Below, in pieces: positions 1 to 64,000 of a stretch of DNA of 64,000 bases (within the stretch, counting starts at the first letter, position 1; each line of letters starts with the position of its first letter). The stretch is taken from NCBI RefSeq assembly GCF_009184635.1, contig NZ_WELI01000001.1:558001-622000 (forward strand), in the 5' to 3' direction. Both the position numbers and the translations under genes were made by a program. A model generated the notes under the pieces. That model did no database searches, was not told the origin of the DNA, and was given only the letters and a program-made list of their open reading frames with translations. The stretch is from Rudanella paleaurantiibacter (GTDB lineage Bacteria; Bacteroidota; Bacteroidia; Cytophagales; Spirosomataceae).

Positions 1-2547
1 GGGGCCAACGCCTTGTTTAACAACTACCTCATTGACGGTATGGATAACAACGAGCGGTTTCTGGGAGGACAAAAATTTGCCATGCCGATTGGGTTTGTAC
101 GCAACGTAAACGTCCTGACCAACAACTACTCCGTTGAGTTTGGTAATACGGGCAACGGCATCATCAACCTCACGACTCGCTCAGGGAGCAATCAGGCAAC
201 GGGTGAGGCCTTTTTCCTGACCCGCCCCGGTGCCGTAATCGACGCCCAAACGGAGTATCCCCTCCGCGATTTATCGGGTAATCAGGTGCGCGACGGTTTT
301 CAGCGGTATCAGGGTGGTTTTGGCGTGGGTGGAGCCCTTGTCAAAAACAAAACCTTCTACTACCTCAACGCCGAGCACACCACCGATATAAAGGATAACC
401 TGCTGACGGCCCCCCTGTTGGGTGTAAACGAGACCGTACGGGGTACCAACCGCTTCACGTACGTATCGGGTAAGCTCGATCAGTTCTGGACCGATCGCTT
501 CAAATCGTCGTTGCGTTTCAACGTGGGTCAGGTAGCCATTGGCCGTCAGGCGGGTGGGCTTACCGGTGGTTTGGCGTTTCCGTCGGCGGCCAACGCGCAG
601 GATCGGAACTCGGTGCTGATTGCGTCGCGCAATACGTATAATACCGAGCGGTTTGCGTCGGAAACCAACGTGCAGTACGCCCGCTTCCGCTGGAATTACG
701 CCCGCCCTGTCGACCCAAACAGCCCCAACGTAACCGTGCTCGACCCCACGGGTCAAACCGTAGCGGTGCTTGGGCATCCTGGCTACCTCTTCGATTCGCA
801 CGAGAGCACGATGCAGTTTCAGCAAAAATTCTCGTTCTACCGGGGTAACCATACGTTCCGGGCGGGAGCCGAGCTGATCAGCAGCCGTCACCGGTTGTTT
901 GGCGGAGGTAACCCCAACGGTAGCTATACCGTGCAGCTAACGGCCGGTCAGCTAACGGCCTTGCAGGCCCGGAATCTGGGCAGCAACTTTGGTGTGAACG
1001 ATGTACCCGCCGATGCCCGCGTAACGGGGTATTCGGTTGAGCTGCGCCCTAATTCATTCGGGACAACCCAGAACATTGTGAGCCTGTACGCCGAAGACCA
1101 AATTGCGGCTACCTCGCGCCTGAACCTGACCCTCGGCCTGCGCTGGGATTACGATAACCTCAGCAAAGGGGGCGACTCGCGGGGCGACTTCAACAACGTG
1201 GCCCCCCGTGCGAGCTTCAACTACAAACTCACGGGCCGCTCGGCTCTGCGGGGTGGTATTGGCTTGTTCTACGATAAAATTCTGTACACCATTTACTCCG
1301 ACGCCCTCCAGCAAAACAGCACGAGCGCCGACTTTAAGCGGCAGTTGCAGTACTTCAAGGAGCGGGGCATTCTGCCAGCCAATACCGACATCGACCGGGT
1401 TACGTTTGACGGAAACCTCGGCGTAGGCACGAGCAACAATGCAGGCTTGCCGTTCCGGTACTTGCAGGGCCCGGCCGCCAGCACCTTTGCCAATCAGCGT
1501 AACCTTCCTACGGGCGAGCGCCGGATTCTGAACCCCAACGGGTACCACAATCCCTACACACTGCAAACCACGCTTGGCTACCAATACCAGGCTAGCGACA
1601 AGCTGTTGTTGTATGCCGATGTGGTGTATAATGAGTCGTATAACCTCTTCCGTACGCGTAACCTCAACGCCCCGGCAGCCTGGGATTATAACCTGAGCGC
1701 GCAGCAGGGCATTGCCCGGTCCACGGCCGTTGCCGACCTGACCCGCCCATTGCCGATTCTGGCGTCGGGAGCTGGGGTAAGTGGCGCTACGAATATTCCT
1801 GGTGCGGCCCGGAGCGTGGTTGTGACCGAAACCGAAGGCCGCTCGCGCTATGTGGCTCTGAGCCTGAACATGCAGAAGGAGCGAATGGACGATGCGTACA
1901 GCTACCGCTTGATTTACACCTTGTCGTCGCTGAAAAATGATACCGAAGACATCAACTTCCGGGCGATGGATGCCAACAATTTCGCGGCCGAATGGGGGCC
2001 AAGCATCAACGATCGGACGCACATCATCAACGGTATTTTCAATTACTACATTGGCCGAAATTTTGTGGCAACGGCGGCTGCGCTGGTGCAGAGTGGACAG
2101 CCCATTAACCGAATTCCCAACGGCGCTATGTACCGGATTGTGGGTGCCAACGGACAGCCTTTGCTGGGTGCTAATGGTCAGCCCCTGACAACAAACGACC
2201 TGAACGGCGACGGTGGTGCTTTTGGCGATGCGTACGTGGGTAACTCCGACCGTCAGCCGGGCGAAACTCGCAACTCTGACCGCTTACCCTGGTCGAAGGT
2301 GGTAGACCTGAGCTTACAGTACCAGATTCCGCTGGGTCGGATGTTAGGAAATAGTGAGGGTACTACCCGTCGGGTTGAGATTCGGGCCGATGTGTTCAAC
2401 GTGCTTAACACCAACAATTTGAGCGGTTATTCGAACAATGCAACCCAAAGCAACCAGATTCAGGTAGGCCTACGGGGTAGCGGTATTGTGCAGCGGAATG
2501 CCGCTCCGCCCCGCCAGTTCCAGTTTGGTGTTCGGTACCTGTTCTAA
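1..2547 (+). CDS. TonB-dependent outer-membrane receptor, 5' truncated by window edge
   Basis: The frame is open from base 1, so the first codons (signal peptide, carboxypeptidase-regulatory domain and start of the plug) lie outside the window; the TTG at 13 is not a credible start. The first visible residues (YLIDGMDNNERF, then INLTTRSGSN) are the end of a TonB plug domain. The remaining roughly 780 residues are aromatic, Asn/Gly-rich alternating strands typical of a 22-strand barrel, and the protein ends in FQFGVRYLF with a terminal Phe as outer-membrane barrels do. It resembles the Oar-like branch of receptors rather than SusC, and no SusD gene follows. The substrate cannot be told. A strong bidirectional-looking terminator lies 165 bases downstream. 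Confidence 0.9.
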   Translation, partial: GANALFNNYLIDGMDNNERFLGGQKFAMPIGFVRNVNVLTNNYSVEFGNTGNGIINLTTRSGSNQATGEAFFLTRPGAVIDAQTEYPLRDLSGNQVRDGFQRYQGGFGVGGALVKNKTFYYLNAEHTTDIKDNLLTAPLLGVNETVRGTNRFTYVSGKLDQFWTDRFKSSLRFNVGQVAIGRQAGGLTGGLAFPSAANAQDRNSVLIASRNTYNTERFASETNVQYARFRWNYARPVDPNSPNVTVLDPTGQTVAVLGHPGYLFDSHESTMQFQQKFSFYRGNHTFRAGAELISSRHRLFGGGNPNGSYTVQLTAGQLTALQARNLGSNFGVNDVPADARVTGYSVELRPNSFGTTQNIVSLYAEDQIAATSRLNLTLGLRWDYDNLSKGGDSRGDFNNVAPRASFNYKLTGRSALRGGIGLFYDKILYTIYSDALQQNSTSADFKRQLQYFKERGILPANTDIDRVTFDGNLGVGTSNNAGLPFRYLQGPAASTFANQRNLPTGERRILNPNGYHNPYTLQTTLGYQYQASDKLLLYADVVYNESYNLFRTRNLNAPAAWDYNLSAQQGIARSTAVADLTRPLPILASGAGVSGATNIPGAARSVVVTETEGRSRYVALSLNMQKERMDDAYSYRLIYTLSSLKNDTEDINFRAMDANNFAAEWGPSINDRTHIINGIFNYYIGRNFVATAAALVQSGQPINRIPNGAMYRIVGANGQPLLGANGQPLTTNDLNGDGGAFGDAYVGNSDRQPGETRNSDRLPWSKVVDLSLQYQIPLGRMLGNSEGTTRRVEIRADVFNVLNTNNLSGYSNNATQSNQIQVGLRGSGIVQRNAAPPRQFQFGVRYLF

Positions 2548-2554
2548 GTTTATA

Positions 2555-2650
2555 AATGAATGTACAATGTAAAATGTATAACGTACAGTTGGGTTGTCTG
2601 TTGATAATCAGCCATTGTCCATTGCGCATTATTCATTATACATTCACTTA
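2555..2650. repeat. AT-rich intergenic repeat of the ATGTACAATG/CATTATTCATT family
   Basis: Short units such as ATGTACAATGTA, GTCCATTGCGCATTAT and TTCATTATACATTC follow one another here. Similar units recur at 10794-10868 and 32363-32390 in other intergenic gaps. I see no coding potential. Confidence 0.5.
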
Positions 2651-2660
2651 AGTGCTTGAG

Positions 2661-2707
2661 CTTATCGTTTTTGGTGACCGACATTGACCAAAAACCAAGA
2701 ACGATAA
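2661..2707. repeat. Imperfect inverted repeat, TTATCGTTTTTGGT family
   Basis: GTTTTTGGT at 2667-2675 pairs with ACCAAAAAC at 2687-2695, and the outer TTATCG (2662-2667) pairs with CGATAA at 2702-2707 around a small insertion. The same arm sequence forms a perfect 14-bp hairpin at 42190-42256, so this is a dispersed intergenic element. Confidence 0.5.
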
Positions 2708-2711
2708 ACCT

Positions 2712-2764
2712 AAAAGAGCGGGCCGCCCAGAGAAGGTAGACTTCTTCGGGCGGCCCGCTCTTTT
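2712..2764. terminator. Strong hairpin terminator between convergent genes
   Basis: Perfect 17-bp arms lie at 2712-2728 and 2748-2764, GC-rich in the core and bounded by AAAA and TTTT, so they can terminate on both strands. They serve the TonB receptor (plus) and the 1508-aa secreted protein (minus), whose stop codon is 13 bases away. Confidence 0.9.
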
Positions 2765-2777
2765 GGGTTTGAATTCG

Positions 2778-5700
2778 TTACTGCTTCACCACTTTCACGC
2801 TTTGGCTGCGCGTAGGGGTACTAACCTGCACCACAAATACGCCGGGCGTTTTACCCACCCATACCTGCTGCCGAACCGTGTCGCCCGAGGGCTCAACCTG
2901 CCGGGTGCTCAGTACCTGTCCCTGTACGTTCAGAACCTGTAGCGAAACGGGTTCGTTGCCAACCGACTGGATTTCGAGCCGGGCCCATTCGTCGGGTGTG
3001 GGGTTCCCCAGCACCAGTACCGTGAGTTCGCCGGGGCTTTCGTAAGCCATGCGGGAGGTAGCACCGGCACCGGTACAGTACTGTTTGAAGTTGAACGTAA
3101 ACGTGTTGCTCGTCACGTTGCCCTGCCGAACTTTCAGCTGGAAAGCCCCAATGTCGGAGTTCGGGTTATTGATTGCCTTCACCATATCCGGGTTATCGAG
3201 TATCCGCAAACAGTTGGTCGGGTCGGTATTTTTCAAGCCTACGTTGTTGTCGTAGAAAATGGTGGTCCCGTTACCCCCGCGTGTGCTGATGCGGAACGTT
3301 CCCGTTTGGCAATTCACGTCTGTAACGCCCATAATTCGTAGCGTTTGCCCAATGGTATTGGCCGGACTTCCGCAACCGGTAGTACTCACGGGTGCATTCA
3401 CCGTCAGGATAAAAATAGTAGCGGTGGTGAGGCTGCCGGGATCGGTAGCTACGAGGGCTACATTGCTCTGACCAGTGACCGAGGGCGTTCCGGTGATCGT
3501 GGTACCGGTCAGGGTTAACCCGGCAGGTAGTCCTACAACCGATAAAGTCAGACTATTCGGCGTTTCCATATCCGTAAACACCGACCCAACATTGAGCGAG
3601 TAGTTTACTCCTTGTGTAGCCGTCTGCGGACCAACAAGATTGGCAATAACGGGCCGTGTGTTGCCCTGCGCAATTGTGATCGGAATCCGGAACGTTGTTG
3701 AAAGTCCGCCCGGATCAGTCACGGTAATGACTATCGTACTGCTACCGGCTACGGTTGGCGTACCAACCAGATTGGAGCCTGACAGTTGGAGCCCGGCGGG
3801 TAGTCCGCTGATCGACATCAGAAGTTGCGTAGGAGTTTCGGCATCCGTAAAAATGGCGCTTACATTCAGGCTGTAGCTCACACCGGTTGTCCCCGATTGC
3901 GGGCCAACGGGATTCACAACAACCGGGGGCGTGTTACCCGAACGGACTGTCAGTTGGAAACTGGTGCTTACGGTCAGGTTACCGGGGTCGGTGGCCTTTA
4001 GCGTAATGGTGCTCACGCCTGTCGCCGAGGGGGTGCCGGTGATGGCCGTTCCCGTGAGGGTCAGGCCTGCAGGCAGGCCCGTTGCCGACAGGGTCAGGCT
4101 ACCGGGCGTCTGGGCATCGGTAAACACTGAGCCAATATTCAGCGAGTAAGCCGTACCGACAGTACCCGTTTGTGCGCCGATGAGGTTCACCACGGTAGGG
4201 GCCGTGTTGGTCACTACCGTCACGCTCGGAGCCGGGTTCACCGTCAGCACAAAAAGAGTAACGGTGGAGAGACTGCCGGGGTCGGTGGCTATAAGAGCTA
4301 CATTGCTTACCCCCGAAGTCGACGGCGTACCGGTAATAAGGCTACCGTTTAGGGTCAGGCCGGTCGGTAGGCCCAGCGTCGACAACGTCAGACTGTTGGG
4401 TGTTTGGGCGTCGGTGAAGACGTTGCCAATGTTGAGCGAGTAAGCCGTACCAACTGTGGCCGATTGTGGCCCGACGAGGTTGACTATGGTAGGAGCCGTG
4501 TTGGTCACGGTAGTCACACTGGGTACGGGACTCACCGTCAGTTGGAAACTGGTGCTTACGGTCAGGTTACCGGGATCGGTGGCCTTGAGCGTAATGGTGC
4601 TCACGCCCGATGCCGACGGGGTGCCGGTAATGGCGGTTCCTGTGAGGGTCAAGCCTGCGGGCAGGCCCGTTGCCGACAAGGCCAGGCTACCGGGTGTCTG
4701 TGCATCGGTAAACACCGAGCCAATATTGAGCGCATAGGCTGTACCAACCGTGGCCGATTGTGGTCCAACGATGTTCACTACCGTAGGGGCCGTGTTGGTT
4801 ACAGGCTGCGGGGCGCTACAATACGCTTTCATGTCGAACGAGAACGACAGCCCCTGTACACCACCCTGCCGAACCATGACCGAAATGGTCTTGGGGTCGG
4901 AGCGTAAGCCAGCATCCAGAATATGCGAGGGGTTAGTAGTCCAGCCCGTGATACCGATAGCCGCGTACTCGACCGTAGAGCCATTGCCGCCGGTAAAGCC
5001 AAATAGAATGGCCCCTGTCGTACAGTTGTACGTAACCACCGTGGCTGCCAGCGGCCCGCCGGTTATTGGGGGCGGAGGGGTGGGAGTGGGTGGGGCAGAG
5101 GCCGGGTTAATCGTCAGCACAAAGGTTGTCTGTGCCGATAGGTTACCCGGATCGGTAGCCGTAATTGTAATGGTGCTCACGCCCGATACCGAAGGTGTTC
5201 CCGAAATGGTGCCTCCCGAAAACTGAAGGCCCGCGGGCAAACCAGCCACCGACAGCACCAGCCCGGTTGGTGTTTCAGCATCGGTGAATACTGTACTCAG
5301 GTTCAGGCTGTACCCTACACCTACCGTACCCGACTCAGGGGACAGAGCCTTGGCTACCACCGGCGCGGTATTGGCGGGCGGCAGTGGGTTACCCGAACAG
5401 TACGCTTTCATGTCGAAGTTGTACGAAGCCCCCTCCACGCCATTTTGCCGAATGTAGATCGTGATGGTCTTTGGGTCGGCCCGCAAACCGGCTTCAATCG
5501 TTTGATTGGCGTTGGTGGTCCAGTCGGTAATACCCAACGCTTTGTATTCGATCGGCGAGGTAGTGCTGCCGCCCGTAAACCCGAACACAATGGCCCCCGT
5601 TGAGCAATTGTACGTCGAGACAGTAGCTGCCAACGGCTTGGGAGCCGGTGGGTCCATCGTGGTCAGGGCGGGCGAGAATGGGCTTGTACCGGTAGGCATG

Positions 5701-7304
5701 GTACCCCGGCCGAGGAAAATCTCGTCGCCTTTCAGGTTGATCGTCGTATAGAACCGGTAGCTCCCCTGCACGTACCGTACCATCAGCTGCGTTTCCTGAC
5801 TCGCCGACGCGTATGGTTGCGTAGCGGCAATCAGAATCTGGTTGCCGTTAACAATGGCCCGCGCAAATGGCTTACCGCTCCGCTTCTGCGCGTTCGAGTT
5901 CAGCCGGTACCAGGTCTTGCCGTTATCGTACGAGCATTCGGTGGCTTCGTTGAGGTAGGTTTCCTGCCCGTTGAACAAGTCACCGTGATGCTTAAATAGC
6001 CGCCACAAGCCGTGGAGGTAATGTTCGTACACGCTGTAGTTCCGGTTATTGTCGAGGTTTTCGCGGCCCGGCACTACGGGGGCATTAGGCGTCAGAATAT
6101 TCCAGTCGTCCCACAGAATAGCCCCGTGTGCGCCCGTGAACCAGTAAAAAATGCCTAAACCTTCTGCAATGGCCGGTGGGGCCGGGTACTCAGCCCGCGC
6201 AGCCTGTCCCGGCTCCGAACTCTGGGTATTGAACAGCCACTGCCAGGCAATTCGCTTTTTGGGCGACAGCTTCATGTTTACTTCCTGCTCGCCCAGTACG
6301 CTGGCCAGCCAATGCCGGTCTTCATCACCAGTATGCCGGGCTGCGTAGTCGAAGTCTGACGATAGAAAATACGTGCCGGGCATCTGAAAATGAGCCAGTT
6401 CGCCAAAGGTTTTACCCACAATTGCATCGGGCATACCCCGGCCTCGGGTATTGGTGGCGTCAATCTGTTTGGCGGGCATGCGCCAGAGCCAGTCGGGCGA
6501 GCTGAAATTGGCAAAGTCTGACGAACGTGAGTACCCATAACTGTTGTGTGGTACCGGGCCAATCCCGCCAATTTCGGTGTAAGGGCTAATCCGTTGCCGA
6601 AGCATCCACATCTTGTATACGTACAGGTTAGCGTGTTCCTGCTCGTTACCAGGGCTGGTGCCTTCGTTCTCAATGTCGAAGAAAATTTTGCCGAACGTAC
6701 TCACCTGCCCCGAAGGAGGGCAGTCGCCGAAACCAACACAACCCCCGCTCAGCTCAGACATGGCCTGCCCCAGACTCTCGCGCTCGTTGATGGAGCCGGG
6801 TGGCCGCAAAAAGTACGTGTCCTTGGCCAGGTCGCTGTTGCGGGCCCAGGGCAGATTAAAGGGTAAATCTGTAAAGTAGTTCTGGTACAGAATGAGCGAA
6901 CGTTGCTCGGGGAGTAACCGGCTGGTCCAGGTGCTCGACTGCGTGAATTTTGACCCCCGGTCATACTTGGCGTTGGATAATGGCGAATACCCAAGTTCGT
7001 CATCGGTCATCCGCGACCGTTCAATAGCCGAAAAGCCCCGTCGGAACAGTTTGTCCCAACTGTCTTTAACGTGCAGGTTGCGCCCGGCCCCACTAAAGGT
7101 GAGGTGTTTACTCTTGGGCAGCGTAAAATCATCGACCACATCGATATTCCAATACCCCCGTACCGATTGCGGGGTCGGCGTAAACGCTTTTCGGGGCGAC
7201 GGAATCAGGGCCGTTTGTGCCGGTATGTCTTGAGAAAAAACATAGCTACATGTAACCGATAGGCAAGTGAACACTAATAACGGAAGAGTAAATTTTTTAA
7301 GCAT
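2778..7304 (-). CDS. Large T9SS-exported protein: unrecognised enzyme-like head, six putative-Ig domains, sorting domain
   Basis: 1508 aa. A signal peptide (about residues 1-25, ending FSQ) is followed by a head of about 600 residues I cannot assign. It is Trp/Tyr-rich and holds acidic motifs FFDIENEG (about 205) and ILWDDW (about 395) that look like a TIM-barrel glycosidase, but the family is unknown to me. Next come cysteine-bracketed modules (about 555-635 and 750-830) with a putative-Ig (He_PIG) domain between them, then five more He_PIG domains built on NTAP..VGPQSATVGTAYSLN, a third cysteine module, and a C-terminal T9SS type A sorting domain that begins near VLGNPTPDEWARLE and ends KVVKQ. 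The start is the ATG directly before the hydrophobic leader. The gene is preceded by about 350 bases of AT-rich DNA and followed by its own terminator, so it is probably monocistronic. Export by T9SS is an inference from the sorting domain. Confidence 0.85.
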   Translation of the reverse strand: MLKKFTLPLLVFTCLSVTCSYVFSQDIPAQTALIPSPRKAFTPTPQSVRGYWNIDVVDDFTLPKSKHLTFSGAGRNLHVKDSWDKLFRRGFSAIERSRMTDDELGYSPLSNAKYDRGSKFTQSSTWTSRLLPEQRSLILYQNYFTDLPFNLPWARNSDLAKDTYFLRPPGSINERESLGQAMSELSGGCVGFGDCPPSGQVSTFGKIFFDIENEGTSPGNEQEHANLYVYKMWMLRQRISPYTEIGGIGPVPHNSYGYSRSSDFANFSSPDWLWRMPAKQIDATNTRGRGMPDAIVGKTFGELAHFQMPGTYFLSSDFDYAARHTGDEDRHWLASVLGEQEVNMKLSPKKRIAWQWLFNTQSSEPGQAARAEYPAPPAIAEGLGIFYWFTGAHGAILWDDWNILTPNAPVVPGRENLDNNRNYSVYEHYLHGLWRLFKHHGDLFNGQETYLNEATECSYDNGKTWYRLNSNAQKRSGKPFARAIVNGNQILIAATQPYASASQETQLMVRYVQGSYRFYTTINLKGDEIFLGRGTMPTGTSPFSPALTTMDPPAPKPLAATVSTYNCSTGAIVFGFTGGSTTSPIEYKALGITDWTTNANQTIEAGLRADPKTITIYIRQNGVEGASYNFDMKAYCSGNPLPPANTAPVVAKALSPESGTVGVGYSLNLSTVFTDAETPTGLVLSVAGLPAGLQFSGGTISGTPSVSGVSTITITATDPGNLSAQTTFVLTINPASAPPTPTPPPPITGGPLAATVVTYNCTTGAILFGFTGGNGSTVEYAAIGITGWTTNPSHILDAGLRSDPKTISVMVRQGGVQGLSFSFDMKAYCSAPQPVTNTAPTVVNIVGPQSATVGTAYALNIGSVFTDAQTPGSLALSATGLPAGLTLTGTAITGTPSASGVSTITLKATDPGNLTVSTSFQLTVSPVPSVTTVTNTAPTIVNLVGPQSATVGTAYSLNIGNVFTDAQTPNSLTLSTLGLPTGLTLNGSLITGTPSTSGVSNVALIATDPGSLSTVTLFVLTVNPAPSVTVVTNTAPTVVNLIGAQTGTVGTAYSLNIGSVFTDAQTPGSLTLSATGLPAGLTLTGTAITGTPSATGVSTITLKATDPGNLTVSTSFQLTVRSGNTPPVVVNPVGPQSGTTGVSYSLNVSAIFTDAETPTQLLMSISGLPAGLQLSGSNLVGTPTVAGSSTIVITVTDPGGLSTTFRIPITIAQGNTRPVIANLVGPQTATQGVNYSLNVGSVFTDMETPNSLTLSVVGLPAGLTLTGTTITGTPSVTGQSNVALVATDPGSLTTATIFILTVNAPVSTTGCGSPANTIGQTLRIMGVTDVNCQTGTFRISTRGGNGTTIFYDNNVGLKNTDPTNCLRILDNPDMVKAINNPNSDIGAFQLKVRQGNVTSNTFTFNFKQYCTGAGATSRMAYESPGELTVLVLGNPTPDEWARLEIQSVGNEPVSLQVLNVQGQVLSTRQVEPSGDTVRQQVWVGKTPGVFVVQVSTPTRSQSVKVVKQ

Positions 7305-7658
7305 ACATACGGGGGTTTTTATTTATTCTTATAGGCAATTTTGATTCCAATTTCTTATAATTGTTATATGATAATAAATATATTTGTGTAGAAACTGTCC
7401 CGTTGCCTCAAATAGACATTCAATTCTATATTCATAGTAAACATTTAGGCTTAGAGGGGAAAGTTTTTTATTAATTGGTACAGTTTTTGAAGAAGTGGTA
7501 TTGTTTTTAAAAGTATAAGTATTCCGACTAAGCAAAAATGGAGCAACTTGTTCCTATGTATCTTAATAAATAGATATGGTATTATTTGCTTGATAGGTAG
7601 TTTAACAGTTCTATTGACTGCCGAGTAGTGCTTGAGGAGTACTTATAGTAAATACATA
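7305..7658. other. AT-rich leader region with no gene
   Basis: About 350 bases, far richer in A+T than the flanking genes. I found no convincing open frame, RNA gene or full Bacteroidota promoter here; it presumably carries the promoter and leader of the 1508-aa gene. Confidence 0.6.
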
Positions 7659-7707
7659 CGCGAAAAGGGCGACCGTAGATGTACTTTCTACGGTCGCCCT
7701 TTTCGCG
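7659..7707. terminator. Terminator of the alpha-amylase gene
   Basis: Perfect 21-bp arms (7659-7679 and 7687-7707) with a 7-base loop, starting CGCGAAAAGGGCGACC. It begins 27 bases past the amylase stop codon, which fixes the 3' end of that transcript. Confidence 0.9.
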
Positions 7708-7734
7708 TGTTAAGATTACTTATTCAGGTTAGCT

Positions 7735-10689
7735 CTACCTGTTGCCCGATGGTGTAGAGGACTTCGTTGGGAGCAGCTGTTCAACGGGTTGCTGGTTACC
7801 AACGGGCAATTGCCCATCAACCGTGTTGGGTGATGCCATTCGGGCATTGGCAGCACTGACGCACGAGGCCGAGATGGTGGTAGTGGTCGCGGGGTTAACA
7901 ATAATGCTTGGTCCGGTTTGCCCGGTACTCCAGACTACTACATTCGGGGCTGGACAGCCGCTGGCGTCGAGTTGCACCTGCCCACCGGGGCAAACGGCTG
8001 TCTGGTTGGCGACAATAGTGAGCGTTGTACTAACCACAAAGGAGGCTACCGGGCTGTAAACCGCATTGGCGTAGCCCACCCGCAGGTAGTACAGCTGCCC
8101 GGCGTTGAGCGAAGCTGGCAGCGTAACCACCATCTGCGTGGGGTTGGCCGTGGTGGGGGTAAGCGTAGTGGAGGTCGGGAAGCCCGAATCCGAAGCTATC
8201 TCAGCCCAGAATGGCCCGTTGGCTGCAAACGAGCAATTCCCCGGCGCACTATTAGCCATATATGACAGGGTGAGTGATTGCCCACCCGACACCAGCGTTT
8301 GCGATAGGGTAGGGGCACCCGCAAACGTTGGTTGCAAAACCGTGGTGCTCACGGTTGCTGTTGCCGATAGGCCGAGGGCGTCGGTAACCGTAACCGAGTA
8401 CACCCCGGCTGTGCTGGCAGTAGCTACGCTGTTATTGCCCGGAACGGCTACCGCACCCGCCGAAAATTGGTACTGATAAGGGGCTGTTCCGCCCGAAACC
8501 GATGCAGTCAGCGTATTCGATTCGCCCGCGCAGACCGTGGTGCTGGCCAACGTTATCGATAGCGGGGCGGCATCCTGCACCCAAACCGAATAACTTTTGG
8601 CAGGTAGTTCCAGGTAAACCCGGTTCTGCCCGTCGACTACGGCAAACGGGAAGGCCGAGCGGCCCAGCACGTCGCCAAAACGGGTGCCGGTTTGAATGCC
8701 GTTGCGGGTGGTAATCTGATGGTCGACCCGCAGCGGCTGATTGTCGAAGTTAATGGCCACGAGCACTTCTTTACCGCCTACAGAACCTGCGGCATTCAAC
8801 TGGTAAACCAACACCTTGTTGGGGCTGCTCTGAATGTAGTTGTTCGGTGCCGGGGCTGTGTTGCTGCCGCCAAAATGGTTGAGCAGGTCCATGCTCGTGG
8901 AGCCGGTAATGTATTTTTTGTGGACCTGAATCAGTTTATCGATGGCGGGTTTGAGAGCCGGTAGCCCAACGGGGTGGTAATTAAACCCAATCACATCGTT
9001 CCCGTAGGTGGTGTTGCGGGCCGGGTAACCGTAATAATCAGGGTAGAAAACGGCCGGTACGCCTAACTGGTTATTGGTCAGAATCCAGGCGTAGCCCAGG
9101 TCGGGGTTGTTGTGCACCAGGGCGTCACCAAACGTGGGGTTGTCGCTGCGGAAATCGTGGTTGTTCAAAAACGTCACGATGTTGTTGCCCGACCCAAAGC
9201 TATTCCCATCGGTGGCAAACCGAAGGCTGTTGAAATAGGCATTGCGTGGGTCGGCTCCGTTGTCGAGCGCCTGTTTGAGCGCATCGCGCAGGGCAAAGTC
9301 GAATACCCGTACCTGCACATTGTTGCGGGTATCGGTGTTCATGCCGCTATACACCGCATCAACCCAGCCTTTCAGTTCAGCCCGGTTATTGCCGTACCAC
9401 TCACCCACAACAAGGTTGGGCGTGCGGCCGCTGGCGCGCATTTCTTCGAGCATGGTACGCATGAACGAAGGCTCAAAATGTTTGACCGCATCCACACGGA
9501 GTCCCTTTGACCCTAAATCGTCGAAGGCCCATTTTGTCCAGTCGACCAGCAGGTCTTTGGTAGCCGGAATGTTGTGGTCGTAATCGTAGAAATAATCCAG
9601 ACTCTGCATCGACCACTGCGGGCCCAGGCAGGTAGTTTGCGACCAACCCGCCGGACTGCTGCTGGTGAAGTGTGGCCGGAAACCGTTCCAGTCGAGCGCC
9701 CCGCGCCCGCTGGGCATATTTGTAAAGTTGGTGTAGGTCTGAAACTGGAGTTTATACCCCGCCCCAAACGGATTAGTGAAATCGGCTACGTTGTAGGCCC
9801 CTCCACCGTTGGCTGGCACGTAGAAAATATCAATGGGCAGGTGGTCGGAGTACTCGCTGTCGTAGTTGATGGCCTGAATAATGAGAAAATCGCCGGTCGC
9901 ATTGAAGTCGTTAGCAGTCACGGTCACGGCAAATTCATCGAGGTCGCCGTTTCCGTCGATGCGGTTGAGGTAGTTCCGACCCAGCTGAGCTGTGTACTGA
10001 AACACGTCGGCCGAGGTGGTCAGGTCAATGTCGGGTGTCACAACCGGACTCCACCGCGATCCGCCGATTTTGTTGGTCGTGGCATGAAACGCGTACTTGG
10101 CGCCGTTGAAAATATTTCCCCGCGACCGCATCTTGATGTAATACGTACCGGCGCCCTCGGCGGCCGAGCCGCCTATCGGAATGACCATTCGGTACCGATC
10201 CGACGGAAAAGGCCGTTTGAACCCGCAACTGGGATTGTTGCCGCTCGCAAAGGTGGTGATGTAGTCTTTTACGGCGGGGTTGGTTTCCAGATCGCCCGCG
10301 TCGCGGTGGTTGTACACCATGTCGGCTACGGGCGTAATACCCACGGCTGTCAGGGAGTTGACCATACTTTTGATTTCGGGAAGGGTGCCGAGGGAGGTTT
10401 GCGAGGGGCCCACAAACAGGTCGCGCGGGTCGTAGCCACCACTCCGGTTGCCGTTGCCTGCAAAGGGCGGGTACCATACGTGGGTGAAGCCGGCCTGACT
10501 CAGGGCGGGGGCTTTGAGCCGGAGTGTATCCGACCAGTTAAACGAAACGCCCGATGGGCCGGTGGTACTCTGACCCGTTTTGGGATAGTCCCAGTACCAA
10601 CCCTGAAACATAATCTGCGGTGTCGACTGCGCGACGGCCTGAAGGGCGAATGCGAGCAGGCAACAAAGGCTGAGTAAATGGTTTCGCAT
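7735..10689 (-). CDS. Secreted alpha-amylase (GH13) with Ig-like tail, no T9SS sorting domain
   Basis: 984 aa. The signal peptide (MRNHLLSLCCLLAFALQAVAQ) leads into a GH13 (beta/alpha)8 barrel starting IMFQGWYWDY. Conserved region I is DMVYNH. The nucleophile is Asp400 in GLRVDAVKH, the acid/base Glu430 in VVGEWYGNN, and the transition-state stabiliser Asp512 in NNHDFR, so the catalytic set is complete. It should hydrolyse alpha-1,4-glucans outside the cytoplasm. After the barrel and a beta domain (to about 690) come three Ig/PKD-like stretches (for example TVCAGESNTLTASVSGG). The protein then stops at TPSGNR without the sorting domain that its three neighbours carry. The terminator 27 bases further on leaves no room for one. 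The route out of the cell is therefore uncertain. Confidence 0.9.
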   Translation of the reverse strand: MRNHLLSLCCLLAFALQAVAQSTPQIMFQGWYWDYPKTGQSTTGPSGVSFNWSDTLRLKAPALSQAGFTHVWYPPFAGNGNRSGGYDPRDLFVGPSQTSLGTLPEIKSMVNSLTAVGITPVADMVYNHRDAGDLETNPAVKDYITTFASGNNPSCGFKRPFPSDRYRMVIPIGGSAAEGAGTYYIKMRSRGNIFNGAKYAFHATTNKIGGSRWSPVVTPDIDLTTSADVFQYTAQLGRNYLNRIDGNGDLDEFAVTVTANDFNATGDFLIIQAINYDSEYSDHLPIDIFYVPANGGGAYNVADFTNPFGAGYKLQFQTYTNFTNMPSGRGALDWNGFRPHFTSSSPAGWSQTTCLGPQWSMQSLDYFYDYDHNIPATKDLLVDWTKWAFDDLGSKGLRVDAVKHFEPSFMRTMLEEMRASGRTPNLVVGEWYGNNRAELKGWVDAVYSGMNTDTRNNVQVRVFDFALRDALKQALDNGADPRNAYFNSLRFATDGNSFGSGNNIVTFLNNHDFRSDNPTFGDALVHNNPDLGYAWILTNNQLGVPAVFYPDYYGYPARNTTYGNDVIGFNYHPVGLPALKPAIDKLIQVHKKYITGSTSMDLLNHFGGSNTAPAPNNYIQSSPNKVLVYQLNAAGSVGGKEVLVAINFDNQPLRVDHQITTRNGIQTGTRFGDVLGRSAFPFAVVDGQNRVYLELPAKSYSVWVQDAAPLSITLASTTVCAGESNTLTASVSGGTAPYQYQFSAGAVAVPGNNSVATASTAGVYSVTVTDALGLSATATVSTTVLQPTFAGAPTLSQTLVSGGQSLTLSYMANSAPGNCSFAANGPFWAEIASDSGFPTSTTLTPTTANPTQMVVTLPASLNAGQLYYLRVGYANAVYSPVASFVVSTTLTIVANQTAVCPGGQVQLDASGCPAPNVVVWSTGQTGPSIIVNPATTTTISASCVSAANARMASPNTVDGQLPVGNQQPVEQLLPTKSSTPSGNR

Positions 10690-10738
10690 GGACAGTTGTT
10701 AGATGAACAGTAGTTTCAAAATAGGATAGATGAACTGA

Positions 10739-10746
10739 CAAATATA
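10739..10746 (-). promoter_or_regulatory. Candidate -7 box (TATATTTG) for the alpha-amylase
   Basis: On the minus strand this reads TATATTTG, matching the Bacteroidota -7 consensus TAnnTTTG, 49 bases upstream of the amylase ATG. I do not see a clean TTTG -33 box at the usual spacing. Confidence 0.35.
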
Positions 10747-10793
10747 ATTCATCGGCGAGTTTGTTCTCAGTGGGGTGACAAATATGACCACTA

Positions 10794-10883
10794 CATGAAT
10801 GTACCATGAATAGGGTATAATGTACAGTCAGCACAATAGCTCATTATACACTGTACACTATTCATTAGACAGTTTGTGCTGAC
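10794..10883. repeat. Intergenic repeat of the ATGTAC/CATTATAC family with inverted-repeat core
   Basis: Short units like CATGAATAG, GGTATAATGTACAG and CATTATACACTGTACAC face each other, and GTCAGCACA (10827-10835) pairs with TGTGCTGAC (10875-10883). It is related to the element at 2555-2650. Confidence 0.5.
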
Positions 10884-10913
10884 ATAGTGCGTGTTCAGCG
10901 TCTATATAAACAA

Positions 10914-10943
10914 AGAGCCCCCGACGGTCAGGTCGGGGGCTCT
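10914..10943. terminator. Terminator of the 4147-aa secreted protein gene
   Basis: AGAGCCCCCGAC (10914-10925) pairs with GTCGGGGGCTCT (10932-10943), a 12-bp perfect stem with a 6-base loop, 18 bases downstream of the stop codon. Confidence 0.85.
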
Positions 10944-10961
10944 CGTTCAAAGCAGATCCTG

Positions 10962-13900
10962 TTACTGCCGAACCACCTTCACGGTTTTAGTCCGGGTCGG
11001 TGTGCTTACCTGCAAGAGGTACGTGCCCGCCGATTCGCCCAGTTTCACCCGACCACGAGCTACGCCCGAAGCAGGAGTTACTAACTGGTTGCTTACCGAC
11101 TGACCTTGCAGCGCAACCACGCGCAGGGTGACAGCTTCGCTGCCTACTCCGCGTACTTCGACCTCAACTGACTCGGCCGACGTTGGGTTGCCCATTACCG
11201 TAACTTCCAGTTCAGCAGCCGTCTCGCTGGCAACCCGGGCTCCGCCTGTGCAGACTCCTTTGAAGTTGAAGCTAAACGTATTGCTGATGGTAGCACCCTG
11301 AGTCACGCGCAACTGGAACGGATTGATGTCGGACGATGGGTTGTTCACCGCATTAATCAGATCCTGGTTATCCAGTGACCGCAGACAGTTGTTCGGATCG
11401 GCATTTTTCAGACCGACGATGTTGGCGTAGCTGATTGCGCTACCGTCGCCACCGCTGGTCAGAATCCGGAACGTACCCGTCTGGCAGTTTACATCCGCTA
11501 CACCCGTGATCTGGAGTGCACCACCCAACGTATTGGCTGGGCTACCACAGCTTGCCGGGGCAGGCGGAGTTGTTGTGCCGCTCGTTGCCGGGCTTACCGT
11601 GAGCTGGAAGCTGGTGCTTCCCGACAGGTTACCCGGATCCGTAGCTGTCAGCGTAACTGTAACCACGCCCGATACCGATGGGGTACCGCTGATGGTGGTG
11701 CCAGCCAGTGACAGACCAGCAGGCAGGCCGCTGGCTGCGAGCACTAAGCTACCCGGCGTCTGAGCGTCGGTGAAGACGCTACCCACGTTGAGCGAGTAGG
11801 CTGTGCCCACCGTTGCCGACTGAGGACCTACCGCGTTGGCCACCGTGGGGGCCGTGTTGGTGGGTGGCTGTGGGTTGCCTGAGCAGAAGGCACCAAAGTC
11901 GAAGACAAAGGCCGTTCCTTCCACACCGTTCTGGCGTACCCGCACCGTCACCGGCTTAGGATCGGCCCGCAGACCAGCCTCGATCACGTGGTTGGTGTTG
12001 GTTGTCCAGCCGGTGATACCGATGGCCAGATACTCAACCGCTGAACCGTTACCCCCTGTCGAGCCGAAGACAATCGCACCAGTCTGACAGTTGTAGCTCA
12101 CCACCGTTGCCGCCAACGGACCGCCCACAGGTGGGTTGGTCGTGGTGCTGGCGGCTGGGCTTACCGTGAGCTGGAAGCTGGTGCTGGCCGATAGGCTACC
12201 CGGGTCGGTGGCTGTCAGGGTTACTGTTACCACGCCCGATACCGATGGGGTACCGCTGATGGTGGTGCCAGCCAGTGACAGACCAGCAGGCAGACCGCTG
12301 GCTGCGAGCACTAAGCTACCCGGCGTCTGAGCGTCGGTGAAGACGCTACCCACGTTGAGCGAGTAGGCTGTGCCCACCGTTGCCGACTGGGGACCTACCG
12401 CGTTGGCCACCGTGGGGGCCGTGTTGGTGGGTGGCTGTGGGTTGCCTGAGCAGAAGGCACCAAAGTCGAAGACAAAGGCCGTTCCTTCCACACCGTTCTG
12501 GCGTACCCGCACCGTTACCGGCTTAGGATCGGCCCGCAGGCCAGCCTCGATCACGTGGTTGGTGTTGGTTGTCCAGCCGGTGATACCGATGGCCAGATAC
12601 TCAACCGCTGAACCGTTACCCCCTGTCGAGCCGAAGACAATCGCACCGGTCTGGCAGTTGTAGCTCACCACTGTTGCCGCCAACGGACCGCCCACAGGTG
12701 GGTTGGTCGTGGTGCTGGCGGCTGGGCTTACCGTGAGCTGGAAGCTGGTGCTGGCCGAGAGGCTACCCGGGTCGGTGGCCGTCAGCGTAACTGTAACCAC
12801 ACCCGATACCGATGGGGTACCGCTGATGGTGGTGCCAGCCAGAGACAGACCAGCAGGCAGGCCGCTGGCTGCGAGCACTAAGCTACCCGGCGTCTGAGCG
12901 TCGGTGAAGACGCTACCCACGTTGAGCGAGTAGGCTGTGCCCACCGTTGCCGACTGGGGACCTACTGCGTTGGCCACCGTGGGGGCCGTGTTGGCAGGCG
13001 GAGCCACCGTGGTGCTGCTGGCCGGGCTAACGGTCAGCGTGAAAGTAGCGCCGGTTGAGAGGCTACCCGGATCGGTGGCGCGCAGCGTTACGGTGCTTAT
13101 ACCTGAGAACGATGGCGTACCGCTGATGGTCGTACCGCTGAAGGTCAGACCGGCAGGCAGGCCACTTACCGACAGCACCAGGCTGTTCGGCGTCTCCATA
13201 TCGCTAAACACATTACCAATATTGAGCGTAAACGGTACACCTACCGTGGCCGACTGCGGGCCAACTGGGTTGACTACCGTTGGCGAGTTGTTACCCATAC
13301 CACCCGCGCAGGCCGCGAGCGCGTTCCAGGTATAGCTCACCGTTACGCCGTTTTGCGTTGCAAACAGAACGAACGGCTGAACGTTGGGGCTCTGGTTGCG
13401 GATGTCTACCGCTACCTGACCATCAACCATCGCTGTGCAGCTTATGGTTGGGCCGGTGATACCCACTGCCGAGAACGTAATCGGGCTACCGTTACCACCC
13501 ACGGTGATAAACTGAATCTGCCCTGTCTGACAGTTGTAGATCGGCTCCATCAGCGCCAGTGGCTGACCAATGGTGCCCGCTGGGCTACCGCAGGCCGGTG
13601 CTACCGTGTTCGATACCGTAATCGAGATGGTCGCGGTGCCTGAGCAGCCGTTACCCGCTGTACCCGTTACCGAGTAGGTGAAGGTTCCTGTTGCTGAGGT
13701 GGGCGGGTTGATGCTCGCCGTCGTGGCACCGGTGCTCCAGGTGTAGCCCGTTGCACCCGAGGCCGTCAGCGTCAGGGCCTGGCCCATCGTTACTGCAGTA
13801 CCCGGCATAGCCGCAATGGTTACGGCTGGTCCGGCGGTGCTGCTCATCACGGTTGCCGTAGCAGTCGCCGTGCAGTTGCCAGCATTGCTGACCGTTACGG

Positions 13901-16900
13901 TGTAGGTACCGGCGGTTGATACGGTGAAGATACCCGTCGTGTTGCTCTGACCATTGCTCAGGCTGTAGCTGGTACCGCCCGTAGCGGTCAGGGTCACGCT
14001 CGTTTGGGCACAGGTGAGTGTACCCGAAGCGGCCAGTGTTGCGTTGACGGCGTTGGTTGCGCTTTCGACCGTGGTTGTGGCCGAAGCGGTACAACCGTTA
14101 GCCGCCGTTACAACTACCGTGTAGGTACCACCTGCCGATACGGTAGCGGTGTTACCCGTGCTACCACCAATCTGCGTAGCTCCTGCGCTGAACACATACG
14201 TGCCCTGGCCAGCTGGTGTAGCCGTCAGTGTTACGCTGGTGTTGTTGCAGGTAATGGTGCCGTTGTTGGCCAGGCTAACTGTGGGGGCTGTTGTGCTACC
14301 CATCACCGTAACCGAAGCCGACGTGGTGCAACCATTCGCGCCCGTGATGACTACTGAGTAGATACCCGGCGTAGTTACCGTAGCCGTATTACCCGCGCTG
14401 CCGCCGATCTGGGTAGCGCCCGCGCTGAATGCGTACGAGACAGCACCCGCTGGTGAAGCCGTCAGCGCAACAAACGTGGTTGAGCAGCTGAGTACACCAC
14501 TGGCGGTGAGAGAAGCCACCGGCGATGTTGAGCTACCCATTACGGTAACCTGAGCTACTGCTGAGCAACCACCCGCGTCGGTAATCGTAACGGAGTACGT
14601 ACCTGCCGTGGTTACGGTAGCGGTATTGCCCGTGCTGCCGCCAATTTGCGTGGCCCCCGCGCTGAACACATACGAAGCGAGACCCGATGGGCTAGCCGTG
14701 AGCGTTACGCTTGGGTTGGCACAAGAGATGGTTCCGCTCGCAACCAGTGTGGCCGTGATGGCGTTGGTGGTGCTCGTGACCGTAGTGGTTGCCGTTGAGG
14801 TGCAACCGTCGCCGTTACCAACCGTTACGGTGTAGGTACCGGCCGTTGATACGGTGAAGATACCCGTCGTGTTGCTCTGACCATTGCTCAGGCTGTAGCT
14901 GGTACCACCTGTTGCCGTCAGCGTAACAGTCGTGTTCGAGCAGCTCAGTACACCGCTGTTGGTGAGCGAAGCCGTCGGGGTTGTACCTGCACCTACCGTG
15001 AGGCTGGTGGTCGATGAGCAACCGCTGGCGGTAGCCGTTACTGAGTACGTACCTGCCGCGTTGATCACCGCCGTGTTACCGGCACTGCTCACTACATTCG
15101 ACGAGAACACATACGTGGTACCCGGCGTTGTGGCCGAAGCCGTCAGTGTGGCGCTGCTACCTGAGCATACCAGAGCCGGACCTGCCAGGCTAACCACCGG
15201 CGCAGCCGATACAGTAGCCGTAGCCAGTATCGACGTGCTTTCGCAGTAGCCGATGCCAGAAGCTACGCAAACCACCGTGTAGTTATACGTACCGGCTGTG
15301 GTTGGGCTGCTGAGTGTCGATGCGTTGGTAATGGTACCATCGCTTGCACGCCAGCGAGCGGTGGTGTTCGTTACGCAGCTGGCCGACAGGCTAACCGGCG
15401 TACCCTCGCAGGCTGTAAAGTTATTGGTGCTGCTGACCACCGGAGCGGCTGGCAAACCAATCGTGACAATGCCTGAAACACCGGGGAGCAATGGTGTACA
15501 TCCGTTGGCATCCGTTACCCGAACCGAGTAGGTACCGGTTGCTTCAACCACGATAAACGGATTGTTCTGCTGGCCCGCTGGCGCGTTAGTCCAGGTGTAG
15601 CTGAACGGACCTGTACCCGTTGCATTGGCCGTCAGCGTTACCGACTGACCTGAGCAAATCGAAGCTGCGGCTGGCGATACCGATACCGTTGGCCGTGGGT
15701 TTACGGTTACCTGCGTACTGATGGTGGTGCGGCAACCGGCGTTGGTTACCGTTACACTGTACGTGGTAGTCGTGTTGAGCGGAAGTAGCGGAGCAAACGA
15801 GGCTGAGGTATTGTTGATCAGACCCGGTGCCCAGCGGTAGGTGCTACCTGCTGGTGCGTTTGCTGTCAGCGTAACCGACGTACCTGCGCAAACCGTTTGC
15901 GAGGGGCTCACGGCCACGGTCACATCTGGAATCGAGTTCACCGTTACTGTGACCGATGCCGTACCTGTACAACCAATGGCGTTGGTACCCGTTACCGAGT
16001 AGACCGTAGTGGCCGTTGGCGAGACGCTGATGGCGGCCGTTGACACGCCCGTGCTCCAGGTGTACGATACCGCACCGCTGGCCGTCAGGTTTGCACTCGT
16101 ACCGGCACAGATTGTGGTGGCCGAGGGGCTGATGGTCAGGGTTGGCTGCGTGTTGTTCAGCGTTACTGACGAGGAGGCCGTAGCCGTACATCCACCCGCG
16201 TTGGTCACCGTTACGGTGTAGCTGCCTGCTGTTGATACGCTGAAAATACCCGTCGTGTTAGTTTGGCCGTCGCTCAGGGTATAGCTGTTACCACCCGTGG
16301 CGGTCAGCGTTACGCTGGTTTGCGCGCAGGTCAACGTAGCCGATGAGAGGGTGGCCGTAGCGGCAGCTGATTCGGTTACCGTCAGGCTCTTGCTGGCCGT
16401 ACAACCGTCGCTATTTGTTGCGGTTACTGAGTACACCCCGGCTGTATTAATCACGGCCGTGTTGCCCGTGCTGCTCACCACATTGGGCGAGAACACGTAG
16501 CTGACTCCACCACCGGCGGTCAGCGTCAGGCTGTTGCCCGTGCAGATTTCGGCCGGACCTACCAGCGTAGCTACCGGCAGAGGCTTGCCTGTTACTACTA
16601 CCGTTGCCGACGTAGCACAACCGTACGTATCCTGTACGTTCACCGTGAACGTTTGCGTGCCCGATGCCGACAGGGTGCCGGTTACGGCGCTCAGGTTAGT
16701 AGCGTTAACGGTAGCACCAGCTGGGGCTGCCCACGTGAAGCTATACGGAGCCGTACCGTTGAGGGTTTGGGCCGATAGCTCGACGGGTTGGCCAATGCAC
16801 GCCGTTGCCGACGCGGCCAGGGCCGTTACCGTAAAGGCGGCTGGGCCACTGTACCGAACATCCGTTGTGTTACCGCTAAAGTTGTTGGCATCCACCGTGT

Positions 16901-19900
16901 TGTTACATACGGTCGGTGAGTTACCCCGGCCGAAGTAAGCGGGTGAAGCGCCCGCATCCTGGAGACCATCGCCCGCGTTGTTGGCAACGTAGTTGGCCGC
17001 GGGGTGCAAACCGCCCTGCTGCTGAATACCAATGTTATTGTTGTTCAGCGTGTTGCCCGTAACGGTATGGTTCCGGCCTTCGATCACGATACCGAACCCT
17101 TCGCTCTCGGTCGGTGCCGACACCTGATTCTGGTGCTGGAAGCCCGTCACGGTGTTGTTCCGAATCACCACGCCTGTGGGTACATCCGGGTAGCCTTCCG
17201 TGTTGTTCGGCAGCATGCCCCGCCGGTACACCGAAATACCCGCATGGTCGCGGTTGTTCATCGATGGGCTGGCGGCAAAGCTTACCGTGTTGTTTTCAAC
17301 CACGATGCTGCCGTCGCCCGAGGTAGTCCCCGTTCCGTTCGGATTCTTGATTTCAATACCGAAACGGCCGTTGTTCGAAATGGTGTTTCCGGCGATGAGG
17401 TTAGCACCGGCTCCACCTTTCAATCCCGTTAGGCCGATACCGCTGTCGCCGTTACCCGTTACGGTGTTCCCCGTGATGGTAACGCCCGATGCCGTACCGT
17501 CCTGCAACTCGATACCACAACAGTTGTTGTTGGTGACCGTGTTGTTGACAATGTAGATGTTCTGCTTGAAGCCGTTCCAGATCACGATACCCCGGGCTGC
17601 CCCTTTCGAGTTGTCGTGGCCCGAGAAGGTCGAGCTTGTTACCGTCACGCTCTGCACGGGACCGTTGGCGTAGAAGCCAGCTCCGCCTGAGTTGCTCAGC
17701 GACTGTACGTCGGAAACGACCAGGTTGTTGTTGCCCTGTGCTGCGTAGATACCGGCACTGCTGTTGGGGCCGTTACCCACATACTTCTGCACGGTCAGGT
17801 TGCGGATGGTCACGTTGGTGACTCCGCTATTGATCGAGATACCGCTGCCGGTACCGCTCAGTCCTGTACCATCGAGGATGGTGGCGGTTTTGCTGGCTCC
17901 TTGCAGAGTGAGCGACTTGTCGATGGTCACTCGCTCGTTGAAGGTGTACTCAGCCGCTTCGATGACGTCGCCCACATTGGCAGCATTGACTGCCGCCTGA
18001 ATGGTGGGGAAGAACGTATTCTGCGTGAGGTTACGTACCGGATCGAAGTAGATCAGCTGACCCACGGCCGCGTCGTCGGGCTTGTGGAACAGCAGGGTTT
18101 CGAGGGTAGCACGCTGCGAAGCGTTGAACGTTGACGGCAGCTGTGCGCCTGAACCCAAATCGAACCGGTTGTTGCGGATGTCGATGTTTGGCGTCCAGGG
18201 GCCCATGTTCGTTGGCCGAATTGAGCCACCGTACTCAGGGAAGCCCGCAGCACCCGTAAACGGCGACGATGCCCCCGTAGCTGATGGCCCGGTTGAATTG
18301 TCGACACGGATAAACGTGCTAATGCCCGCGTTGAACGTGTTGGCGTTGCCCGTAGTTCCGAACGTGATGGTTCCGAACGTTGGGTTGTCGGTATCGTGGT
18401 TGTAGAAAGCCACGCCCGTACCGCCCGGTGTCCCCGAACCATTGAAGGTATTGTTGGTCAGGGTTGCCGACTGGTTGCCCAGCACAATGTCAGGCGAGTT
18501 CGAACTGATCGACTTCGTGTTGACCGTCAGGTGACGGAACGTGGTCGAGTTCGCCAACGGGGTAAACGTGTTGTTGTTGTACGTTACCGTGTTAAAGTTC
18601 TCCTGGCTGATACCCCACTGGTGTTGCGAGAAGGTGTTGCCTTCAACCACCACCGTACGGCCTGCCTGATTGTTTTTCAGACGTAGTACCGCCGTGTTAG
18701 GAGCCGCTGCATTCGCGAAAGCCGCGTTGAAGGTGTTGCTCGCAATGGTGATCTGACCGCTGCCGGCATTCGGCTCGGCAAATTCTACACCGCCCCCGTT
18801 GAGGGTGTTGTTCGAAATAGTTACCGCACCTACACTGTTAAACCGTATTTGAATATCCTGATTGATTGACGTCAGGGTATTACCGGTGAACGTACCACTT
18901 ACCTCATCGGCCGAGATGCCCGACCGGAAGTAGCTGGCGGGTGCCGTACCCGTCACGGTGTTACCCGTAAAGGTTACGCTGTTTACGCCCCCGGTTGCTA
19001 CGCGGTACGCCGTGTTACCATTGAAGTTTACGCTGACCGCATTCCGGTCGGTGTACGTTCCTGAGGCAGGCGTTCCGTAGCCGTTGATCGTATTGTTTTT
19101 GATGGCAATATTATCAATGCTGGCTCCGCTGGCGATGATCGCACTTTTCAGTTTCGCCAGATCCACTGAGAACGTCAGACCCTCGATGCTGACACCGTCG
19201 GCCGATACATCAAAAATAGTGGGCTTGCCCGTTACGGTTCCTGTAAAGTTCAGAACCGGCGAAGGCGTGCCTGAGCCGACAATCCGTACCCCTTTGTTCA
19301 CCAGCACCTGCTCGCTGTAAGTACCTGGGCTCACCTGCAAGGTGTGACCAGTCTGAGTACCGGCAGCGTCGATGGCAGATTGAATTGAGCAGAATTTCTG
19401 GCCAGTGTTCGTGTTGGTGACCAACTCTACACCCAATACGTTGCCGACATTGCGGGCGTCGACGCCGTTACCGCTGAAGGTGTTGCCCGAAACCGTGTTG
19501 CCACAGGTAGCGGGTGAGTTGCCCCGTCCGAAATACGAATCGGCCAGGTTTGACTGGTCACCGTCTGTTATGGCATTAGCCGCATAGGGGCCATGACCAG
19601 CCTGCTGCTGAATACCTACATCGTTGTTCTGTACCGAGTTGTTCTGTACCGTATGACCGATACCTTCAACCACAATACCGAAGCCATCGCTGGTTGACGG
19701 TTGCTGATAGCCCGATACCGTGTTGTTCCGAACCACAACCCCCGTCGGAATATCGACGTTGTTGTTACCGATCACAAAACCCCGGCGAATCACCACAATA
19801 CCGCCAATGTCGCGGGCATCGGTGATGGCCGTAGACCGGGTTACCGTGTTGTTTTCTACGACGATGCTGCCATCGCCCGAAGTAGCACCGGTACCGTTCG

Positions 19901-22900
19901 GGAGTTTCACCTCAATACCAAAACGGCCGTTGTTCGTGATTGTGTTGTTGGCAATCAGGTTTGCCCCGGCTCCCGACTGTAAGCCGGTGACGCCGATACC
20001 ATTGTCGCCGTTGTCGGTAATGGTGTTCCCCGTGATGGTGACGCCCGATGCCGTACCGTCCTGCAACTCGATACCACAACAATTGTTGTTGGTGACCGTG
20101 TTGTTGACAATGTAGATGTTCTGCTTGAAGCCGTTCCAGATCACGATACCCCGGGCTGCCCCTTTCGAGTTGTCGTGGCCCGAGAAGGTTGAGCTCGTTA
20201 CCGTCACGCTCTGCACCGGACCGTTGGCGTAGAAGCCAGCTCCGCCTGAGTTGCTCAGCGACTGTACGTCGGAAACGACCAGGTTGTTGTTGCCCTGCGC
20301 TGCGTAGATACCAGCGCTGCTGTTGGGGCCGTTGCCCACATACTTCTGCACCGTCAGGTTGCGGATGGTCACGTTGGTGACTCCGCTATTGATCGAGATA
20401 CCGCTGCCGGTACCGCTCAGTCCTGTACCATCGAGGATGGTGGCGGTTTTGCTGGCTCCTTGCAGGGTGAGCGACTTGTCGATGGTCACTCGCTCGTTAA
20501 AGGTGGCCTCCGCTGCCTGAATCACGTCGCCCGCGTTAGCAGCATTGACTGCCGACTGGATGGTGGGGAAGAACGTGTTCTGCGTGAGGTTACGCACCGG
20601 ATCGAAATACAGCAGTCGGCCCACAGCCGCGTCGTCGGGCTTGTGGAACAGACGGGTTTCGAGCGTAGCACGCTGCGAAGCGTCGAAGGCTGAGGGAAGC
20701 GTTAGACCACCACCAATGTCGAACCGGTTATTCCGAATGTCGAGGTCGGTAGCCCAGGGGCCCATGGTCGTAATTGCTGATGAGACGCCCGCGTAATCAC
20801 CGAACGGCGAGCCATAGCCTGAGCTGGCACCGGTGCTGTTGTCGAGCATCACAAACGTGCCGATTGCCGCGTTGAACTGGTTCTCAGAACCTGACGAACC
20901 AATAGTAAACGCGCCAAACTTGGCCCCGGCCGTGCGGTGGTTCAGGAACGCAATGGCCGTGCCGCTGTTGGGCGTCGACGAGCCGTTGAACGTATTACCC
21001 GAAATCGTTCCGCCCAATGTCTGCATTTGCGTGTCGGTCAGCGTAGCGCTGTTCGAGGCAATCAGCTTGGTGTTGACCGAGATATGCCGGTAGTCGGTAG
21101 CGGCTGCATTGGGCGTAAAGGTATTGCCCGTGATGGTGAAGCCCGCGTTGTTTTCGGCGCTGATAGCCCAGCGGTGGTTCGAGAACGTGTTGTTCTGTAC
21201 CAGCAGGGTTTTCGTGCCCGAAATACCGTTGTTCTGAATCCGCAACAGAGCGCCACTAGGTAGCACACCCGTAGTGGGTTGTGCAAATGTTCCGTTGAAG
21301 GTGTTGTTTGATACAGTGATATTACCTGCTCCCGGATTGGGGTCCGAAATCTGAATACCACCGCCACCAGCTGTGTTACCCTCGATGGTAATGTCTCCCT
21401 GGTTGGTAAACCGGGCGACTACATCGTGGTTGATAGCCGTAAACGAGTTGCCCTGACCAGCACCGCTGCCACCAATGATTCCCGAAGACAGGTCAATCTG
21501 GACAGCGGCCCGGAACGAGTTGCCAAGTGTGCTGTGTGCATTGACCCGGTTCCCCTGCACCACTACGCCCCCAAACCCGTCGTTGTCGAGGGTTGCAGTA
21601 GATAACCCTATATTGGGGTTGATAGCAATGGCGTTCCGGCGACCGTACTGCCCGCTGATGGGCGTACCTACTGGCGTGATGGTGTTGTTCAGTACGCGCA
21701 GGTTCGAGCGGTCGTTGCCGGTGGTGTGGATAGCCGAGTGCGTCTTGCTCAGGTCAACGGTGAAACCGAAGTTCTGAATGGTCACATCGGCTGAGGCTAC
21801 CGTGAAGAGTGAGGCCAACGCTGAAACCGGCACCGTACCCGTAAAGGTCACATTGGTGCTGGTGCCCTGACCGCTGAGCGAAAGCGGCTTGTCGATTATC
21901 ACCATCTCGTCGTAGGTACCGGCGGGTACATAGATGAGGTCATTGGGGCTCGCTGCCGAAACGGCGGCCTGAATCGTAGCGTAGAACAGATTCTTGGTCA
22001 CGTTCTGTACCGGGCAGCCGCCCCCTGTACCCGTTACGGTAGCGGTGGCCGTAGCCGAGCAACCGTTGGCGTCAGTTACTGTAACTGTGTACGTGCCGGG
22101 TGTATTTACGGTAGCCGTGGCTCCGCTTGCGGTAACAGCTGCCGGACCGGTAAACACATAATTGGCCGCCCCGGCTGGGGTAGCGGTCAGTGTAATGGTT
22201 GGCGCTCCGCAGCCCAGTGTTCCGCTCGGCGTGAGCGTAGGCGCAGTACCAAACGAGTTCACGGTAACCGTGACCGTGGTGAAGCTGGTACAGCCGCCCG
22301 CGTTAGCTCCCGTCACCGTATACGTGGTGGTGCTGGTCGGGTTTACGGTAATCGAAGCGGTATTAGCCCCTGTGCTCCAGGTGTACGATACCGCACCGCT
22401 TGCCGTAAGGCCCACACTGGACCCGTTACAAATGGCCGTGGCCGAGGGCGAAACGGTAACCACCGGCGGGTTCTGATCAACCGTAATGGTGATGGTCGCC
22501 GAACTCGATACGTAACCGGTCGTATTCACCACGACCGAGTGTGGCCCCGCCGTATTGACGACAGCCTGATTGCTATTCTGGGCAACGGGCGTAGCACCCG
22601 CGCTAAATGCGTACGTTGTTGATGCGTCAGTTGCTGAAGCAGCCGCCGTGATGGTTGCCGAAGTCAGCTCGCAGTTAAGCGAGTTGCTGCTGGCGAGCGT
22701 AACGGTGTTCTCGAAACCTGTGACTGTCAGGTTATCAATCGCGATCTTCGGACGGCTACCCGTAGAGCCTACTGGCGTTCCTCCGTTGTAATAATAAAGC
22801 CGGAAGATTGCCTGGGCAGCATTATTAAATGCTGCTGGTAACTGCACCGATACGTTTGCAGAGCCAGCGACATTGTTGGTTGCCGTGTAGTCGGCGTTCA

Positions 22901-23405
22901 GGTCTGTAAAGCTGGCACCGTTGTCGGTTGACCCATACACTTTCAACGTGCCTTTACGATCCCCGGCAGTGTTAAACACCGTTGACGCATCGAACGATAG
23001 CGTTCCGGCTTTAAGGCCAGTAAAGCTTACGTAGAAGTCAACGGCTATACTTGTCGTGTTATCACCGGTACCAGTGGATAGTAAGACTAATGTTCCTGTC
23101 CCCCTCTGTAAGCCCCCCGAAGAACCAGTCGTAAAGGATGTACTGGTAAATGTGGTACGAGTTGGGTCAGGAACTGATGCCGAACCGCCTATGGGGACTC
23201 CTTTGAATCGGTTGGCTTCTATGCCAGTCGCAAAGTCGTTCGTCCAGTTAGCGATATCTGCAAAGGTAGCTGTGTAAGATAACCCAGGTTGAGAGGCTAA
23301 AGGTACGGGGGTTTGTGCTTGACCACTGCGCGCCAAGCATAAGGAGAGCAGTACCAACAGGCACGTCAGAAGACGGCCGGTTGGCGGTCGTAGTAGGTGA
23401 GACAT
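10962..23405 (-). CDS. Giant T9SS-exported beta-helix / PKD-like / putative-Ig repeat protein
   Basis: 4147 aa from the ATG at 23405 (an upstream in-frame ATG at 23465 would put 20 polar residues before the leader, so I reject it). The signal peptide (LLTCLLVLLSLCLARSGQAQ) is followed by a jelly-roll-like domain (about 45-235). Three PKD/Ig-like repeats follow (about 235-460). Next is a very long right-handed parallel beta-helix tract (about 465-2190) of NNT/GNT-type turns with two near-identical segments. About a dozen PKD-like repeats of the type AS.VLSCS.TSVTLTA follow (about 2190-3260). Four putative-Ig domains interleaved with cysteine-bracketed modules (about 3270-4065) precede a T9SS sorting domain ending KVVRQ. 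The fold suggests a surface adhesin or a polysaccharide-binding or degrading fibre; no catalytic residues are recognisable. It is monocistronic, with a terminator downstream. Confidence 0.85.
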   Translation of the reverse strand: MSHLLRPPTGRLLTCLLVLLSLCLARSGQAQTPVPLASQPGLSYTATFADIANWTNDFATGIEANRFKGVPIGGSASVPDPTRTTFTSTSFTTGSSGGLQRGTGTLVLLSTGTGDNTTSIAVDFYVSFTGLKAGTLSFDASTVFNTAGDRKGTLKVYGSTDNGASFTDLNADYTATNNVAGSANVSVQLPAAFNNAAQAIFRLYYYNGGTPVGSTGSRPKIAIDNLTVTGFENTVTLASSNSLNCELTSATITAAASATDASTTYAFSAGATPVAQNSNQAVVNTAGPHSVVVNTTGYVSSSATITITVDQNPPVVTVSPSATAICNGSSVGLTASGAVSYTWSTGANTASITVNPTSTTTYTVTGANAGGCTSFTTVTVTVNSFGTAPTLTPSGTLGCGAPTITLTATPAGAANYVFTGPAAVTASGATATVNTPGTYTVTVTDANGCSATATATVTGTGGGCPVQNVTKNLFYATIQAAVSAASPNDLIYVPAGTYDEMVIIDKPLSLSGQGTSTNVTFTGTVPVSALASLFTVASADVTIQNFGFTVDLSKTHSAIHTTGNDRSNLRVLNNTITPVGTPISGQYGRRNAIAINPNIGLSTATLDNDGFGGVVVQGNRVNAHSTLGNSFRAAVQIDLSSGIIGGSGAGQGNSFTAINHDVVARFTNQGDITIEGNTAGGGGIQISDPNPGAGNITVSNNTFNGTFAQPTTGVLPSGALLRIQNNGISGTKTLLVQNNTFSNHRWAISAENNAGFTITGNTFTPNAAATDYRHISVNTKLIASNSATLTDTQMQTLGGTISGNTFNGSSTPNSGTAIAFLNHRTAGAKFGAFTIGSSGSENQFNAAIGTFVMLDNSTGASSGYGSPFGDYAGVSSAITTMGPWATDLDIRNNRFDIGGGLTLPSAFDASQRATLETRLFHKPDDAAVGRLLYFDPVRNLTQNTFFPTIQSAVNAANAGDVIQAAEATFNERVTIDKSLTLQGASKTATILDGTGLSGTGSGISINSGVTNVTIRNLTVQKYVGNGPNSSAGIYAAQGNNNLVVSDVQSLSNSGGAGFYANGPVQSVTVTSSTFSGHDNSKGAARGIVIWNGFKQNIYIVNNTVTNNNCCGIELQDGTASGVTITGNTITDNGDNGIGVTGLQSGAGANLIANNTITNNGRFGIEVKLPNGTGATSGDGSIVVENNTVTRSTAITDARDIGGIVVIRRGFVIGNNNVDIPTGVVVRNNTVSGYQQPSTSDGFGIVVEGIGHTVQNNSVQNNDVGIQQQAGHGPYAANAITDGDQSNLADSYFGRGNSPATCGNTVSGNTFSGNGVDARNVGNVLGVELVTNTNTGQKFCSIQSAIDAAGTQTGHTLQVSPGTYSEQVLVNKGVRIVGSGTPSPVLNFTGTVTGKPTIFDVSADGVSIEGLTFSVDLAKLKSAIIASGASIDNIAIKNNTINGYGTPASGTYTDRNAVSVNFNGNTAYRVATGGVNSVTFTGNTVTGTAPASYFRSGISADEVSGTFTGNTLTSINQDIQIRFNSVGAVTISNNTLNGGGVEFAEPNAGSGQITIASNTFNAAFANAAAPNTAVLRLKNNQAGRTVVVEGNTFSQHQWGISQENFNTVTYNNNTFTPLANSTTFRHLTVNTKSISSNSPDIVLGNQSATLTNNTFNGSGTPGGTGVAFYNHDTDNPTFGTITFGTTGNANTFNAGISTFIRVDNSTGPSATGASSPFTGAAGFPEYGGSIRPTNMGPWTPNIDIRNNRFDLGSGAQLPSTFNASQRATLETLLFHKPDDAAVGQLIYFDPVRNLTQNTFFPTIQAAVNAANVGDVIEAAEYTFNERVTIDKSLTLQGASKTATILDGTGLSGTGSGISINSGVTNVTIRNLTVQKYVGNGPNSSAGIYAAQGNNNLVVSDVQSLSNSGGAGFYANGPVQSVTVTSSTFSGHDNSKGAARGIVIWNGFKQNIYIVNNTVTNNNCCGIELQDGTASGVTITGNTVTGNGDSGIGLTGLKGGAGANLIAGNTISNNGRFGIEIKNPNGTGTTSGDGSIVVENNTVSFAASPSMNNRDHAGISVYRRGMLPNNTEGYPDVPTGVVIRNNTVTGFQHQNQVSAPTESEGFGIVIEGRNHTVTGNTLNNNNIGIQQQGGLHPAANYVANNAGDGLQDAGASPAYFGRGNSPTVCNNTVDANNFSGNTTDVRYSGPAAFTVTALAASATACIGQPVELSAQTLNGTAPYSFTWAAPAGATVNATNLSAVTGTLSASGTQTFTVNVQDTYGCATSATVVVTGKPLPVATLVGPAEICTGNSLTLTAGGGVSYVFSPNVVSSTGNTAVINTAGVYSVTATNSDGCTASKSLTVTESAAATATLSSATLTCAQTSVTLTATGGNSYTLSDGQTNTTGIFSVSTAGSYTVTVTNAGGCTATASSSVTLNNTQPTLTISPSATTICAGTSANLTASGAVSYTWSTGVSTAAISVSPTATTVYSVTGTNAIGCTGTASVTVTVNSIPDVTVAVSPSQTVCAGTSVTLTANAPAGSTYRWAPGLINNTSASFAPLLPLNTTTTYSVTVTNAGCRTTISTQVTVNPRPTVSVSPAAASICSGQSVTLTANATGTGPFSYTWTNAPAGQQNNPFIVVEATGTYSVRVTDANGCTPLLPGVSGIVTIGLPAAPVVSSTNNFTACEGTPVSLSASCVTNTTARWRASDGTITNASTLSSPTTAGTYNYTVVCVASGIGYCESTSILATATVSAAPVVSLAGPALVCSGSSATLTASATTPGTTYVFSSNVVSSAGNTAVINAAGTYSVTATASGCSSTTSLTVGAGTTPTASLTNSGVLSCSNTTVTLTATGGTSYSLSNGQSNTTGIFTVSTAGTYTVTVGNGDGCTSTATTTVTSTTNAITATLVASGTISCANPSVTLTASPSGLASYVFSAGATQIGGSTGNTATVTTAGTYSVTITDAGGCSAVAQVTVMGSSTSPVASLTASGVLSCSTTFVALTASPAGAVSYAFSAGATQIGGSAGNTATVTTPGIYSVVITGANGCTTSASVTVMGSTTAPTVSLANNGTITCNNTSVTLTATPAGQGTYVFSAGATQIGGSTGNTATVSAGGTYTVVVTAANGCTASATTTVESATNAVNATLAASGTLTCAQTSVTLTATGGTSYSLSNGQSNTTGIFTVSTAGTYTVTVSNAGNCTATATATVMSSTAGPAVTIAAMPGTAVTMGQALTLTASGATGYTWSTGATTASINPPTSATGTFTYSVTGTAGNGCSGTATISITVSNTVAPACGSPAGTIGQPLALMEPIYNCQTGQIQFITVGGNGSPITFSAVGITGPTISCTAMVDGQVAVDIRNQSPNVQPFVLFATQNGVTVSYTWNALAACAGGMGNNSPTVVNPVGPQSATVGVPFTLNIGNVFSDMETPNSLVLSVSGLPAGLTFSGTTISGTPSFSGISTVTLRATDPGSLSTGATFTLTVSPASSTTVAPPANTAPTVANAVGPQSATVGTAYSLNVGSVFTDAQTPGSLVLAASGLPAGLSLAGTTISGTPSVSGVVTVTLTATDPGSLSASTSFQLTVSPAASTTTNPPVGGPLAATVVSYNCQTGAIVFGSTGGNGSAVEYLAIGITGWTTNTNHVIEAGLRADPKPVTVRVRQNGVEGTAFVFDFGAFCSGNPQPPTNTAPTVANAVGPQSATVGTAYSLNVGSVFTDAQTPGSLVLAASGLPAGLSLAGTTISGTPSVSGVVTVTLTATDPGSLSASTSFQLTVSPAASTTTNPPVGGPLAATVVSYNCQTGAIVFGSTGGNGSAVEYLAIGITGWTTNTNHVIEAGLRADPKPVTVRVRQNGVEGTAFVFDFGAFCSGNPQPPTNTAPTVANAVGPQSATVGTAYSLNVGSVFTDAQTPGSLVLAASGLPAGLSLAGTTISGTPSVSGVVTVTLTATDPGNLSGSTSFQLTVSPATSGTTTPPAPASCGSPANTLGGALQITGVADVNCQTGTFRILTSGGDGSAISYANIVGLKNADPNNCLRSLDNQDLINAVNNPSSDINPFQLRVTQGATISNTFSFNFKGVCTGGARVASETAAELEVTVMGNPTSAESVEVEVRGVGSEAVTLRVVALQGQSVSNQLVTPASGVARGRVKLGESAGTYLLQVSTPTRTKTVKVVRQ
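11583..13000 (-). repeat. 567-bp tandem repeat inside the giant gene (two full units plus part of a third)
   Basis: Units start at 11583, 12150 and 12717, each offset by exactly 567 bases (189 codons). A unit encodes one cysteine-bracketed module and one putative-Ig domain. By eye the copies differ at only a few synonymous positions, which indicates recent duplication or homogenisation. It is also a likely misassembly point. Confidence 0.9.
17464..17945 (-). repeat. Beta-helix segment duplication, copy 1
   Basis: About 482 bases match 20023-20504 at a constant offset of 2559 bases without indels. I count about a dozen mismatches by eye, nearly all silent, so the encoded beta-helix segment is almost identical in the two copies. 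Confidence 0.9.
20023..20504 (-). repeat. Beta-helix segment duplication, copy 2
   Basis: Partner of 17464-17945; it encodes the same run beginning TFNERVTIDKSLTLQGASK and continuing through VTNNNCCGIELQDG. Flanking beta-helix sequence on both sides is related but clearly more diverged. Confidence 0.9.
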
Positions 23406-23656
23406 AAAACGGTAGTAAAATTTAGACAAATTGAATGTGGAATACAGATGTATTTGTTCTCGCAATATTGCGTAGAAGACGCGATATTATAAAACAATTA
23501 AAGCCTGAACGGAAACTTTTTCTGGTAGTCGGTTGGAATAATATATATGGCTGATTGTCAATATTTTCAATCCCAATAGGGTGTTGATTAAATTGATAGA
23601 ATTATAAGGGTAGTATACAAAAAATCCGTATTTATCCTTAAGTAAATAGCAAGAAA

Positions 23657-23683
23657 AAAGCCCCTCGATTTGAGGGGCCTTTT
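23657..23683. terminator. Terminator of the extracellular nuclease gene
   Basis: AAAAGCCCCTC and GAGGGGCCTTTT form a short GC-rich stem bounded by A and T runs, about 25 bases past the stop codon of the minus-strand gene that ends at 23709. The upstream stretch (23406-23650) is AT-rich and appears empty. Confidence 0.75.
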
Positions 23684-23708
23684 CTCGTTTTTACGCAAAA
23701 AACGAAGA

Positions 23709-26700
23709 TTACTGCTTCACAATTTTCACCGTCTGCTTCTGCGTACCGGTAGTAACCTGGAGTAGATAAATACCCATAGCGTTACCCAACTCAATGCGCT
23801 GACGCAGCGTGCCTTGTACCGGTTGGGCCGTGTGTTGGTTAATTACGCGTCCCCCGGCCGTAGTCAGCATGAAACGAACGGCTTCCTGACCGGCTCCGCG
23901 TACGTCGACTTCAACATCCTCGCTCGTGGTAGGATTACCCAGTACCGTAACGTTCAGCTCACCGGCTGCTTCGCGGGCGATCCGCGCCGGAGCAGCTGTA
24001 CAGTACTGCTTGAAGTTAAAGCTAAAGGTGTTGCTCTGTACACCACCCTGGCTAACTCGCAGACCAAACGGACCAATATCTGACGAAGCCGTGTTGATAG
24101 CCCGCAACAGATCAGGACCGTCGACACCACGCAGACAGTTGTTGGGGTCGGCATTGCTCAGACCGACAATGTTTGCATAGCTGATGGCACTACCGTCGCC
24201 ACCGCTGGTCAGAATCCGGAACGTACCCGTCTGACAATTTACATCCGCTACACCTGTTACCTGGAGCGACTGACCAATAGTGCTGGCCGAGCTGCCGCAG
24301 GTGGTTGTGCCCGTTGGTGGGGTCGTGGTGGTACCTGAGCCAGGGTTGGCGCAGAAAGCACCGAAATCAAACGTGATGCTTACGGTAACACCGCTTTGGG
24401 TTGCCGAGATGGTCAATGGTTTGGCATCGGCCCGTAGACCCGCTTCTACTACACCGGTGTTGCTGGTAGCCGAAGCCCGCTGCACACCGACTGCTGAGTA
24501 GGTGATGGTCGTACCGTCGCCACCTTTGGTGTTGAAGGTAATGTCGCCCGTAGCACAGTTGTAGGTTGGCGGCAGCAGAGCCAGCGCCGAACCCGACGGT
24601 GGGGTGGTGGTAGTACCTGAGCCAGGGTTAGCGCAGAAAGCGGCAAAGTCGAACGTGATGCTTACGGTAACACCGCTTTGCGTTGCCGAGATGGTCAACG
24701 GTTTAGCATCGGCCCGCAGACCCGCTTCTACCACACCGGTGTTGCTGGTGGCCGAAGCCCGCTGCACACCAATAGCCATATAGGTGATAGTGGTTCCATC
24801 GCCACCTGTGGTGTTGAAGGTAATATCACCTGTCGAGCAGTTGTATGTCGGTGTCAGCAGAGTTAGCGCCGAGCCTGAAGGCGGAGCTGTGGTGGTGCTG
24901 GCAACTGGGCTAACCGTGATGGCAAACGTTACCGACGCCGAGAGGCTACCGGGGTCGGTGGCCGTAACGGTTACGTTGACTGTCCCCGACATCGAAGGCG
25001 TACCTGTGATAACCCGCGAAGTTGCATCGAAGCTCAGCCCGTTGGCGGGCAAGCCCGTAGCTGCATAGGTAAGGGCGTCGTTGTTGGGGTCTGTGAATGC
25101 CGGAACCGTGAAACTGTAGGCAGTACCTACTGTAGCTGATTGCGGTGCTACCGAAGGCGCTATCGGAGCCAGGTTCTGCTGGGGAGCCGGGCTAACCGTG
25201 ATGGCAAACGTTACCGACGCCGAGAGGCTACCGGGGTCGGTGGCCGTAACGGTTACGTTGATTGTACCCGTTGTCGAAGGCGTACCCGTGATCGCACGCG
25301 AAGTTGCGTCGAAGCTCAGCCCGTTGGCGGGTAAGCCTGTGGCCGCGTAGGTAAGGGCGTCGTTGTTAGGATCAGTGAACGCCGGAACGGTGAAGCTGAA
25401 AGCCACCCCTACCGTTGCTGACTGTGGAGCTACTGAAGGCGCTACCGGAGCCAGGTTCTGCTGGCTAACTGTCACGCTAACCGTTGTGCTGGTCGTTTGG
25501 GCAGTAGGCGACGTAGCATCCACGGCCGTTACCGTAAACGTTTGTACACCAGCCGACAGACCAGATACCGAAGCGGTATTGCCACTTGGCGTGATGGTGC
25601 CGGGGCCGCTAAACGAGTAGGTGTAGGGCGACGTACCACCGGTTACCGTGGCCGACAGCGTGGTGGTACCCGAAGTGGTGATGGCGCTTGGCGAGGCCGA
25701 AGCGGTCAGTGTCAGGGCCGTTACCGGTGCTGCAAAAGCGAAACGAGTCAGCGACGGATAGTGATCCGACGTTGAGTTCAGGTAGTTGGCAACGATCGGG
25801 CGAACCGACGTTGTGGCGTTGGTGATCGTGTTGGCAAACAGTTCGTTCGATACCATGATGTGGTCGATGGCGTCGGGGTAGCCGCCCGTGGTTGAGCAGG
25901 CACTCTGGTTGAATACGCTTGTTACCACCCGGTAGTTGTTCGCATCATCTACAAACGGTTTGTAGGGCGATGGGTTGCCTACCGCAATCGAAACATCAAC
26001 GTCGTCGTTGTAGTCACCTGTCAGAATAACGGCATCATTCGGGAAGTCAGCATCCATCCGCTGCTTCAGGGCGTTGAGGTCATATACCCGGCGGGCCAGA
26101 TCTTCAACGGCCGAGCCTGACTTGGCGTGGATGTTGATTACCCGCACCCGGCGTGTAGCTCCGTTGATATTTACGTCAGCCGTAAACAGGAATGGGAAGC
26201 GGCCCGAAGCCCAGAAACTGCTGTTGTTTCCGGTTGGGTAGTTGCTTACCGGGAAGTCGGTCAGGTACGCACGCGTTTCGCCGAGTACCGGTGTTACCGT
26301 GCTTGTTTTGTACACCACGCACACCCGCTGTCCAAAGGCATCGGGTGGGTTTGAGAAGCTGTACGAGTACCGGTCAGAGCAGATATACGAGTAGCTGCCC
26401 AACTGGCTAACGGTAGCCGCAAAACGGGGCAGGTCGCTGATTTCCTGGATGGCGTAAATATCGGCATTCAGGTTTTGCAGAACCGTCCGGACGTTGGTGG
26501 CCTGCTGATCGTTGTTCGAAGGACCGTTGGTCGGGTGTCCAAACCATTCCACGTTCCAGGTTACCAGATCGAAGCTGGTATCGTTGCCTGAGGTGGTACC
26601 GTCGCCGGCGCAGAATGAACCTGAAGCACCACCCGTAGCCGCGCCCGATACGTCGCGCAGAATCCGGCCCTGCAACTGCATGTTGTCGTTACCAGCTACG

Positions 26701-28604
26701 GTTGAGCCGTTCACAAAGCGTTCGGCAATACCGGTCAGCGTAGCGGCAGTAGGCTTGGTAGCCCCGGCGAGTTCTGAGCTGGCATTGACCCGGAAAATAC
26801 CGTTTTGGCCACCAGCCGTGATAGAGTAGTTACTTGAGGTAGTTGCAAACGTTGTACCACCACTTGTAAAGGTAGCGTCGGCAAGTTGCACCAGTCGACC
26901 CTGATTGGCCGACAGTTGATCAATTGACGTAATCACGACCGGGGCCGGTACGTCGAGGGAGGTACCCTTGGTGATGGTGTACCCCGTGGGGGCATCAATT
27001 TCAAGGTATCCGTTGAATACCTTCACGAGGCCCGTCACGCGAACCAGATCACCCAGTTCGGCCACGCTGCCAATGGCGACAGCCGGAGAGGCTCCGCTGA
27101 AAACGGCCATACCTGCCGTGGCATCCTGAATGTAGAACAACCGACCGCCGAACTGCGAGCTTACCGTTACCCGACCTTCCACGGTGACGGTGTTGCCGCT
27201 CAGCGTACGTGCCGTGGCAATCGAGATCGGAACGCCTGCCGGAACGCTCACGGTACCGCTTACGCTCACGGTAGCCGTCAGTACACCGCTCGTGTGCGTA
27301 ATGTTGCCTGAGAAGGGGCCTACGGGGGCTCCGTCCGACAAACGAACGAAAATAACGGTCGAGGTAGCTGAGGCTGGAATCGTCAGCGAGCCGGTGTAGG
27401 CACTGCCTGAGGTAGTCGAAATCTGGACATTGCTCGAAGCTGTTACCGTGACGTCGCTCGTCAGGTTAGCGGTTGTGAGCGTGTACGACTGCTCGCCCGA
27501 TGCCGTACCCAGTGAGGTGGTGAAACCGGTCAGGGCGTTGGGGCTAACAGCCAATGAGGGGCTGTTGGCCGGATTGACCGTCAGCGTAAAGGTGGTGGCT
27601 ACCGATAGGCTACCGGGGTCGGCGGCTACCACCGTTACTGAGCTACTTCCTGCCGTGGCAGGCGTACCCGTAATGGCCGAGGTCGACGATGAAAAACTCA
27701 ACCCATTGGGCAGGCCGCTCACGGTGTACGTCAGGGCGTCGTTGTTAGGGTCTGAGAACGTATTGGCCGGAATAGTAAAGGTAAATGGTACACCTACTGT
27801 ACCCGTTTGGGCCGGAATAGCGTTGGCTACCGTCGGCGGCTGTGGGCCGGTGACCTCAAGCGTTGCTGTTACGCTTAAATCATCAATGCCAAAGCCATGA
27901 TCGTTACCTGAATCATTCAGATCATTCCACCGAAGAATAATTGATTCTCCATTGGCAACAGGTGTTGTAAAAGTAATGAGCTGCGATAACGTAGTGCGGT
28001 TAGCTGAAGCGTTACCGTCGAGTGCTGCCGCAGTAGCCGTGTTTACAAGAGTCGTAAACGATAGATTAGAAACCGAGGTGTATCCACTTGTTGCCGAAAG
28101 TGATAAGGTACTTCCGGTGGCGTACTCAAAAGCAAGTACTTGCGCCGTTGTATTTCCGCCGTTTCTCCATTGTTCCCCCGTGTAGGTAACGCTCAGAGAC
28201 GTTATTGCCGACCCTGTATTGTTCGTGAAAAGCACACCATAGCGAAGGGCAACCACGCCCGAACCTGGCGAGCCTAATCCCGCTGCGCCAGACGCGGCTG
28301 AGCCCAGCGCCCGGTCAGTTGAAGCAGAGGAACCAAAATTGAAAAATGCCCCAGCATTTGATGAACCAGTACTTACACTAAGTGAAGTCAGTGGGGCTCC
28401 TGTACTGTTTACTGCATACCAACCAGGCAATGTCGAATTATTAGTCCAGGTCATGTTTGATGAGCTAGACAGACTATTAAAGTCCTGCGTATAAGTGAGG
28501 CTACCTGAAGTCAGGCTCACCTGTGCCCAGGCACTTTGTGCCGACAAGGCCAGTAGCATAAGCCACAGCCAGGTCAGCGGTCGTGTTAATAGATGTTTTG
28601 TCAT
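23709..28604 (-). CDS. T9SS-exported endonuclease/exonuclease/phosphatase-family nuclease
   Basis: 1631 aa. The signal peptide ends AQSAWAQ. It is followed by a jelly-roll-like domain (to about 250), a putative-Ig domain (about 255-345), an Ig-like stretch and an OB-fold/DUF5689-like domain (about 465-565). The endonuclease/exonuclease/phosphatase domain (about 690-955) has its hallmark residues: Asn in VTWNVEW, Glu721 in AIQEISDL, Asp864 and Asn866 in GDYNDD, and Asp947-His948 in SDHYP. It should therefore be a metal-dependent extracellular nuclease of the ExeM/NucH type; DNA as substrate is an inference. The C-terminal part has one Ig-like and two putative-Ig domains, three cysteine-bracketed modules and a T9SS sorting domain ending KIVKQ. 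It is divergent from the PAS kinase. Confidence 0.88.
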   Translation of the reverse strand: MTKHLLTRPLTWLWLMLLALSAQSAWAQVSLTSGSLTYTQDFNSLSSSSNMTWTNNSTLPGWYAVNSTGAPLTSLSVSTGSSNAGAFFNFGSSASTDRALGSAASGAAGLGSPGSGVVALRYGVLFTNNTGSAITSLSVTYTGEQWRNGGNTTAQVLAFEYATGSTLSLSATSGYTSVSNLSFTTLVNTATAAALDGNASANRTTLSQLITFTTPVANGESIILRWNDLNDSGNDHGFGIDDLSVTATLEVTGPQPPTVANAIPAQTGTVGVPFTFTIPANTFSDPNNDALTYTVSGLPNGLSFSSSTSAITGTPATAGSSSVTVVAADPGSLSVATTFTLTVNPANSPSLAVSPNALTGFTTSLGTASGEQSYTLTTANLTSDVTVTASSNVQISTTSGSAYTGSLTIPASATSTVIFVRLSDGAPVGPFSGNITHTSGVLTATVSVSGTVSVPAGVPISIATARTLSGNTVTVEGRVTVSSQFGGRLFYIQDATAGMAVFSGASPAVAIGSVAELGDLVRVTGLVKVFNGYLEIDAPTGYTITKGTSLDVPAPVVITSIDQLSANQGRLVQLADATFTSGGTTFATTSSNYSITAGGQNGIFRVNASSELAGATKPTAATLTGIAERFVNGSTVAGNDNMQLQGRILRDVSGAATGGASGSFCAGDGTTSGNDTSFDLVTWNVEWFGHPTNGPSNNDQQATNVRTVLQNLNADIYAIQEISDLPRFAATVSQLGSYSYICSDRYSYSFSNPPDAFGQRVCVVYKTSTVTPVLGETRAYLTDFPVSNYPTGNNSSFWASGRFPFLFTADVNINGATRRVRVINIHAKSGSAVEDLARRVYDLNALKQRMDADFPNDAVILTGDYNDDVDVSIAVGNPSPYKPFVDDANNYRVVTSVFNQSACSTTGGYPDAIDHIMVSNELFANTITNATTSVRPIVANYLNSTSDHYPSLTRFAFAAPVTALTLTASASPSAITTSGTTTLSATVTGGTSPYTYSFSGPGTITPSGNTASVSGLSAGVQTFTVTAVDATSPTAQTTSTTVSVTVSQQNLAPVAPSVAPQSATVGVAFSFTVPAFTDPNNDALTYAATGLPANGLSFDATSRAITGTPSTTGTINVTVTATDPGSLSASVTFAITVSPAPQQNLAPIAPSVAPQSATVGTAYSFTVPAFTDPNNDALTYAATGLPANGLSFDATSRVITGTPSMSGTVNVTVTATDPGSLSASVTFAITVSPVASTTTAPPSGSALTLLTPTYNCSTGDITFNTTGGDGTTITYMAIGVQRASATSNTGVVEAGLRADAKPLTISATQSGVTVSITFDFAAFCANPGSGTTTTPPSGSALALLPPTYNCATGDITFNTKGGDGTTITYSAVGVQRASATSNTGVVEAGLRADAKPLTISATQSGVTVSITFDFGAFCANPGSGTTTTPPTGTTTCGSSASTIGQSLQVTGVADVNCQTGTFRILTSGGDGSAISYANIVGLSNADPNNCLRGVDGPDLLRAINTASSDIGPFGLRVSQGGVQSNTFSFNFKQYCTAAPARIAREAAGELNVTVLGNPTTSEDVEVDVRGAGQEAVRFMLTTAGGRVINQHTAQPVQGTLRQRIELGNAMGIYLLQVTTGTQKQTVKIVKQ
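24316..24879 (-). repeat. 282-bp tandem pair encoding cysteine-bracketed modules
   Basis: Two units, 24316-24597 and 24598-24879, each 94 codons, differ at scattered silent sites. Each encodes one YNC.TGDITFNT module with its Gly/Ser/Thr linker. Confidence 0.85.
24904..25467 (-). repeat. 282-bp tandem pair encoding putative-Ig domains
   Basis: Two units (about 24904-25185 and 25186-25467) encode APSVAPQSATVG-type putative-Ig domains. They are offset by exactly 282 bases and nearly identical. The period equals that of the adjoining module pair by length only; the sequences are different. Confidence 0.8.
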
Positions 28605-28630
28605 GAAATGAATTAGAGATTAAATAATAA

Positions 28631-28638
28631 CAAAAGTA
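28631..28638 (-). promoter_or_regulatory. Candidate -7 box (TACTTTTG) for the nuclease gene
   Basis: On the minus strand this is TACTTTTG, a full match to TAnnTTTG, 26 bases upstream of the nuclease ATG. The -33 region has no clear TTTG. The rest of the 302-base divergent gap (28605-28906) is AT-rich and otherwise empty. Confidence 0.4.
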
Positions 28639-28906
28639 AGACATGCGGTTGGTTTCTCACGTCACCCTAAGATTAACTTATTTTTACGAATTGTGAATTT
28701 GGGACACTTGAAAGAAAAAGTCCCATTTGTGTTGTTGTTAAGTAGTACAAAAGGGTGGAGGAGTCGGGTAAAATACTGACAAACAATGTATTCATGAAGG
28801 CTCAGTTCTGTGCCTTTAATCTTTCATCTTGGTAGGAATAACCTCGTTCGTACTGTAACTTGCCCGCTCGTAACTCCTTGTGCGTAGCCGTTGAATTTAA
28901 ATTTGT

Positions 28907-31561
28907 ATGCTGTCGGTTCAGCTTCCTGAGAGTCAGTTTTTTGAACTTCTCGACACCCTTCCCGGTGCCGTGGTCTGGATGCAGTGCATCCGCAACAATC
29001 AAGGCGAGCCGATTAACTTCCGGGTGCGATTCGTCAGCGAACAAGCGGGTAAACTTGCTGATACGTTCGGCGTTTCCTCTCCCGAAACCTTACTCCTGAG
29101 TGGGGAGTCTCCCTCTACCACCGAACAGGCTCACTTTCGGCAGTTAGTGAATGTTCTGCAAACGGGGCAACCCTATCAGATAACACAAGGGCACCTGACC
29201 GGAGAATACCGCGCGATGGCCGACGGGGTGCTGCGCCTGATGAAGCCCTCGCCCGTTGAGGCAAACCCGGGCAGTCGGAGCCGGGCAATGATTGAGGGCA
29301 CAACGCAGGGCATCATGTTGCTCGAACCGGTCTTTGCCGACGATGCGATTGTCGACTTTCGAATTTTGGGAGCTAATTCAGCGCTGAGTGTGATGACGCA
29401 TGTTACACCGGCTGAGGCCATTGGGCGGCTTCATAGTGAGGTGTTCCCGCAGTACCGGGCCGATGGGTTCTTCGGGCAGTTTTGCGCTACGTACACCGAC
29501 GGGCAGCCGCGTCGGGTAGAGTCGTACTACAGCGATGAACAGTTACAGGGATGGTTTGAGGTGGCCGCTGTCCGACACGGTAACGGATTGGTACTCACGT
29601 TCTCCAACAGTACCGAGGCTCGCCAGTATAAAAAAGCCCTCGAAGAAACGAATACCTACTTACAGCGTATTATCGACTCGTCGCAAACGGGTATTCTGGT
29701 ACTTAAGCCAGTACACAACGAAACGGGTGAGTTAATCGATTTCCAGTTTACCCGGTCTAGTCGGCTCACCGAAGCTTTTGTGGGGCAACAACCCGAAGTA
29801 CTTCGGCAAGTGCTTGTAGAACGGTGGGCGAATATTATTCGGGAGCCAGCCCTGATGGAGCGCTACCGACATACGTATCACACAGGTGAAAACGTACGCT
29901 TCGAAACCAACTATAACCTCGACGGTTTCGATGTCTGGTTCAATGTGCAGTGCACGCGGCAGGACGACGAGGTTCTGGTGACCTTCACCGACATTACGGC
30001 CCTAAAAAAGACCCAACAGACCCTCGAATGGCAGTTGAGCCGCAACCGCGAGCAGGCAGGTTTGCTCAATAGTATTCTCGATAGCTCCGATAATGGCATT
30101 ATGGCGTTCGAAGCCATTCGCTCGCCCGAGGATGGGAATAAAATTGTTGATTTCAGGTTCCTGATGGCTAATCAGGCCAGCTCAAACATCACCGGCCGCC
30201 CGCCGGCCAGCGTTATCGGGCGAACCTTGTTACGGGTATTTCCGGGCAATGCCGATTCGGGCCTGTTTGATGGGTACGTACACACCACCGAAACCGGTGA
30301 GCCGTACCGCACTGAGGTGTACTACAATTACGACGGGCTTGATTTTTGGCTGACCATTTCGACGCACAAGCTTGGCGATGGGTTTGTGGTGACCTTTTCC
30401 GATGTGTCGGCTCTGAAACGGGCGACGCGCATTGTGGAGCAATCGGCGATGGAGTTGCAAACCATCATCAACTCGTCGCAAACGGGCATTATTCTGTACG
30501 AGCCTGTCAAAAGCGAGCAGGGTGAGCTGGTTGATTTTCGAATCCGGCGGGCCAACCGGCAAATTGCTGGTTACATGAGAATGGAGCCCGAAGATATGGT
30601 GGGTGCCCTTGCCAGTGAGTGGTTTCCCAACTACAAGAACGAGGGCCTGTTTGCGCAGTACTGTCAGACATACCACACGGGCGAAACGCTGCACTTCGAT
30701 TTTAACTACGAGGACAGTGAAATGAGCTTCTGGTTCGACATCATCAGCACGAAAATGGGCGACGATGTGCTGGTGACGCTGGTTGACTATACTACCCTCA
30801 AACGCCTGCAACAGCAACTTGAAGGGTCTGTTGCCGATTTGCAGCGGTCCAACGATAATCTTCAGCAGTTTGCCTACGTAGCTTCACACGACCTTCAGGA
30901 ACCGCTGCGCAAAATTCAGGCATTTGGCGATGTACTGAAGCTGAATTATGCTCCGCTGCTGGGTGAGGGGGCCGATATTATTGCCCGGATGCAGGCATCG
31001 GCCATGCGTATGTCCACGCTTATCCGAGACTTGCTCGAATACTCGCGCCTGTCAACCCAGGCGATGCCTATGGGCCCAGTCGCTCTAAACGATGTAGTGG
31101 GTCTGGTACTTGAGGATCTGGACGTGCCGATTGGTGAAACCCATGCATCTATTGAGTACGCTGACCTGCCTACGGTACGGGGCGAAGAGTCGCAGCTGCG
31201 GCAGCTGTTTCAGAATCTCATTTCCAATGCGCTCAAATTCCGCAAGCCAGACACCCAACCGGTCGTTACGGTTCGGGCACGGACGGTGGTAGCCGCCGAG
31301 TTGCCTGCTGATGTCAGCCCTGTACGGAAAGCGTCCCGGTACCACATGATCACCGTATCCGACAATGGAATCGGGTTCGACGAGCGGTACCGGGAGCGTA
31401 TTTTCCAGGTATTTCAGCGGTTGCACAGTAAACTTCAGTACCCTGGTACGGGTATCGGGCTGGCTATTGTGCAAAAAGTAGTCGATAACCACGGCGGTGC
31501 CATCACGGCATTCAGTACGATGGATGAAGGGGCCACCTTCGTGGTATATCTGCCGTATTAA
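28907..31561 (+). CDS. Soluble multi-PAS sensor histidine kinase
   Basis: 884 aa with no signal peptide and no membrane segment, so it should act in the cytoplasm. Five PAS-like repeats of about 130 residues follow one another (starting near 8, 125, 245, 375 and 515); the last three open with closely similar motifs (IIDSSQTGILVLKPV, ILDSSDNGIMAFEAI, IINSSQTGIILYEPV). Then come a HisKA domain with phospho-acceptor His661 in ASHDLQEP and a HATPase domain with N box NLISNALKF, G1 DNGIGF and G2 GTGIGLAIV. All kinase motifs are intact. No response regulator is adjacent, so the partner is unknown. The domain order resembles bacteriophytochrome-like and light/redox PAS kinases, but no ligand-binding residue can be named. 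The stop overlaps that of the convergent DUF1080 gene by four bases. Confidence 0.9.
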   Translation: MLSVQLPESQFFELLDTLPGAVVWMQCIRNNQGEPINFRVRFVSEQAGKLADTFGVSSPETLLLSGESPSTTEQAHFRQLVNVLQTGQPYQITQGHLTGEYRAMADGVLRLMKPSPVEANPGSRSRAMIEGTTQGIMLLEPVFADDAIVDFRILGANSALSVMTHVTPAEAIGRLHSEVFPQYRADGFFGQFCATYTDGQPRRVESYYSDEQLQGWFEVAAVRHGNGLVLTFSNSTEARQYKKALEETNTYLQRIIDSSQTGILVLKPVHNETGELIDFQFTRSSRLTEAFVGQQPEVLRQVLVERWANIIREPALMERYRHTYHTGENVRFETNYNLDGFDVWFNVQCTRQDDEVLVTFTDITALKKTQQTLEWQLSRNREQAGLLNSILDSSDNGIMAFEAIRSPEDGNKIVDFRFLMANQASSNITGRPPASVIGRTLLRVFPGNADSGLFDGYVHTTETGEPYRTEVYYNYDGLDFWLTISTHKLGDGFVVTFSDVSALKRATRIVEQSAMELQTIINSSQTGIILYEPVKSEQGELVDFRIRRANRQIAGYMRMEPEDMVGALASEWFPNYKNEGLFAQYCQTYHTGETLHFDFNYEDSEMSFWFDIISTKMGDDVLVTLVDYTTLKRLQQQLEGSVADLQRSNDNLQQFAYVASHDLQEPLRKIQAFGDVLKLNYAPLLGEGADIIARMQASAMRMSTLIRDLLEYSRLSTQAMPMGPVALNDVVGLVLEDLDVPIGETHASIEYADLPTVRGEESQLRQLFQNLISNALKFRKPDTQPVVTVRARTVVAAELPADVSPVRKASRYHMITVSDNGIGFDERYRERIFQVFQRLHSKLQYPGTGIGLAIVQKVVDNHGGAITAFSTMDEGATFVVYLPY

Positions 31562-32340
31562 AAATCGGTGTCGGCTTTTTTCAGGTCCAGCGGCTTAATC
31601 CAGATGTTGCGGTAAAGCACGTTATGGCCTTCAGCCTGTAGCTTGAGGCCCCCCGGCGTGTCGGTGATGCCTTTGCCGCCGTCATTCCCGCCGTCGATAC
31701 CGGAGTTAGGACCACCCCACACCTGCTGAATCGGGCGGTTGACGTGCACCTTCTTGCCGTTGAAATATAGGGTGACCATCGCGGGCTCTACGCGTTTGCC
31801 CCCGCTGAATCGGGCCGCCCGGAACGTAATGTCGTAGGCATTCCACTTGCCGAGACCATTGTAGGCGTAGTAAGGTGAGGGCGATTCGTTAATGACAGCC
31901 GCCATGCCGTGGCTGGTAGTATCGCCGTCGAGCACCTGAATTTCGTACCGGTTTTGCAGGTAGACCCCACTGTTGCCCCCTTTTTCGGGAATCAGAAATT
32001 CGATGTGAATGCGGGCGTCACGAAACTCTTTTTTCGTGACAATATCAGCCGCACCATACTTGCCACCGGCACCGGCCGGGTCGTTGGTGTTGAGTACCTG
32101 CTCGGCCGGGTTGGTGGGGTTGGGCTGCAAAAACCACTTGATGGGTAACGTAGCCGCGAGCCGGGGACCTGCCCAATAGGTCCATTTTTGGTCGAGCATG
32201 GCACGGGTGCCGTCGAAAAACACCTCGGCCCCGTCTGGAGCTTTGGTGCCAACGCCCACGGGCTCTTTACGGAGGGTTGGTCGGGTGAGGCTCAGGGTCA
32301 GCAGAGCGGCAAATAAGGTCAGAGTGGTAAGAAGTCGCAT
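31558..32340 (-). CDS. DUF1080 / 3-keto-disaccharide hydrolase-family exported protein
   Basis: 260 aa from the ATG at 32340 (MRLLTTLTLFAALLTLSLT), which begins a signal peptide. The longer frame to 32418 only reads through an intergenic repeat. The body is a concanavalin-like beta-sandwich of the DUF1080 family: FLIPEKGGNSGVYLQNRYEIQVLD, then the closing GGLKLQAEGHNVLYRNIWIKPL. Members act in the periplasm on keto-sugar glycosides or bind glycans; the exact substrate cannot be read. The GH105 gene lies 185 bases upstream on the same strand, which supports a carbohydrate role. The stop codon overlaps the end of the PAS kinase gene in TTAA. Confidence 0.85.
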   Translation of the reverse strand: MRLLTTLTLFAALLTLSLTRPTLRKEPVGVGTKAPDGAEVFFDGTRAMLDQKWTYWAGPRLAATLPIKWFLQPNPTNPAEQVLNTNDPAGAGGKYGAADIVTKKEFRDARIHIEFLIPEKGGNSGVYLQNRYEIQVLDGDTTSHGMAAVINESPSPYYAYNGLGKWNAYDITFRAARFSGGKRVEPAMVTLYFNGKKVHVNRPIQQVWGGPNSGIDGGNDGGKGITDTPGGLKLQAEGHNVLYRNIWIKPLDLKKADTDF

Positions 32341-32362
32341 GGTATAAACAGGATTTGAGATA

Positions 32363-32390
32363 AGAGAATGTACAATGAATAATGCACAAT
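32363..32390. repeat. Intergenic AATGTACAATGAATAATGCACAATGG unit
   Basis: Same family as 2555-2650 and 10794-10868; it sits directly upstream of the DUF1080 gene. Confidence 0.45.
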
Positions 32391-32419
32391 GGGTGCTGGA
32401 CATTCGGACTTCAGACACC

Positions 32420-32462
32420 AGACGTTAGACTTACTACCTTTATAGAGGGAGGTCTAACGTCT
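32420..32462. repeat. Inverted repeat AGACGTTAGAC / GTCTAACGTCT
   Basis: Perfect 11-bp arms at 32420-32430 and 32452-32462, followed by degenerate direct units TCTAATGTCCA at about 32460-32492. It lies between the GH105 and DUF1080 genes and may be an intergenic repeat or a transcript hairpin. Confidence 0.55.
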
Positions 32463-32525
32463 AATGTCCAACATCTAATGTCCAATATCGACTGGGCACG
32501 TATTGGACAGGGGGTAGTTATTCGT

Positions 32526-33938
32526 CTATTTCATCATCAGGGCGCTGTCGTTCATGTTAAACGACTGGTTTTTGAGCAGATTGATTACTTCGGCACCGGC
32601 CAGCAATACCGGGCCGTACCCGTGGGCCGCGTACACATTGATGGGGCGGTGGTAATAAAACGCCGGATCGAACGCCATGCCCGTACCCACGCAGGTGCCT
32701 TCTACCTGCCCTTGCGCGTTTACCTTGGTGGCTACTGCATTCCAGGCAAGCAGGGCAGCCGGTGAATACGCCCGGGCGTCGATCCAGCCCCGGTTGATGG
32801 CCCGGGCGAGGCAGTAGGCGTAAATGGCCGTGGCTGATGTTTCGAGGTAGGAGTCGTGCCGGTCGAGGAGCTGATGCCAGAAACCCGAGCCCGACTGCTG
32901 GGCCGTGAGTCCCCGTACGTGCGCCCGCAGCAAATCGAGCAGGGCCGCCCGGCCAGGGTGGTTTTCGGGCAATACATCGAGCAATTCAATTTTGGTCAGA
33001 ATAGCCCAGCCGTTGGCGCGGGCCCAGTGAAAATCAGGGTGGGCGGTCATCCCCTCAACCCAACCGTGCATGTACAGCCCTTTCTGAGGGTTAAACATCC
33101 GCCCGGAGAACAACGTCACCTGTTTCACGGCTTCATCATAATAGCGGGTTTCGCCGGTGAGTTTGCCCATTTGAGCCATGGCGGGTACGCTCATAAACAG
33201 GTCGTCGAGCCAGAGGGTGCGGGGCAAAGGTCGGTTGCGGGCCAGTGTCCCGTCGGCGAGCCGAAACTCCTTGTTCATGATGTAGTCCATGTAGGCATCA
33301 ATCTGGGGTCGGGCCGCGTTCGGTCGGGCCGCGCTCGGTTGGGCCTCGGTATCCAGCCCACCTGCGCGGCTGGCTTTGATTAAGGCCGCGCACATAGCAC
33401 CGGCATCGTCGAGGGCGTGGGGGGCCAGCATTTGACGGAGCGAGCGGTCGAGTGGGGCTCCTTCGGTTCGGGCCTGAACCAGAAACGGCGCGCGGAGGCT
33501 TGTCAGAAACCGGAGCCGCGAGTGGGTGTATTGGGTGTAGCGCGGGTCGCCGGTGGCCTCGCCTGCCAGCAACATACCGGCGTAGGTGACGCCCCACTCG
33601 TAGCTGGTCAGTCGAAAATCACCGGGTTTAATAATCGCGTTGGCCCGCACCGATGCGTCCGATAGTCGACTCAGGTCGGTAATGGGTTTCTCAGTGGTTT
33701 TATCGATCAGTTGGGCGGGCGTGTTGGCATCCAGATACGAAAAGACCCGGTCGAGCACCGCCTTCACCTGCGCTGGCTTGGGGGCCTCGTACGGCACCGG
33801 GTAGTCGGGCTGTAGCGCGTGCAGGGGCGTGGTGGTGTCGTTGGCTTTAGGGGGTGTCTTTTTTTGGGCCAGTAAAACCGCTGGTAGTCCGGTGGTAAGG
33901 AGCAGGCTCAGGGTGAGCCGGGGCAAGAGCAACTTCAT
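32526..33938 (-). CDS. GH88/GH105-family unsaturated glycuronyl hydrolase, exported
   Basis: 470 aa from the ATG at 33938, which starts the signal peptide MKLLLPRLTLSLLLTTGLPAVLLAQ; an earlier in-frame ATG at 33977 adds 13 residues that spoil the leader. The (alpha/alpha)6 barrel motifs of the family are present: WLDDLFMS (catalytic Asp region), GLYMHGWVEGM, HWARANGW, ETSATAIYAYCLA and a closing INVYAAHGYGPVLLAGAE. Family members release an unsaturated uronic acid from pectin or rhamnogalacturonan fragments produced by lyases. The precise substrate is an inference. It lies upstream of the DUF1080 gene on the same strand. Confidence 0.85.
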   Translation of the reverse strand: MKLLLPRLTLSLLLTTGLPAVLLAQKKTPPKANDTTTPLHALQPDYPVPYEAPKPAQVKAVLDRVFSYLDANTPAQLIDKTTEKPITDLSRLSDASVRANAIIKPGDFRLTSYEWGVTYAGMLLAGEATGDPRYTQYTHSRLRFLTSLRAPFLVQARTEGAPLDRSLRQMLAPHALDDAGAMCAALIKASRAGGLDTEAQPSAARPNAARPQIDAYMDYIMNKEFRLADGTLARNRPLPRTLWLDDLFMSVPAMAQMGKLTGETRYYDEAVKQVTLFSGRMFNPQKGLYMHGWVEGMTAHPDFHWARANGWAILTKIELLDVLPENHPGRAALLDLLRAHVRGLTAQQSGSGFWHQLLDRHDSYLETSATAIYAYCLARAINRGWIDARAYSPAALLAWNAVATKVNAQGQVEGTCVGTGMAFDPAFYYHRPINVYAAHGYGPVLLAGAEVINLLKNQSFNMNDSALMMK

Positions 33939-33992
33939 AGGTGACAAACGGGGTATTGCGTTGCCCTGATAAAGCAAACCCCTTACGTATTT

Positions 33993-34892
33993 CTACCAAT
34001 TCGCTACAGTAAGTCGGTAACCAACACCGTGCACCGCCACCAGTTTCAGGGTCGGGTCGGGCTGAAGCAATTTCCGTAGCCGCGACACAAACACATCCAC
34101 GCTGCGGCCTACCGTGACGCCCTCATCTTCCCAAACGGCACCCAGAATAGCCTCGCGGGTGAGCAGTTCATTGGGATGTTCGGCAAAGAGTCGGAGTAGT
34201 TTGGCTTCCCGGTAAGTAAGCGTATGGCTTACCTCGCCAATCCGAACGGTTTGGTTGTTGGGGTCGAAATACACCGAACCAATAGTAAGCCCAACCGGAG
34301 CCTGGACTTGCGGTTGGGGTGCGGTTGGGGCCAATGGTTCGGGGGTGGGCCGGGGCCAGGCCGTGTACACAAAGCCCAGGAACAAAGCCAGACTGGCGAG
34401 CCCCCACCCGACAGCGGCCGACGAGGTAGCCGGGGCCGTTTCCCGAAATGTGACCTGTAGCGTAAGGCAACCCGCCTGCTGATCGCGGCCTCCACAAGGT
34501 ACCGTTTCATTAGCGAGGAGGTCGCTGGCTGTGTAGCCGAGTTGGAGGGTCTGGGTGTCACAGTCAAGAACGGCCACGTCGTACGTACCCCGGATCTGGT
34601 ACTGCTCAAACGAAGTTTGGAGCAACCGGGGGAGCTGATCGTAGTTGAACGAGCGCGACAGTGCCAGCCGGAAGGTTTGCGCGTCGGGCTGGCTCACGGG
34701 CGCAATGCGCGAGGTGGAGTCTCCCGCGTGGCGCAGCAGATGATGGGCCGTTCGGCGGAGGGCCAGATTAACCGCATCGGCCCGGTTCCGGTCGGCGGAG
34801 GGGGTAGCCTCCACCGACCGGATCGTAAACCAGCCCGCCAGCATCAACGCGAGCCCAAGTGCCAGTAAACCGAAAAGGCGTGTCTGTTTCAT
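33993..34892 (-). CDS. Membrane-spanning winged-helix transcriptional regulator
   Basis: 299 aa from the ATG at 34892; the alternative ATG at 34928 lies inside the preceding gene. Membrane segment 1 is residues 4-23. Residues about 25-155 form an extracytoplasmic domain with three cysteines (near 111, 133 and 141). Segment 2 is about 157-177. A Pro-rich linker then leads to a C-terminal OmpR/PhoB-type winged helix (206-299) with LTYREAKLLRLFAEH, LTREAILGAVW, RSVDVFVSRLRKLL and VHGVGYRL. There is no receiver domain. This is a one-component receptor with the DNA-binding domain at the C-terminus, the reverse of ToxR/CadC. Seven bases separate it from the upstream small gene, so it is the third gene of an operon. 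The signal sensed is unknown. Confidence 0.85.
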   Translation of the reverse strand: MKQTRLFGLLALGLALMLAGWFTIRSVEATPSADRNRADAVNLALRRTAHHLLRHAGDSTSRIAPVSQPDAQTFRLALSRSFNYDQLPRLLQTSFEQYQIRGTYDVAVLDCDTQTLQLGYTASDLLANETVPCGGRDQQAGCLTLQVTFRETAPATSSAAVGWGLASLALFLGFVYTAWPRPTPEPLAPTAPQPQVQAPVGLTIGSVYFDPNNQTVRIGEVSHTLTYREAKLLRLFAEHPNELLTREAILGAVWEDEGVTVGRSVDVFVSRLRKLLQPDPTLKLVAVHGVGYRLTVANW

Positions 34893-34899
34893 ACCATGG

Positions 34900-35346
34900 T
34901 TAGCAGCCGTCGTTTTTGGCGAAGGCAAATCCGAAAAAATTAAACGGCTTCAGCGGAATCACCTGCTTACCCGACCTGTTTCGGTCCCCGGCCGTGTGTT
35001 TGGGCTGGGTCGGTTCGAGAATCAGCAAATCGCCGTAGCGGGCCAGAGGCAGTAATTCGTTCAGCGGCAACGCGTATTGCTGCCCCGACTCAGCTCCCGA
35101 CATGGGCAGGATGTCTGTGTCGCCCCGACGAAGATACGCTTTAAACGGAATTGGTTGTCGCTTTTTCGATTCAGAGCCAAGCTCATACAGGGCTAAAACG
35201 CCCCGACTACTGAGTGAGAACAGCCTAAAGTCAATTGGGTGGCCATTGATGTGGACTACCACCGGGGTGCGTTGCGCCTGGCTCAGTGTAGTGAGCAGGC
35301 AAAGGGCGAGCAAAAGGAGGCCGAATCGGGTTAGTTGCTTTGTCAT
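34900..35346 (-). CDS. Small exported protein of unknown function, operon gene 2
   Basis: 148 aa from the ATG at 35346, four bases after the previous stop. The signal peptide (MTKQLTRFGLLLLALCLLTTLSQAQ) leads to a beta-rich body. The segments HPIDFRLFSLSSRGVLALYE and YALPLNELLPLARYGDLLIL loosely echo IDFKVAIRDKATGTLRLF and GDRIVLLTLDARYALP of the upstream gene, so the two may be distant relatives. I do not recognise a family with confidence; a GldM-C-like fold is only a guess. Its place before the membrane regulator suggests an extracytoplasmic partner. Confidence 0.7.
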   Translation of the reverse strand: MTKQLTRFGLLLLALCLLTTLSQAQRTPVVVHINGHPIDFRLFSLSSRGVLALYELGSESKKRQPIPFKAYLRRGDTDILPMSGAESGQQYALPLNELLPLARYGDLLILEPTQPKHTAGDRNRSGKQVIPLKPFNFFGFAFAKNDGC

Positions 35347-35350
35347 GGTT

Positions 35351-35758
35351 TTATCGGATAAAGATTTCATTGTGAGGCAGGGCATAGCGAGCGTCGAGGG
35401 TCAGCAATACAATCCGGTCGCCTTTGGTACATTGTGCCAGCACTTGCTGAACAGGTACCCGCCGAAACGACTTGTCGGCAAATAGGCGCAGGGTGCCCGT
35501 GGCCTTGTCGCGGATGGCTACTTTAAAGTCAATGGGCTCTACGGCTCTTGACGAAGTGGCCGACAGCTCGACAGTCTGCACCGTCAGCTCACCGGTGGCC
35601 GAGGTCGCGAGGGTGCATTTACCCTCAGGGGTGTATTGGTCAACCACCATTTTGTCACCCACAAACGCGGCCGAGCAGGCATGGGGTGTTTGGGCGAGGC
35701 TGATGGTGCCCCAAAGGCTTGCCATCAGGAGGGCGAAAAGGTGTCGTGCGATGGTCAT
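35351..35758 (-). CDS. Small exported protein of unknown function, operon gene 1
   Basis: 135 aa from the ATG at 35758, which opens the signal peptide MTIARHLFALLMASLWGTISLAQ. The mature part has three cysteines (HACSAAF, GKCTLA, AQCTKGD) and a C-terminal stretch IDFKVAIRDKATGTLRLF...GDRIVLLTLDARYALP resembling gene 2. It is the promoter-proximal gene of the operon, with a TAGATTTG box 24 bases upstream. Function unknown. Confidence 0.7.
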   Translation of the reverse strand: MTIARHLFALLMASLWGTISLAQTPHACSAAFVGDKMVVDQYTPEGKCTLATSATGELTVQTVELSATSSRAVEPIDFKVAIRDKATGTLRLFADKSFRRVPVQQVLAQCTKGDRIVLLTLDARYALPHNEIFIR

Positions 35759-35782
35759 TGGATTTGTCTGTTTGGTTCGGAA

Positions 35783-35790
35783 CAAATCTA
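35783..35790 (-). promoter_or_regulatory. Candidate -7 box (TAGATTTG) for the membrane-regulator operon
   Basis: On the minus strand it reads TAGATTTG, matching TAnnTTTG, 24 bases before the first ATG of the operon. A CTTG lies about 21 bases further upstream as a weak -33 candidate. Confidence 0.45.
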
Positions 35791-35874
35791 AATGGCCCGT
35801 CGGCAAGGGGCGTCAAGCGGCTGTAAAACGTTGTTAACGAAATGTAAAAAGTGGTTTTGGTGCCTTGTAAGGTA

Positions 35875-35962
35875 TGTTATCTCGTTTCGAAGCGATGAAC
35901 GGTTGCAGGTTGGAACTCGCTTTTCTCGAAAAGAGATGTCATCTCTCTGAAACGAGATAACA
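35875..35962. promoter_or_regulatory. Nested inverted repeats upstream of the M14 carboxypeptidase
   Basis: Outer arms TGTTATCTCGTTTC (35875-35888) and GAAACGAGATAACA (35949-35962) are perfect over 14 bp. Inside are CTTTTC/GAAAAG (35920-35933) and AGAGATG/CATCTCT (35932-35946). The block ends 22 bases before the ATG of the plus-strand peptidase and 116 bases from the divergent operon, so it could be an operator, an mRNA structure or a small repeat. Confidence 0.55.
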
Positions 35963-35984
35963 TCTCCGGGGCTAACTTCGGGGC

Positions 35985-37727
35985 GTGAAATATGCTACCC
36001 TGAATATCCTTATTTTTCTGTTGCCTGTGCTGTTGGCAACAACCGGTTGGGCGCAGCAAAAGCCCCAACTCGTAACCCCCTACGAACGGAGTGGCGGCCG
36101 CCAAACGGCTACCTACGCCGAAATCATCGATTATTACGGGCGGCTCGACCGGCAGTTTGAACAGGCTAAACTGGTCGAAATTGGTAAAACTGATGTAGGC
36201 AAACCCCTGCACCTGTTTCTGCTGGCGGCCGATAAGGTATTTACGGCCCGCCCCGACCGGGTGACGCTACTCATCAACAACGGCATTCACCCCGGCGAAC
36301 CGGAGGGAATTGATGCCTGCATGATGCTGGCCCGCGACCTGCTGGTGGCTAATAAGCTGCCCAAAAATGTGCTGCTGGCCATTGTGCCGGTGCTCAACGT
36401 CGATGGGGCGCTCAACCGGGGGCTGTCGCGGGTGAATCAGAATGGCCCTGAACTGTACGGTTTTCGGGGAAACGCCCGCAACCTGAACCTGAACCGCGAT
36501 TTTATCAAGGCCGATGCCGAAAATACACGGGCGTTTCAGGCTATGTTCCAACGGCTCAAACCGCAGGTGTTTGTGGATAATCACACCAGCAACGGGGCCG
36601 ATTATCAGTACGTTGTCACGTATTTCGCTACGCAGAAAGACAAGCTCCACCCCGACGTGTCGGGGTACATGACCCGGACCTTTCAGCCCGACCTCGACCG
36701 GATGCTGGCCAGTGCCGGTTTCCCGACGGCCCCCTACGTGAATCACCCCAAAGACACGCCCGAAAGTGGTTTGCTTGGCTTCAATGATTCGCCCCGGTAC
36801 TCCACGGGCTACGCGGCTTTGTTCAACTGTTTCGGGTTTACGCTCGAAACCCACATGTGGAAAGACTACCCGGCGCGGGTTAAGGGAAGTTATGCCTTCG
36901 ACGAGGCTGTTTTGCGCCTGTGCGAGCGCGACGCCCGTACCATTCTGGCCAATAAACAACGGGCCGATGCCGCCGTGAGCCGCCAGACAACCTTTGATTT
37001 GAATTATAAACTCGATCGGAATCGGGTCGATTCGGTGACGTTTCTGGGTTACGAAGCTGGCTACAAACCGAGCGAGGTGTCGGGTCTGCAACGGCTTTAT
37101 TACGACCGTACCAGGCCGTTTACCAAACGGATTCCATACCTGAACACCTTTGTGCCCGACCTTCGGTTGACCCGCCCGCAGGCTTACCTCATTCCGCAGG
37201 GCTGGCAGGAAGTGATTGCTCTGCTCCGGCGCAATGGCGTGCCAATGCAGACACTCACGCGCGATACGCTCATGCAGGTGTCGGCCTATTATCTGGACGA
37301 TTACAAGACCAGCCCCCGGCCCTACGAGGGGCATTATCTGCACACAGGGGTGAAGGTTCGGACCGAAACCGTTACGCTGCCGTTTTACAAAGGCGATTAC
37401 CTGATTCCGGTCAATGGCCCCACCAACCGCTATCTCATTGAAACGCTGGAGCCACAGGCCGCCGATTCGTTTTTTGCCTGGAATTTCTTCGATAGCATCC
37501 TCGACCAGAAGGAATATTTCTCCGACTATATTTTTGAGGACACGGCTGCCGAGTTGCTCCGTACTGACCCGGCCCTGCGGCAAAAACTGGCCGAAAAACG
37601 GGCGGCCGACAAAGCCTTTGCCGAAAACGCCAACGCCCAGCTCGACTTCATTTACCGACAGACGCCCTATTTCGAAAAGACCTTCAACCGCTACCCGGTG
37701 TACCGGCTCGAAGCGGCTCGGCCATAA
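35985..37727 (+). CDS. Exported M14-family zinc carboxypeptidase
   Basis: 580 aa. A signal peptide (ending TTGWAQ) is followed by an M14 fold. The zinc ligands are His102 and Glu105 in HPGEPEG and His200 in DNHTSNG; the general base is Glu288 in LETHMWKDY. All four are present, so it should be an active metallo-exopeptidase in the periplasm or outside. The C-terminal part (about 330-570) is a beta-rich extension seen in Bacteroidota members. Substrate specificity (peptide versus cell-wall peptide) cannot be read. It is convergent with the next gene, 18 bases apart. Confidence 0.88.
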   Translation: MKYATLNILIFLLPVLLATTGWAQQKPQLVTPYERSGGRQTATYAEIIDYYGRLDRQFEQAKLVEIGKTDVGKPLHLFLLAADKVFTARPDRVTLLINNGIHPGEPEGIDACMMLARDLLVANKLPKNVLLAIVPVLNVDGALNRGLSRVNQNGPELYGFRGNARNLNLNRDFIKADAENTRAFQAMFQRLKPQVFVDNHTSNGADYQYVVTYFATQKDKLHPDVSGYMTRTFQPDLDRMLASAGFPTAPYVNHPKDTPESGLLGFNDSPRYSTGYAALFNCFGFTLETHMWKDYPARVKGSYAFDEAVLRLCERDARTILANKQRADAAVSRQTTFDLNYKLDRNRVDSVTFLGYEAGYKPSEVSGLQRLYYDRTRPFTKRIPYLNTFVPDLRLTRPQAYLIPQGWQEVIALLRRNGVPMQTLTRDTLMQVSAYYLDDYKTSPRPYEGHYLHTGVKVRTETVTLPFYKGDYLIPVNGPTNRYLIETLEPQAADSFFAWNFFDSILDQKEYFSDYIFEDTAAELLRTDPALRQKLAEKRAADKAFAENANAQLDFIYRQTPYFEKTFNRYPVYRLEAARP

Positions 37728-37745
37728 TCGTGGCCCGGCTGTAAG

Positions 37746-38270
37746 TCAAGGCACCGAAACGGTTCCTTGGTACTGTTTTGGCTCGGTGTAGAGCGTGGTG
37801 CCCAGCAATTGCCACTCGACGGTGCCCATAACCGTGTACCTAAACTGCCCTTTGCGGGTCTCCACGACCGACACATCCGACGGTTTCCACTTGATGCCGC
37901 CAACCAGCCCGGTCAGCACCGAGTAGGCATCTATCGGGTGGTTGGTTTGGGGGCCTTGCTGGTATCGGATAGTGAGCCCATAGGTGGATAAAAGGGTTTT
38001 TTCCAGCTCAACGTTTACCATCTGCATTGTACCCTGTTGCAGGCTGTCGACGGGGTTGAGCGTCCACGTTTGAGCGTTGGTATTGGGCGCACCCCGACCG
38101 GCCGTCGGGCTATCGGTTGACCGCGAAACGAACGAGAGAATCCCAAAAACCAGAAACAGTGTTGTGGACAGCCCCAGCTCCTGTCGCAACAGTTTGGTAG
38201 CCCGAAAGCAAGTAATCAGGAAAACGACAAACACCGCCGTGTTTAGCAGTGTCCAGAGCAGGTGTAGCAT
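37746..38270 (-). CDS. Small membrane protein of unknown function
   Basis: 174 aa from the ATG at 38270. Two hydrophobic stretches near the N-terminus (about 3-23 and 35-50) are separated by a short basic loop (RATKLLRQEL). A soluble domain of about 115 residues with beta-rich ends follows (YQQGPQTNHPIDAY, FRYTVMGTVEWQLLG). I do not recognise a family. The earlier in-frame ATG at 38315 adds polar residues and looks less likely. Confidence 0.65.
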   Translation of the reverse strand: MLHLLWTLLNTAVFVVFLITCFRATKLLRQELGLSTTLFLVFGILSFVSRSTDSPTAGRGAPNTNAQTWTLNPVDSLQQGTMQMVNVELEKTLLSTYGLTIRYQQGPQTNHPIDAYSVLTGLVGGIKWKPSDVSVVETRKGQFRYTVMGTVEWQLLGTTLYTEPKQYQGTVSVP

Positions 38271-38323
38271 GAGGCTGGGGTTTTGTAGGTTGCAGATAGT
38301 CTGACACTGGTTCAATATAAATA

Positions 38324-38500
38324 AAAAACCTGCAAGCCGCTGGGTTTACAGGTTTAGGTTTTTGGGGGCGTTAAGTTTTTTTATTACGGTAGGTTTGCCC
38401 AAAAAGCTTTCTGACCGCCCGTCGGCCCGGAGGATTTACAGCCGGGCCGACGTATCGGATAAACAGAATTTCTTTGGGACTGACAAATCCTGTTTATCCT
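38324..38500. repeat. Three successive hairpins upstream of the small membrane protein
   Basis: AAACCTG/CAGGTTT (38326-38332 with 38349-38355), CGTCGGCCCGG/CCGGGCCGACG (38420-38430 with 38442-38452) and GGATAAACAG/CTGTTTATCC (38457-38466 with 38490-38499). The last, with the adjoining ATCCTGTTTATCCTGTAATC, looks like a dispersed Bacteroidota intergenic repeat. The GC-rich middle hairpin could terminate the minus-strand Dcp gene, which ends at 38545. Confidence 0.6.
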
Positions 38501-38544
38501 GTAATCTTGTCAGAAAAAGAAACGTGTCTTACATCCGGTATCGG

Positions 38545-40671
38545 TTATATCTCCTTCAGCAACCCGCGCCGACGCAGTAAAGGCTTAATGTCAGGCTCGG
38601 CACCCCGGAACTTACGGTACAAGGCCATGGGGTCTTCGGTACCGCCCCGTTCGAGTACGTTTTTCCGAAACGATTGTGCCGATTTCTGGTCGAATAAACC
38701 CTTTTGCTTGAATACCTCGAAGGCATCGGCATCGAGCACCGCCGACCAGATGTAGCTGTAGTAACCGGCCGAATAGCCACCCGCAAAAATGTGCTGGAAG
38801 TACGTGCTCCGGTAGCGGGGCGGAATCTGGTCGATCAGCCCGATTTTATCCATCGCCTGTTTCTCAAACGCCAGCACATCGGTTGGGGTCTGACCCGGCT
38901 TCAGGGTATGGTACGCCATATCGAGTAGCGAGGCCGCCAGGTATTCGCTCGTGGCAAACCCCTGATTGAACAGGCTGCTCCGCTTGATTTTCTCTACCAG
39001 GGCGTCGGGAATCACCTCGCCGGTTTTGTAGTGCTTCGCGAAGAGTTTGAGCATTTCGGGTTCTACGGCCCAGTTCTCCATGATCTGCGAAGGTAGCTCC
39101 ACAAAGTCGCGCGGTACCGACGTTCCCGACTGACTCCCGTACCGAACATTGGACAGTAAACCGTGCAGGGCGTGGCCAAACTCGTGGAAGAATGTGCTCA
39201 CCTCGTCGAGGGTAAGCAGGGCGGGGGCGTTTCCGGTTGGCTTAGAGAAGTTGCAGACAATGGAAACCACGGGGGTGATTTTCTTGCCATTGTCGATCTC
39301 CTGGCGCCGGTAGCTGGTCATCCAGGCTCCACCGCGCTTGCTCGCCCGTGGGTGAAAATCCATGTAAATAAGGCCAACGTGTTTGCCGTCGGCTTCTTTC
39401 ACCTCGTACACCGTGGCCTCTTCGTGGTAGAGGGGTACGTTGGTAAGGCGCTCAAACCGCAGGCCGTAGAGCCGGTTGGTGAGGGTAAAGATACCCTCGC
39501 GCACGCCTTCGAGCGAGAAGTAGGGGCGGAGTTCTTCTTCGTCGAGGGCGTACTTCTCTTTCCGTAGCTTCTCGGCATAGTAGCGCCAGTCCCAACCCGC
39601 CAGTTTCTGGCCTTTCCCGACGGATGGGTCTTTGTCCATCATAGCCTGAAGGTCGGCGGCCTCCTGCTTAGTCACGGGTACGGTGGCTGTCCAGAGCTGG
39701 TTGAGGAGTTCGGCTACTTTGGCGGGTGTTTGGGCCATGCTCTCTTCTAGCACGTAGGCCGCGTGGTTTTCGTAGCCGAGTAACTGCGCTTTTTCGGCCC
39801 GCAGAGCTACCATATTAGCCATGATGGCTTTGTTGTCGCGGGCGTCGTTATGGTTGCCACGCTCCAGATACGCCCGGAAGATTTTCTCGCGCAGCGCCCG
39901 GTTGTCGGCATACTGTAAAAACGGCATGATGCTTGGGTTCTGCAACGTAAACACCCATTTGCCGTCCAGCTTGCGCTTTTTGGCATCGTCGGCGGCAGTT
40001 GCAACGACCGATTCGGGCAAGCCCTTGAGGTCGTCGGCTTTGTCGATGACGAGGGTGTACGAGTTGTTTTCGCCCAGCAGGTTCTGGCCAAACTTGAGCG
40101 TGAGCACCGACAATTCACCGTTGATCTGACGCAGACGCTCCTGCTTCTCGGCGGGCAGGGCCGCCCCGCTCCGCACAAAGTTTTTGTACATTTTTTCGAG
40201 CAGTCGCCCGGCATCGCCCGACAGTTTGAGCTTGCTGCGGTTCTCGTACACGGCTTTCACCCGGCCAAACAGCACGGGGTTGAGCATAATGTCGTCGGAA
40301 TGCTTGGCCAGTTTGGGGGCTACAGTCTGGGCAATTTTCTGGAGTTGATCGTTGGTGTTGGCCCCGTTGAGGTTACCCAAAACCGTGTTGACCCGCCGGA
40401 GCAACTCTCCGCTGGCTTCCAGAGCCTCTACAGTGTTGGCAAATGTAGGGGCGGCTTTCTGGCTCGTGATGGCCGTAATTTCGGTGGTTTGCTGCCGGAT
40501 ACCCTCGTCGATGGCCGGTTCAAAATGCTCAGGCTTGATCTGATCGAACGGAGGAACGCCAAAGGGCGTGTTGTAGGCGCTAAAAAACGGGTTGGTAGTC
40601 GGCGGATCGGCCGGGAGGGTGAAGCCCGTCATGGCAATAGTCAGTGCTAATAGGGTTGATGCGAGTTTCAT
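38545..40671 (-). CDS. dcp: M3-family peptidyl-dipeptidase (Dcp-like)
   Basis: 708 aa. A probable signal peptide (MKLASTLLALTIAMTGFTLPA) is followed by the all-helical M3 metallopeptidase. The zinc site is HEFGH with His496, Glu497 and His500 in FFHEFGHALHG, and the third ligand lies in the downstream helix. Other family motifs include NPFFSAYNTPFGVPPF at the N-terminus, GLIYMDFHPRASKRGGAW and GGYSAGYYSYIWSAVLDADAF near the C-terminus. Such enzymes remove C-terminal dipeptides from short peptides; the leader suggests periplasmic action. It lies near the M14 peptidase, giving two peptide-degrading enzymes in this stretch. A TAAATTTG box is 42 bases upstream. Confidence 0.92.
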   Translation of the reverse strand: MKLASTLLALTIAMTGFTLPADPPTTNPFFSAYNTPFGVPPFDQIKPEHFEPAIDEGIRQQTTEITAITSQKAAPTFANTVEALEASGELLRRVNTVLGNLNGANTNDQLQKIAQTVAPKLAKHSDDIMLNPVLFGRVKAVYENRSKLKLSGDAGRLLEKMYKNFVRSGAALPAEKQERLRQINGELSVLTLKFGQNLLGENNSYTLVIDKADDLKGLPESVVATAADDAKKRKLDGKWVFTLQNPSIMPFLQYADNRALREKIFRAYLERGNHNDARDNKAIMANMVALRAEKAQLLGYENHAAYVLEESMAQTPAKVAELLNQLWTATVPVTKQEAADLQAMMDKDPSVGKGQKLAGWDWRYYAEKLRKEKYALDEEELRPYFSLEGVREGIFTLTNRLYGLRFERLTNVPLYHEEATVYEVKEADGKHVGLIYMDFHPRASKRGGAWMTSYRRQEIDNGKKITPVVSIVCNFSKPTGNAPALLTLDEVSTFFHEFGHALHGLLSNVRYGSQSGTSVPRDFVELPSQIMENWAVEPEMLKLFAKHYKTGEVIPDALVEKIKRSSLFNQGFATSEYLAASLLDMAYHTLKPGQTPTDVLAFEKQAMDKIGLIDQIPPRYRSTYFQHIFAGGYSAGYYSYIWSAVLDADAFEVFKQKGLFDQKSAQSFRKNVLERGGTEDPMALYRKFRGAEPDIKPLLRRRGLLKEI

Positions 40672-40713
40672 TCGATGAAGTTAACTGGTCAGTTTTCGTA
40701 GACTTGCAAAGGC

Positions 40714-40721
40714 CAAATTTA
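40714..40721 (-). promoter_or_regulatory. Candidate -7 box (TAAATTTG) for dcp
   Basis: Matches TAnnTTTG on the minus strand, 42 bases before the dcp ATG. It lies just beyond the terminator of the preceding lipoprotein gene. No clear -33 box. Confidence 0.35.
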
Positions 40722-40725
40722 CGAA

Positions 40726-40760
40726 ACAACGGGGTCAGTTGATAGCACTAACCCCGTTGT
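40726..40760. terminator. Terminator of the ZU5 lipoprotein gene
   Basis: ACAACGGGGT (40726-40735) pairs with ACCCCGTTGT (40751-40760), and the stem can be extended inward with one mismatch. It begins 25 bases past the lipoprotein stop codon. Confidence 0.75.
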
Positions 40761-40784
40761 GGGTATCCTGCCAGTGCGGCTGCT

Positions 40785-42008
40785 CTACTTCATGGCGCGT
40801 ACAAAAAACTCGGCACTGATGGGCCGGCCACTTACGCTGCAATTGGGCAGATACTCGATCAGGTTGCCCGAGAGTTTTCCTTTTACGTACTGGCCCGGTT
40901 TGTAGGTTTCAAACACGACCTGCCCCACGGCATACACGTCCTGTCCGTTGCAGTTATGGTGGCCTGAGTCGTACTGGGCACCGTCGTTGAACGCAAATAC
41001 AACCCGGCACTTGCCCGCTTCGCTTACATTGTTGAATGGGAGCACGTTGCCTTCGGTGCCGTTGGCGAAATTGATGCTCAACATCTCGGTAGCGTTGCCG
41101 CCCACAATGGCTGCGTATTCAGGTTCGTCGTCGTTGAGGTACACACCCAGGTTGTATACGCGCTCTTTGCCCAAAAACTTGACCTTCACGTACCCCCGCC
41201 CGATGTGCACCTGCCGCAATAAAATCACTTTGGCGGGGCTGTTGCCAAACGTCAGTTCAACCGATAGCGTCACGGGGTTTTGTTTGGGTTCGGTGCGCGG
41301 GGCGGTGTAAGTGGCAGTGTAGCCGCCCGGTCGCAGTGTCCCCTCGCCAATAAGCGACCATTTGGGGCCCGATCCCCCGGTTTTAATCGCGAGTGGTTCT
41401 TCGGTGTGGCCTGTCAGCGGGGCTATCTCAACTACTTCCAGCGTCATCGACTCGCCGAAGTCCAGGAACATCCCTTCACCGCCCGATACGCTTACGAGAT
41501 GAAAACTCTCAAACAGACTCCAGTCGCTGAAGTGGGGCATGGGCACCGAAATTTCCCGTTTTTGCGGGTTCATCTGTTTGCCGGGTACGGCATACCACAC
41601 CCGGTTGGCGCGCTGGTAGGCAATACCGAGGGCTTCGGGGTCGCTGTCGGCCACGTCCGATTCGGTGTAGGCGAGGGTGAGCGTCGCCGGCTTCTTGAAC
41701 TGAAGCCCGTCGGGTAAAAACCGGTAGGCTTGCCCTACGCCGTTGGGGGTATTGTTGGTGATGGGCTGAATCGAAATAGCGGTTGGTTTATCGAGAGCCC
41801 CGGCCGGAATCGAGAGCCGTACACGTCCATCGGGAGTAGTGAGGGTACCGCCTTGGGTGCTAATCGTCTGAGTGAGGGCCACTCCATCGGGTTCGCCCAT
41901 GTCAGTGACTTCGCCCGTTGGGTCAGGCTCTGCAATGGGGTTGGGTTCGGTGCGGCAGGCGCTCAGGCACAGCCAAACCGACAGGAGAAGGTAAAGTAGA
42001 GTTTTCAT
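40785..42008 (-). CDS. ZU5-domain lipoprotein
   Basis: 407 aa from the ATG at 42008. The leader MKTLLYLLLSVWLCLSAC carries a lipobox (LSAC), so it is probably lipid-anchored. Residues about 45-140 form a ZU5 domain: GGTLTTPDGRVRLSIPAGAL, then AISIQPITN and YRFLPDGLQFKKPATLTLAY. The following region (about 160-400) is beta-rich and unassigned, with several cysteines near the C-terminus (GKCRV, HNCNG, NCSVSG). ZU5 domains usually mediate protein contacts; the role here is unknown. Confidence 0.8.
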   Translation of the reverse strand: MKTLLYLLLSVWLCLSACRTEPNPIAEPDPTGEVTDMGEPDGVALTQTISTQGGTLTTPDGRVRLSIPAGALDKPTAISIQPITNNTPNGVGQAYRFLPDGLQFKKPATLTLAYTESDVADSDPEALGIAYQRANRVWYAVPGKQMNPQKREISVPMPHFSDWSLFESFHLVSVSGGEGMFLDFGESMTLEVVEIAPLTGHTEEPLAIKTGGSGPKWSLIGEGTLRPGGYTATYTAPRTEPKQNPVTLSVELTFGNSPAKVILLRQVHIGRGYVKVKFLGKERVYNLGVYLNDDEPEYAAIVGGNATEMLSINFANGTEGNVLPFNNVSEAGKCRVVFAFNDGAQYDSGHHNCNGQDVYAVGQVVFETYKPGQYVKGKLSGNLIEYLPNCSVSGRPISAEFFVRAMK

Positions 42009-42189
42009 GGGCAGAGACATGTATTTGTTGCATCAGCGTTGGTCGCTGTTGCTCAAAATTGTCTTGCCCGCTGCGCAGGGCCATTTCAAACCCGCCTGAG
42101 TTGTCAGAACGACTTCCAGAAATGCCGTTTTATTCTGATGAGTTGGGAGGGGTGGGTTTTAGCGGCCGGGGGGCGTTCTGGTTTATTGT

Positions 42190-42256
42190 TTATCGTTTTT
42201 GGTTGGGTAGCCACTCAGGGGGATCAGGCCCACACCACCTCGACCAAAAACGATAA
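42190..42256. repeat. Inverted repeat TTATCGTTTTTGGT / ACCAAAAACGATAA
   Basis: Perfect 14-bp arms at 42190-42203 and 42243-42256, 39 bases apart. It is the intact version of the element seen at 2661-2707. Confidence 0.65.
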
Positions 42257-42259
42257 GCT

Positions 42260-42420
42260 AACGTAAATTATGGATAATTTGTATTGTACTTAGTTGTTTA
42301 ACAAATGTTTGCTGACGCCAGGGCCTTCGACAGGCTCAGGCTGACTGGGGACTCTCAAGCCGAATGTCAGCCTGAGCCTGTCGAAGGCCCTGGCGTCAGC
42401 AATTATGCATAATTCACGTT
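42260..42420. repeat. Nested inverted repeat with a perfect 37-bp core
   Basis: The core arms 42309-42345 and 42366-42402 are perfect over 37 bp with a 20-base loop; they contain CTTCGACAGGCTCAGGCTGA. Outer arms AACGTAAATTATG (42260-42272) and CATAATTCACGTT (42408-42420) match at 12 of 13 positions. The whole fills the gap between the ZU5 and PhoD genes. It has no coding potential and looks like a mobile REP-like or miniature element. Confidence 0.8.
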
Positions 42421-42439
42421 AAACTAAAAACCATAAACC

Positions 42440-43462
42440 CTAAAACTGAATCGTCTGGGTCAGGTGTGTGCTATCGGCGTCGCCTTTGATGCGTACCGTG
42501 GCCGACAGGGGTTTCTGGCCCCAGTTGACTGTAATGTGGCCGTAGTTCAGTTTGGCTACCATCTCGCCTACGCGGTGGCGGTTGGGCTCTACGTGTGGCT
42601 TCGATACGTGGGTGAGGCCGCTGCTGGTAATGTCGTACAGGTCGTAACCCAGCCCCGGAATACTCACTTTGGCCACCTCGGCAATGTGCCGGTCGCCACT
42701 GATGAGCATGGCTCCTTTGGGTTTGGTTTTAGCCAGCAAATCGAACAACCGCTGGCGGGCGGTGGGGAAGTTAGCCCACTTCTCGTAAGGGTGCTCGTCG
42801 GCGATGAACTGAATGCCGGAGCCGATGATGTGCACCTCGGCGTCGGAGTTGGTGAGCTGGGTTTCGAGCCATTTCCACTGGGTTTCGCCCAGTACATCGC
42901 CCGATGGATCGGGAACGTTGTTGCGGCCCTCTTTCTTGAGCGGGTCGCGGAAGTACCGGCCGTCGAGCAGAATCACCTTTACGCGCTGCCCTTTGGGTCC
43001 ATACGTGTGTACCGAGTACGCGCCCTCCTGGGTACGCCGGGGGCTGTTGGCGGGCACGTCGAAGAAATCGAGCATCAGTTGCTGACTCTCGCGCCGACGT
43101 GGGTACTCTTTGCCGCCGTCATTGACGCCATAGTCGTGATCGTCCCAAACGCCAATAACCGAGGTCGACTGCCGCAACTGGGTGTAAACCGGGTTACTTT
43201 TTTGCCGGGCGTACTTATTGCGCAGGGTGTCGAGGTTTTCCGAATCGCCGTAGATGTTATCGCCGAGCCAGATCCAGACGTTCGGCTTTTGAGCCAGAAT
43301 ATCGTCCCAGAGGGGTTGGGGGCGTTTCTGGTCGCTGCACGAACCAAACGCAATGACCGAAACGGGCTGTTGTCCACCTGACGCCGAGGTGTTGGGCGTG
43401 GTAGTCCGGCAGCCGGTAGCAAAAACGCACCCGAGCAGGCCGAGTGTGAACAGGTTCTTCAT
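42440..43462 (-). CDS. PhoD-like metallophosphatase lipoprotein
   Basis: 340 aa from the ATG at 43462 (MKNLFTLGLLGCVFATGC, lipobox ATGC). The metal-site motifs of PhoD-type phosphatases are present: FGSCSDQKRPQPLWDDI, WIWLGDNIYGD, WDDHDYGVNDGG, VILLDGRYFRD and MLISGDRHIAEV. It should hydrolyse phosphomono- or diesters at the cell surface or in the periplasm. Phosphate starvation control is usual for PhoD proteins, but no Pho-box-like site was recognised. Confidence 0.88.
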   Translation of the reverse strand: MKNLFTLGLLGCVFATGCRTTTPNTSASGGQQPVSVIAFGSCSDQKRPQPLWDDILAQKPNVWIWLGDNIYGDSENLDTLRNKYARQKSNPVYTQLRQSTSVIGVWDDHDYGVNDGGKEYPRRRESQQLMLDFFDVPANSPRRTQEGAYSVHTYGPKGQRVKVILLDGRYFRDPLKKEGRNNVPDPSGDVLGETQWKWLETQLTNSDAEVHIIGSGIQFIADEHPYEKWANFPTARQRLFDLLAKTKPKGAMLISGDRHIAEVAKVSIPGLGYDLYDITSSGLTHVSKPHVEPNRHRVGEMVAKLNYGHITVNWGQKPLSATVRIKGDADSTHLTQTIQF

Positions 43463-43642
43463 GAAAGCAAAGTAGTTTTGTAATTCTGGCAATATTAAAA
43501 CGACCCGGCCTTTTTTATATACTTTTCAAAATTTGTTAACACAGCGAAAGGGGGCCGTTGCTTCAGTAGAGGGTATTCAAAACGAAGCTAAACCGCCTGT
43601 GATTTATGCATTTAGGTAACAGAGTGCATCAACGGGATAAGT

Positions 43643-43687
43643 CAACTACGAGGGGGTACTGAGTTATCAAGAATTTCCTCGTAGTTG
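43643..43687. promoter_or_regulatory. Inverted repeat CAACTACGAGG / CCTCGTAGTTG upstream of the TlpA-like gene
   Basis: Perfect 11-bp arms (43643-43653 and 43677-43687) with a 23-base loop, ending 25 bases before the ATG at 43713. It could be an operator or a leader hairpin. The rest of the 250-base divergent gap (43463-43712) shows nothing else. Confidence 0.5.
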
Positions 43688-43712
43688 TATTCCTTTAACC
43701 ACAAGGGCACTC

Positions 43713-44819
43713 ATGAAAAACTACCTTCTTCTGCTTCTGACACTGCAGCTTTTCTCGTGTAGAGATGCACCAAAAATCCGCATAACCGGAAACCTGGAAA
43801 ACGTGCCTGATGGCCACATGATTTTCTACACCCGCAGCCGACAAACCGGAAAGGTAATTGACATGGACTCGTGTCAGCTGAAAAACGGCCGGTTTGAGAT
43901 GGTCTTTTCAAAAGAGGAATACCCCGAGGCTATCTGGGTATTCCTAAATCATAGAGAACCGAAAACAGGAATAAAGCGGGTTTTTAGCTTCAAAACAAAC
44001 CTAAAGTATCGGGGGGCGCCATTGGGTTCTGACCACTTTTATCTGGAAGATGGAATACAGGTCAACGGTAAGGTAACCGAGATGACATTCAAAGGATTTA
44101 CACCAAACAAGGGTATAAAATTAGTTTCATTAGATCGCCCTCTCGTAGTTGGCAGGCAAACACAGGTTGCCTACAACGATACCCTTGACTTTGGGAGCCT
44201 AAACCAGCTTGATAAGATAGAACAGGCTATCTCAAACCATCCCTACTCGTACTACTATCTGTATAATTTACCCCAGCTTATACCAAACTTTTCTTCGGAG
44301 GAGCTGCTGACTGCTTTCGAGCGCTTCGATCCAGCTGTACAGCAAAGTGAAACGGGGCAAAAGTTGCTGAATCGGATAGAGGGTCATAAGAATGTGTCGC
44401 TGTCGTTCGCTACCCAACTGGAAACTCCTTCGGGTGGGCAGGGGGCAGTGCTCGACAAGCAATACTCCTACAATCTGGTGGTGCTGTGGGCATCCTGGTG
44501 CGGCCCCTGCCGTCAGGAGATACCCGACTTGAAGCAGTTGTACACCAGCACCCAAAAAGGTCAGAAACTTCGTATTGTATCGGTGTCGGTAGATGAGGAT
44601 TCCGATGCCTGGCAAAAGGCGCTCACGAAAGAGCAGATGCCCTGGAGTCAGTTGCTGGTTTCAGGAGCCGCCCGGCAGCATGTAAACAGGTTGTTCCGGT
44701 TCGATGGCAGTATTCCAACAATGTTGTTGATTGACCGGGAGGGTAGACTGGTTAAAAAGGTAGTGGGGTTTGAAGCGGGCGGCTTGAAAGAAATAGAAAT
44801 GGCGGTTAGCAGGGGTTAA
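43713..44819 (+). CDS. TlpA-like thioredoxin-domain lipoprotein
   Basis: 368 aa. The short leader MKNYLLLLLTLQLFSC ends in a lipobox Cys. Residues about 20-120 resemble the DUF4369-type domain that precedes many Bacteroidota TlpA proteins (ITGNLENVPDGHMIFY). The C-terminal thioredoxin fold (about 240-368) has the redox pair Cys263 and Cys266 in WASWCGPCRQEIP, and a cis-Pro region at GSIPTMLLID. It probably reduces or isomerises disulfides on the periplasmic side of a membrane. The Crp/Fnr gene follows on the same strand. Confidence 0.88.
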   Translation: MKNYLLLLLTLQLFSCRDAPKIRITGNLENVPDGHMIFYTRSRQTGKVIDMDSCQLKNGRFEMVFSKEEYPEAIWVFLNHREPKTGIKRVFSFKTNLKYRGAPLGSDHFYLEDGIQVNGKVTEMTFKGFTPNKGIKLVSLDRPLVVGRQTQVAYNDTLDFGSLNQLDKIEQAISNHPYSYYYLYNLPQLIPNFSSEELLTAFERFDPAVQQSETGQKLLNRIEGHKNVSLSFATQLETPSGGQGAVLDKQYSYNLVVLWASWCGPCRQEIPDLKQLYTSTQKGQKLRIVSVSVDEDSDAWQKALTKEQMPWSQLLVSGAARQHVNRLFRFDGSIPTMLLIDREGRLVKKVVGFEAGGLKEIEMAVSRG

Positions 44820-44872
44820 TTTTACGCTCGCTCCCAAACGTGTCGACACATAGAACAAAGGGGAGTAGCTAC

Positions 44873-45454
44873 ATGAATTTGGCGTCTATTTCGGATTACT
44901 TCCTGGATCAAGTGCCCGATGCCTGCACTCGCTGTCGGGTGGAGCGGGGAGAGTACGTTTACAAAGCGGGCGATAATCGTCCCTTTATCTATCTCATTGA
45001 ACGGGGTGTGGTCAAAACGGGTAGCCTGGGCCCGCAGGGCGAGCGGGTGGTTTACGATGTGCTGCAACCGGGCGAGACGTTCGGGGATCTGGATTACCTC
45101 GACGAGGTAGAGTTTTTTGAGTTTGCCCAGGCCGCTACGAGTGCGGTGGTGCTGGCGGTAGATCGCTCGATGTTTCGTCACCGCACCGTTCACGACCCGG
45201 TGGTGGCCGAATGGTTTGGGCAGGCCGTGGTACGCCGATGGTACAAGGCTGAGGTGAGGCTGTTGCAGCGCGCCCGCGAAACCGTCGAAAATCGGCTGCT
45301 GCATCTGTCCCGGCAGTATGGCGCACCCGTGCGCGATGCCGACCACGGGCTACACCTGCCCTTCGAACTGCTGTCGCATCAGGAAATGGCCGATTTGGTG
45401 GGGGCCACCCGGCAAACGGTCTCGAAAAAACTCAAGCAGGTTATCCGGCGCTGA
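44873..45454 (+). CDS. Crp/Fnr-family transcriptional regulator
   Basis: 193 aa from the ATG at 44873, preceded at 44861-44867 by a purine-rich AGGGGAG that can serve as ribosome-binding site. A GTG at 44840 is in frame but lacks such a site. The cyclic-nucleotide-binding-like barrel spans about 20-110 (PFIYLIERGVVKTGSLG, LQPGETFGDLDYL). The helix-turn-helix is at the C-terminus (SHQEMADLVGATRQTVSKKL). No Fe-S cysteine cluster is visible, so the effector is unknown. It follows the TlpA-like gene by 53 bases and precedes the TonB receptor by 178, and may regulate either. Confidence 0.9.
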   Translation: MNLASISDYFLDQVPDACTRCRVERGEYVYKAGDNRPFIYLIERGVVKTGSLGPQGERVVYDVLQPGETFGDLDYLDEVEFFEFAQAATSAVVLAVDRSMFRHRTVHDPVVAEWFGQAVVRRWYKAEVRLLQRARETVENRLLHLSRQYGAPVRDADHGLHLPFELLSHQEMADLVGATRQTVSKKLKQVIRR

Positions 45455-45632
45455 TGCCCGTGTTTGTTACCCGAATGTGTGTACAATGTTATGCTAATGC
45501 TACGTTTTTGGCGTTGCGGGCGGGGGTGTTTAACCAATTCGTTAAGAGTGTCGGGATTGTTAATTTTTAACATGCCTTAACCGGAGGCAGAGGGGAGTTT
45601 TGCGATGACTTGCTATACAGTCATTGCATTTT

Positions 45633-48600
45633 ATGAGAAACAACTCCTTGTTAGTGAAGTATGTAGCCTCTGTTCTGGTCGGGCTGCTTTTGCTGTCTAC
45701 ATCTGTTTGGGGGCAGGCTACCGATGCCACCATTGCGGGTATTGTGAAAGATGCCGCCGGGGCCGTGTTGCCCGGTGCCACCGTCTCGGTGAAAAACGAA
45801 TCGACCGGTTTCCAGACCGGTACCCAAACCGGGGTCGATGGCCGGTTTACCCTTAAACAGTTGCCATTGGGCGGGCCGTATACCGTCACGTTCACGTTCG
45901 TGGGGTTTGCGCAGGTTGTGCGTACGGGTTACCAGATGAATCAGGGTGATCTGGTCACGATTAACACAGCCATGACCGAAACGAACCAGGATTTGCAGGA
46001 AGTGATCGTTACCGAAACAGGCCTGAAAAGCCGCGTGGATCGGTTGGGTGCCTCTACCGCAATCACGGCGGGCAACATTGCCCGGTTGCCGGTATTCAAC
46101 CGGAGTTTTACCAACTTGCTGGCCCTGTCGCCCCTGAGTAACGGTATCAGTATCGGGGGGCAGCTCCCGTCATCAACCAATTACCTGATCGACGGGGCCA
46201 GTGCCCGCAACAACCTCACCAGTGGGCAGTTGGGCAGCGGGCCGTTTTCGCTCTCGCTCGAAGCTATCCGGGAGTTTGAGATTGTTGCCAACGAGTACGA
46301 CGTTACCAAAGGTCGGCAGGGGGGCGGTACGGTGAGTGCCGTAACCAAGTCGGGTACCAATAAGGTGATGGGTACGGCTTTTACGTACTACAACGCCGAC
46401 GCGCTGGCCAGCCCGCGCGATATGCGGGGCAACGTCCGTACGGTCGACTTTAGCCGGTTCCAATACGGGTTTAGCCTCGGTGGGCCTATCATCAAAGACA
46501 AGCTCCATTATTTTGTGGCCCTCGACCGGCAGACCGAGTCGGCCCCGTTTTACATTGCCGATATTCGGAGTGATGCCGATGCCAACGCGCTGGGCATCAG
46601 CAAGGCTGTGCTGGATAGCGTGATTACGATTGCCCAACAGAAATACGGGTTGAGCCAAACCCAGCAGGTAGGGGAGTTTAATCGCCAAACAGTAGCCAAT
46701 ACGGTGTTTACCCGGCTCGACTGGCAGATCAACGCTAAAAACACCCTCACGCTGCGCAACAACTTCAGCAACTGGAATAACCCCAATAGCAACAACGACA
46801 ACTCGGCCATCAACCTGTTTGAGGTGTACGGCGGTTTCAAGTCGCTCGAAAACAGTACGCTGGTATCGCTCCGCTCAACCATCAAACCGACCCTTGTCAA
46901 CGAGTTGAAACTCCAATACCAGCACGCAACCCGCAACTACGAGCCCAACAGCCTCTTGCCCTCGGCCAACATTCCACGGGCTATTGTTACGGTTCGGTCA
47001 TTGTTACCGAATGGGCGCACCAGCAACACATCGGTGCAGTTTGGCGGGCAACGGTTCACGCCCGAGCGGAACCTCGAAAACCAGATACAACTGGTCAATA
47101 CGCTCTATTGGAACAAAGGCCGGTATAATTTCACGTTCGGTACCGACAATACCCTTACCTACTTGGATACGTATATTTCCAACGAGCAGAACGGCCGGTT
47201 TATCTTCAACAACATGCAGGAGTTCAATAACCTGAACCCGTCGCGTTATGCCCGTGAGGTACCCATCAACGGAGTACCGTCGGTGCAGCAGTACGTACTC
47301 AATGCGTCGTTGTTCGGGCAGATGCAGTTTAACCCTCACCCAGATGTAGCTGTGCAGGCGGGTCTCCGCTGGGACCTCACCAGTTACCTGACCAAAGGCG
47401 ATTATAACCCCGTTGTTGATCGGGAGCTGGGCCTGCGTACCGACGCCAACCCGACCGACTGGAACAACATTCAGCCTCGTTTACAGCTCACCTGGAATCC
47501 GGGCGGCAAAAATCGGGATGTGGTCCGGTTCGGAGCGGGGGCTTTCTCTGCCTACGTGATCAACTACGCGCAGGTCAACAATATCCAGAACAGCGGTACC
47601 AAAGTAGCGTCGATTGATGTGACGCGCCCGGCCAACGTGAGCCAGCCTAACCTGGTGCCGCCCCCCGATTTTGTGGCCTACCGCAATGACCCGAGCACCG
47701 CACCGGGCGTACCTGCCGGGGCCAGCTACGTGTCGACCATCAACCTCAACGACCCGAAGTTTCAGGTGCCAACCATTTACAAGGCTAACCTGTCGTACAG
47801 CCGGTTTTTCGGCGACCGGGTACGCCTAGGGGCCAACCTGCTGTACGCCCGCACCGTGAACAACTACGTGTACATTGACCAGAACCTGGTGGATCAGCCC
47901 TATTTCCGGCTGAGCAACGAAGCCAACCGGGCGGTATTTGTACCCGCCAACACCATTGCAACCAACAGCGGACAGACCAACAACGTACTCGGCCGGAAAA
48001 CGCAGGCTGTGGGCCGTACGCTCATGCTGACCAACGGGGCCAAGCTGCAAACCCTGACGTTTGTGTTCGATGGGGAGGTGCGCCTGCCCCGGAACGGCTC
48101 GCTGGCGTTTAGCTATACCTGGAACGATGCCAAAGACAACACCTCGTACAACGGAAACGTAGCCAACACCTCTACATTCCGGCCCATCAAGAGCGACCCG
48201 CGCAGCCTCGACGAGATCAACTACTCCGACAACCAGTTCCGGCATAAGATTGTAGCTTTCGGCTCAACGCCCTCGGTCGGTGGGGTGGTACTCAGCGTTC
48301 GGTTTACGGGCGTGGGCGGAACCCGCTACTCGCTGGTGGTAGATGGCGACATTAACGGCGACTTTGTGGGTGGCCCCGGCAACGACAACGACCTGGCTTT
48401 TGTGTTCGACCCGAACAACCCCGAAGTGGCGCAGAGCATTCGGACGTCGATGCAACGGGTACTCGACAACCCCGACAATCGGGCGGCTTCGTTTATCCGC
48501 AACAGCCTGGGAACTATCTCGAACCGGAACGGGGGCGAAAATCCGTTCTTCGGTACGTTCGATGTGCGGCTGGCCAAAGCGTTCAAAACGTTTGGAACCC

Positions 48601-48866
48601 AGAAACTCGAAGTCAGCGTCGATGTGTTCAACTTCGCTAACCTGCTGGGGCAGGCCCTTGATGGGGTGACGCTGAAAGGCAACGAAGCCACCTCGCGCCG
48701 GAACTGGGGTGGCAATTACAACCTGGGCAACCAGACCCTGCTGACGCCCTCGGGCTTTAACCCCACAACCCGGCAGTACAGCTACCGCGTGAACGAAAAC
48801 GTGGGTGTAACCCAGAAAAACGGTACCCCGTACTCGGTGCAGTTGGGTGCCCGCTATACGTTCTAA
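45633..48866 (+). CDS. TonB-dependent outer-membrane receptor (Oar-like)
   Basis: 1077 aa from the ATG at 45633; the TTG three codons earlier is ignored. Signal peptide to about residue 28 (LLLLSTSVWGQ). A carboxypeptidase-regulatory-like domain follows (about 30-115, TIAGIVKDAAGAVLPGATVSV), then the plug (about 130-250, LQEVIVTETG, TNYLIDGASARNN, SAVTKSGTNKV). The barrel runs to the terminal VQLGARYTF. Full length for the family. No SusD-like gene is adjacent, which fits the Oar branch more than glycan-uptake SusC pairs. Its substrate is unknown. The upstream Crp/Fnr gene is a possible regulator. Confidence 0.93.
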   Translation: MRNNSLLVKYVASVLVGLLLLSTSVWGQATDATIAGIVKDAAGAVLPGATVSVKNESTGFQTGTQTGVDGRFTLKQLPLGGPYTVTFTFVGFAQVVRTGYQMNQGDLVTINTAMTETNQDLQEVIVTETGLKSRVDRLGASTAITAGNIARLPVFNRSFTNLLALSPLSNGISIGGQLPSSTNYLIDGASARNNLTSGQLGSGPFSLSLEAIREFEIVANEYDVTKGRQGGGTVSAVTKSGTNKVMGTAFTYYNADALASPRDMRGNVRTVDFSRFQYGFSLGGPIIKDKLHYFVALDRQTESAPFYIADIRSDADANALGISKAVLDSVITIAQQKYGLSQTQQVGEFNRQTVANTVFTRLDWQINAKNTLTLRNNFSNWNNPNSNNDNSAINLFEVYGGFKSLENSTLVSLRSTIKPTLVNELKLQYQHATRNYEPNSLLPSANIPRAIVTVRSLLPNGRTSNTSVQFGGQRFTPERNLENQIQLVNTLYWNKGRYNFTFGTDNTLTYLDTYISNEQNGRFIFNNMQEFNNLNPSRYAREVPINGVPSVQQYVLNASLFGQMQFNPHPDVAVQAGLRWDLTSYLTKGDYNPVVDRELGLRTDANPTDWNNIQPRLQLTWNPGGKNRDVVRFGAGAFSAYVINYAQVNNIQNSGTKVASIDVTRPANVSQPNLVPPPDFVAYRNDPSTAPGVPAGASYVSTINLNDPKFQVPTIYKANLSYSRFFGDRVRLGANLLYARTVNNYVYIDQNLVDQPYFRLSNEANRAVFVPANTIATNSGQTNNVLGRKTQAVGRTLMLTNGAKLQTLTFVFDGEVRLPRNGSLAFSYTWNDAKDNTSYNGNVANTSTFRPIKSDPRSLDEINYSDNQFRHKIVAFGSTPSVGGVVLSVRFTGVGGTRYSLVVDGDINGDFVGGPGNDNDLAFVFDPNNPEVAQSIRTSMQRVLDNPDNRAASFIRNSLGTISNRNGGENPFFGTFDVRLAKAFKTFGTQKLEVSVDVFNFANLLGQALDGVTLKGNEATSRRNWGGNYNLGNQTLLTPSGFNPTTRQYSYRVNENVGVTQKNGTPYSVQLGARYTF

Positions 48867-48881
48867 AAAATAGTCGCAATG

Positions 48882-48933
48882 CAACGCGCCCCTCCGGCAC
48901 CGCTTCCAGGAGCGGTGCCGGAGGGGCGCGTTG
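48882..48933. terminator. Strong hairpin terminator between convergent TonB receptor and namZ
   Basis: Perfect 23-bp arms (48882-48904 and 48911-48933) with a 6-base loop, beginning CAACGCGCCCCTCCGG. It is flanked by A-rich and T-rich sequence, 15 bases past the receptor stop and 32 from the namZ stop. Confidence 0.92.
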
Positions 48934-48965
48934 TTTCTGTGTGAAGCGTGGATCGCTACCAAACC

Positions 48966-50195
48966 CTACTTATACAGCAGGTATTTCTTCCGCATGGTTT
49001 TGTAGGCCGACAGCCCCGGCTCCCAGCTTTTTCGGATTTCGGCTTCGGGCGTTCCGGCAATGATTTGTTTTTTCAGGTTTTCGGTGCCGGCCAGCTTGTC
49101 GAAATTACCAATTTCGCGGCTTTGGCTCATGTCGAAGAACCGGGCTTTGTCGGGGTAGGCTTTGTACATCTCCATGAGCCATTGCAGGTTCAGTTGTTTC
49201 GACCGGCGTAGCTGAGCCGTGTCGTACTGCCGTAGATCGAGGCCGTAGCATTCGGTGTCCTGATGCAGCGGGGCTTCTTTCATACCCTTGATGCTCACCG
49301 GCTTGAACGAAAACGAGTATTGCCCCTTGAGGGCCGGTGCGCCCAGCACCGTAAATGGAATGTACGTGCCGCGTCCCTGACTGATAATGGTGCCTTCGAA
49401 CAAACAAACGCTCGGGTACAGCAGGATCGACTGAGGTGTGTTGAGGTTGGGCGAGGGCGCTACCGGCAGCACGTAGGGCGTATCGTGCGTGTAGTTGGCT
49501 ACCTTGATGATGTTCAGCTTGCACTGCATCTTGTTGGGTAGCCAGCCTTCGCCGTTGATCATCCGGGCAAATTCGCCGATGGTCATGCCGTGCGCAATGG
49601 GTATGCGGTGCATCCCGATGCCCGAGTGCAGGTGGTCTTCCAGCATAGGCCCATCAACGAGGTAGCCGTTGGGGTTGGGGCGGTCCAGAATAAGCAGCTC
49701 TTTCCCGTTTTCGGCGCAGGCCTCCATCACGTGGTCGAGGGTGTTGATGTAGGTATAAAACCGGCATCCCACGTCTTGAATGTCGTACACCAGCAGGTCA
49801 ATTTTGTCTAACTGCTCTTTGGAGGGCTTCTTGTTTTTGCCGTACAGCGAAATAATCGGGATACCCGTTTTGGGGTCTACGCTGTCATCAACTTTGGCAC
49901 CGTTGCTGGCGTTGCCCCGGAAGCCGTGTTCAGGCCCAAAAATCGACACGATGTTGACGCCCAGACTCACCAGACTATCCACACTCGGTTTACCCCCGAT
50001 CACTGACGTCTGATTGACCACCATCCCGATGCGTTTGCCTTTCAGGTAGGGCAGGTAGCGGCTTACCTGATCGGCACCGGTTTGCAACACAGGCGCGGGG
50101 CGGGTAGCGACCGACACCGGCCGGGGCTGTGAGACCGGCGAAAACACTGCCGGGGCCAGTAGTCCCAGCAACAGGGAGAGCGAAGCGAGTTTCAT
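48966..50195 (-). CDS. namZ: Exo-beta-N-acetylmuramidase NamZ family (DUF1343)
   Basis: 409 aa from the ATG at 50195, which opens a hydrophobic leader (MKLASLSLLLGLLAPAVF). The open frame continues to 50417 but only through an intergenic gap and the tail of the permease gene. DUF1343 motifs are clear: GKRIGMVVNQTSV, SIFGPEHGFRG, LLVYDIQDVGCRFYTY, LILDRPNPNG and SQGRGTYIPF. NamZ enzymes remove MurNAc from the non-reducing end of peptidoglycan fragments in cell-wall recycling. It lies 104 bases downstream of two permease genes on the same strand. Confidence 0.88.
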   Translation of the reverse strand: MKLASLSLLLGLLAPAVFSPVSQPRPVSVATRPAPVLQTGADQVSRYLPYLKGKRIGMVVNQTSVIGGKPSVDSLVSLGVNIVSIFGPEHGFRGNASNGAKVDDSVDPKTGIPIISLYGKNKKPSKEQLDKIDLLVYDIQDVGCRFYTYINTLDHVMEACAENGKELLILDRPNPNGYLVDGPMLEDHLHSGIGMHRIPIAHGMTIGEFARMINGEGWLPNKMQCKLNIIKVANYTHDTPYVLPVAPSPNLNTPQSILLYPSVCLFEGTIISQGRGTYIPFTVLGAPALKGQYSFSFKPVSIKGMKEAPLHQDTECYGLDLRQYDTAQLRRSKQLNLQWLMEMYKAYPDKARFFDMSQSREIGNFDKLAGTENLKKQIIAGTPEAEIRKSWEPGLSAYKTMRKKYLLYK

Positions 50196-50299
50196 AGGAA
50201 GGGGAGTAATGAACGATGAGCGATGAGTGATGGACCATCCGCCGGCAAGTTGCCCAGAAAAGCCGGGGCATCCAAACCGGGCGATGAGTTGTCCTCGCT

Positions 50300-52714
50300 T
50301 CACTCGGCCCGAAGGCTCCTGACCGGGTTCATCAGGGCGGCTTTTACGCTCTGAAAACTCACCGTGACAAACGCAATGGCCAACGCCAGCAATCCCGCCC
50401 CGGCAAACACCCACCACTCAATGTCGATTTTGTAGGCGAAATCCTGCAACCAGGCGTTCATGGCGTACCAGGCCACGGGCGAGGCAATGAGTACCGCAAT
50501 CAAGACCAGTTTCAGGAAATCCTTACTGATGAGCGCCACCAACCCCGGCACCGAGGCCCCCAACACTTTACGCACGCCAATCTCTTTGGTGCGTTGCTCA
50601 ATGGACAGCAACGCAATGGCAAACAGCCCCATGCACGACAGCAGTATGGTAAGCCCGGCGGCCAGTTGAAAAATAGTGGCAAACCGTTCTTCGCGCACGT
50701 ACCAGCGGTTCGTGTTTTCGTTCACAAACGAAGCCTGAAATGAAGCCGTCGGGGCCATCTCGCGCCAGAGGCCTTTTAATTGATCCATCACCCGAATCAT
50801 ACCGCCCGGCGTGGTGCGGATGAGCGCATACGCCAGTTCCGTCGACGCGTCCAGATGCATGGTGATGGGGGTGGCTTTTTGCCGTAGTGAATACAGGTTG
50901 AAATCGGGAATGACGCCGACAATCTGGTACTTCGGGCCGGTGGTGTCGGGGTGGATAAATACGCCCACCGGATTCGTTTCGCCCAGTTGTTTGGCCATGC
51001 TTTGGGTGATAATAACCGCCGAGGCCGTGTCGGTGCTAAAGGCAGGGCTGAAATCGCGGCCCGCCAGCAGGTTCATGTCCAATGTTTTCAGGTAGTCGAA
51101 ATCGACCCGGAGCCAGTCGGTTTGTACCTCGCGGTTGTTATGCGTCCAGCCGCTCATACTCCGCGACATACCGCCGTCTATGCCTTCGCCCACGTTGCTT
51201 GCCGTACCCGACACGCTCACCACATCGGGGTTGTTGCGGAGCCGGTCGCGCAGGAGCCGTACAGCCCGGTTGCCACTCAGGTTATCCTGATTACGAAGGG
51301 GCAAACTAATCACCTGCTCTTCGTTGAAGCCGAGCGGCCGTTCGCGCAGGAAGCGGAGTTGCTGCCCAATGAGCAGAGTGCAGGTGATAAGCAGGCTCGC
51401 CAGGGCAAATTGAGCTACAATCAGCACGCTGCGTAACCCGCCCGCTTTGGGGCCTTTGAGCTTACCTTTGAGTACCGTAACGGCCTCGAAACGAGCCATT
51501 AGCCAAGCCGGGTAGCCACCCGTGAGCAGGCTGATCAGGCCAAAGCCCAGCCCGATGGCAACGAGCGTGCCGGGTTGAAACAGGAGGTCGGTACTGAGCC
51601 GGGTGCCAAACAGCCGGTTGAACGAGGGGCGTAGCCACAGTACCAGCCCGAACCCGATACCGAGCGCCAGCACACACACCACCAGCGACTCCGCCCAGAA
51701 TTGCCCCAGCAGCTGCCCCGGTTGCGCGCCCAGCGATTTTCGGACGCCCACCTCCCGCGCCCGCGTTACCGACCGGGCCAGCGACAGGTTTACGTAGTTG
51801 ATGCCCGCAATCAGCAGGATAAACAGCCCAATGAGCGCCAGCGCATACACGTAGGTGCGGCTGATACCCCCGCCCATTACGCCTTTGGTGTCGAAATGAA
51901 TATCGGTGAGGGGCTGCAACCGCAGGCTGATGTATTCGCCCCGCTCGTCGGGTTTATCGCCCCGGCGTTTGGCCTCGGCAATGTCGGCCTGCCAGTATTT
52001 CTGACTCAGCGCACTCAGCCGCCGTTCGGCCGTTTGGGCGTCAATGCCGGGCTTGAGCTTGACAAAGATCTCGTGGTTCCGATTGCCCCACTCGGCCTTG
52101 TTGGGTTGGTAGTCGGCGCGTACCTCGGGCCGTACCAGCGCGTCGAACTGAAACGAGGAATTGGAACGCGGGTTGGCAATCACGCCCGTCACCACAAAAT
52201 CGCGGCCTGTATTGAGACCGTCGGTGCGAAGGGTTTTACCGATTGGGTTCTCGGTGCCAAAAAGGTCCTGTGCCATGTCTTCGGTCAGGACCATGCTGCT
52301 CAATTCGTTCAGGGCCGTGTTGGGGTCGCCCTGAATAAACGGAAACGAAAAGGTTTTGAAAACGGCCGGATCGACAAACCGGATGTCTTTGGCTACCCGT
52401 TTCTCGCCCACAAACTCGGTTTGCGACCACATGAACCGAGTTACGGCCTCGGCGTCGGTCAGTTCGGTTTGGAGGGCGGGCGTGAGTGGGTACGGCATAA
52501 TACTCGTCGACTCGCCCGACGACTCCTGAATGTAGAGCCGGTAAATCCGCTCAGAGTCGGTATGAAACCGGTCGTAGCTCCACTCAAACCACGCCGTCAT
52601 AAACAGCAGCGTAGCTGAGGCAAACGCTACCGATAACCCAATCAGGTTGATGAGCGAGTGGGTTTTGTGTTTGGAGAGCGTTCGGAAAGCGATTTTTAGA
52701 TAGTTGCGGAACAT
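50300..52714 (-). CDS. ABC transporter permease, large two-FtsX type (1)
   Basis: 804 aa. An N-terminal membrane segment (about 20-40) and a periplasmic MacB_PCD-type domain are followed by a first FtsX domain (about 285-410, YVNLSLARSVTRAREVGVRK). A fourth segment starts the second half, with a second periplasmic domain and a second FtsX domain (about 675-795, IEQRTKEIGVRKVLGAS). This Bacteroidota form needs a separate ATPase, and none is encoded nearby. The C-terminus (WLQDFAYKIDIEWW onward) is almost the same as in the permease at 61676. It starts 26 bases after the preceding permease gene, so the two are probably cotranscribed. Confidence 0.9.
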   Translation of the reverse strand: MFRNYLKIAFRTLSKHKTHSLINLIGLSVAFASATLLFMTAWFEWSYDRFHTDSERIYRLYIQESSGESTSIMPYPLTPALQTELTDAEAVTRFMWSQTEFVGEKRVAKDIRFVDPAVFKTFSFPFIQGDPNTALNELSSMVLTEDMAQDLFGTENPIGKTLRTDGLNTGRDFVVTGVIANPRSNSSFQFDALVRPEVRADYQPNKAEWGNRNHEIFVKLKPGIDAQTAERRLSALSQKYWQADIAEAKRRGDKPDERGEYISLRLQPLTDIHFDTKGVMGGGISRTYVYALALIGLFILLIAGINYVNLSLARSVTRAREVGVRKSLGAQPGQLLGQFWAESLVVCVLALGIGFGLVLWLRPSFNRLFGTRLSTDLLFQPGTLVAIGLGFGLISLLTGGYPAWLMARFEAVTVLKGKLKGPKAGGLRSVLIVAQFALASLLITCTLLIGQQLRFLRERPLGFNEEQVISLPLRNQDNLSGNRAVRLLRDRLRNNPDVVSVSGTASNVGEGIDGGMSRSMSGWTHNNREVQTDWLRVDFDYLKTLDMNLLAGRDFSPAFSTDTASAVIITQSMAKQLGETNPVGVFIHPDTTGPKYQIVGVIPDFNLYSLRQKATPITMHLDASTELAYALIRTTPGGMIRVMDQLKGLWREMAPTASFQASFVNENTNRWYVREERFATIFQLAAGLTILLSCMGLFAIALLSIEQRTKEIGVRKVLGASVPGLVALISKDFLKLVLIAVLIASPVAWYAMNAWLQDFAYKIDIEWWVFAGAGLLALAIAFVTVSFQSVKAALMNPVRSLRAE

Positions 52715-52740
52715 GGCGATTGGAGAAAAAGGGAAGTCGG

Positions 52741-55104
52741 TTAGTCGGTTTGAATCGATTTGACCGGGTCGGCCAGGGCGGCCCGGTAGGTTTGGAAACT
52801 GATGGTTATGCTACCCAGTAGCAGCAGCACGCCAAAGCAGGCACCGAGCGTTTCGAGCCCGATAGAAACGTGGTACGCAAAATGAAACAGAATGGCGTAG
52901 CCTGCCAGAAATCCGAGTGGCAGGGCAATGGCCGCAGCCAGCAGTAGCAGCCACACGAACCCTTTCGATAGGAGCCAGACAATTTGCCCCACTTCAGCGC
53001 CCATCACTTTTCGGATGCCTACTTCTTTGGTGCGGGTTTGGGTGGAATACGTAACCATACCCAGCAGACCCAGGCAGGCAATCGAAAAGGCCAGCCCAAC
53101 CAGCAAACCCATAAAATCGGTGTCGTCGGTATGGGTATGCCGCTCCCGCAGGTGGTTGTCGTACCACATTCCGGCAAACGGGTCGTAGGGTTTGAGACCT
53201 TTCCAGATACGAGCTACCTCGGCGCGGACGTTATCGGTAGCCCCCTCGGCTACGGCTATGTTGAGGTACCGAAATTGGCCCGGTTGTTGGCGCAGCACAA
53301 GGGGCATAATGGCCCAGGCAAAGCTCGTAAACCGAAAATCGGCTACCACCCCGGCTACCTGTAGCTCGGCCCCGTCGAACCAGATCGTTTGCCCAATAGC
53401 CTCAGAGGGGCTACCGAGCCGGAGTTTCCGTACGGCTTCTTCGTTGATCACGATCCGGTGGCCGCTTGAGTCGGCCGCGGATGAGAACGGGTCAGTACCG
53501 GCTATGAGGTTGAGGTGGAGGGTTTGCAGAAACTGACGGCCTACGGCAAACGTAAAGGCGGGGGTGGAGTCGGGGGCGTTGCGCTGCCGCCGGGCCATGC
53601 GCGTGTCGCCGTGGGAGCCAAACAAGGCCGAGGTAGCTCCTACGCTCTCTACACCCGCCAACTGCTCTATTTGGGGGGCCAGCCGGTCGGCGGGAAGGTC
53701 GGCCAGCGGCAGGGTGAGTACGTTTGCCCGCCGGAAACCGTAGTCGGCCGTGGCCATGTAGTTCATCTGCCGCATGAGGGTCAGCAGCGTAATCATGGCT
53801 ACGAGCGAAATGGCAAACTGAGCCACAATCAGCGACTTGCGCAGCGATAATCCCCGCAGTACCCGGAGACCAGTTTGGCTACGCAGTACCTGTGCGGGCT
53901 CAAACCCCGACAAGATCCGGGCCGGTACCAGCCCCGCCAGCAGGCCGGCCACGATGCTGAAACCAAAGCACATGGCCCACAACGGGGCGTCCCAGGTCAT
54001 ACTGCCGAGCATCCATTGCTGCACAAAAGCCATGGGCCTGACCAGTTCGAGCATAACCACCGCCAGCCCGAGCGCCAGCAGGGCCACCACCACCGATTCG
54101 GCCATGAACTGTGCCTGCACTTGCCAGCGTAAGGCCCCGGCTACTTTGCGAATGCCTACCTCGCGGGCGCGGCCGAGCGAGCGGGCCAGGGTTAGGTTGA
54201 TGTAGTTGAAACCGGCCATCAGCAAGGTAATCAGCCCGATGCCCAACTCGGCCAGGAGCCCGCCAATTTGCGGCTCGTAGGTCGTAAACATCAGGTCCTG
54301 CCGCGAGGGTGAGAGGCTCGTGAGGGCCTGCGTGCGAAAGCTGTAGCCTTTTTCGTGCGCAAACGCCAGGCCCCGCGTTACCCGCCGGGCGAGCGAAGGC
54401 AGCACATGTTCGAGTTGCTCGGGGCGGGTGCCCGGTTTTAGTAGCACGTAGGTGTAGCCGTTGTGGTACTCGCGCCAGTCGTAAAAAACACCCGGCAATT
54501 TGGCTTGGGCTGAGGTGGCGAGCGAAATCAGTATATCGAACCGGAGGTGCGACGGGGCCGGGCTCTCGGCCAGCACGCCTGTAATCAGCATCGGGCCGTT
54601 ATCGCCCTGTTGCAGGGTTTTGCCAATTGGGTTTGCCGTCCCGAAAAACCGTTCGGCGGTTTGGCGGGTCAATACGGCGGTGCCGGGTTCGGTGGCCGGG
54701 CGGCCCTCCGCCAGAGGGTAGCTGAAAAGCTGAAAAAAGTCGGGATCAACCGCGAAGGTCAGCAGCGACAGTACCCGCCCGTTGCCCGAAACATCACCGT
54801 AGGTGCGTACGGCCCGGGTGGCGGCTGCTACAAACGGGTAATCACGTTTGAGCACCTCGGCCAACGGCATGGGCGAGGTGGCGTAGGGGTGCGTATCGTT
54901 CGTCCGCGACACCACGTCGGTCAGAATCCGGTACGTGCGGTCGCGGTTTGGGTGAAAAGTGTCGTACGTGAAGGCTCCCCGGATGTGGGCAATAGCGAGC
55001 AGGCAAACCGTCAGCCCCGAAGCCAGCCCAAACACATTGATGAGCGAAAACAGCTTGTGTTTCCACAGGTTCCGAACGGCAATTTTGAGGTAGTTTCTGA
55101 ACAT
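52741..55104 (-). CDS. ABC transporter permease, large two-FtsX type (2)
   Basis: 787 aa from the ATG at 55104 (MFRNYLKIAVRNLWKHKLFS), the start shared with its neighbour; an upstream in-frame ATG at 55143 adds a basic non-hydrophobic stretch. Two FtsX halves are present (NLTLARSLGRAREVGIRKVAG near 310-335; YSTQTRTKEVGIRKVMGAE near 700-720). It is clearly more diverged from permease 1 than permease 1 is from the 61676 gene. First gene of a likely permease-permease-namZ transcript. Confidence 0.9.
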   Translation of the reverse strand: MFRNYLKIAVRNLWKHKLFSLINVFGLASGLTVCLLAIAHIRGAFTYDTFHPNRDRTYRILTDVVSRTNDTHPYATSPMPLAEVLKRDYPFVAAATRAVRTYGDVSGNGRVLSLLTFAVDPDFFQLFSYPLAEGRPATEPGTAVLTRQTAERFFGTANPIGKTLQQGDNGPMLITGVLAESPAPSHLRFDILISLATSAQAKLPGVFYDWREYHNGYTYVLLKPGTRPEQLEHVLPSLARRVTRGLAFAHEKGYSFRTQALTSLSPSRQDLMFTTYEPQIGGLLAELGIGLITLLMAGFNYINLTLARSLGRAREVGIRKVAGALRWQVQAQFMAESVVVALLALGLAVVMLELVRPMAFVQQWMLGSMTWDAPLWAMCFGFSIVAGLLAGLVPARILSGFEPAQVLRSQTGLRVLRGLSLRKSLIVAQFAISLVAMITLLTLMRQMNYMATADYGFRRANVLTLPLADLPADRLAPQIEQLAGVESVGATSALFGSHGDTRMARRQRNAPDSTPAFTFAVGRQFLQTLHLNLIAGTDPFSSAADSSGHRIVINEEAVRKLRLGSPSEAIGQTIWFDGAELQVAGVVADFRFTSFAWAIMPLVLRQQPGQFRYLNIAVAEGATDNVRAEVARIWKGLKPYDPFAGMWYDNHLRERHTHTDDTDFMGLLVGLAFSIACLGLLGMVTYSTQTRTKEVGIRKVMGAEVGQIVWLLSKGFVWLLLLAAAIALPLGFLAGYAILFHFAYHVSIGLETLGACFGVLLLLGSITISFQTYRAALADPVKSIQTD

Positions 55105-55424
55105 AGTCGTGGCCCGGAAGCGATAGCGGATATTCTTGCTCAATAAACGACCAAACGGTATGCCGAAAAATGTAAATACCTGATTGTTAGTTTATTGATT
55201 TTGAGTGGGTAGGCTGATTGTCCGTTTGCGGACGCCATACGTTCGGCCCCGGACACTATCAGGAATGTGGAGTGGCAAGCTCTCTGCTTTGCCTTCCCAA
55301 CTTCTGAGCAGTTACCACAACGTGTGCTACAAACGCGGTGGTAACAAAAGAATAATATGTCGTTTGCTGCATATTTGGATTGAAAAGGCGATTTTAGGTG
55401 CCGAAACCTCTCAAATCAAATTTT
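55105..55424. other. Divergent gap with two small hairpins, no gene
   Basis: Between permease 2 and the lipoprotein. GTTACCAC (55311-55318) pairs with GTGGTAAC (55338-55345), and GTCCG/CGGAC forms a small hairpin at 55220-55233. No convincing promoter, open frame or RNA gene was recognised. Confidence 0.5.
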
Positions 55425-57020
55425 ATGCAATTCGTTAACCTAAAGGCCCGGGTGCTGGTCACAGCTGTGCTGGGTGTTTTACTGGTAGGCTGCCACTCGT
55501 TCGATGGGCTCACGCCAACGCTCCAGCCCACACCGTCGGCGGGGTCGGCCAAACTGCTGGCCGTATCGCTGACCGAAGGGTTTGAAGTGGGCACTACCAG
55601 TCCCAAAGGCTCGTACGACATCAGCCCCACCGGTTCGGCCAGTGGCGATAACGTAACCTTACCGTCGGGGTCGTGGAATCTGTACGACGCCCTGATCGGG
55701 AATTTGAGTGGCGACCGGCGGGCGGGTAGCTGGTCGGCCCGCATCCGAAATACGGGCAAAATCACGATGTTGTTCAACACAGCCTCGGGCATCAGCACCG
55801 TGACGGTTAAACACGCCACGTACGGCACCGATGCCGCCAGTCAGTGGGGGCTCTGGTATTCAACCAATAGCGGCAGTACCTGGACTCAAACGGGATCGAA
55901 CGTGACCACCACCACGACGCTGCAAACGCAGACATTTACGCTGAACGTGTCGGGTACGGTGCGGCTCGAAATCCGAAAACTGACGGGTTCCACCAACCGG
56001 ATCAACATTGACGATATTGTTATCAACGATTATGCGGGTGGCGGCACCCCAACGCCAACGGGCAAGAAGTTTCTGTTCGACGCGAGTAAGTACGAAAATG
56101 CGGGCAATGCCGACTGGTTGATCGATGCCGATGGAACCGAAAGCGTACCAACATACACCGGTGGTACCACAATCGAGAGCAAAGCACAGCGGTACCCAAC
56201 GCCTTCGTACACGGGGATTACGGCCAGCACCACCGAAACGTACTGGAAAGGCGGTATCTCGGCCTGGGCGGTTGAGTTGGTGAAGCGCGGTAACCTGGTC
56301 GAAACGCTACCCGCCGGTACGGCCATCACCTATGGAAACACCGCCAACGCGCAGGATTTGAGCAACTATGATGTGTATGTGGTGGTGGAGCCGAACCGGC
56401 TCTTTACGGCTTCGGAGAAAACGGCTATCATGAACTTTGTGGCTAATGGTGGTGGTCTCATGCTCATTGCAGACCATACGGCTCCTTCGCTCACGGGTAC
56501 CGACCCCAACGGGTACCTGCCCTCCGACCGCGATGGCGACGGGGCCGACTCACCCCGGGTTCTGAACGATCTGATGACCAATAACGGCATCAATAACAAT
56601 AACCCTTTCGGTTTCCGGGTCGATTATATTGACATTGACGAAAAACCGACTACCAAGGTGTATACCGGCACGAACACCAATGCCCAGAAAGTACTGAACG
56701 GCGTAGCCGGAACCGCTTCTAAACTGGCGTTTTATGCTGGCACGTCGGCCACGTTATACCCCAGCAACAACGCGACCGTGCAGGGTCTTTTCTGGCGAAT
56801 GAGCAGTACGCTCAATGGCACCACGGGGGTAATGGCGTTGCTCTCGACCTACGGCAGTGGCCGTATTGTGTTTGTTGGCGACAGCTCACCGGCCGACGAT
56901 GGCACCGGCGATACGAACGATACGTTGTTTAATGGCTGGTCGGGCGATGCCCCTTCGGGCTACACCTCGCACCCGGCTCTGCACATCAATGCTTCGCTAT
57001 GGCTGGCTAAGTTGCAGTAA
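55425..57020 (+). CDS. Lipoprotein with jelly-roll-like N-terminal and DUF4350/ThuA-like C-terminal domains
   Basis: 531 aa from the ATG at 55425. The leader ends VLLVGC, a lipobox. Residues about 45-205 form a beta-sandwich (GSYDISPTGSASGDNVTLPS, then RAGSWSARIRNTGKITMLF and RINIDDIVIND) often found in exported Bacteroidota nucleases. Residues about 215-531 resemble glutamine-amidotransferase-like DUF4350/ThuA folds (YVVVEPNRLFTASEKTAI, ANGGGLMLIADH, GRIVFVGDSSPADDG). A catalytic Cys of class I amidotransferases is not evident, so enzymatic activity is doubtful. Function unknown. Confidence 0.7.
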   Translation: MQFVNLKARVLVTAVLGVLLVGCHSFDGLTPTLQPTPSAGSAKLLAVSLTEGFEVGTTSPKGSYDISPTGSASGDNVTLPSGSWNLYDALIGNLSGDRRAGSWSARIRNTGKITMLFNTASGISTVTVKHATYGTDAASQWGLWYSTNSGSTWTQTGSNVTTTTTLQTQTFTLNVSGTVRLEIRKLTGSTNRINIDDIVINDYAGGGTPTPTGKKFLFDASKYENAGNADWLIDADGTESVPTYTGGTTIESKAQRYPTPSYTGITASTTETYWKGGISAWAVELVKRGNLVETLPAGTAITYGNTANAQDLSNYDVYVVVEPNRLFTASEKTAIMNFVANGGGLMLIADHTAPSLTGTDPNGYLPSDRDGDGADSPRVLNDLMTNNGINNNNPFGFRVDYIDIDEKPTTKVYTGTNTNAQKVLNGVAGTASKLAFYAGTSATLYPSNNATVQGLFWRMSSTLNGTTGVMALLSTYGSGRIVFVGDSSPADDGTGDTNDTLFNGWSGDAPSGYTSHPALHINASLWLAKLQ

Positions 57021-57037
57021 CAAATCTGGCCTGCATT

Positions 57038-57085
57038 AAAACAACAGCGGGGAGGCTCCATCTGGAACCTCCCCGCTGTTGTTTT
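57038..57085. terminator. Terminator between convergent lipoprotein and CHRD genes
   Basis: Perfect 18-bp arms (57038-57055 and 57068-57085) with a 12-base loop, A-run on one side and T-run on the other, so usable from both sides. Confidence 0.92.
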
Positions 57086-57094
57086 GAGTCAGCC

Positions 57095-57559
57095 TTAGTT
57101 GGTCTTGCGAATGTTTCCGCGAATTTCTCCTCCCGGAGCACGGGTAGTGTGCAGGTTGGCGTACGTCCGGTTGGCGTACATCTCGTCTTGCTGAGTCTGT
57201 GTCAGGGTGGTTTGCCCGGTGATAGGCGAGGTAAGAACGTTGCCAAACGGGATACTCACGGGGCCGTTGTTGCCTTCGGCGGTTGCGGCCGTTACTGAGT
57301 GGATATGCCCCATGGTGGGTGTCAGCCCCTGATACGTAACGGTGTAGCTCAGTACTTTGGAGTTTTTGTCGAAGCGACCAGTGTAGTTACCTGTTGCCGT
57401 GGTGCTCACAGCCGGTACTTCCTGCGCTCCGTTCAGTGTGGCTCCAAATGTATCGACATTGTTGACGGGTGTGGCCGTATCATCATCGTCCTTACAGGAG
57501 AACCCCAAAACCGCCAGCCCCAGCAGGGAGCCAAACGCTAATGCTTGCATTGATTTCAT
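57095..57559 (-). CDS. CHRD-domain lipoprotein
   Basis: 154 aa from the ATG at 57559; the leader MKSMQALAFGSLLGLAVLGFSC has a lipobox Cys followed by KDDDD. The rest is one CHRD domain: FGATLNGAQEVPAVSTTATG, LSYTVTYQGLTPTMGHIHS and a closing NLHTTRAPGGEIRGNI. CHRD domains occur in secreted proteins of unknown function in bacteria. Two small hairpins lie in its leader. Confidence 0.88.
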   Translation of the reverse strand: MKSMQALAFGSLLGLAVLGFSCKDDDDTATPVNNVDTFGATLNGAQEVPAVSTTATGNYTGRFDKNSKVLSYTVTYQGLTPTMGHIHSVTAATAEGNNGPVSIPFGNVLTSPITGQTTLTQTQQDEMYANRTYANLHTTRAPGGEIRGNIRKTN

Positions 57560-57581
57560 GACGTACTGTTTAAAGATAAAT

Positions 57582-57624
57582 GGCGTTATGCAACGCCTGA
57601 TATACAAACCGCTCAGGTTTGTAT
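57582..57624. promoter_or_regulatory. Two hairpins in the CHRD gene leader
   Basis: GGCGTT/AACGCC (57582-57597) and ATACAAACC/GGTTTGTAT (57602-57610 with 57616-57624) lie 23-65 bases upstream of the ATG at 57559. They may be an operator or leader structure. Confidence 0.45.
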
Positions 57625-57795
57625 TTTGTTAATTGTCTTTTGTTGCTGTTTTAGTATACAATGTTGATTCAACGTTAAAAACAAGCTATTGTAGATCGCC
57701 TATCCGATGCGTTGCCGTTTGTCAAATAGCGTTTGGAGAGACCTGTTGAGTAGGCTTACCTTGTCGAGTGCTCCCCCAATCTGGGTGCTTCCCCG

Positions 57796-59019
57796 ATGAA
57801 AAAGATTCTCGTTTCGTTTGCTACGGCCCTGCAAAACATTCGCGGCCGGTTTTTTCACACGGTTCTGTCAATTCTGGGGATTGTGATTGGGGTGGCGGCT
57901 TTGGTCGCGATTTTGTCCCTAATCGATGGGATGGAGCAGTACGCCCGTGAGCAAATCACCAAAACGACCTCTATCAAAGCCATTGGGGTAAACCCCCGGC
58001 TGTTTAAACAGGTCAATGGGGTGGAGGTACGTAAAACAGCCTTGGCCTACCTACGTCCCAGTCGCTTCGATAGTCTGCGGGCGTCGCTCACCAAACCGGC
58101 CACGGCGTACCTGATCTGGCGGCAAAGTCAGGAGTTGCGCACTTCGGTCGGCAATCGGGCCATCGGGGCGGTTGTCATGGGAACAAGCCTACCGCTGCAT
58201 CCCAATGTAAGTTTGCAATACGGCCGCGCGTTTACCCCGACCGAGCTGAACGCAGCCCAACCGGTAGCCTTTGTTAACCCACACCTTGCCCGGCAACTCG
58301 TGGGCAAACAGCCTGAGCAATCGGCAATAGGTAAGCAACTGGTGTATGGAGACAAGGTGCTAACGGTGCTGGGGGTTACGGCCGATAAAGAAGCCAAAGC
58401 GGGGCAGTTAATCATACCGATCACCCTCTTATCCGATAGCATCCTGAAATCCTCCCCACCCATGTGCGTCATCGAAGCCGACCGGGTGGAAGACGTCCCC
58501 GCACTGAAAACCGAGGTCGAAACGTGGCTCAAAACAAAGGTGCCCAACGGCATCGAAGATTTTTCTGTTGCCACCAATGAGCAACGGGTGGAACAGGCCG
58601 CCAGAGGGTTTTTGCTGTTCCGGCTCGTAATGGGGCTTATTGTAGGTATATCGGTGCTGGTGGGCGGTATTGGGGTGATGAACGTGCTGCTCATCTCGGT
58701 AACCGAGCGCACCGTCGAGATCGGGGTGCGCAAGGCGTTAGGAGCCAAAAAGCGCGATATACTGTGGCAGTTTCTGTCGGAATCCATCACCATTTCAACG
58801 CTGGGGAGCTTGCTCGGTTTGCTCTTAGGCGTAGGCGCTACACTCGTGTTTGTTCCGGTTATCAAAGCCTTTACCGAAGTGCCTTTTCAGGCGGCCTACA
58901 CCCCCACCACGTTTCTGGTGATTTTGGTGGTAGCTATGGTTATTGGCATTGTGTTCGGTACGTACCCTGCCATGCGAGCCGCCCGTCTCGACCCGGTTGA
59001 GGCTATTCGGAGGGAGTAG
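57796..59019 (+). CDS. ABC transporter permease, MacB type (single FtsX domain)
   Basis: 407 aa, half the size of the other permeases here and the usual four-segment MacB/LolC-like layout. TM1 is near 20-45 (ILGIVIGVAALVAILSLIDG). A periplasmic MacB_PCD domain (about 50-270) is followed by a C-terminal FtsX domain (VGGIGVMNVLLISVTERTVEIGVRK, TM pairs to about 395, ending ARLDPVEAIRRE). Such permeases pair with a MacB-type ATPase and an adaptor protein; neither is in the window. It is divergent from the CHRD gene and convergent with permease 4. Confidence 0.9.
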   Translation: MKKILVSFATALQNIRGRFFHTVLSILGIVIGVAALVAILSLIDGMEQYAREQITKTTSIKAIGVNPRLFKQVNGVEVRKTALAYLRPSRFDSLRASLTKPATAYLIWRQSQELRTSVGNRAIGAVVMGTSLPLHPNVSLQYGRAFTPTELNAAQPVAFVNPHLARQLVGKQPEQSAIGKQLVYGDKVLTVLGVTADKEAKAGQLIIPITLLSDSILKSSPPMCVIEADRVEDVPALKTEVETWLKTKVPNGIEDFSVATNEQRVEQAARGFLLFRLVMGLIVGISVLVGGIGVMNVLLISVTERTVEIGVRKALGAKKRDILWQFLSESITISTLGSLLGLLLGVGATLVFVPVIKAFTEVPFQAAYTPTTFLVILVVAMVIGIVFGTYPAMRAARLDPVEAIRRE

Positions 59020-59153
59020 GGGAAAAAAGGAGGAGAGGAGGAAGGGAGGAAAGGGTAAGAGGAAGAAAAGTGGCAACGCTTGCGTCTCCCTTACTCCCTT
59101 ACTCCCTTACTCCCTTACTCCCTTACTCCCTTACTCCCTTACTCCCTTACTCC
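59020..59153. repeat. Polypurine tract followed by a (TTACTCCC)n octamer microsatellite
   Basis: 59020-59071 is nearly all purine. 59091-59153 is seven perfect TTACTCCC units plus a partial eighth. It lies between convergent permease genes and abuts the permease fossil at 59154. The array may stem from the TTACTCC found at the 3' end of the permease gene at 61676, with the same polypurine spacer beside it. Confidence 0.85.
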
Positions 59154-59213
59154 TTATTCCGATCGCAAACTCTTCACCGGATAGACAAGTGCCGCTTTGA
59201 TGCTCTGAAAGCT
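59154..59213 (-). pseudogene. Fossil 3' end of a two-FtsX ABC permease
   Basis: On the minus strand these 60 bases read SFQSIKAALVYPVKSLRSE and a TAA stop. That is the C-terminus of the permease at 61676 (SFQSIKAALVNPVKSLKTE) with few changes. No coding sequence precedes it; only about 40 bases separate it from permease 4. It is a remnant of a deleted or recombined paralogue. Confidence 0.85.
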
Positions 59214-59252
59214 CCGGAATGAGTACGTTTATCCGAACTTGTGTTGCTCTGA

Positions 59253-61622
59253 CTATTCCGAATTTTTCAATGACTTGGCCAATTTTACGTGGGCTATTTT
59301 CCAACTCTGTACACTCACGGCTATGGCCGCTGTGAGCAACACCACCAGATTCGACACCGCGTAGGGTGATAAGCCCAACCGCAAACCACCCGTAAACTGC
59401 TGCGTTTGCGCTAACAGCAACTGGATTCCGCTAAAACACAGAACGTTGGCCAGCACACCAGCCATCAGTAACAGCGTGATGAATTCCCGGTTCACCAGAA
59501 AAATGACCTCCGAGACCGTGGCCCCCAGCACTTTGCGGACGCTTACTTCTTTGATCCGACGTACAAAATGCTGTGTGGACAGCCCATATAACCCCATGCA
59601 GGCAATCAGCAACGCCAGTGCCGACAGCACCCCGAACCCCGCCGAGAGCCTGCCGGTCGTTGTGTTGAAGTGTTCGAAGACATCTTTCTGATAGAACCAG
59701 GAAGGGGGCATGGTTGGCACCTTTGCCTTCCAGATGCGCTCAACGGCTGCGGCCACCTGCGCTCCGCTGCCCGATTCAAATTCGGCGATCAGATACGTAA
59801 AACGGGGTTCGGGTGCGGTTCTGAATATAGCCGGGCGTTCTGAACCGGCGCCAAACCACTTGAAATTCTGCACCACGCCGGCCACGGTCACCAACTGACT
59901 GTCGAGTCGAAGGGCCTGACCCACAACGGGTTGTTTGAGGCCATGTCGATCTACAAACGTCTGATTTACCAGCACCGACTGTGCGTTTTCGGCCCGGCGT
60001 TGGGCATCGAAAAACCGGCCCTGCGCCAGCTTCAGACCGAGTGTTTGCGGGTAGTCGGGTCCAACCTCGAACACCAGCGACTGCTTCTCCTCGCCACCAA
60101 TCCAAACCGACTGAATATTCATCGATTCGCCCACGTGGTTGCTCGCCCCTGACACAGCCCGCACGTTGGGCAGTTGCCCCAACTCGTTTTTCAGGATGGT
60201 GTACTGCGTGCTGTCGGTCAGGCGCAGCACCAGCGTGTTGTCGGGCGTGTAACCCCAGCCCATGTTCTGCCACTGTTTGCCGGCGTCGGTGAAGGCTACG
60301 CCGATGATGACGGCAATGAACGCCAGCGCGAACTGCCCCACCAGCAACACTCGCGCCACAGTACGCCGGTTGCTGAACTTCAGCTTGCCGGTAAAGACCA
60401 CCGTGGGCCGAAACGCCGACACATACAGGGCCGGATAGGCTCCCGAAACTATCGCCGTAAACACCAGTAAACCGGCCAGAAATACCCAAAGCCCCATGTT
60501 TTGGCCAAACGTCAGCGAGATGGTCATGGTCATTAGGTCGTTGAACAGGGGAATCAGGAACAGTTCGGTGATCACCAGCCCGAACGCCAGCGCGAACGCA
60601 CACAACAGTAGGTTTTCGACCATGAACTGCCCAATCAGTTGCTGCCGGGTGCTGCCCAGCACCTTCCGCATCCCGATTTCTTTGAGCCGACGCGTAACGC
60701 TCCCCAGCGAAATGTTGACGTAGTTGACACACGAAATGGCCATCATGACCAGCGCAATAGCTACAAATACCAACGAGATGAGCGGGTGGTTGGCTTCGGC
60801 GGGTCGGCGATACACGTCGTAGGCATCGGCGGGTGGGTGCCGGAGGTTGTCGAACACAAACGACTCGATGGGTTTTTCGGGGTTGCGGGCGTTGTAACGG
60901 GCTATATAGGGCTTCATCTGTCTGGACAGCGTGGCGATGGTAGCCTGCGGATGCAACTCCACAAAAATTCCACTGATATGACTGCTCCAGTCCTGATTTT
61001 TCAGGGCGGCATGAACGGGGTGGTAGCCCGTCAGCAGGTCGAACTTAAAACCAACATTATCCGGGAACTTCGCGGCTACACCCCGCACCACAAACTGTTT
61101 CTGCTCACGGTTGCTGGTCAGAACGGTGAACGGTTGCCCGATGGGATTCTGACCGGGAAAGTATTTCCGGGCTATGTCATAACTCAGAATCAGGGCTGAT
61201 GGGTCGCGGAGGGCGGCCGGGCTACCCTGTGCGAGCGGAAACGTAAAGACATCGAAGAAGGTAGAGTCGGTATAGGTAATCATCTCGCCAATGACGCTCT
61301 CGTTCCGATAGACCGTCACATTTTCGCGCTTGATCCGCACGGTTTGCTTCACTTGCGGGAAGTTTGTTTTGAGCGCGTCGGCCATGAGCGCGGGGGCATC
61401 GCCGAAGGTGCGGGTTTCGTCCTGATGTTTCTGTACATACTCAAGCATGTATATCCGGTCGCCATTGACATGGAAATCATCGAGTGTCCAGAAGTTTCTT
61501 AGTACCAGAAACACCGTGATGCTACATGCCACCGCAATGGACAGCCCCACTATGTTGATGGTGGAAGCCAGTTTGTTGGCGAGCAGGTTTCGCCACGCGA
61601 GGAGGAAGTAGGACTTTAACAT
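59253..61622 (-). CDS. ABC transporter permease, large two-FtsX type (4)
   Basis: 789 aa. TM1 is near 20-45. The first FtsX half is near 280-410 (YVNISLGSVTRRLKEIGMRKV) and the second near 660-780 (STQHFVRRIKEVSVRKVLGAT). It is more diverged in its C-terminal half from permeases 1 and 5 than they are from each other, and ends LAKSLKNSE. It begins 53 bases after the stop of the permease at 61676, and a hairpin in that gap overlaps the upstream stop codon. Confidence 0.9.
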   Translation of the reverse strand: MLKSYFLLAWRNLLANKLASTINIVGLSIAVACSITVFLVLRNFWTLDDFHVNGDRIYMLEYVQKHQDETRTFGDAPALMADALKTNFPQVKQTVRIKRENVTVYRNESVIGEMITYTDSTFFDVFTFPLAQGSPAALRDPSALILSYDIARKYFPGQNPIGQPFTVLTSNREQKQFVVRGVAAKFPDNVGFKFDLLTGYHPVHAALKNQDWSSHISGIFVELHPQATIATLSRQMKPYIARYNARNPEKPIESFVFDNLRHPPADAYDVYRRPAEANHPLISLVFVAIALVMMAISCVNYVNISLGSVTRRLKEIGMRKVLGSTRQQLIGQFMVENLLLCAFALAFGLVITELFLIPLFNDLMTMTISLTFGQNMGLWVFLAGLLVFTAIVSGAYPALYVSAFRPTVVFTGKLKFSNRRTVARVLLVGQFALAFIAVIIGVAFTDAGKQWQNMGWGYTPDNTLVLRLTDSTQYTILKNELGQLPNVRAVSGASNHVGESMNIQSVWIGGEEKQSLVFEVGPDYPQTLGLKLAQGRFFDAQRRAENAQSVLVNQTFVDRHGLKQPVVGQALRLDSQLVTVAGVVQNFKWFGAGSERPAIFRTAPEPRFTYLIAEFESGSGAQVAAAVERIWKAKVPTMPPSWFYQKDVFEHFNTTTGRLSAGFGVLSALALLIACMGLYGLSTQHFVRRIKEVSVRKVLGATVSEVIFLVNREFITLLLMAGVLANVLCFSGIQLLLAQTQQFTGGLRLGLSPYAVSNLVVLLTAAIAVSVQSWKIAHVKLAKSLKNSE

Positions 61623-61647
61623 AGTGGGAGAAAGGGAGAAAGGGGAG

Positions 61648-61687
61648 AAAACGGAGTAGGGGGCCTTTCGTCCCTTTACTCCGTTTT
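61648..61687. terminator. Hairpin AAAACGGAGTA / TACTCCGTTTT between two permease genes
   Basis: Perfect 11-bp arms at 61648-61658 and 61677-61687; the second arm covers the end and stop codon of the upstream (minus-strand) permease gene. It may be a weak terminator or processing site between the two cistrons. A polypurine run (61625-61650) adjoins it. Confidence 0.5.
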
Positions 61688-64000
61688 TAGCGATTTCACC
61701 GGATTAACAAGTGCCGCTTTGATGCTCTGGAAACTCACCGTCAAAAGTGCAATACCTACCGCCAATACACCCGCCCCGGCGAATACCCACCACTCGATGT
61801 CGATTTTGTAGGCGAAATCCTGTAGCCAGCGCTGCATGATGTACCAGGCCACGGGTGAGGCCATAATAATGGCAATCAGCACCAGTTTGAGAAAGTCTTT
61901 CGACAGCAGCGCCACGATGCTGGTAACACTGGCCCCCAGCACTTTCCGTACGCCAATTTCCTTCGTACGCTGCTCGGCGGTGAAGGCTGCCAGCCCGAAT
62001 AGCCCTAAGCAGGCAATGAAAATAGCCAGGCCCGCAAACGTCAGGGCCAGATTGGCAATGCGTTGCTCAGCGCGGTATGTCTGCTCGAAACTCGCGTTCA
62101 TGAACTCGTAGTTGAACGGCATACCGGGTGCCATTTGCTTCCATTTGGCTTCGATCTGACTCACCAGCGTGGGGATATTTGCATCGTGCAACCGGAAGGT
62201 GGTGGCCGTTACGTTTCGGTCGAGGGAGAGCGATAGGGCACCAATGGATGAACGTAGCGATTCGTAGTGGAAATTCTTCACAATCCCGATCACCGTGTAC
62301 ACCTTTGAGGACCCCATGGAAGCGTCGTTGAGCCGGACAATACGTTTGCCCAGCACACTCGGTCCGCCAAAGAGTTTGGCTGCGGTTTCGTTCAAAATAA
62401 TGCCGAGCGAATCGGTGCCAAACGTTCGTGAAAAATCGCGCCCGGCCACCATCTGCATGCCCATTGTTTTCAGGTAATCATGATCTACACCCCAGTTTTG
62501 CATGGTTACACTTTTGTTTTTATTCACCTCGCCTTCCGCAAAAAATATCGTGTTGGAGCGGTCGGAGGGGGTAGGCAGATACCCCGATACCGACCCGCTC
62601 ACCACGCCCGGTAGCTTTAGCACCTCCTGCCGGAATGCTTCGGTCTGTCTATCCAGCGCGTAGGTGTCGTTGATAATTAAGACCTGATCGCGTTGAAAAC
62701 CGAGGTTCTTGGTCTGGATGAACGTAATCTGCCGATAGACCACAATAGTGCTTACCATGAGCACTACCGACATCATGAACTGAAACACTACCAGCCCACT
62801 GCGCAGGCTTAGCCTACCCAGTTGAAAACCATCTTTCCCGATGGTGGGGATTCCGCCCTTGAGCACGCTGATGGGCCGGAAACCCGACAGAAAAAAAGCG
62901 GGGTAACTACCGGCCAGCAGGCCCACAACAATCGGGAACACCGTTAGCACGAGCAACCATTGCGGGCTGAATAACTGCCCCAAACCAATTTCTTTGGCGG
63001 CCAGCTTGTTAAACACCGGCAATGCGAGGCTCACCAGCAGCAGGGCCAGCCCCATAGCCAACAGCGTAGTGAGCACCGATTCGGCCATGAACTGCCCCAC
63101 CAACTGCCCCCGTTCTGAACCCAGCACTTTTCTGACGCCCACTTCGCGCGCCCGTTTAGCCGAGCGGGCCGTCGCCAGATTCATGAAGTTGATGCAGGCA
63201 ATGATGAGAATAAACAACGCTACGGCCGAGAAAATGTAGATATACTGAATGTCGCCACTCGGCAGTAGCTCATTTTGGTGTTTGGAGTACAGATGAATGT
63301 CGGTTACGGGCATCATCGTGTACCGAAGCCGGTTGCCACCCGCCCGGAGTTTCGCCAGCGACAAACCCAGCACGCTCTGCAACTGAGGCCCAACGTATTT
63401 CTCCGTGACGGCGTCGAGGTTTTTAACGAAGGTAGCGGGGTTGGCCGGTTCGCCGGCGCGTCCTTCTTTCAGCACAATGTAGGTATAGTAGTTATTGCCC
63501 AGCCACTCGCCAACCGGCGACCCATCGCTGAGCATGGTGGCGAGGAAATCGGCTTTGAAATGGCTGTTCGAGGGCACGTCGCGCATCACGCCCGTGATGG
63601 TGAACGTGAATCGGTTGTCGAGGCTAAGCGTTTTACCCATGGGGTCGGCATCGCCAAAGTGCCGCCGGGCGGCTGTCTCGCTGATAACGATTGTATTGGC
63701 CTGATTCAGTGCCTCTTTGGGGTTGCCCGATAATAGTGGCAGCGTAAAAACGTCGAACACCGTGGAGTCGGCAAAAAGGATATTCTGTTCACGGATAGCC
63801 ACTGCGGATTCGGGACGCTTCACCTGCCAGGTTCCCCGTGGGTGGAGTCGTACAAACTGCTCTACCTGTGGGTAATCCTGTTTCAATGTAGGCCCGAGTG
63901 GGTCGGGAACGGTAGCCATTTGGGCGTCAATACCGTTGAACTTAACATCAATGCCCAACCGGTACATGCGGTCGGCTTTGGTATGAAACCGGTCGTAGCT
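61676..64000 (-). CDS. ABC transporter permease, large two-FtsX type (5), 5' end outside window
   Basis: 774 codons are visible. The frame is open to base 64000 and reads SYDRFHTKADRMYRLG there, matching the region just after TM1 in its paralogues, so about 40-50 N-terminal residues are missing. The first FtsX half is near NLATARSAKRAREVGVRKVLGS and the second near AEQRTKEIGVRKVLGAS. The last 90 residues are close to those of the permease at 50300, suggesting gene conversion or recent duplication. Confidence 0.9.
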   Translation of the reverse strand, partial: SYDRFHTKADRMYRLGIDVKFNGIDAQMATVPDPLGPTLKQDYPQVEQFVRLHPRGTWQVKRPESAVAIREQNILFADSTVFDVFTLPLLSGNPKEALNQANTIVISETAARRHFGDADPMGKTLSLDNRFTFTITGVMRDVPSNSHFKADFLATMLSDGSPVGEWLGNNYYTYIVLKEGRAGEPANPATFVKNLDAVTEKYVGPQLQSVLGLSLAKLRAGGNRLRYTMMPVTDIHLYSKHQNELLPSGDIQYIYIFSAVALFILIIACINFMNLATARSAKRAREVGVRKVLGSERGQLVGQFMAESVLTTLLAMGLALLLVSLALPVFNKLAAKEIGLGQLFSPQWLLVLTVFPIVVGLLAGSYPAFFLSGFRPISVLKGGIPTIGKDGFQLGRLSLRSGLVVFQFMMSVVLMVSTIVVYRQITFIQTKNLGFQRDQVLIINDTYALDRQTEAFRQEVLKLPGVVSGSVSGYLPTPSDRSNTIFFAEGEVNKNKSVTMQNWGVDHDYLKTMGMQMVAGRDFSRTFGTDSLGIILNETAAKLFGGPSVLGKRIVRLNDASMGSSKVYTVIGIVKNFHYESLRSSIGALSLSLDRNVTATTFRLHDANIPTLVSQIEAKWKQMAPGMPFNYEFMNASFEQTYRAEQRIANLALTFAGLAIFIACLGLFGLAAFTAEQRTKEIGVRKVLGASVTSIVALLSKDFLKLVLIAIIMASPVAWYIMQRWLQDFAYKIDIEWWVFAGAGVLAVGIALLTVSFQSIKAALVNPVKSLKTE

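Follow-up and report, generated by a model that had tools for sequence, protein, structure and literature searches.

A cysteine-bracketed module, present in ten copies on three minus-strand proteins (1508, 4167 and 1631 aa) of Rudanella paleaurantiibacter, is probably a rigid, immunoglobulin (Ig)-like spacer held by a disulfide bracket, a domain not described before that is carried by type IX secretion system (T9SS) cargo of the Spirosoma/Rudanella family. Spacing, disulfides, export, cutting and anchoring are functions and properties that we infer for it. The three proteins lie in the window, i.e. the whole stretch of 64,000 nucleotides that was analysed (contig NZ_WELI01000001.1, positions 558,001 to 622,000; Table 1).

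Table 1. Predicted T9SS cargo proteins of the window, with their modules and sorting domains (window coordinates).
Feature	Position	Strand	Remark
T9SS cargo, 1508 aa	2778..7304	-	N-terminal part without assignment, then 2 short modules, Ig repeats (He_PIG), terminal long module, sorting domain
Short module copy 1, 1508-aa protein	5394..5633	-	module model
Short module copy 2, 1508-aa protein	4815..5051	-	module model
Long terminal module, 1508-aa protein	3072..3374	-	core 3072-3341 + N-terminal CGSP extension
Type A sorting domain, GNP type, 1508-aa protein	2781..3032	-	TIGR04183 29.3 bits (cut-off 23)
Giant T9SS cargo, 4167 aa	10962..23465	-	beta-helix, Ig-like + He_PIG repeats, 4 modules, sorting domain
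Long internal module, giant	13305..13592	-	core 13305-13559
Short module, giant	12447..12683	-	same protein sequence as 11880-12116
Short module, giant	11880..12116	-	same protein sequence as 12447-12683
Long terminal module, giant	11247..11549	-	core 11247-11516
Type A sorting domain, GNP type, giant	10965..11216	-	TIGR04183 22.5 bits, slightly below cut-off 23
T9SS cargo, 1631 aa (nuclease)	23709..28604	-	Exo_endo_phos nuclease domain, He_PIG repeats, 3 modules, sorting domain
Short module copy 1, nuclease	24630..24866	-	
Short module copy 2, nuclease	24348..24584	-	
Long terminal module, nuclease	23997..24299	-	core 23997-24266
Type A sorting domain, GNP type, nuclease	23712..23963	-	TIGR04183 28.6 bits

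The initial annotation had proposed a recurring cysteine-bracketed module in ten copies, and this was confirmed with a model built from 59 copies of other genomes only, which recovered 10 of 10 window copies at 65-115 bits, while the best score among 600 shuffled control proteins was 9.7 bits. Leave-one-protein-out models found all copies of the omitted protein again (58-109 bits), and the model cores agreed with the positions first proposed within about 15 bases. The single pattern of about 85 residues, with EAGLR in most copies, holds for six copies of a short kind (79-80 aa, motif [ED]AGLR.D.K present) but not for four of a long kind (100-104 aa), in which the AGLR motif is missing and two extra cysteines are found, one in CGSP/CGSS and the other in an NC or SC of the middle loop. 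The two short copies of the giant encode identical protein inside repeats spaced at 567 bp and are therefore not independent; nine distinct copies are present in the window.

Both end cysteines, first noted as a pair in the window copies, were both present in 211 of 218 distinct copies (matches below 20 bits were left out of this count, as of the tail counts, the module tree and the subtype analysis). Among the seven exceptions, five were clipped by the end of the locus or aligned short of the first cysteine, one lacked both cysteines (L127) and one was a false match (L087). The pair was kept between copies of as little as 23-30% identity and, together with the length of the linker to the sorting domain, across loci of several genera. 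This constancy speaks against a functionless Ig-like filler, easily duplicated and spread by recombination, that would have come to lie near the sorting domain via gene conversion of a shared end. Identical copies and 567-bp-spaced repeats in the giant, near-identical C-terminal ends in two adjacent genes (L059), and several copies whose nearest relatives are in the same protein would fit such an origin, which nevertheless appears highly improbable.

The strongest conservation was found for Cys, Gly, Thr, Tyr/Phe and one Gln, a set that, as far as sequence can indicate, resembles that of a fold core. Trp, in contrast, was seen in just 44% of 128 copies, within a loop that varied between subsets. 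These patterns bear on an alternative in which the module would bind glycans or matrix (CBM- or adhesin-like), so that cargo sticks to polysaccharide made by the cell itself or to polymers used as food, and multiple copies give avidity. The repeats do occur in predicted surface proteins, one module subset has an ITGWTTN loop, one host protein (L074) also has CBM6/35, and the structural matches included weak ones to SGBP-B and Sas6 among very many others. However, the best-conserved residues are those of the putative core, and the cargo parts (nuclease, trypsin-like, SASA esterase, DUF4331, LRR, SprB and beta-helix) are diverse and without a common substrate. Diverse cargo and the low frequency of Trp thus disfavour one shared glycan ligand, and glycan binding, one of the functions first suggested, is without support here and unlikely.

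When the nine distinct window copies were scanned one by one, none was matched by a Pfam or NCBIfam model above the cut-off of that model. A match to a characterised domain was looked for and not found in these two collections, in agreement with the early remark that this is not a named domain; whole-protein scans with them show only the best stretch of each family. When 42 aligned copies were compared with Pfam, one matched aBig_2 (E 0.0007), and no family was matched by more than one copy. An isolated TIG_plexin match was seen on one copy in L063 (23.3 bits, cut-off 22.7). The TspB C-terminal-like domain (NF041109, TspB_C_term) stayed below its cut-off of 24; it scored 13-14 bits in three of the nine window copies, where it covered 23-27 residues, and 22.6 bits for the whole nuclease. 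Three streptococcal haemagglutinin chains obtained from PDB with the 42-copy profile were rejected (E about 0.5, short alignments). Kinship with SprB/Ig_7-like repeats, prompted by shared Cys and GG motifs, was also rejected, at an hhalign probability of 0.6% in a comparison set of the 12 Cys-bearing Ig-like repeats of the giant only, which distant kinship could escape. He_PIG (PF05345), Ig_7 (PF19081) and SprB (PF13573) are likewise repeats of Bacteroidota surface proteins, several of them in module proteins, but none matches the module copies scanned singly. No description of such a module was found among the papers listed for Rudanella, for the T9SS of Spirosoma, or for sorting domains with Ig-like domains.

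Structure prediction yielded the compact fold that had been expected: the AlphaFold2 model of the module (pLDDT 90.6, pTM 0.77) was a compact beta-sandwich, with six strands of three or more residues and a C-terminal helix. Its top structural matches were Ig, FN3 and PKD domains, with Z up to 7.2 and none at 8 or above, and Foldseek gave no match to the model at E <= 0.001, so that "Ig-like" is a class-level statement. The module is thus predicted to have a general fold of the Ig/FN3/PKD type, with no known domain closely related to it.

The R. paleaurantiibacter genome holds 63-65 module copies. In 22 of 24 module frames (four matches of 9-10 bits being left out of this count) the last copy ends 94-102 residues ahead of the stop and adjoins a type A sorting domain (Por_Secre_tail; PF18962, TIGR04183), the C-terminal neighbour from which the module is a separate domain. 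The genome search with TIGR04183 found no sorting domain after the module in the remaining two frames or in the weak, Cys-less frame L127, with which the count becomes 22 of 25. TIGR04183 has 57 matches in the genome, of which 22 fall within module frames by their coordinates, and in this genome-wide search the 1508-aa protein, the giant and the nuclease scored 33.3, 31.1 and 34.9 bits, each above the cut-off. The N-termini of these three proteins are hydrophobic by eye in the translations. The expected occurrence mainly in T9SS cargo applies to this genome, to judge by the sorting domains. The initial claim of a module copy ahead of every sorting domain is correct for all three window proteins, although "always" is too strong for the genome. 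The predicted sorting-domain part aligned with the mirolase CTD 8qb1 (Z 10.6, rmsd 1.7, 75 aligned) and with the ends of PorU and PorZ, but unrelated complement/macroglobulin domains scored as well as these (Z up to 11.2).

Of 74 distinct tails, 68 had 20-25 residues, and 52 had 21-22, from the closing cysteine to the NP of the sorting domain (frames without a real stop were left out, and tails with the same last 90 residues were counted once). This fixed linker would suit a composite signal, formed by the terminal module and the GNP-type sorting domain and addressed to PorV/PorU or another T9SS part. The same holds for one long subtype that was terminal in 13 of 14 copies, and for the R. paleaurantiibacter sorting domains, since 20 of the 22 linked to a module fell in one clade of 22 (support 99/91), with 5 label changes on the tree vs. 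17.6 in shuffles; that tree, however, has few columns and its bootstrap is not settled. Terminal copies were spread over the module tree (11 label changes) and belong to several subtypes rather than to one subfamily, and 12 of 26 GNP-type loci examined across the family had no module. Nor was dedicated machinery seen: the genome holds two PorV-family genes and a single PorU above the cut-off (NF033707, 1241.9 bits), which adjoins a PorV (NF033709, 405.7 bits) on contig C29, and the only candidate for a dedicated second PorU, a weak 1041-aa match below the cut-off, was rejected. A composite signal is, on balance, quite unlikely. The idea of a cassette, with the module always accompanied by the GNP sorting domain, was strong in the R. 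paleaurantiibacter genome but failed family-wide, and it stands only as an alternative.

Three of the 12 module-free loci encode DUF4331 proteins, and three other DUF4331 proteins carry the module; from these and the other GNP loci without it, the module is unnecessary for export in general. It is very unlikely, but conceivable, that terminal module and GNP sorting domain make up a two-domain export-and-anchoring tag of the Spirosoma/Rudanella lineage, with the disulfide-stapled module as a folded checkpoint that licenses sorting. Only cargo with an oxidised, folded last domain would then be released by the channel and passed on to PorU, and the role of the module would go beyond mere spacing.

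The module was detected in at least 44 of 150 genomes of the Spirosoma/Rudanella family, in at least 3 of 395 genomes of a phylum sample (all in the family, one being the window's own genome), and at least 18 of 241 genomes of an order sample had matches; with at most 34, 13 and 23 candidates per genome, respectively, copy counts are lower bounds and genome counts possibly so. Sixteen of the matched genomes in the order sample belong to the family, and the two weak matches outside it (E 5e-4 and 6.5e-5) were rejected, L087 being read as an SprB-like repeat and L088 as a PA14/fibronectin-like stretch. Within these samples the module is restricted to a single family (Rudanella, Spirosoma, Arsenicibacter). 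At first "Flavobacterium sp. SUN052" suggested a transfer to another class. Its loci have 49-53% G+C, its genome measures 8.1 Mb, and the closest match to any window protein was 66% identical, equal to Spirosoma endophyticum (66%) and above Arsenicibacter (63%), so that it is most probably a member of the family under a wrong name. A 16S search on this question gave no hit in the three genomes searched.

The best reading remains that of an Ig-like spacer, which may work in a way analogous to the IgSF domain that precedes the sorting domain of gingipain, without detectable homology to it. PMC4804311 describes, in RgpB of Porphyromonas gingivalis, an IgSF domain ahead of the sorting domain with a 9-residue linker, terms it a possible spacer or insulator, and reports that a longer junction between the two led to non-glycosylated protein. 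As in that account, the module stands directly N-terminal to a type A sorting domain, with a short linker, in T9SS cargo; unlike the RgpB domain, it has a Cys bracket and (in the model) a C-terminal helix, occurs as repeats and is found in cargo of many kinds. No RgpB, Kgp or PPAD IgSF chain was retrieved from PDB sequences at E <= 10 with two module profiles (3 and 8 matches), and the absence of RgpB from the best 50 structural matches listed carries no weight against the likeness.

According to the spacer reading, a module of about 80 (short) or 104 residues (long) would be closed by one disulfide bracket, with a second disulfide in the long form, and its terminal copy, on a fixed short linker, would hold the cargo proper off the sorting domain while the protein passes through the channel in the outer membrane. 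The well-folded block would lie beside the linker, the expected region of cutting by PorU, and after cutting and attachment the terminal module would become a membrane-proximal neck, while internal copies, in tandem or alternating with He_PIG Ig repeats, would make the stalk longer. In known type IX systems anchoring is done by the sorting domain and PorU, so that anchoring by the module itself, also suggested at first, is not needed; the stalk or spacer among those early suggestions fits best.

The module would add to the type IX secretion system a domain family that has no name yet and is represented 63-65 times in a single genome. In the literature covered here, the role of a domain just ahead of the sorting signal has been probed for the gingipain RgpB. 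The DUF4331 proteins of this family, some with the module and some naturally without it, allow a direct test of what it does in export and anchoring, and a module profile would annotate parts of many large proteins whose present names refer to nothing but the T9SS type A sorting domain.

The initial annotation had placed ten copies of a cysteine-bracketed module in three predicted cargo proteins of the type IX secretion system (T9SS), and this count was borne out: the motif [YV]NC.TG occurred exactly ten times in them by pattern search, and a model built from 59 copies of other genomes recovered all ten at 65–115 bits, against a maximum of 9.7 bits for 600 shuffled versions of the window proteins. 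Leave-one-protein-out models regained the copies of the held-out protein at 58–109 bits, and the recurrence is far above chance. Alignment separated a short form (six copies, 79–80 aa, with [ED]AGLR.D.K) from a long form (four copies, 100–104 aa), which starts with CGSP or CGSS and carries a further NC or SC inside the middle loop. Invariant in the nine distinct copies were L, N, C, T, G, GG, G, D, Q and the closing C; AGLR was absent from the four long copies. Two short copies of the giant 4167-aa protein had the same protein sequence, and its adjacent He_PIG repeats recurred every 567 bp with 92% DNA identity, indicating that module and He_PIG were duplicated in tandem. Within the gene this shows as 300-bp direct repeats, three of which are spaced 567 bp apart.

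Coordinates of module proteins and other features in the window and in fetched loci
Feature	Location	Strand	Basis
1508-aa module protein	window 2778-7304	minus	reading frame
Giant module protein, 4167 aa, TTG start	window 10962-23465	minus	reading frame
Nuclease module protein, 1631 aa	window 23709-28604	minus	reading frame
300-bp direct repeats	window 11561-13294		
Alpha-amylase-like protein, 984 aa	window 7735-10689		
763-aa protein	window 61676-63967		
Neighbouring cargo genes	L059:1410-4184 and 4308-8045	plus	
1734-aa protein with weak module-like stretches	L127:804-6005	minus	
74-aa sorting-domain fragment	L126:6164-6385	minus	
Three module frames, second Rudanella genome	G002:C1:1741417-1760076		

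Scans of the whole window proteins with Pfam and NCBIfam detected He_PIG Ig repeats, a beta-helix, an Exo_endo_phos nuclease and the sorting domain. A type A sorting domain closes each of the three proteins: TIGR04183 (cut-off 23) gave 29.3, 22.5 and 28.6 bits in the protein scan, and all three exceeded the cut-off in the genome search. The alpha-amylase-like protein encoded between two of the T9SS cargoes has Ig-like stretches at its end, and no sorting domain match was found for it in the window frames. In Spirosoma and two relatives, each genome has 39–54 matches to the 763-aa protein, a member of a large paralogous family.

When the nine distinct window copies were scanned singly, none reached a family cut-off in Pfam or a cut-off in NCBIfam, in agreement with the initial annotation, which had not recognised a named domain. 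Among 42 copies (window and named loci), each Pfam family matched at most one copy; a single copy elsewhere in this genome narrowly passed TIG_plexin. No description of such a module was found in the portions of the literature consulted. A compact fold, which the initial annotation would count as support, was obtained in structure prediction (AlphaFold2, 42 copies; pLDDT 90.6, pTM 0.77), with modelled strands at 5–11, 17–23, 30–33, 45–47, 58–65 and 73–76 and helices at 50–54 and 77–81. Foldseek against the PDB returned no match at E <= 0.001, and among the matches listed the top ones were mostly Ig-type domains (TM 0.3–0.56). A second structure comparison gave CD48 at Z 7.2 (rmsd 2.5, 70 aligned) and FN3 and PKD domains at Z 6.3–6.4; since all Z values were below 8, it supports the general arrangement only. 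For a long module joined to its sorting domain (pLDDT 83.5, pTM 0.48; linker 110–118 under 50), structural matches landed on the sorting domain, including complement/macroglobulin domains up to Z 11.2, the mirolase CTD (8qb1, Z 10.6) and the ends of PorU, NucA and PorZ (about 10).

Both end cysteines were present in 211 of 218 distinct copies (>=20 bits, from all loci then collected through module or sorting-domain matches), and the module disulfides are predicted from this conservation. Of the other seven, five were truncated by a locus end or had alignments that did not reach the first Cys (L084, L134 and three in L086); L127 had lost both, and L087 was a false match. By a crude pattern, the extra Cys pair of the long form was complete in 25 copies, lacking in 177 and discordant in 16. 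The discordant cases comprised eight closing cysteines of a preceding module, two cysteines of another upstream domain (L020, L148), two CGAD variants outside the pattern (L058, L060), one copy beginning at the locus edge (L046), one with two loop cysteines of its own (L010) and the odd rows L087 and L127.

Genome-wide, 63 copies in 24 frames were found with the first model and 65 in 25 frames with a wider one; 20 fetched stretches together with the window cover 24 of these frames. The last copy ended 94–102 aa ahead of the stop, the remainder being the sorting domain, in 22 of the 24 frames; the initial observation that one copy always precedes this domain held for all three window proteins. 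The exceptions were a GSDH protein with 171 aa after its last module (L065) and a frame extending beyond its fetched stretch, on a contig without a TIGR04183 match (L064). The 25th frame, L127, fetched later, encodes two weak module-like stretches lacking end cysteines, the clearer scoring 22.6 bits, and the genome search gave no TIGR04183 match nearby. Cargo upstream of the module was very diverse, comprising enzymes (nuclease, trypsin-like protease, two SASA esterases), beta-helix, DUF4331, LRR/DUF285, FG-GAP, SprB repeats and many Ig repeats; GSDH was a further one, in the frame lacking a sorting domain, and some frames had no assigned domain ahead of the module. The module therefore does not track one substrate. 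In L059, the terminal module and the sorting domain are almost the same in two neighbouring cargo genes, one trypsin-like and the other without an assigned domain, consistent with a duplication or with gene conversion. The PorU (1241.9 bits) and PorV (405.7 bits) genes adjoin in this genome. Three module frames recur in the same order in a second Rudanella genome; their sizes and copy numbers are similar, and the cluster is therefore probably conserved.

Between closing Cys and sorting-domain NP, 74 distinct tails had 12–30 residues (20–25 in 68, 21–22 in 52); in nine additional frames the last copy lay farther from the protein end. The long subtype VNCQTG...VGL was terminal in 13 of 14 copies, compared with 61 of 204 for other types. 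In a tree of the genome's 64 copies, terminal ones were spread over several subtypes, and the terminal label required 11 changes against a shuffled mean of 18.4 (0 of 500 shuffles as low).

The genome held 57 TIGR04183 matches, 22 of them inside module frames by coordinates. In their tree, built on few columns and with a bootstrap that had not settled, 20 of the 22 module-linked rows fell in one clade of 22 (99/91), and the label required 5 changes, compared with 17.6 after shuffling (none of 500 shuffles needed so few). GNP, present in 19 of these 20 module-linked rows and replaced by NNP in one, distinguishes the clade from the rows outside it, which mostly have PNP. Its other members were L117, whose preceding domain ends in FVWNFRQAC and did not match the module models, and a 74-aa fragment (L121). 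In L126, a 74-aa fragment of a GNP-type sorting domain has no upstream frame and is probably a gene remnant. The coupling of module and GNP domain does not extend to the family as a whole. With a GNP-domain model, some match was found in all 61 genomes examined of the Spirosoma/Rudanella family, weak in many because it also reaches ordinary sorting domains; among best matches, one per genome, the module stood directly before the GNP domain in 14 of 26 fetched loci (four of them Rudanella) and was absent in 12. In four of the 14 the module was divergent, bearing Y[TI]DNP and scoring only 12–22 bits. This subtype (L129, L134, L139, L151, L086) lies directly before the sorting domain, starts with SC or DC and has YNWL or similar ahead of a closing Cys at the same position, extending the module family. 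DUF4331 proteins occurred both with the module (L073, L135, L143) and without it (L137, L138, L152), a natural comparison showing that it is optional.

The module was detected in at least 44 of 150 family genomes and 12 of 36 genera (source genome included), in at least 3 of 395 genomes of a phylum sample, all three in the family, and, as matches, in at least 18 of 241 genomes of an order sample. Two order-sample matches outside the family were rejected on reading of the loci. Named loci came from Rudanella sp. CAN_BIN22, a Cytophagales MAG, Spirosoma endophyticum, Arsenicibacter rosenii and 'Flavobacterium sp. SUN052'; one locus lay on a Spirosoma oryzicola plasmid, and no phage was found at the module loci checked. 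The SUN052 genome (L044, L046, L047, L051, L052, L054; 8.1 Mb, 49–53% G+C) has a match 66% identical to a window protein and appears to belong to the Spirosoma family.

In RgpB of P. gingivalis, a linker of 9 residues separates an IgSF domain from the sorting domain, a spacer or insulator role was proposed for the IgSF domain, and lengthening the junction left the protein non-glycosylated (PMC4804311). In Prevotella intermedia, the cut site lies in the coil that joins the last domain of the mature protein to the structured region of the sorting domain (PMC11969387). The module studied here occupies the corresponding place, its modelled fold appears to be of a similar class, and its linker is short and of fixed length. 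By this analogy it is most likely a counterpart of the RgpB-type neck, which would have been multiplied into repeats and may have arisen separately from the IgSF domain or diverged from it past recognition; each mechanistic step above the sequence level is one that we infer. The domain family is new to Pfam and NCBIfam at their cut-offs and limited, as far as sampled, to one bacterial family, and the role proposed for it belongs to an already known kind.
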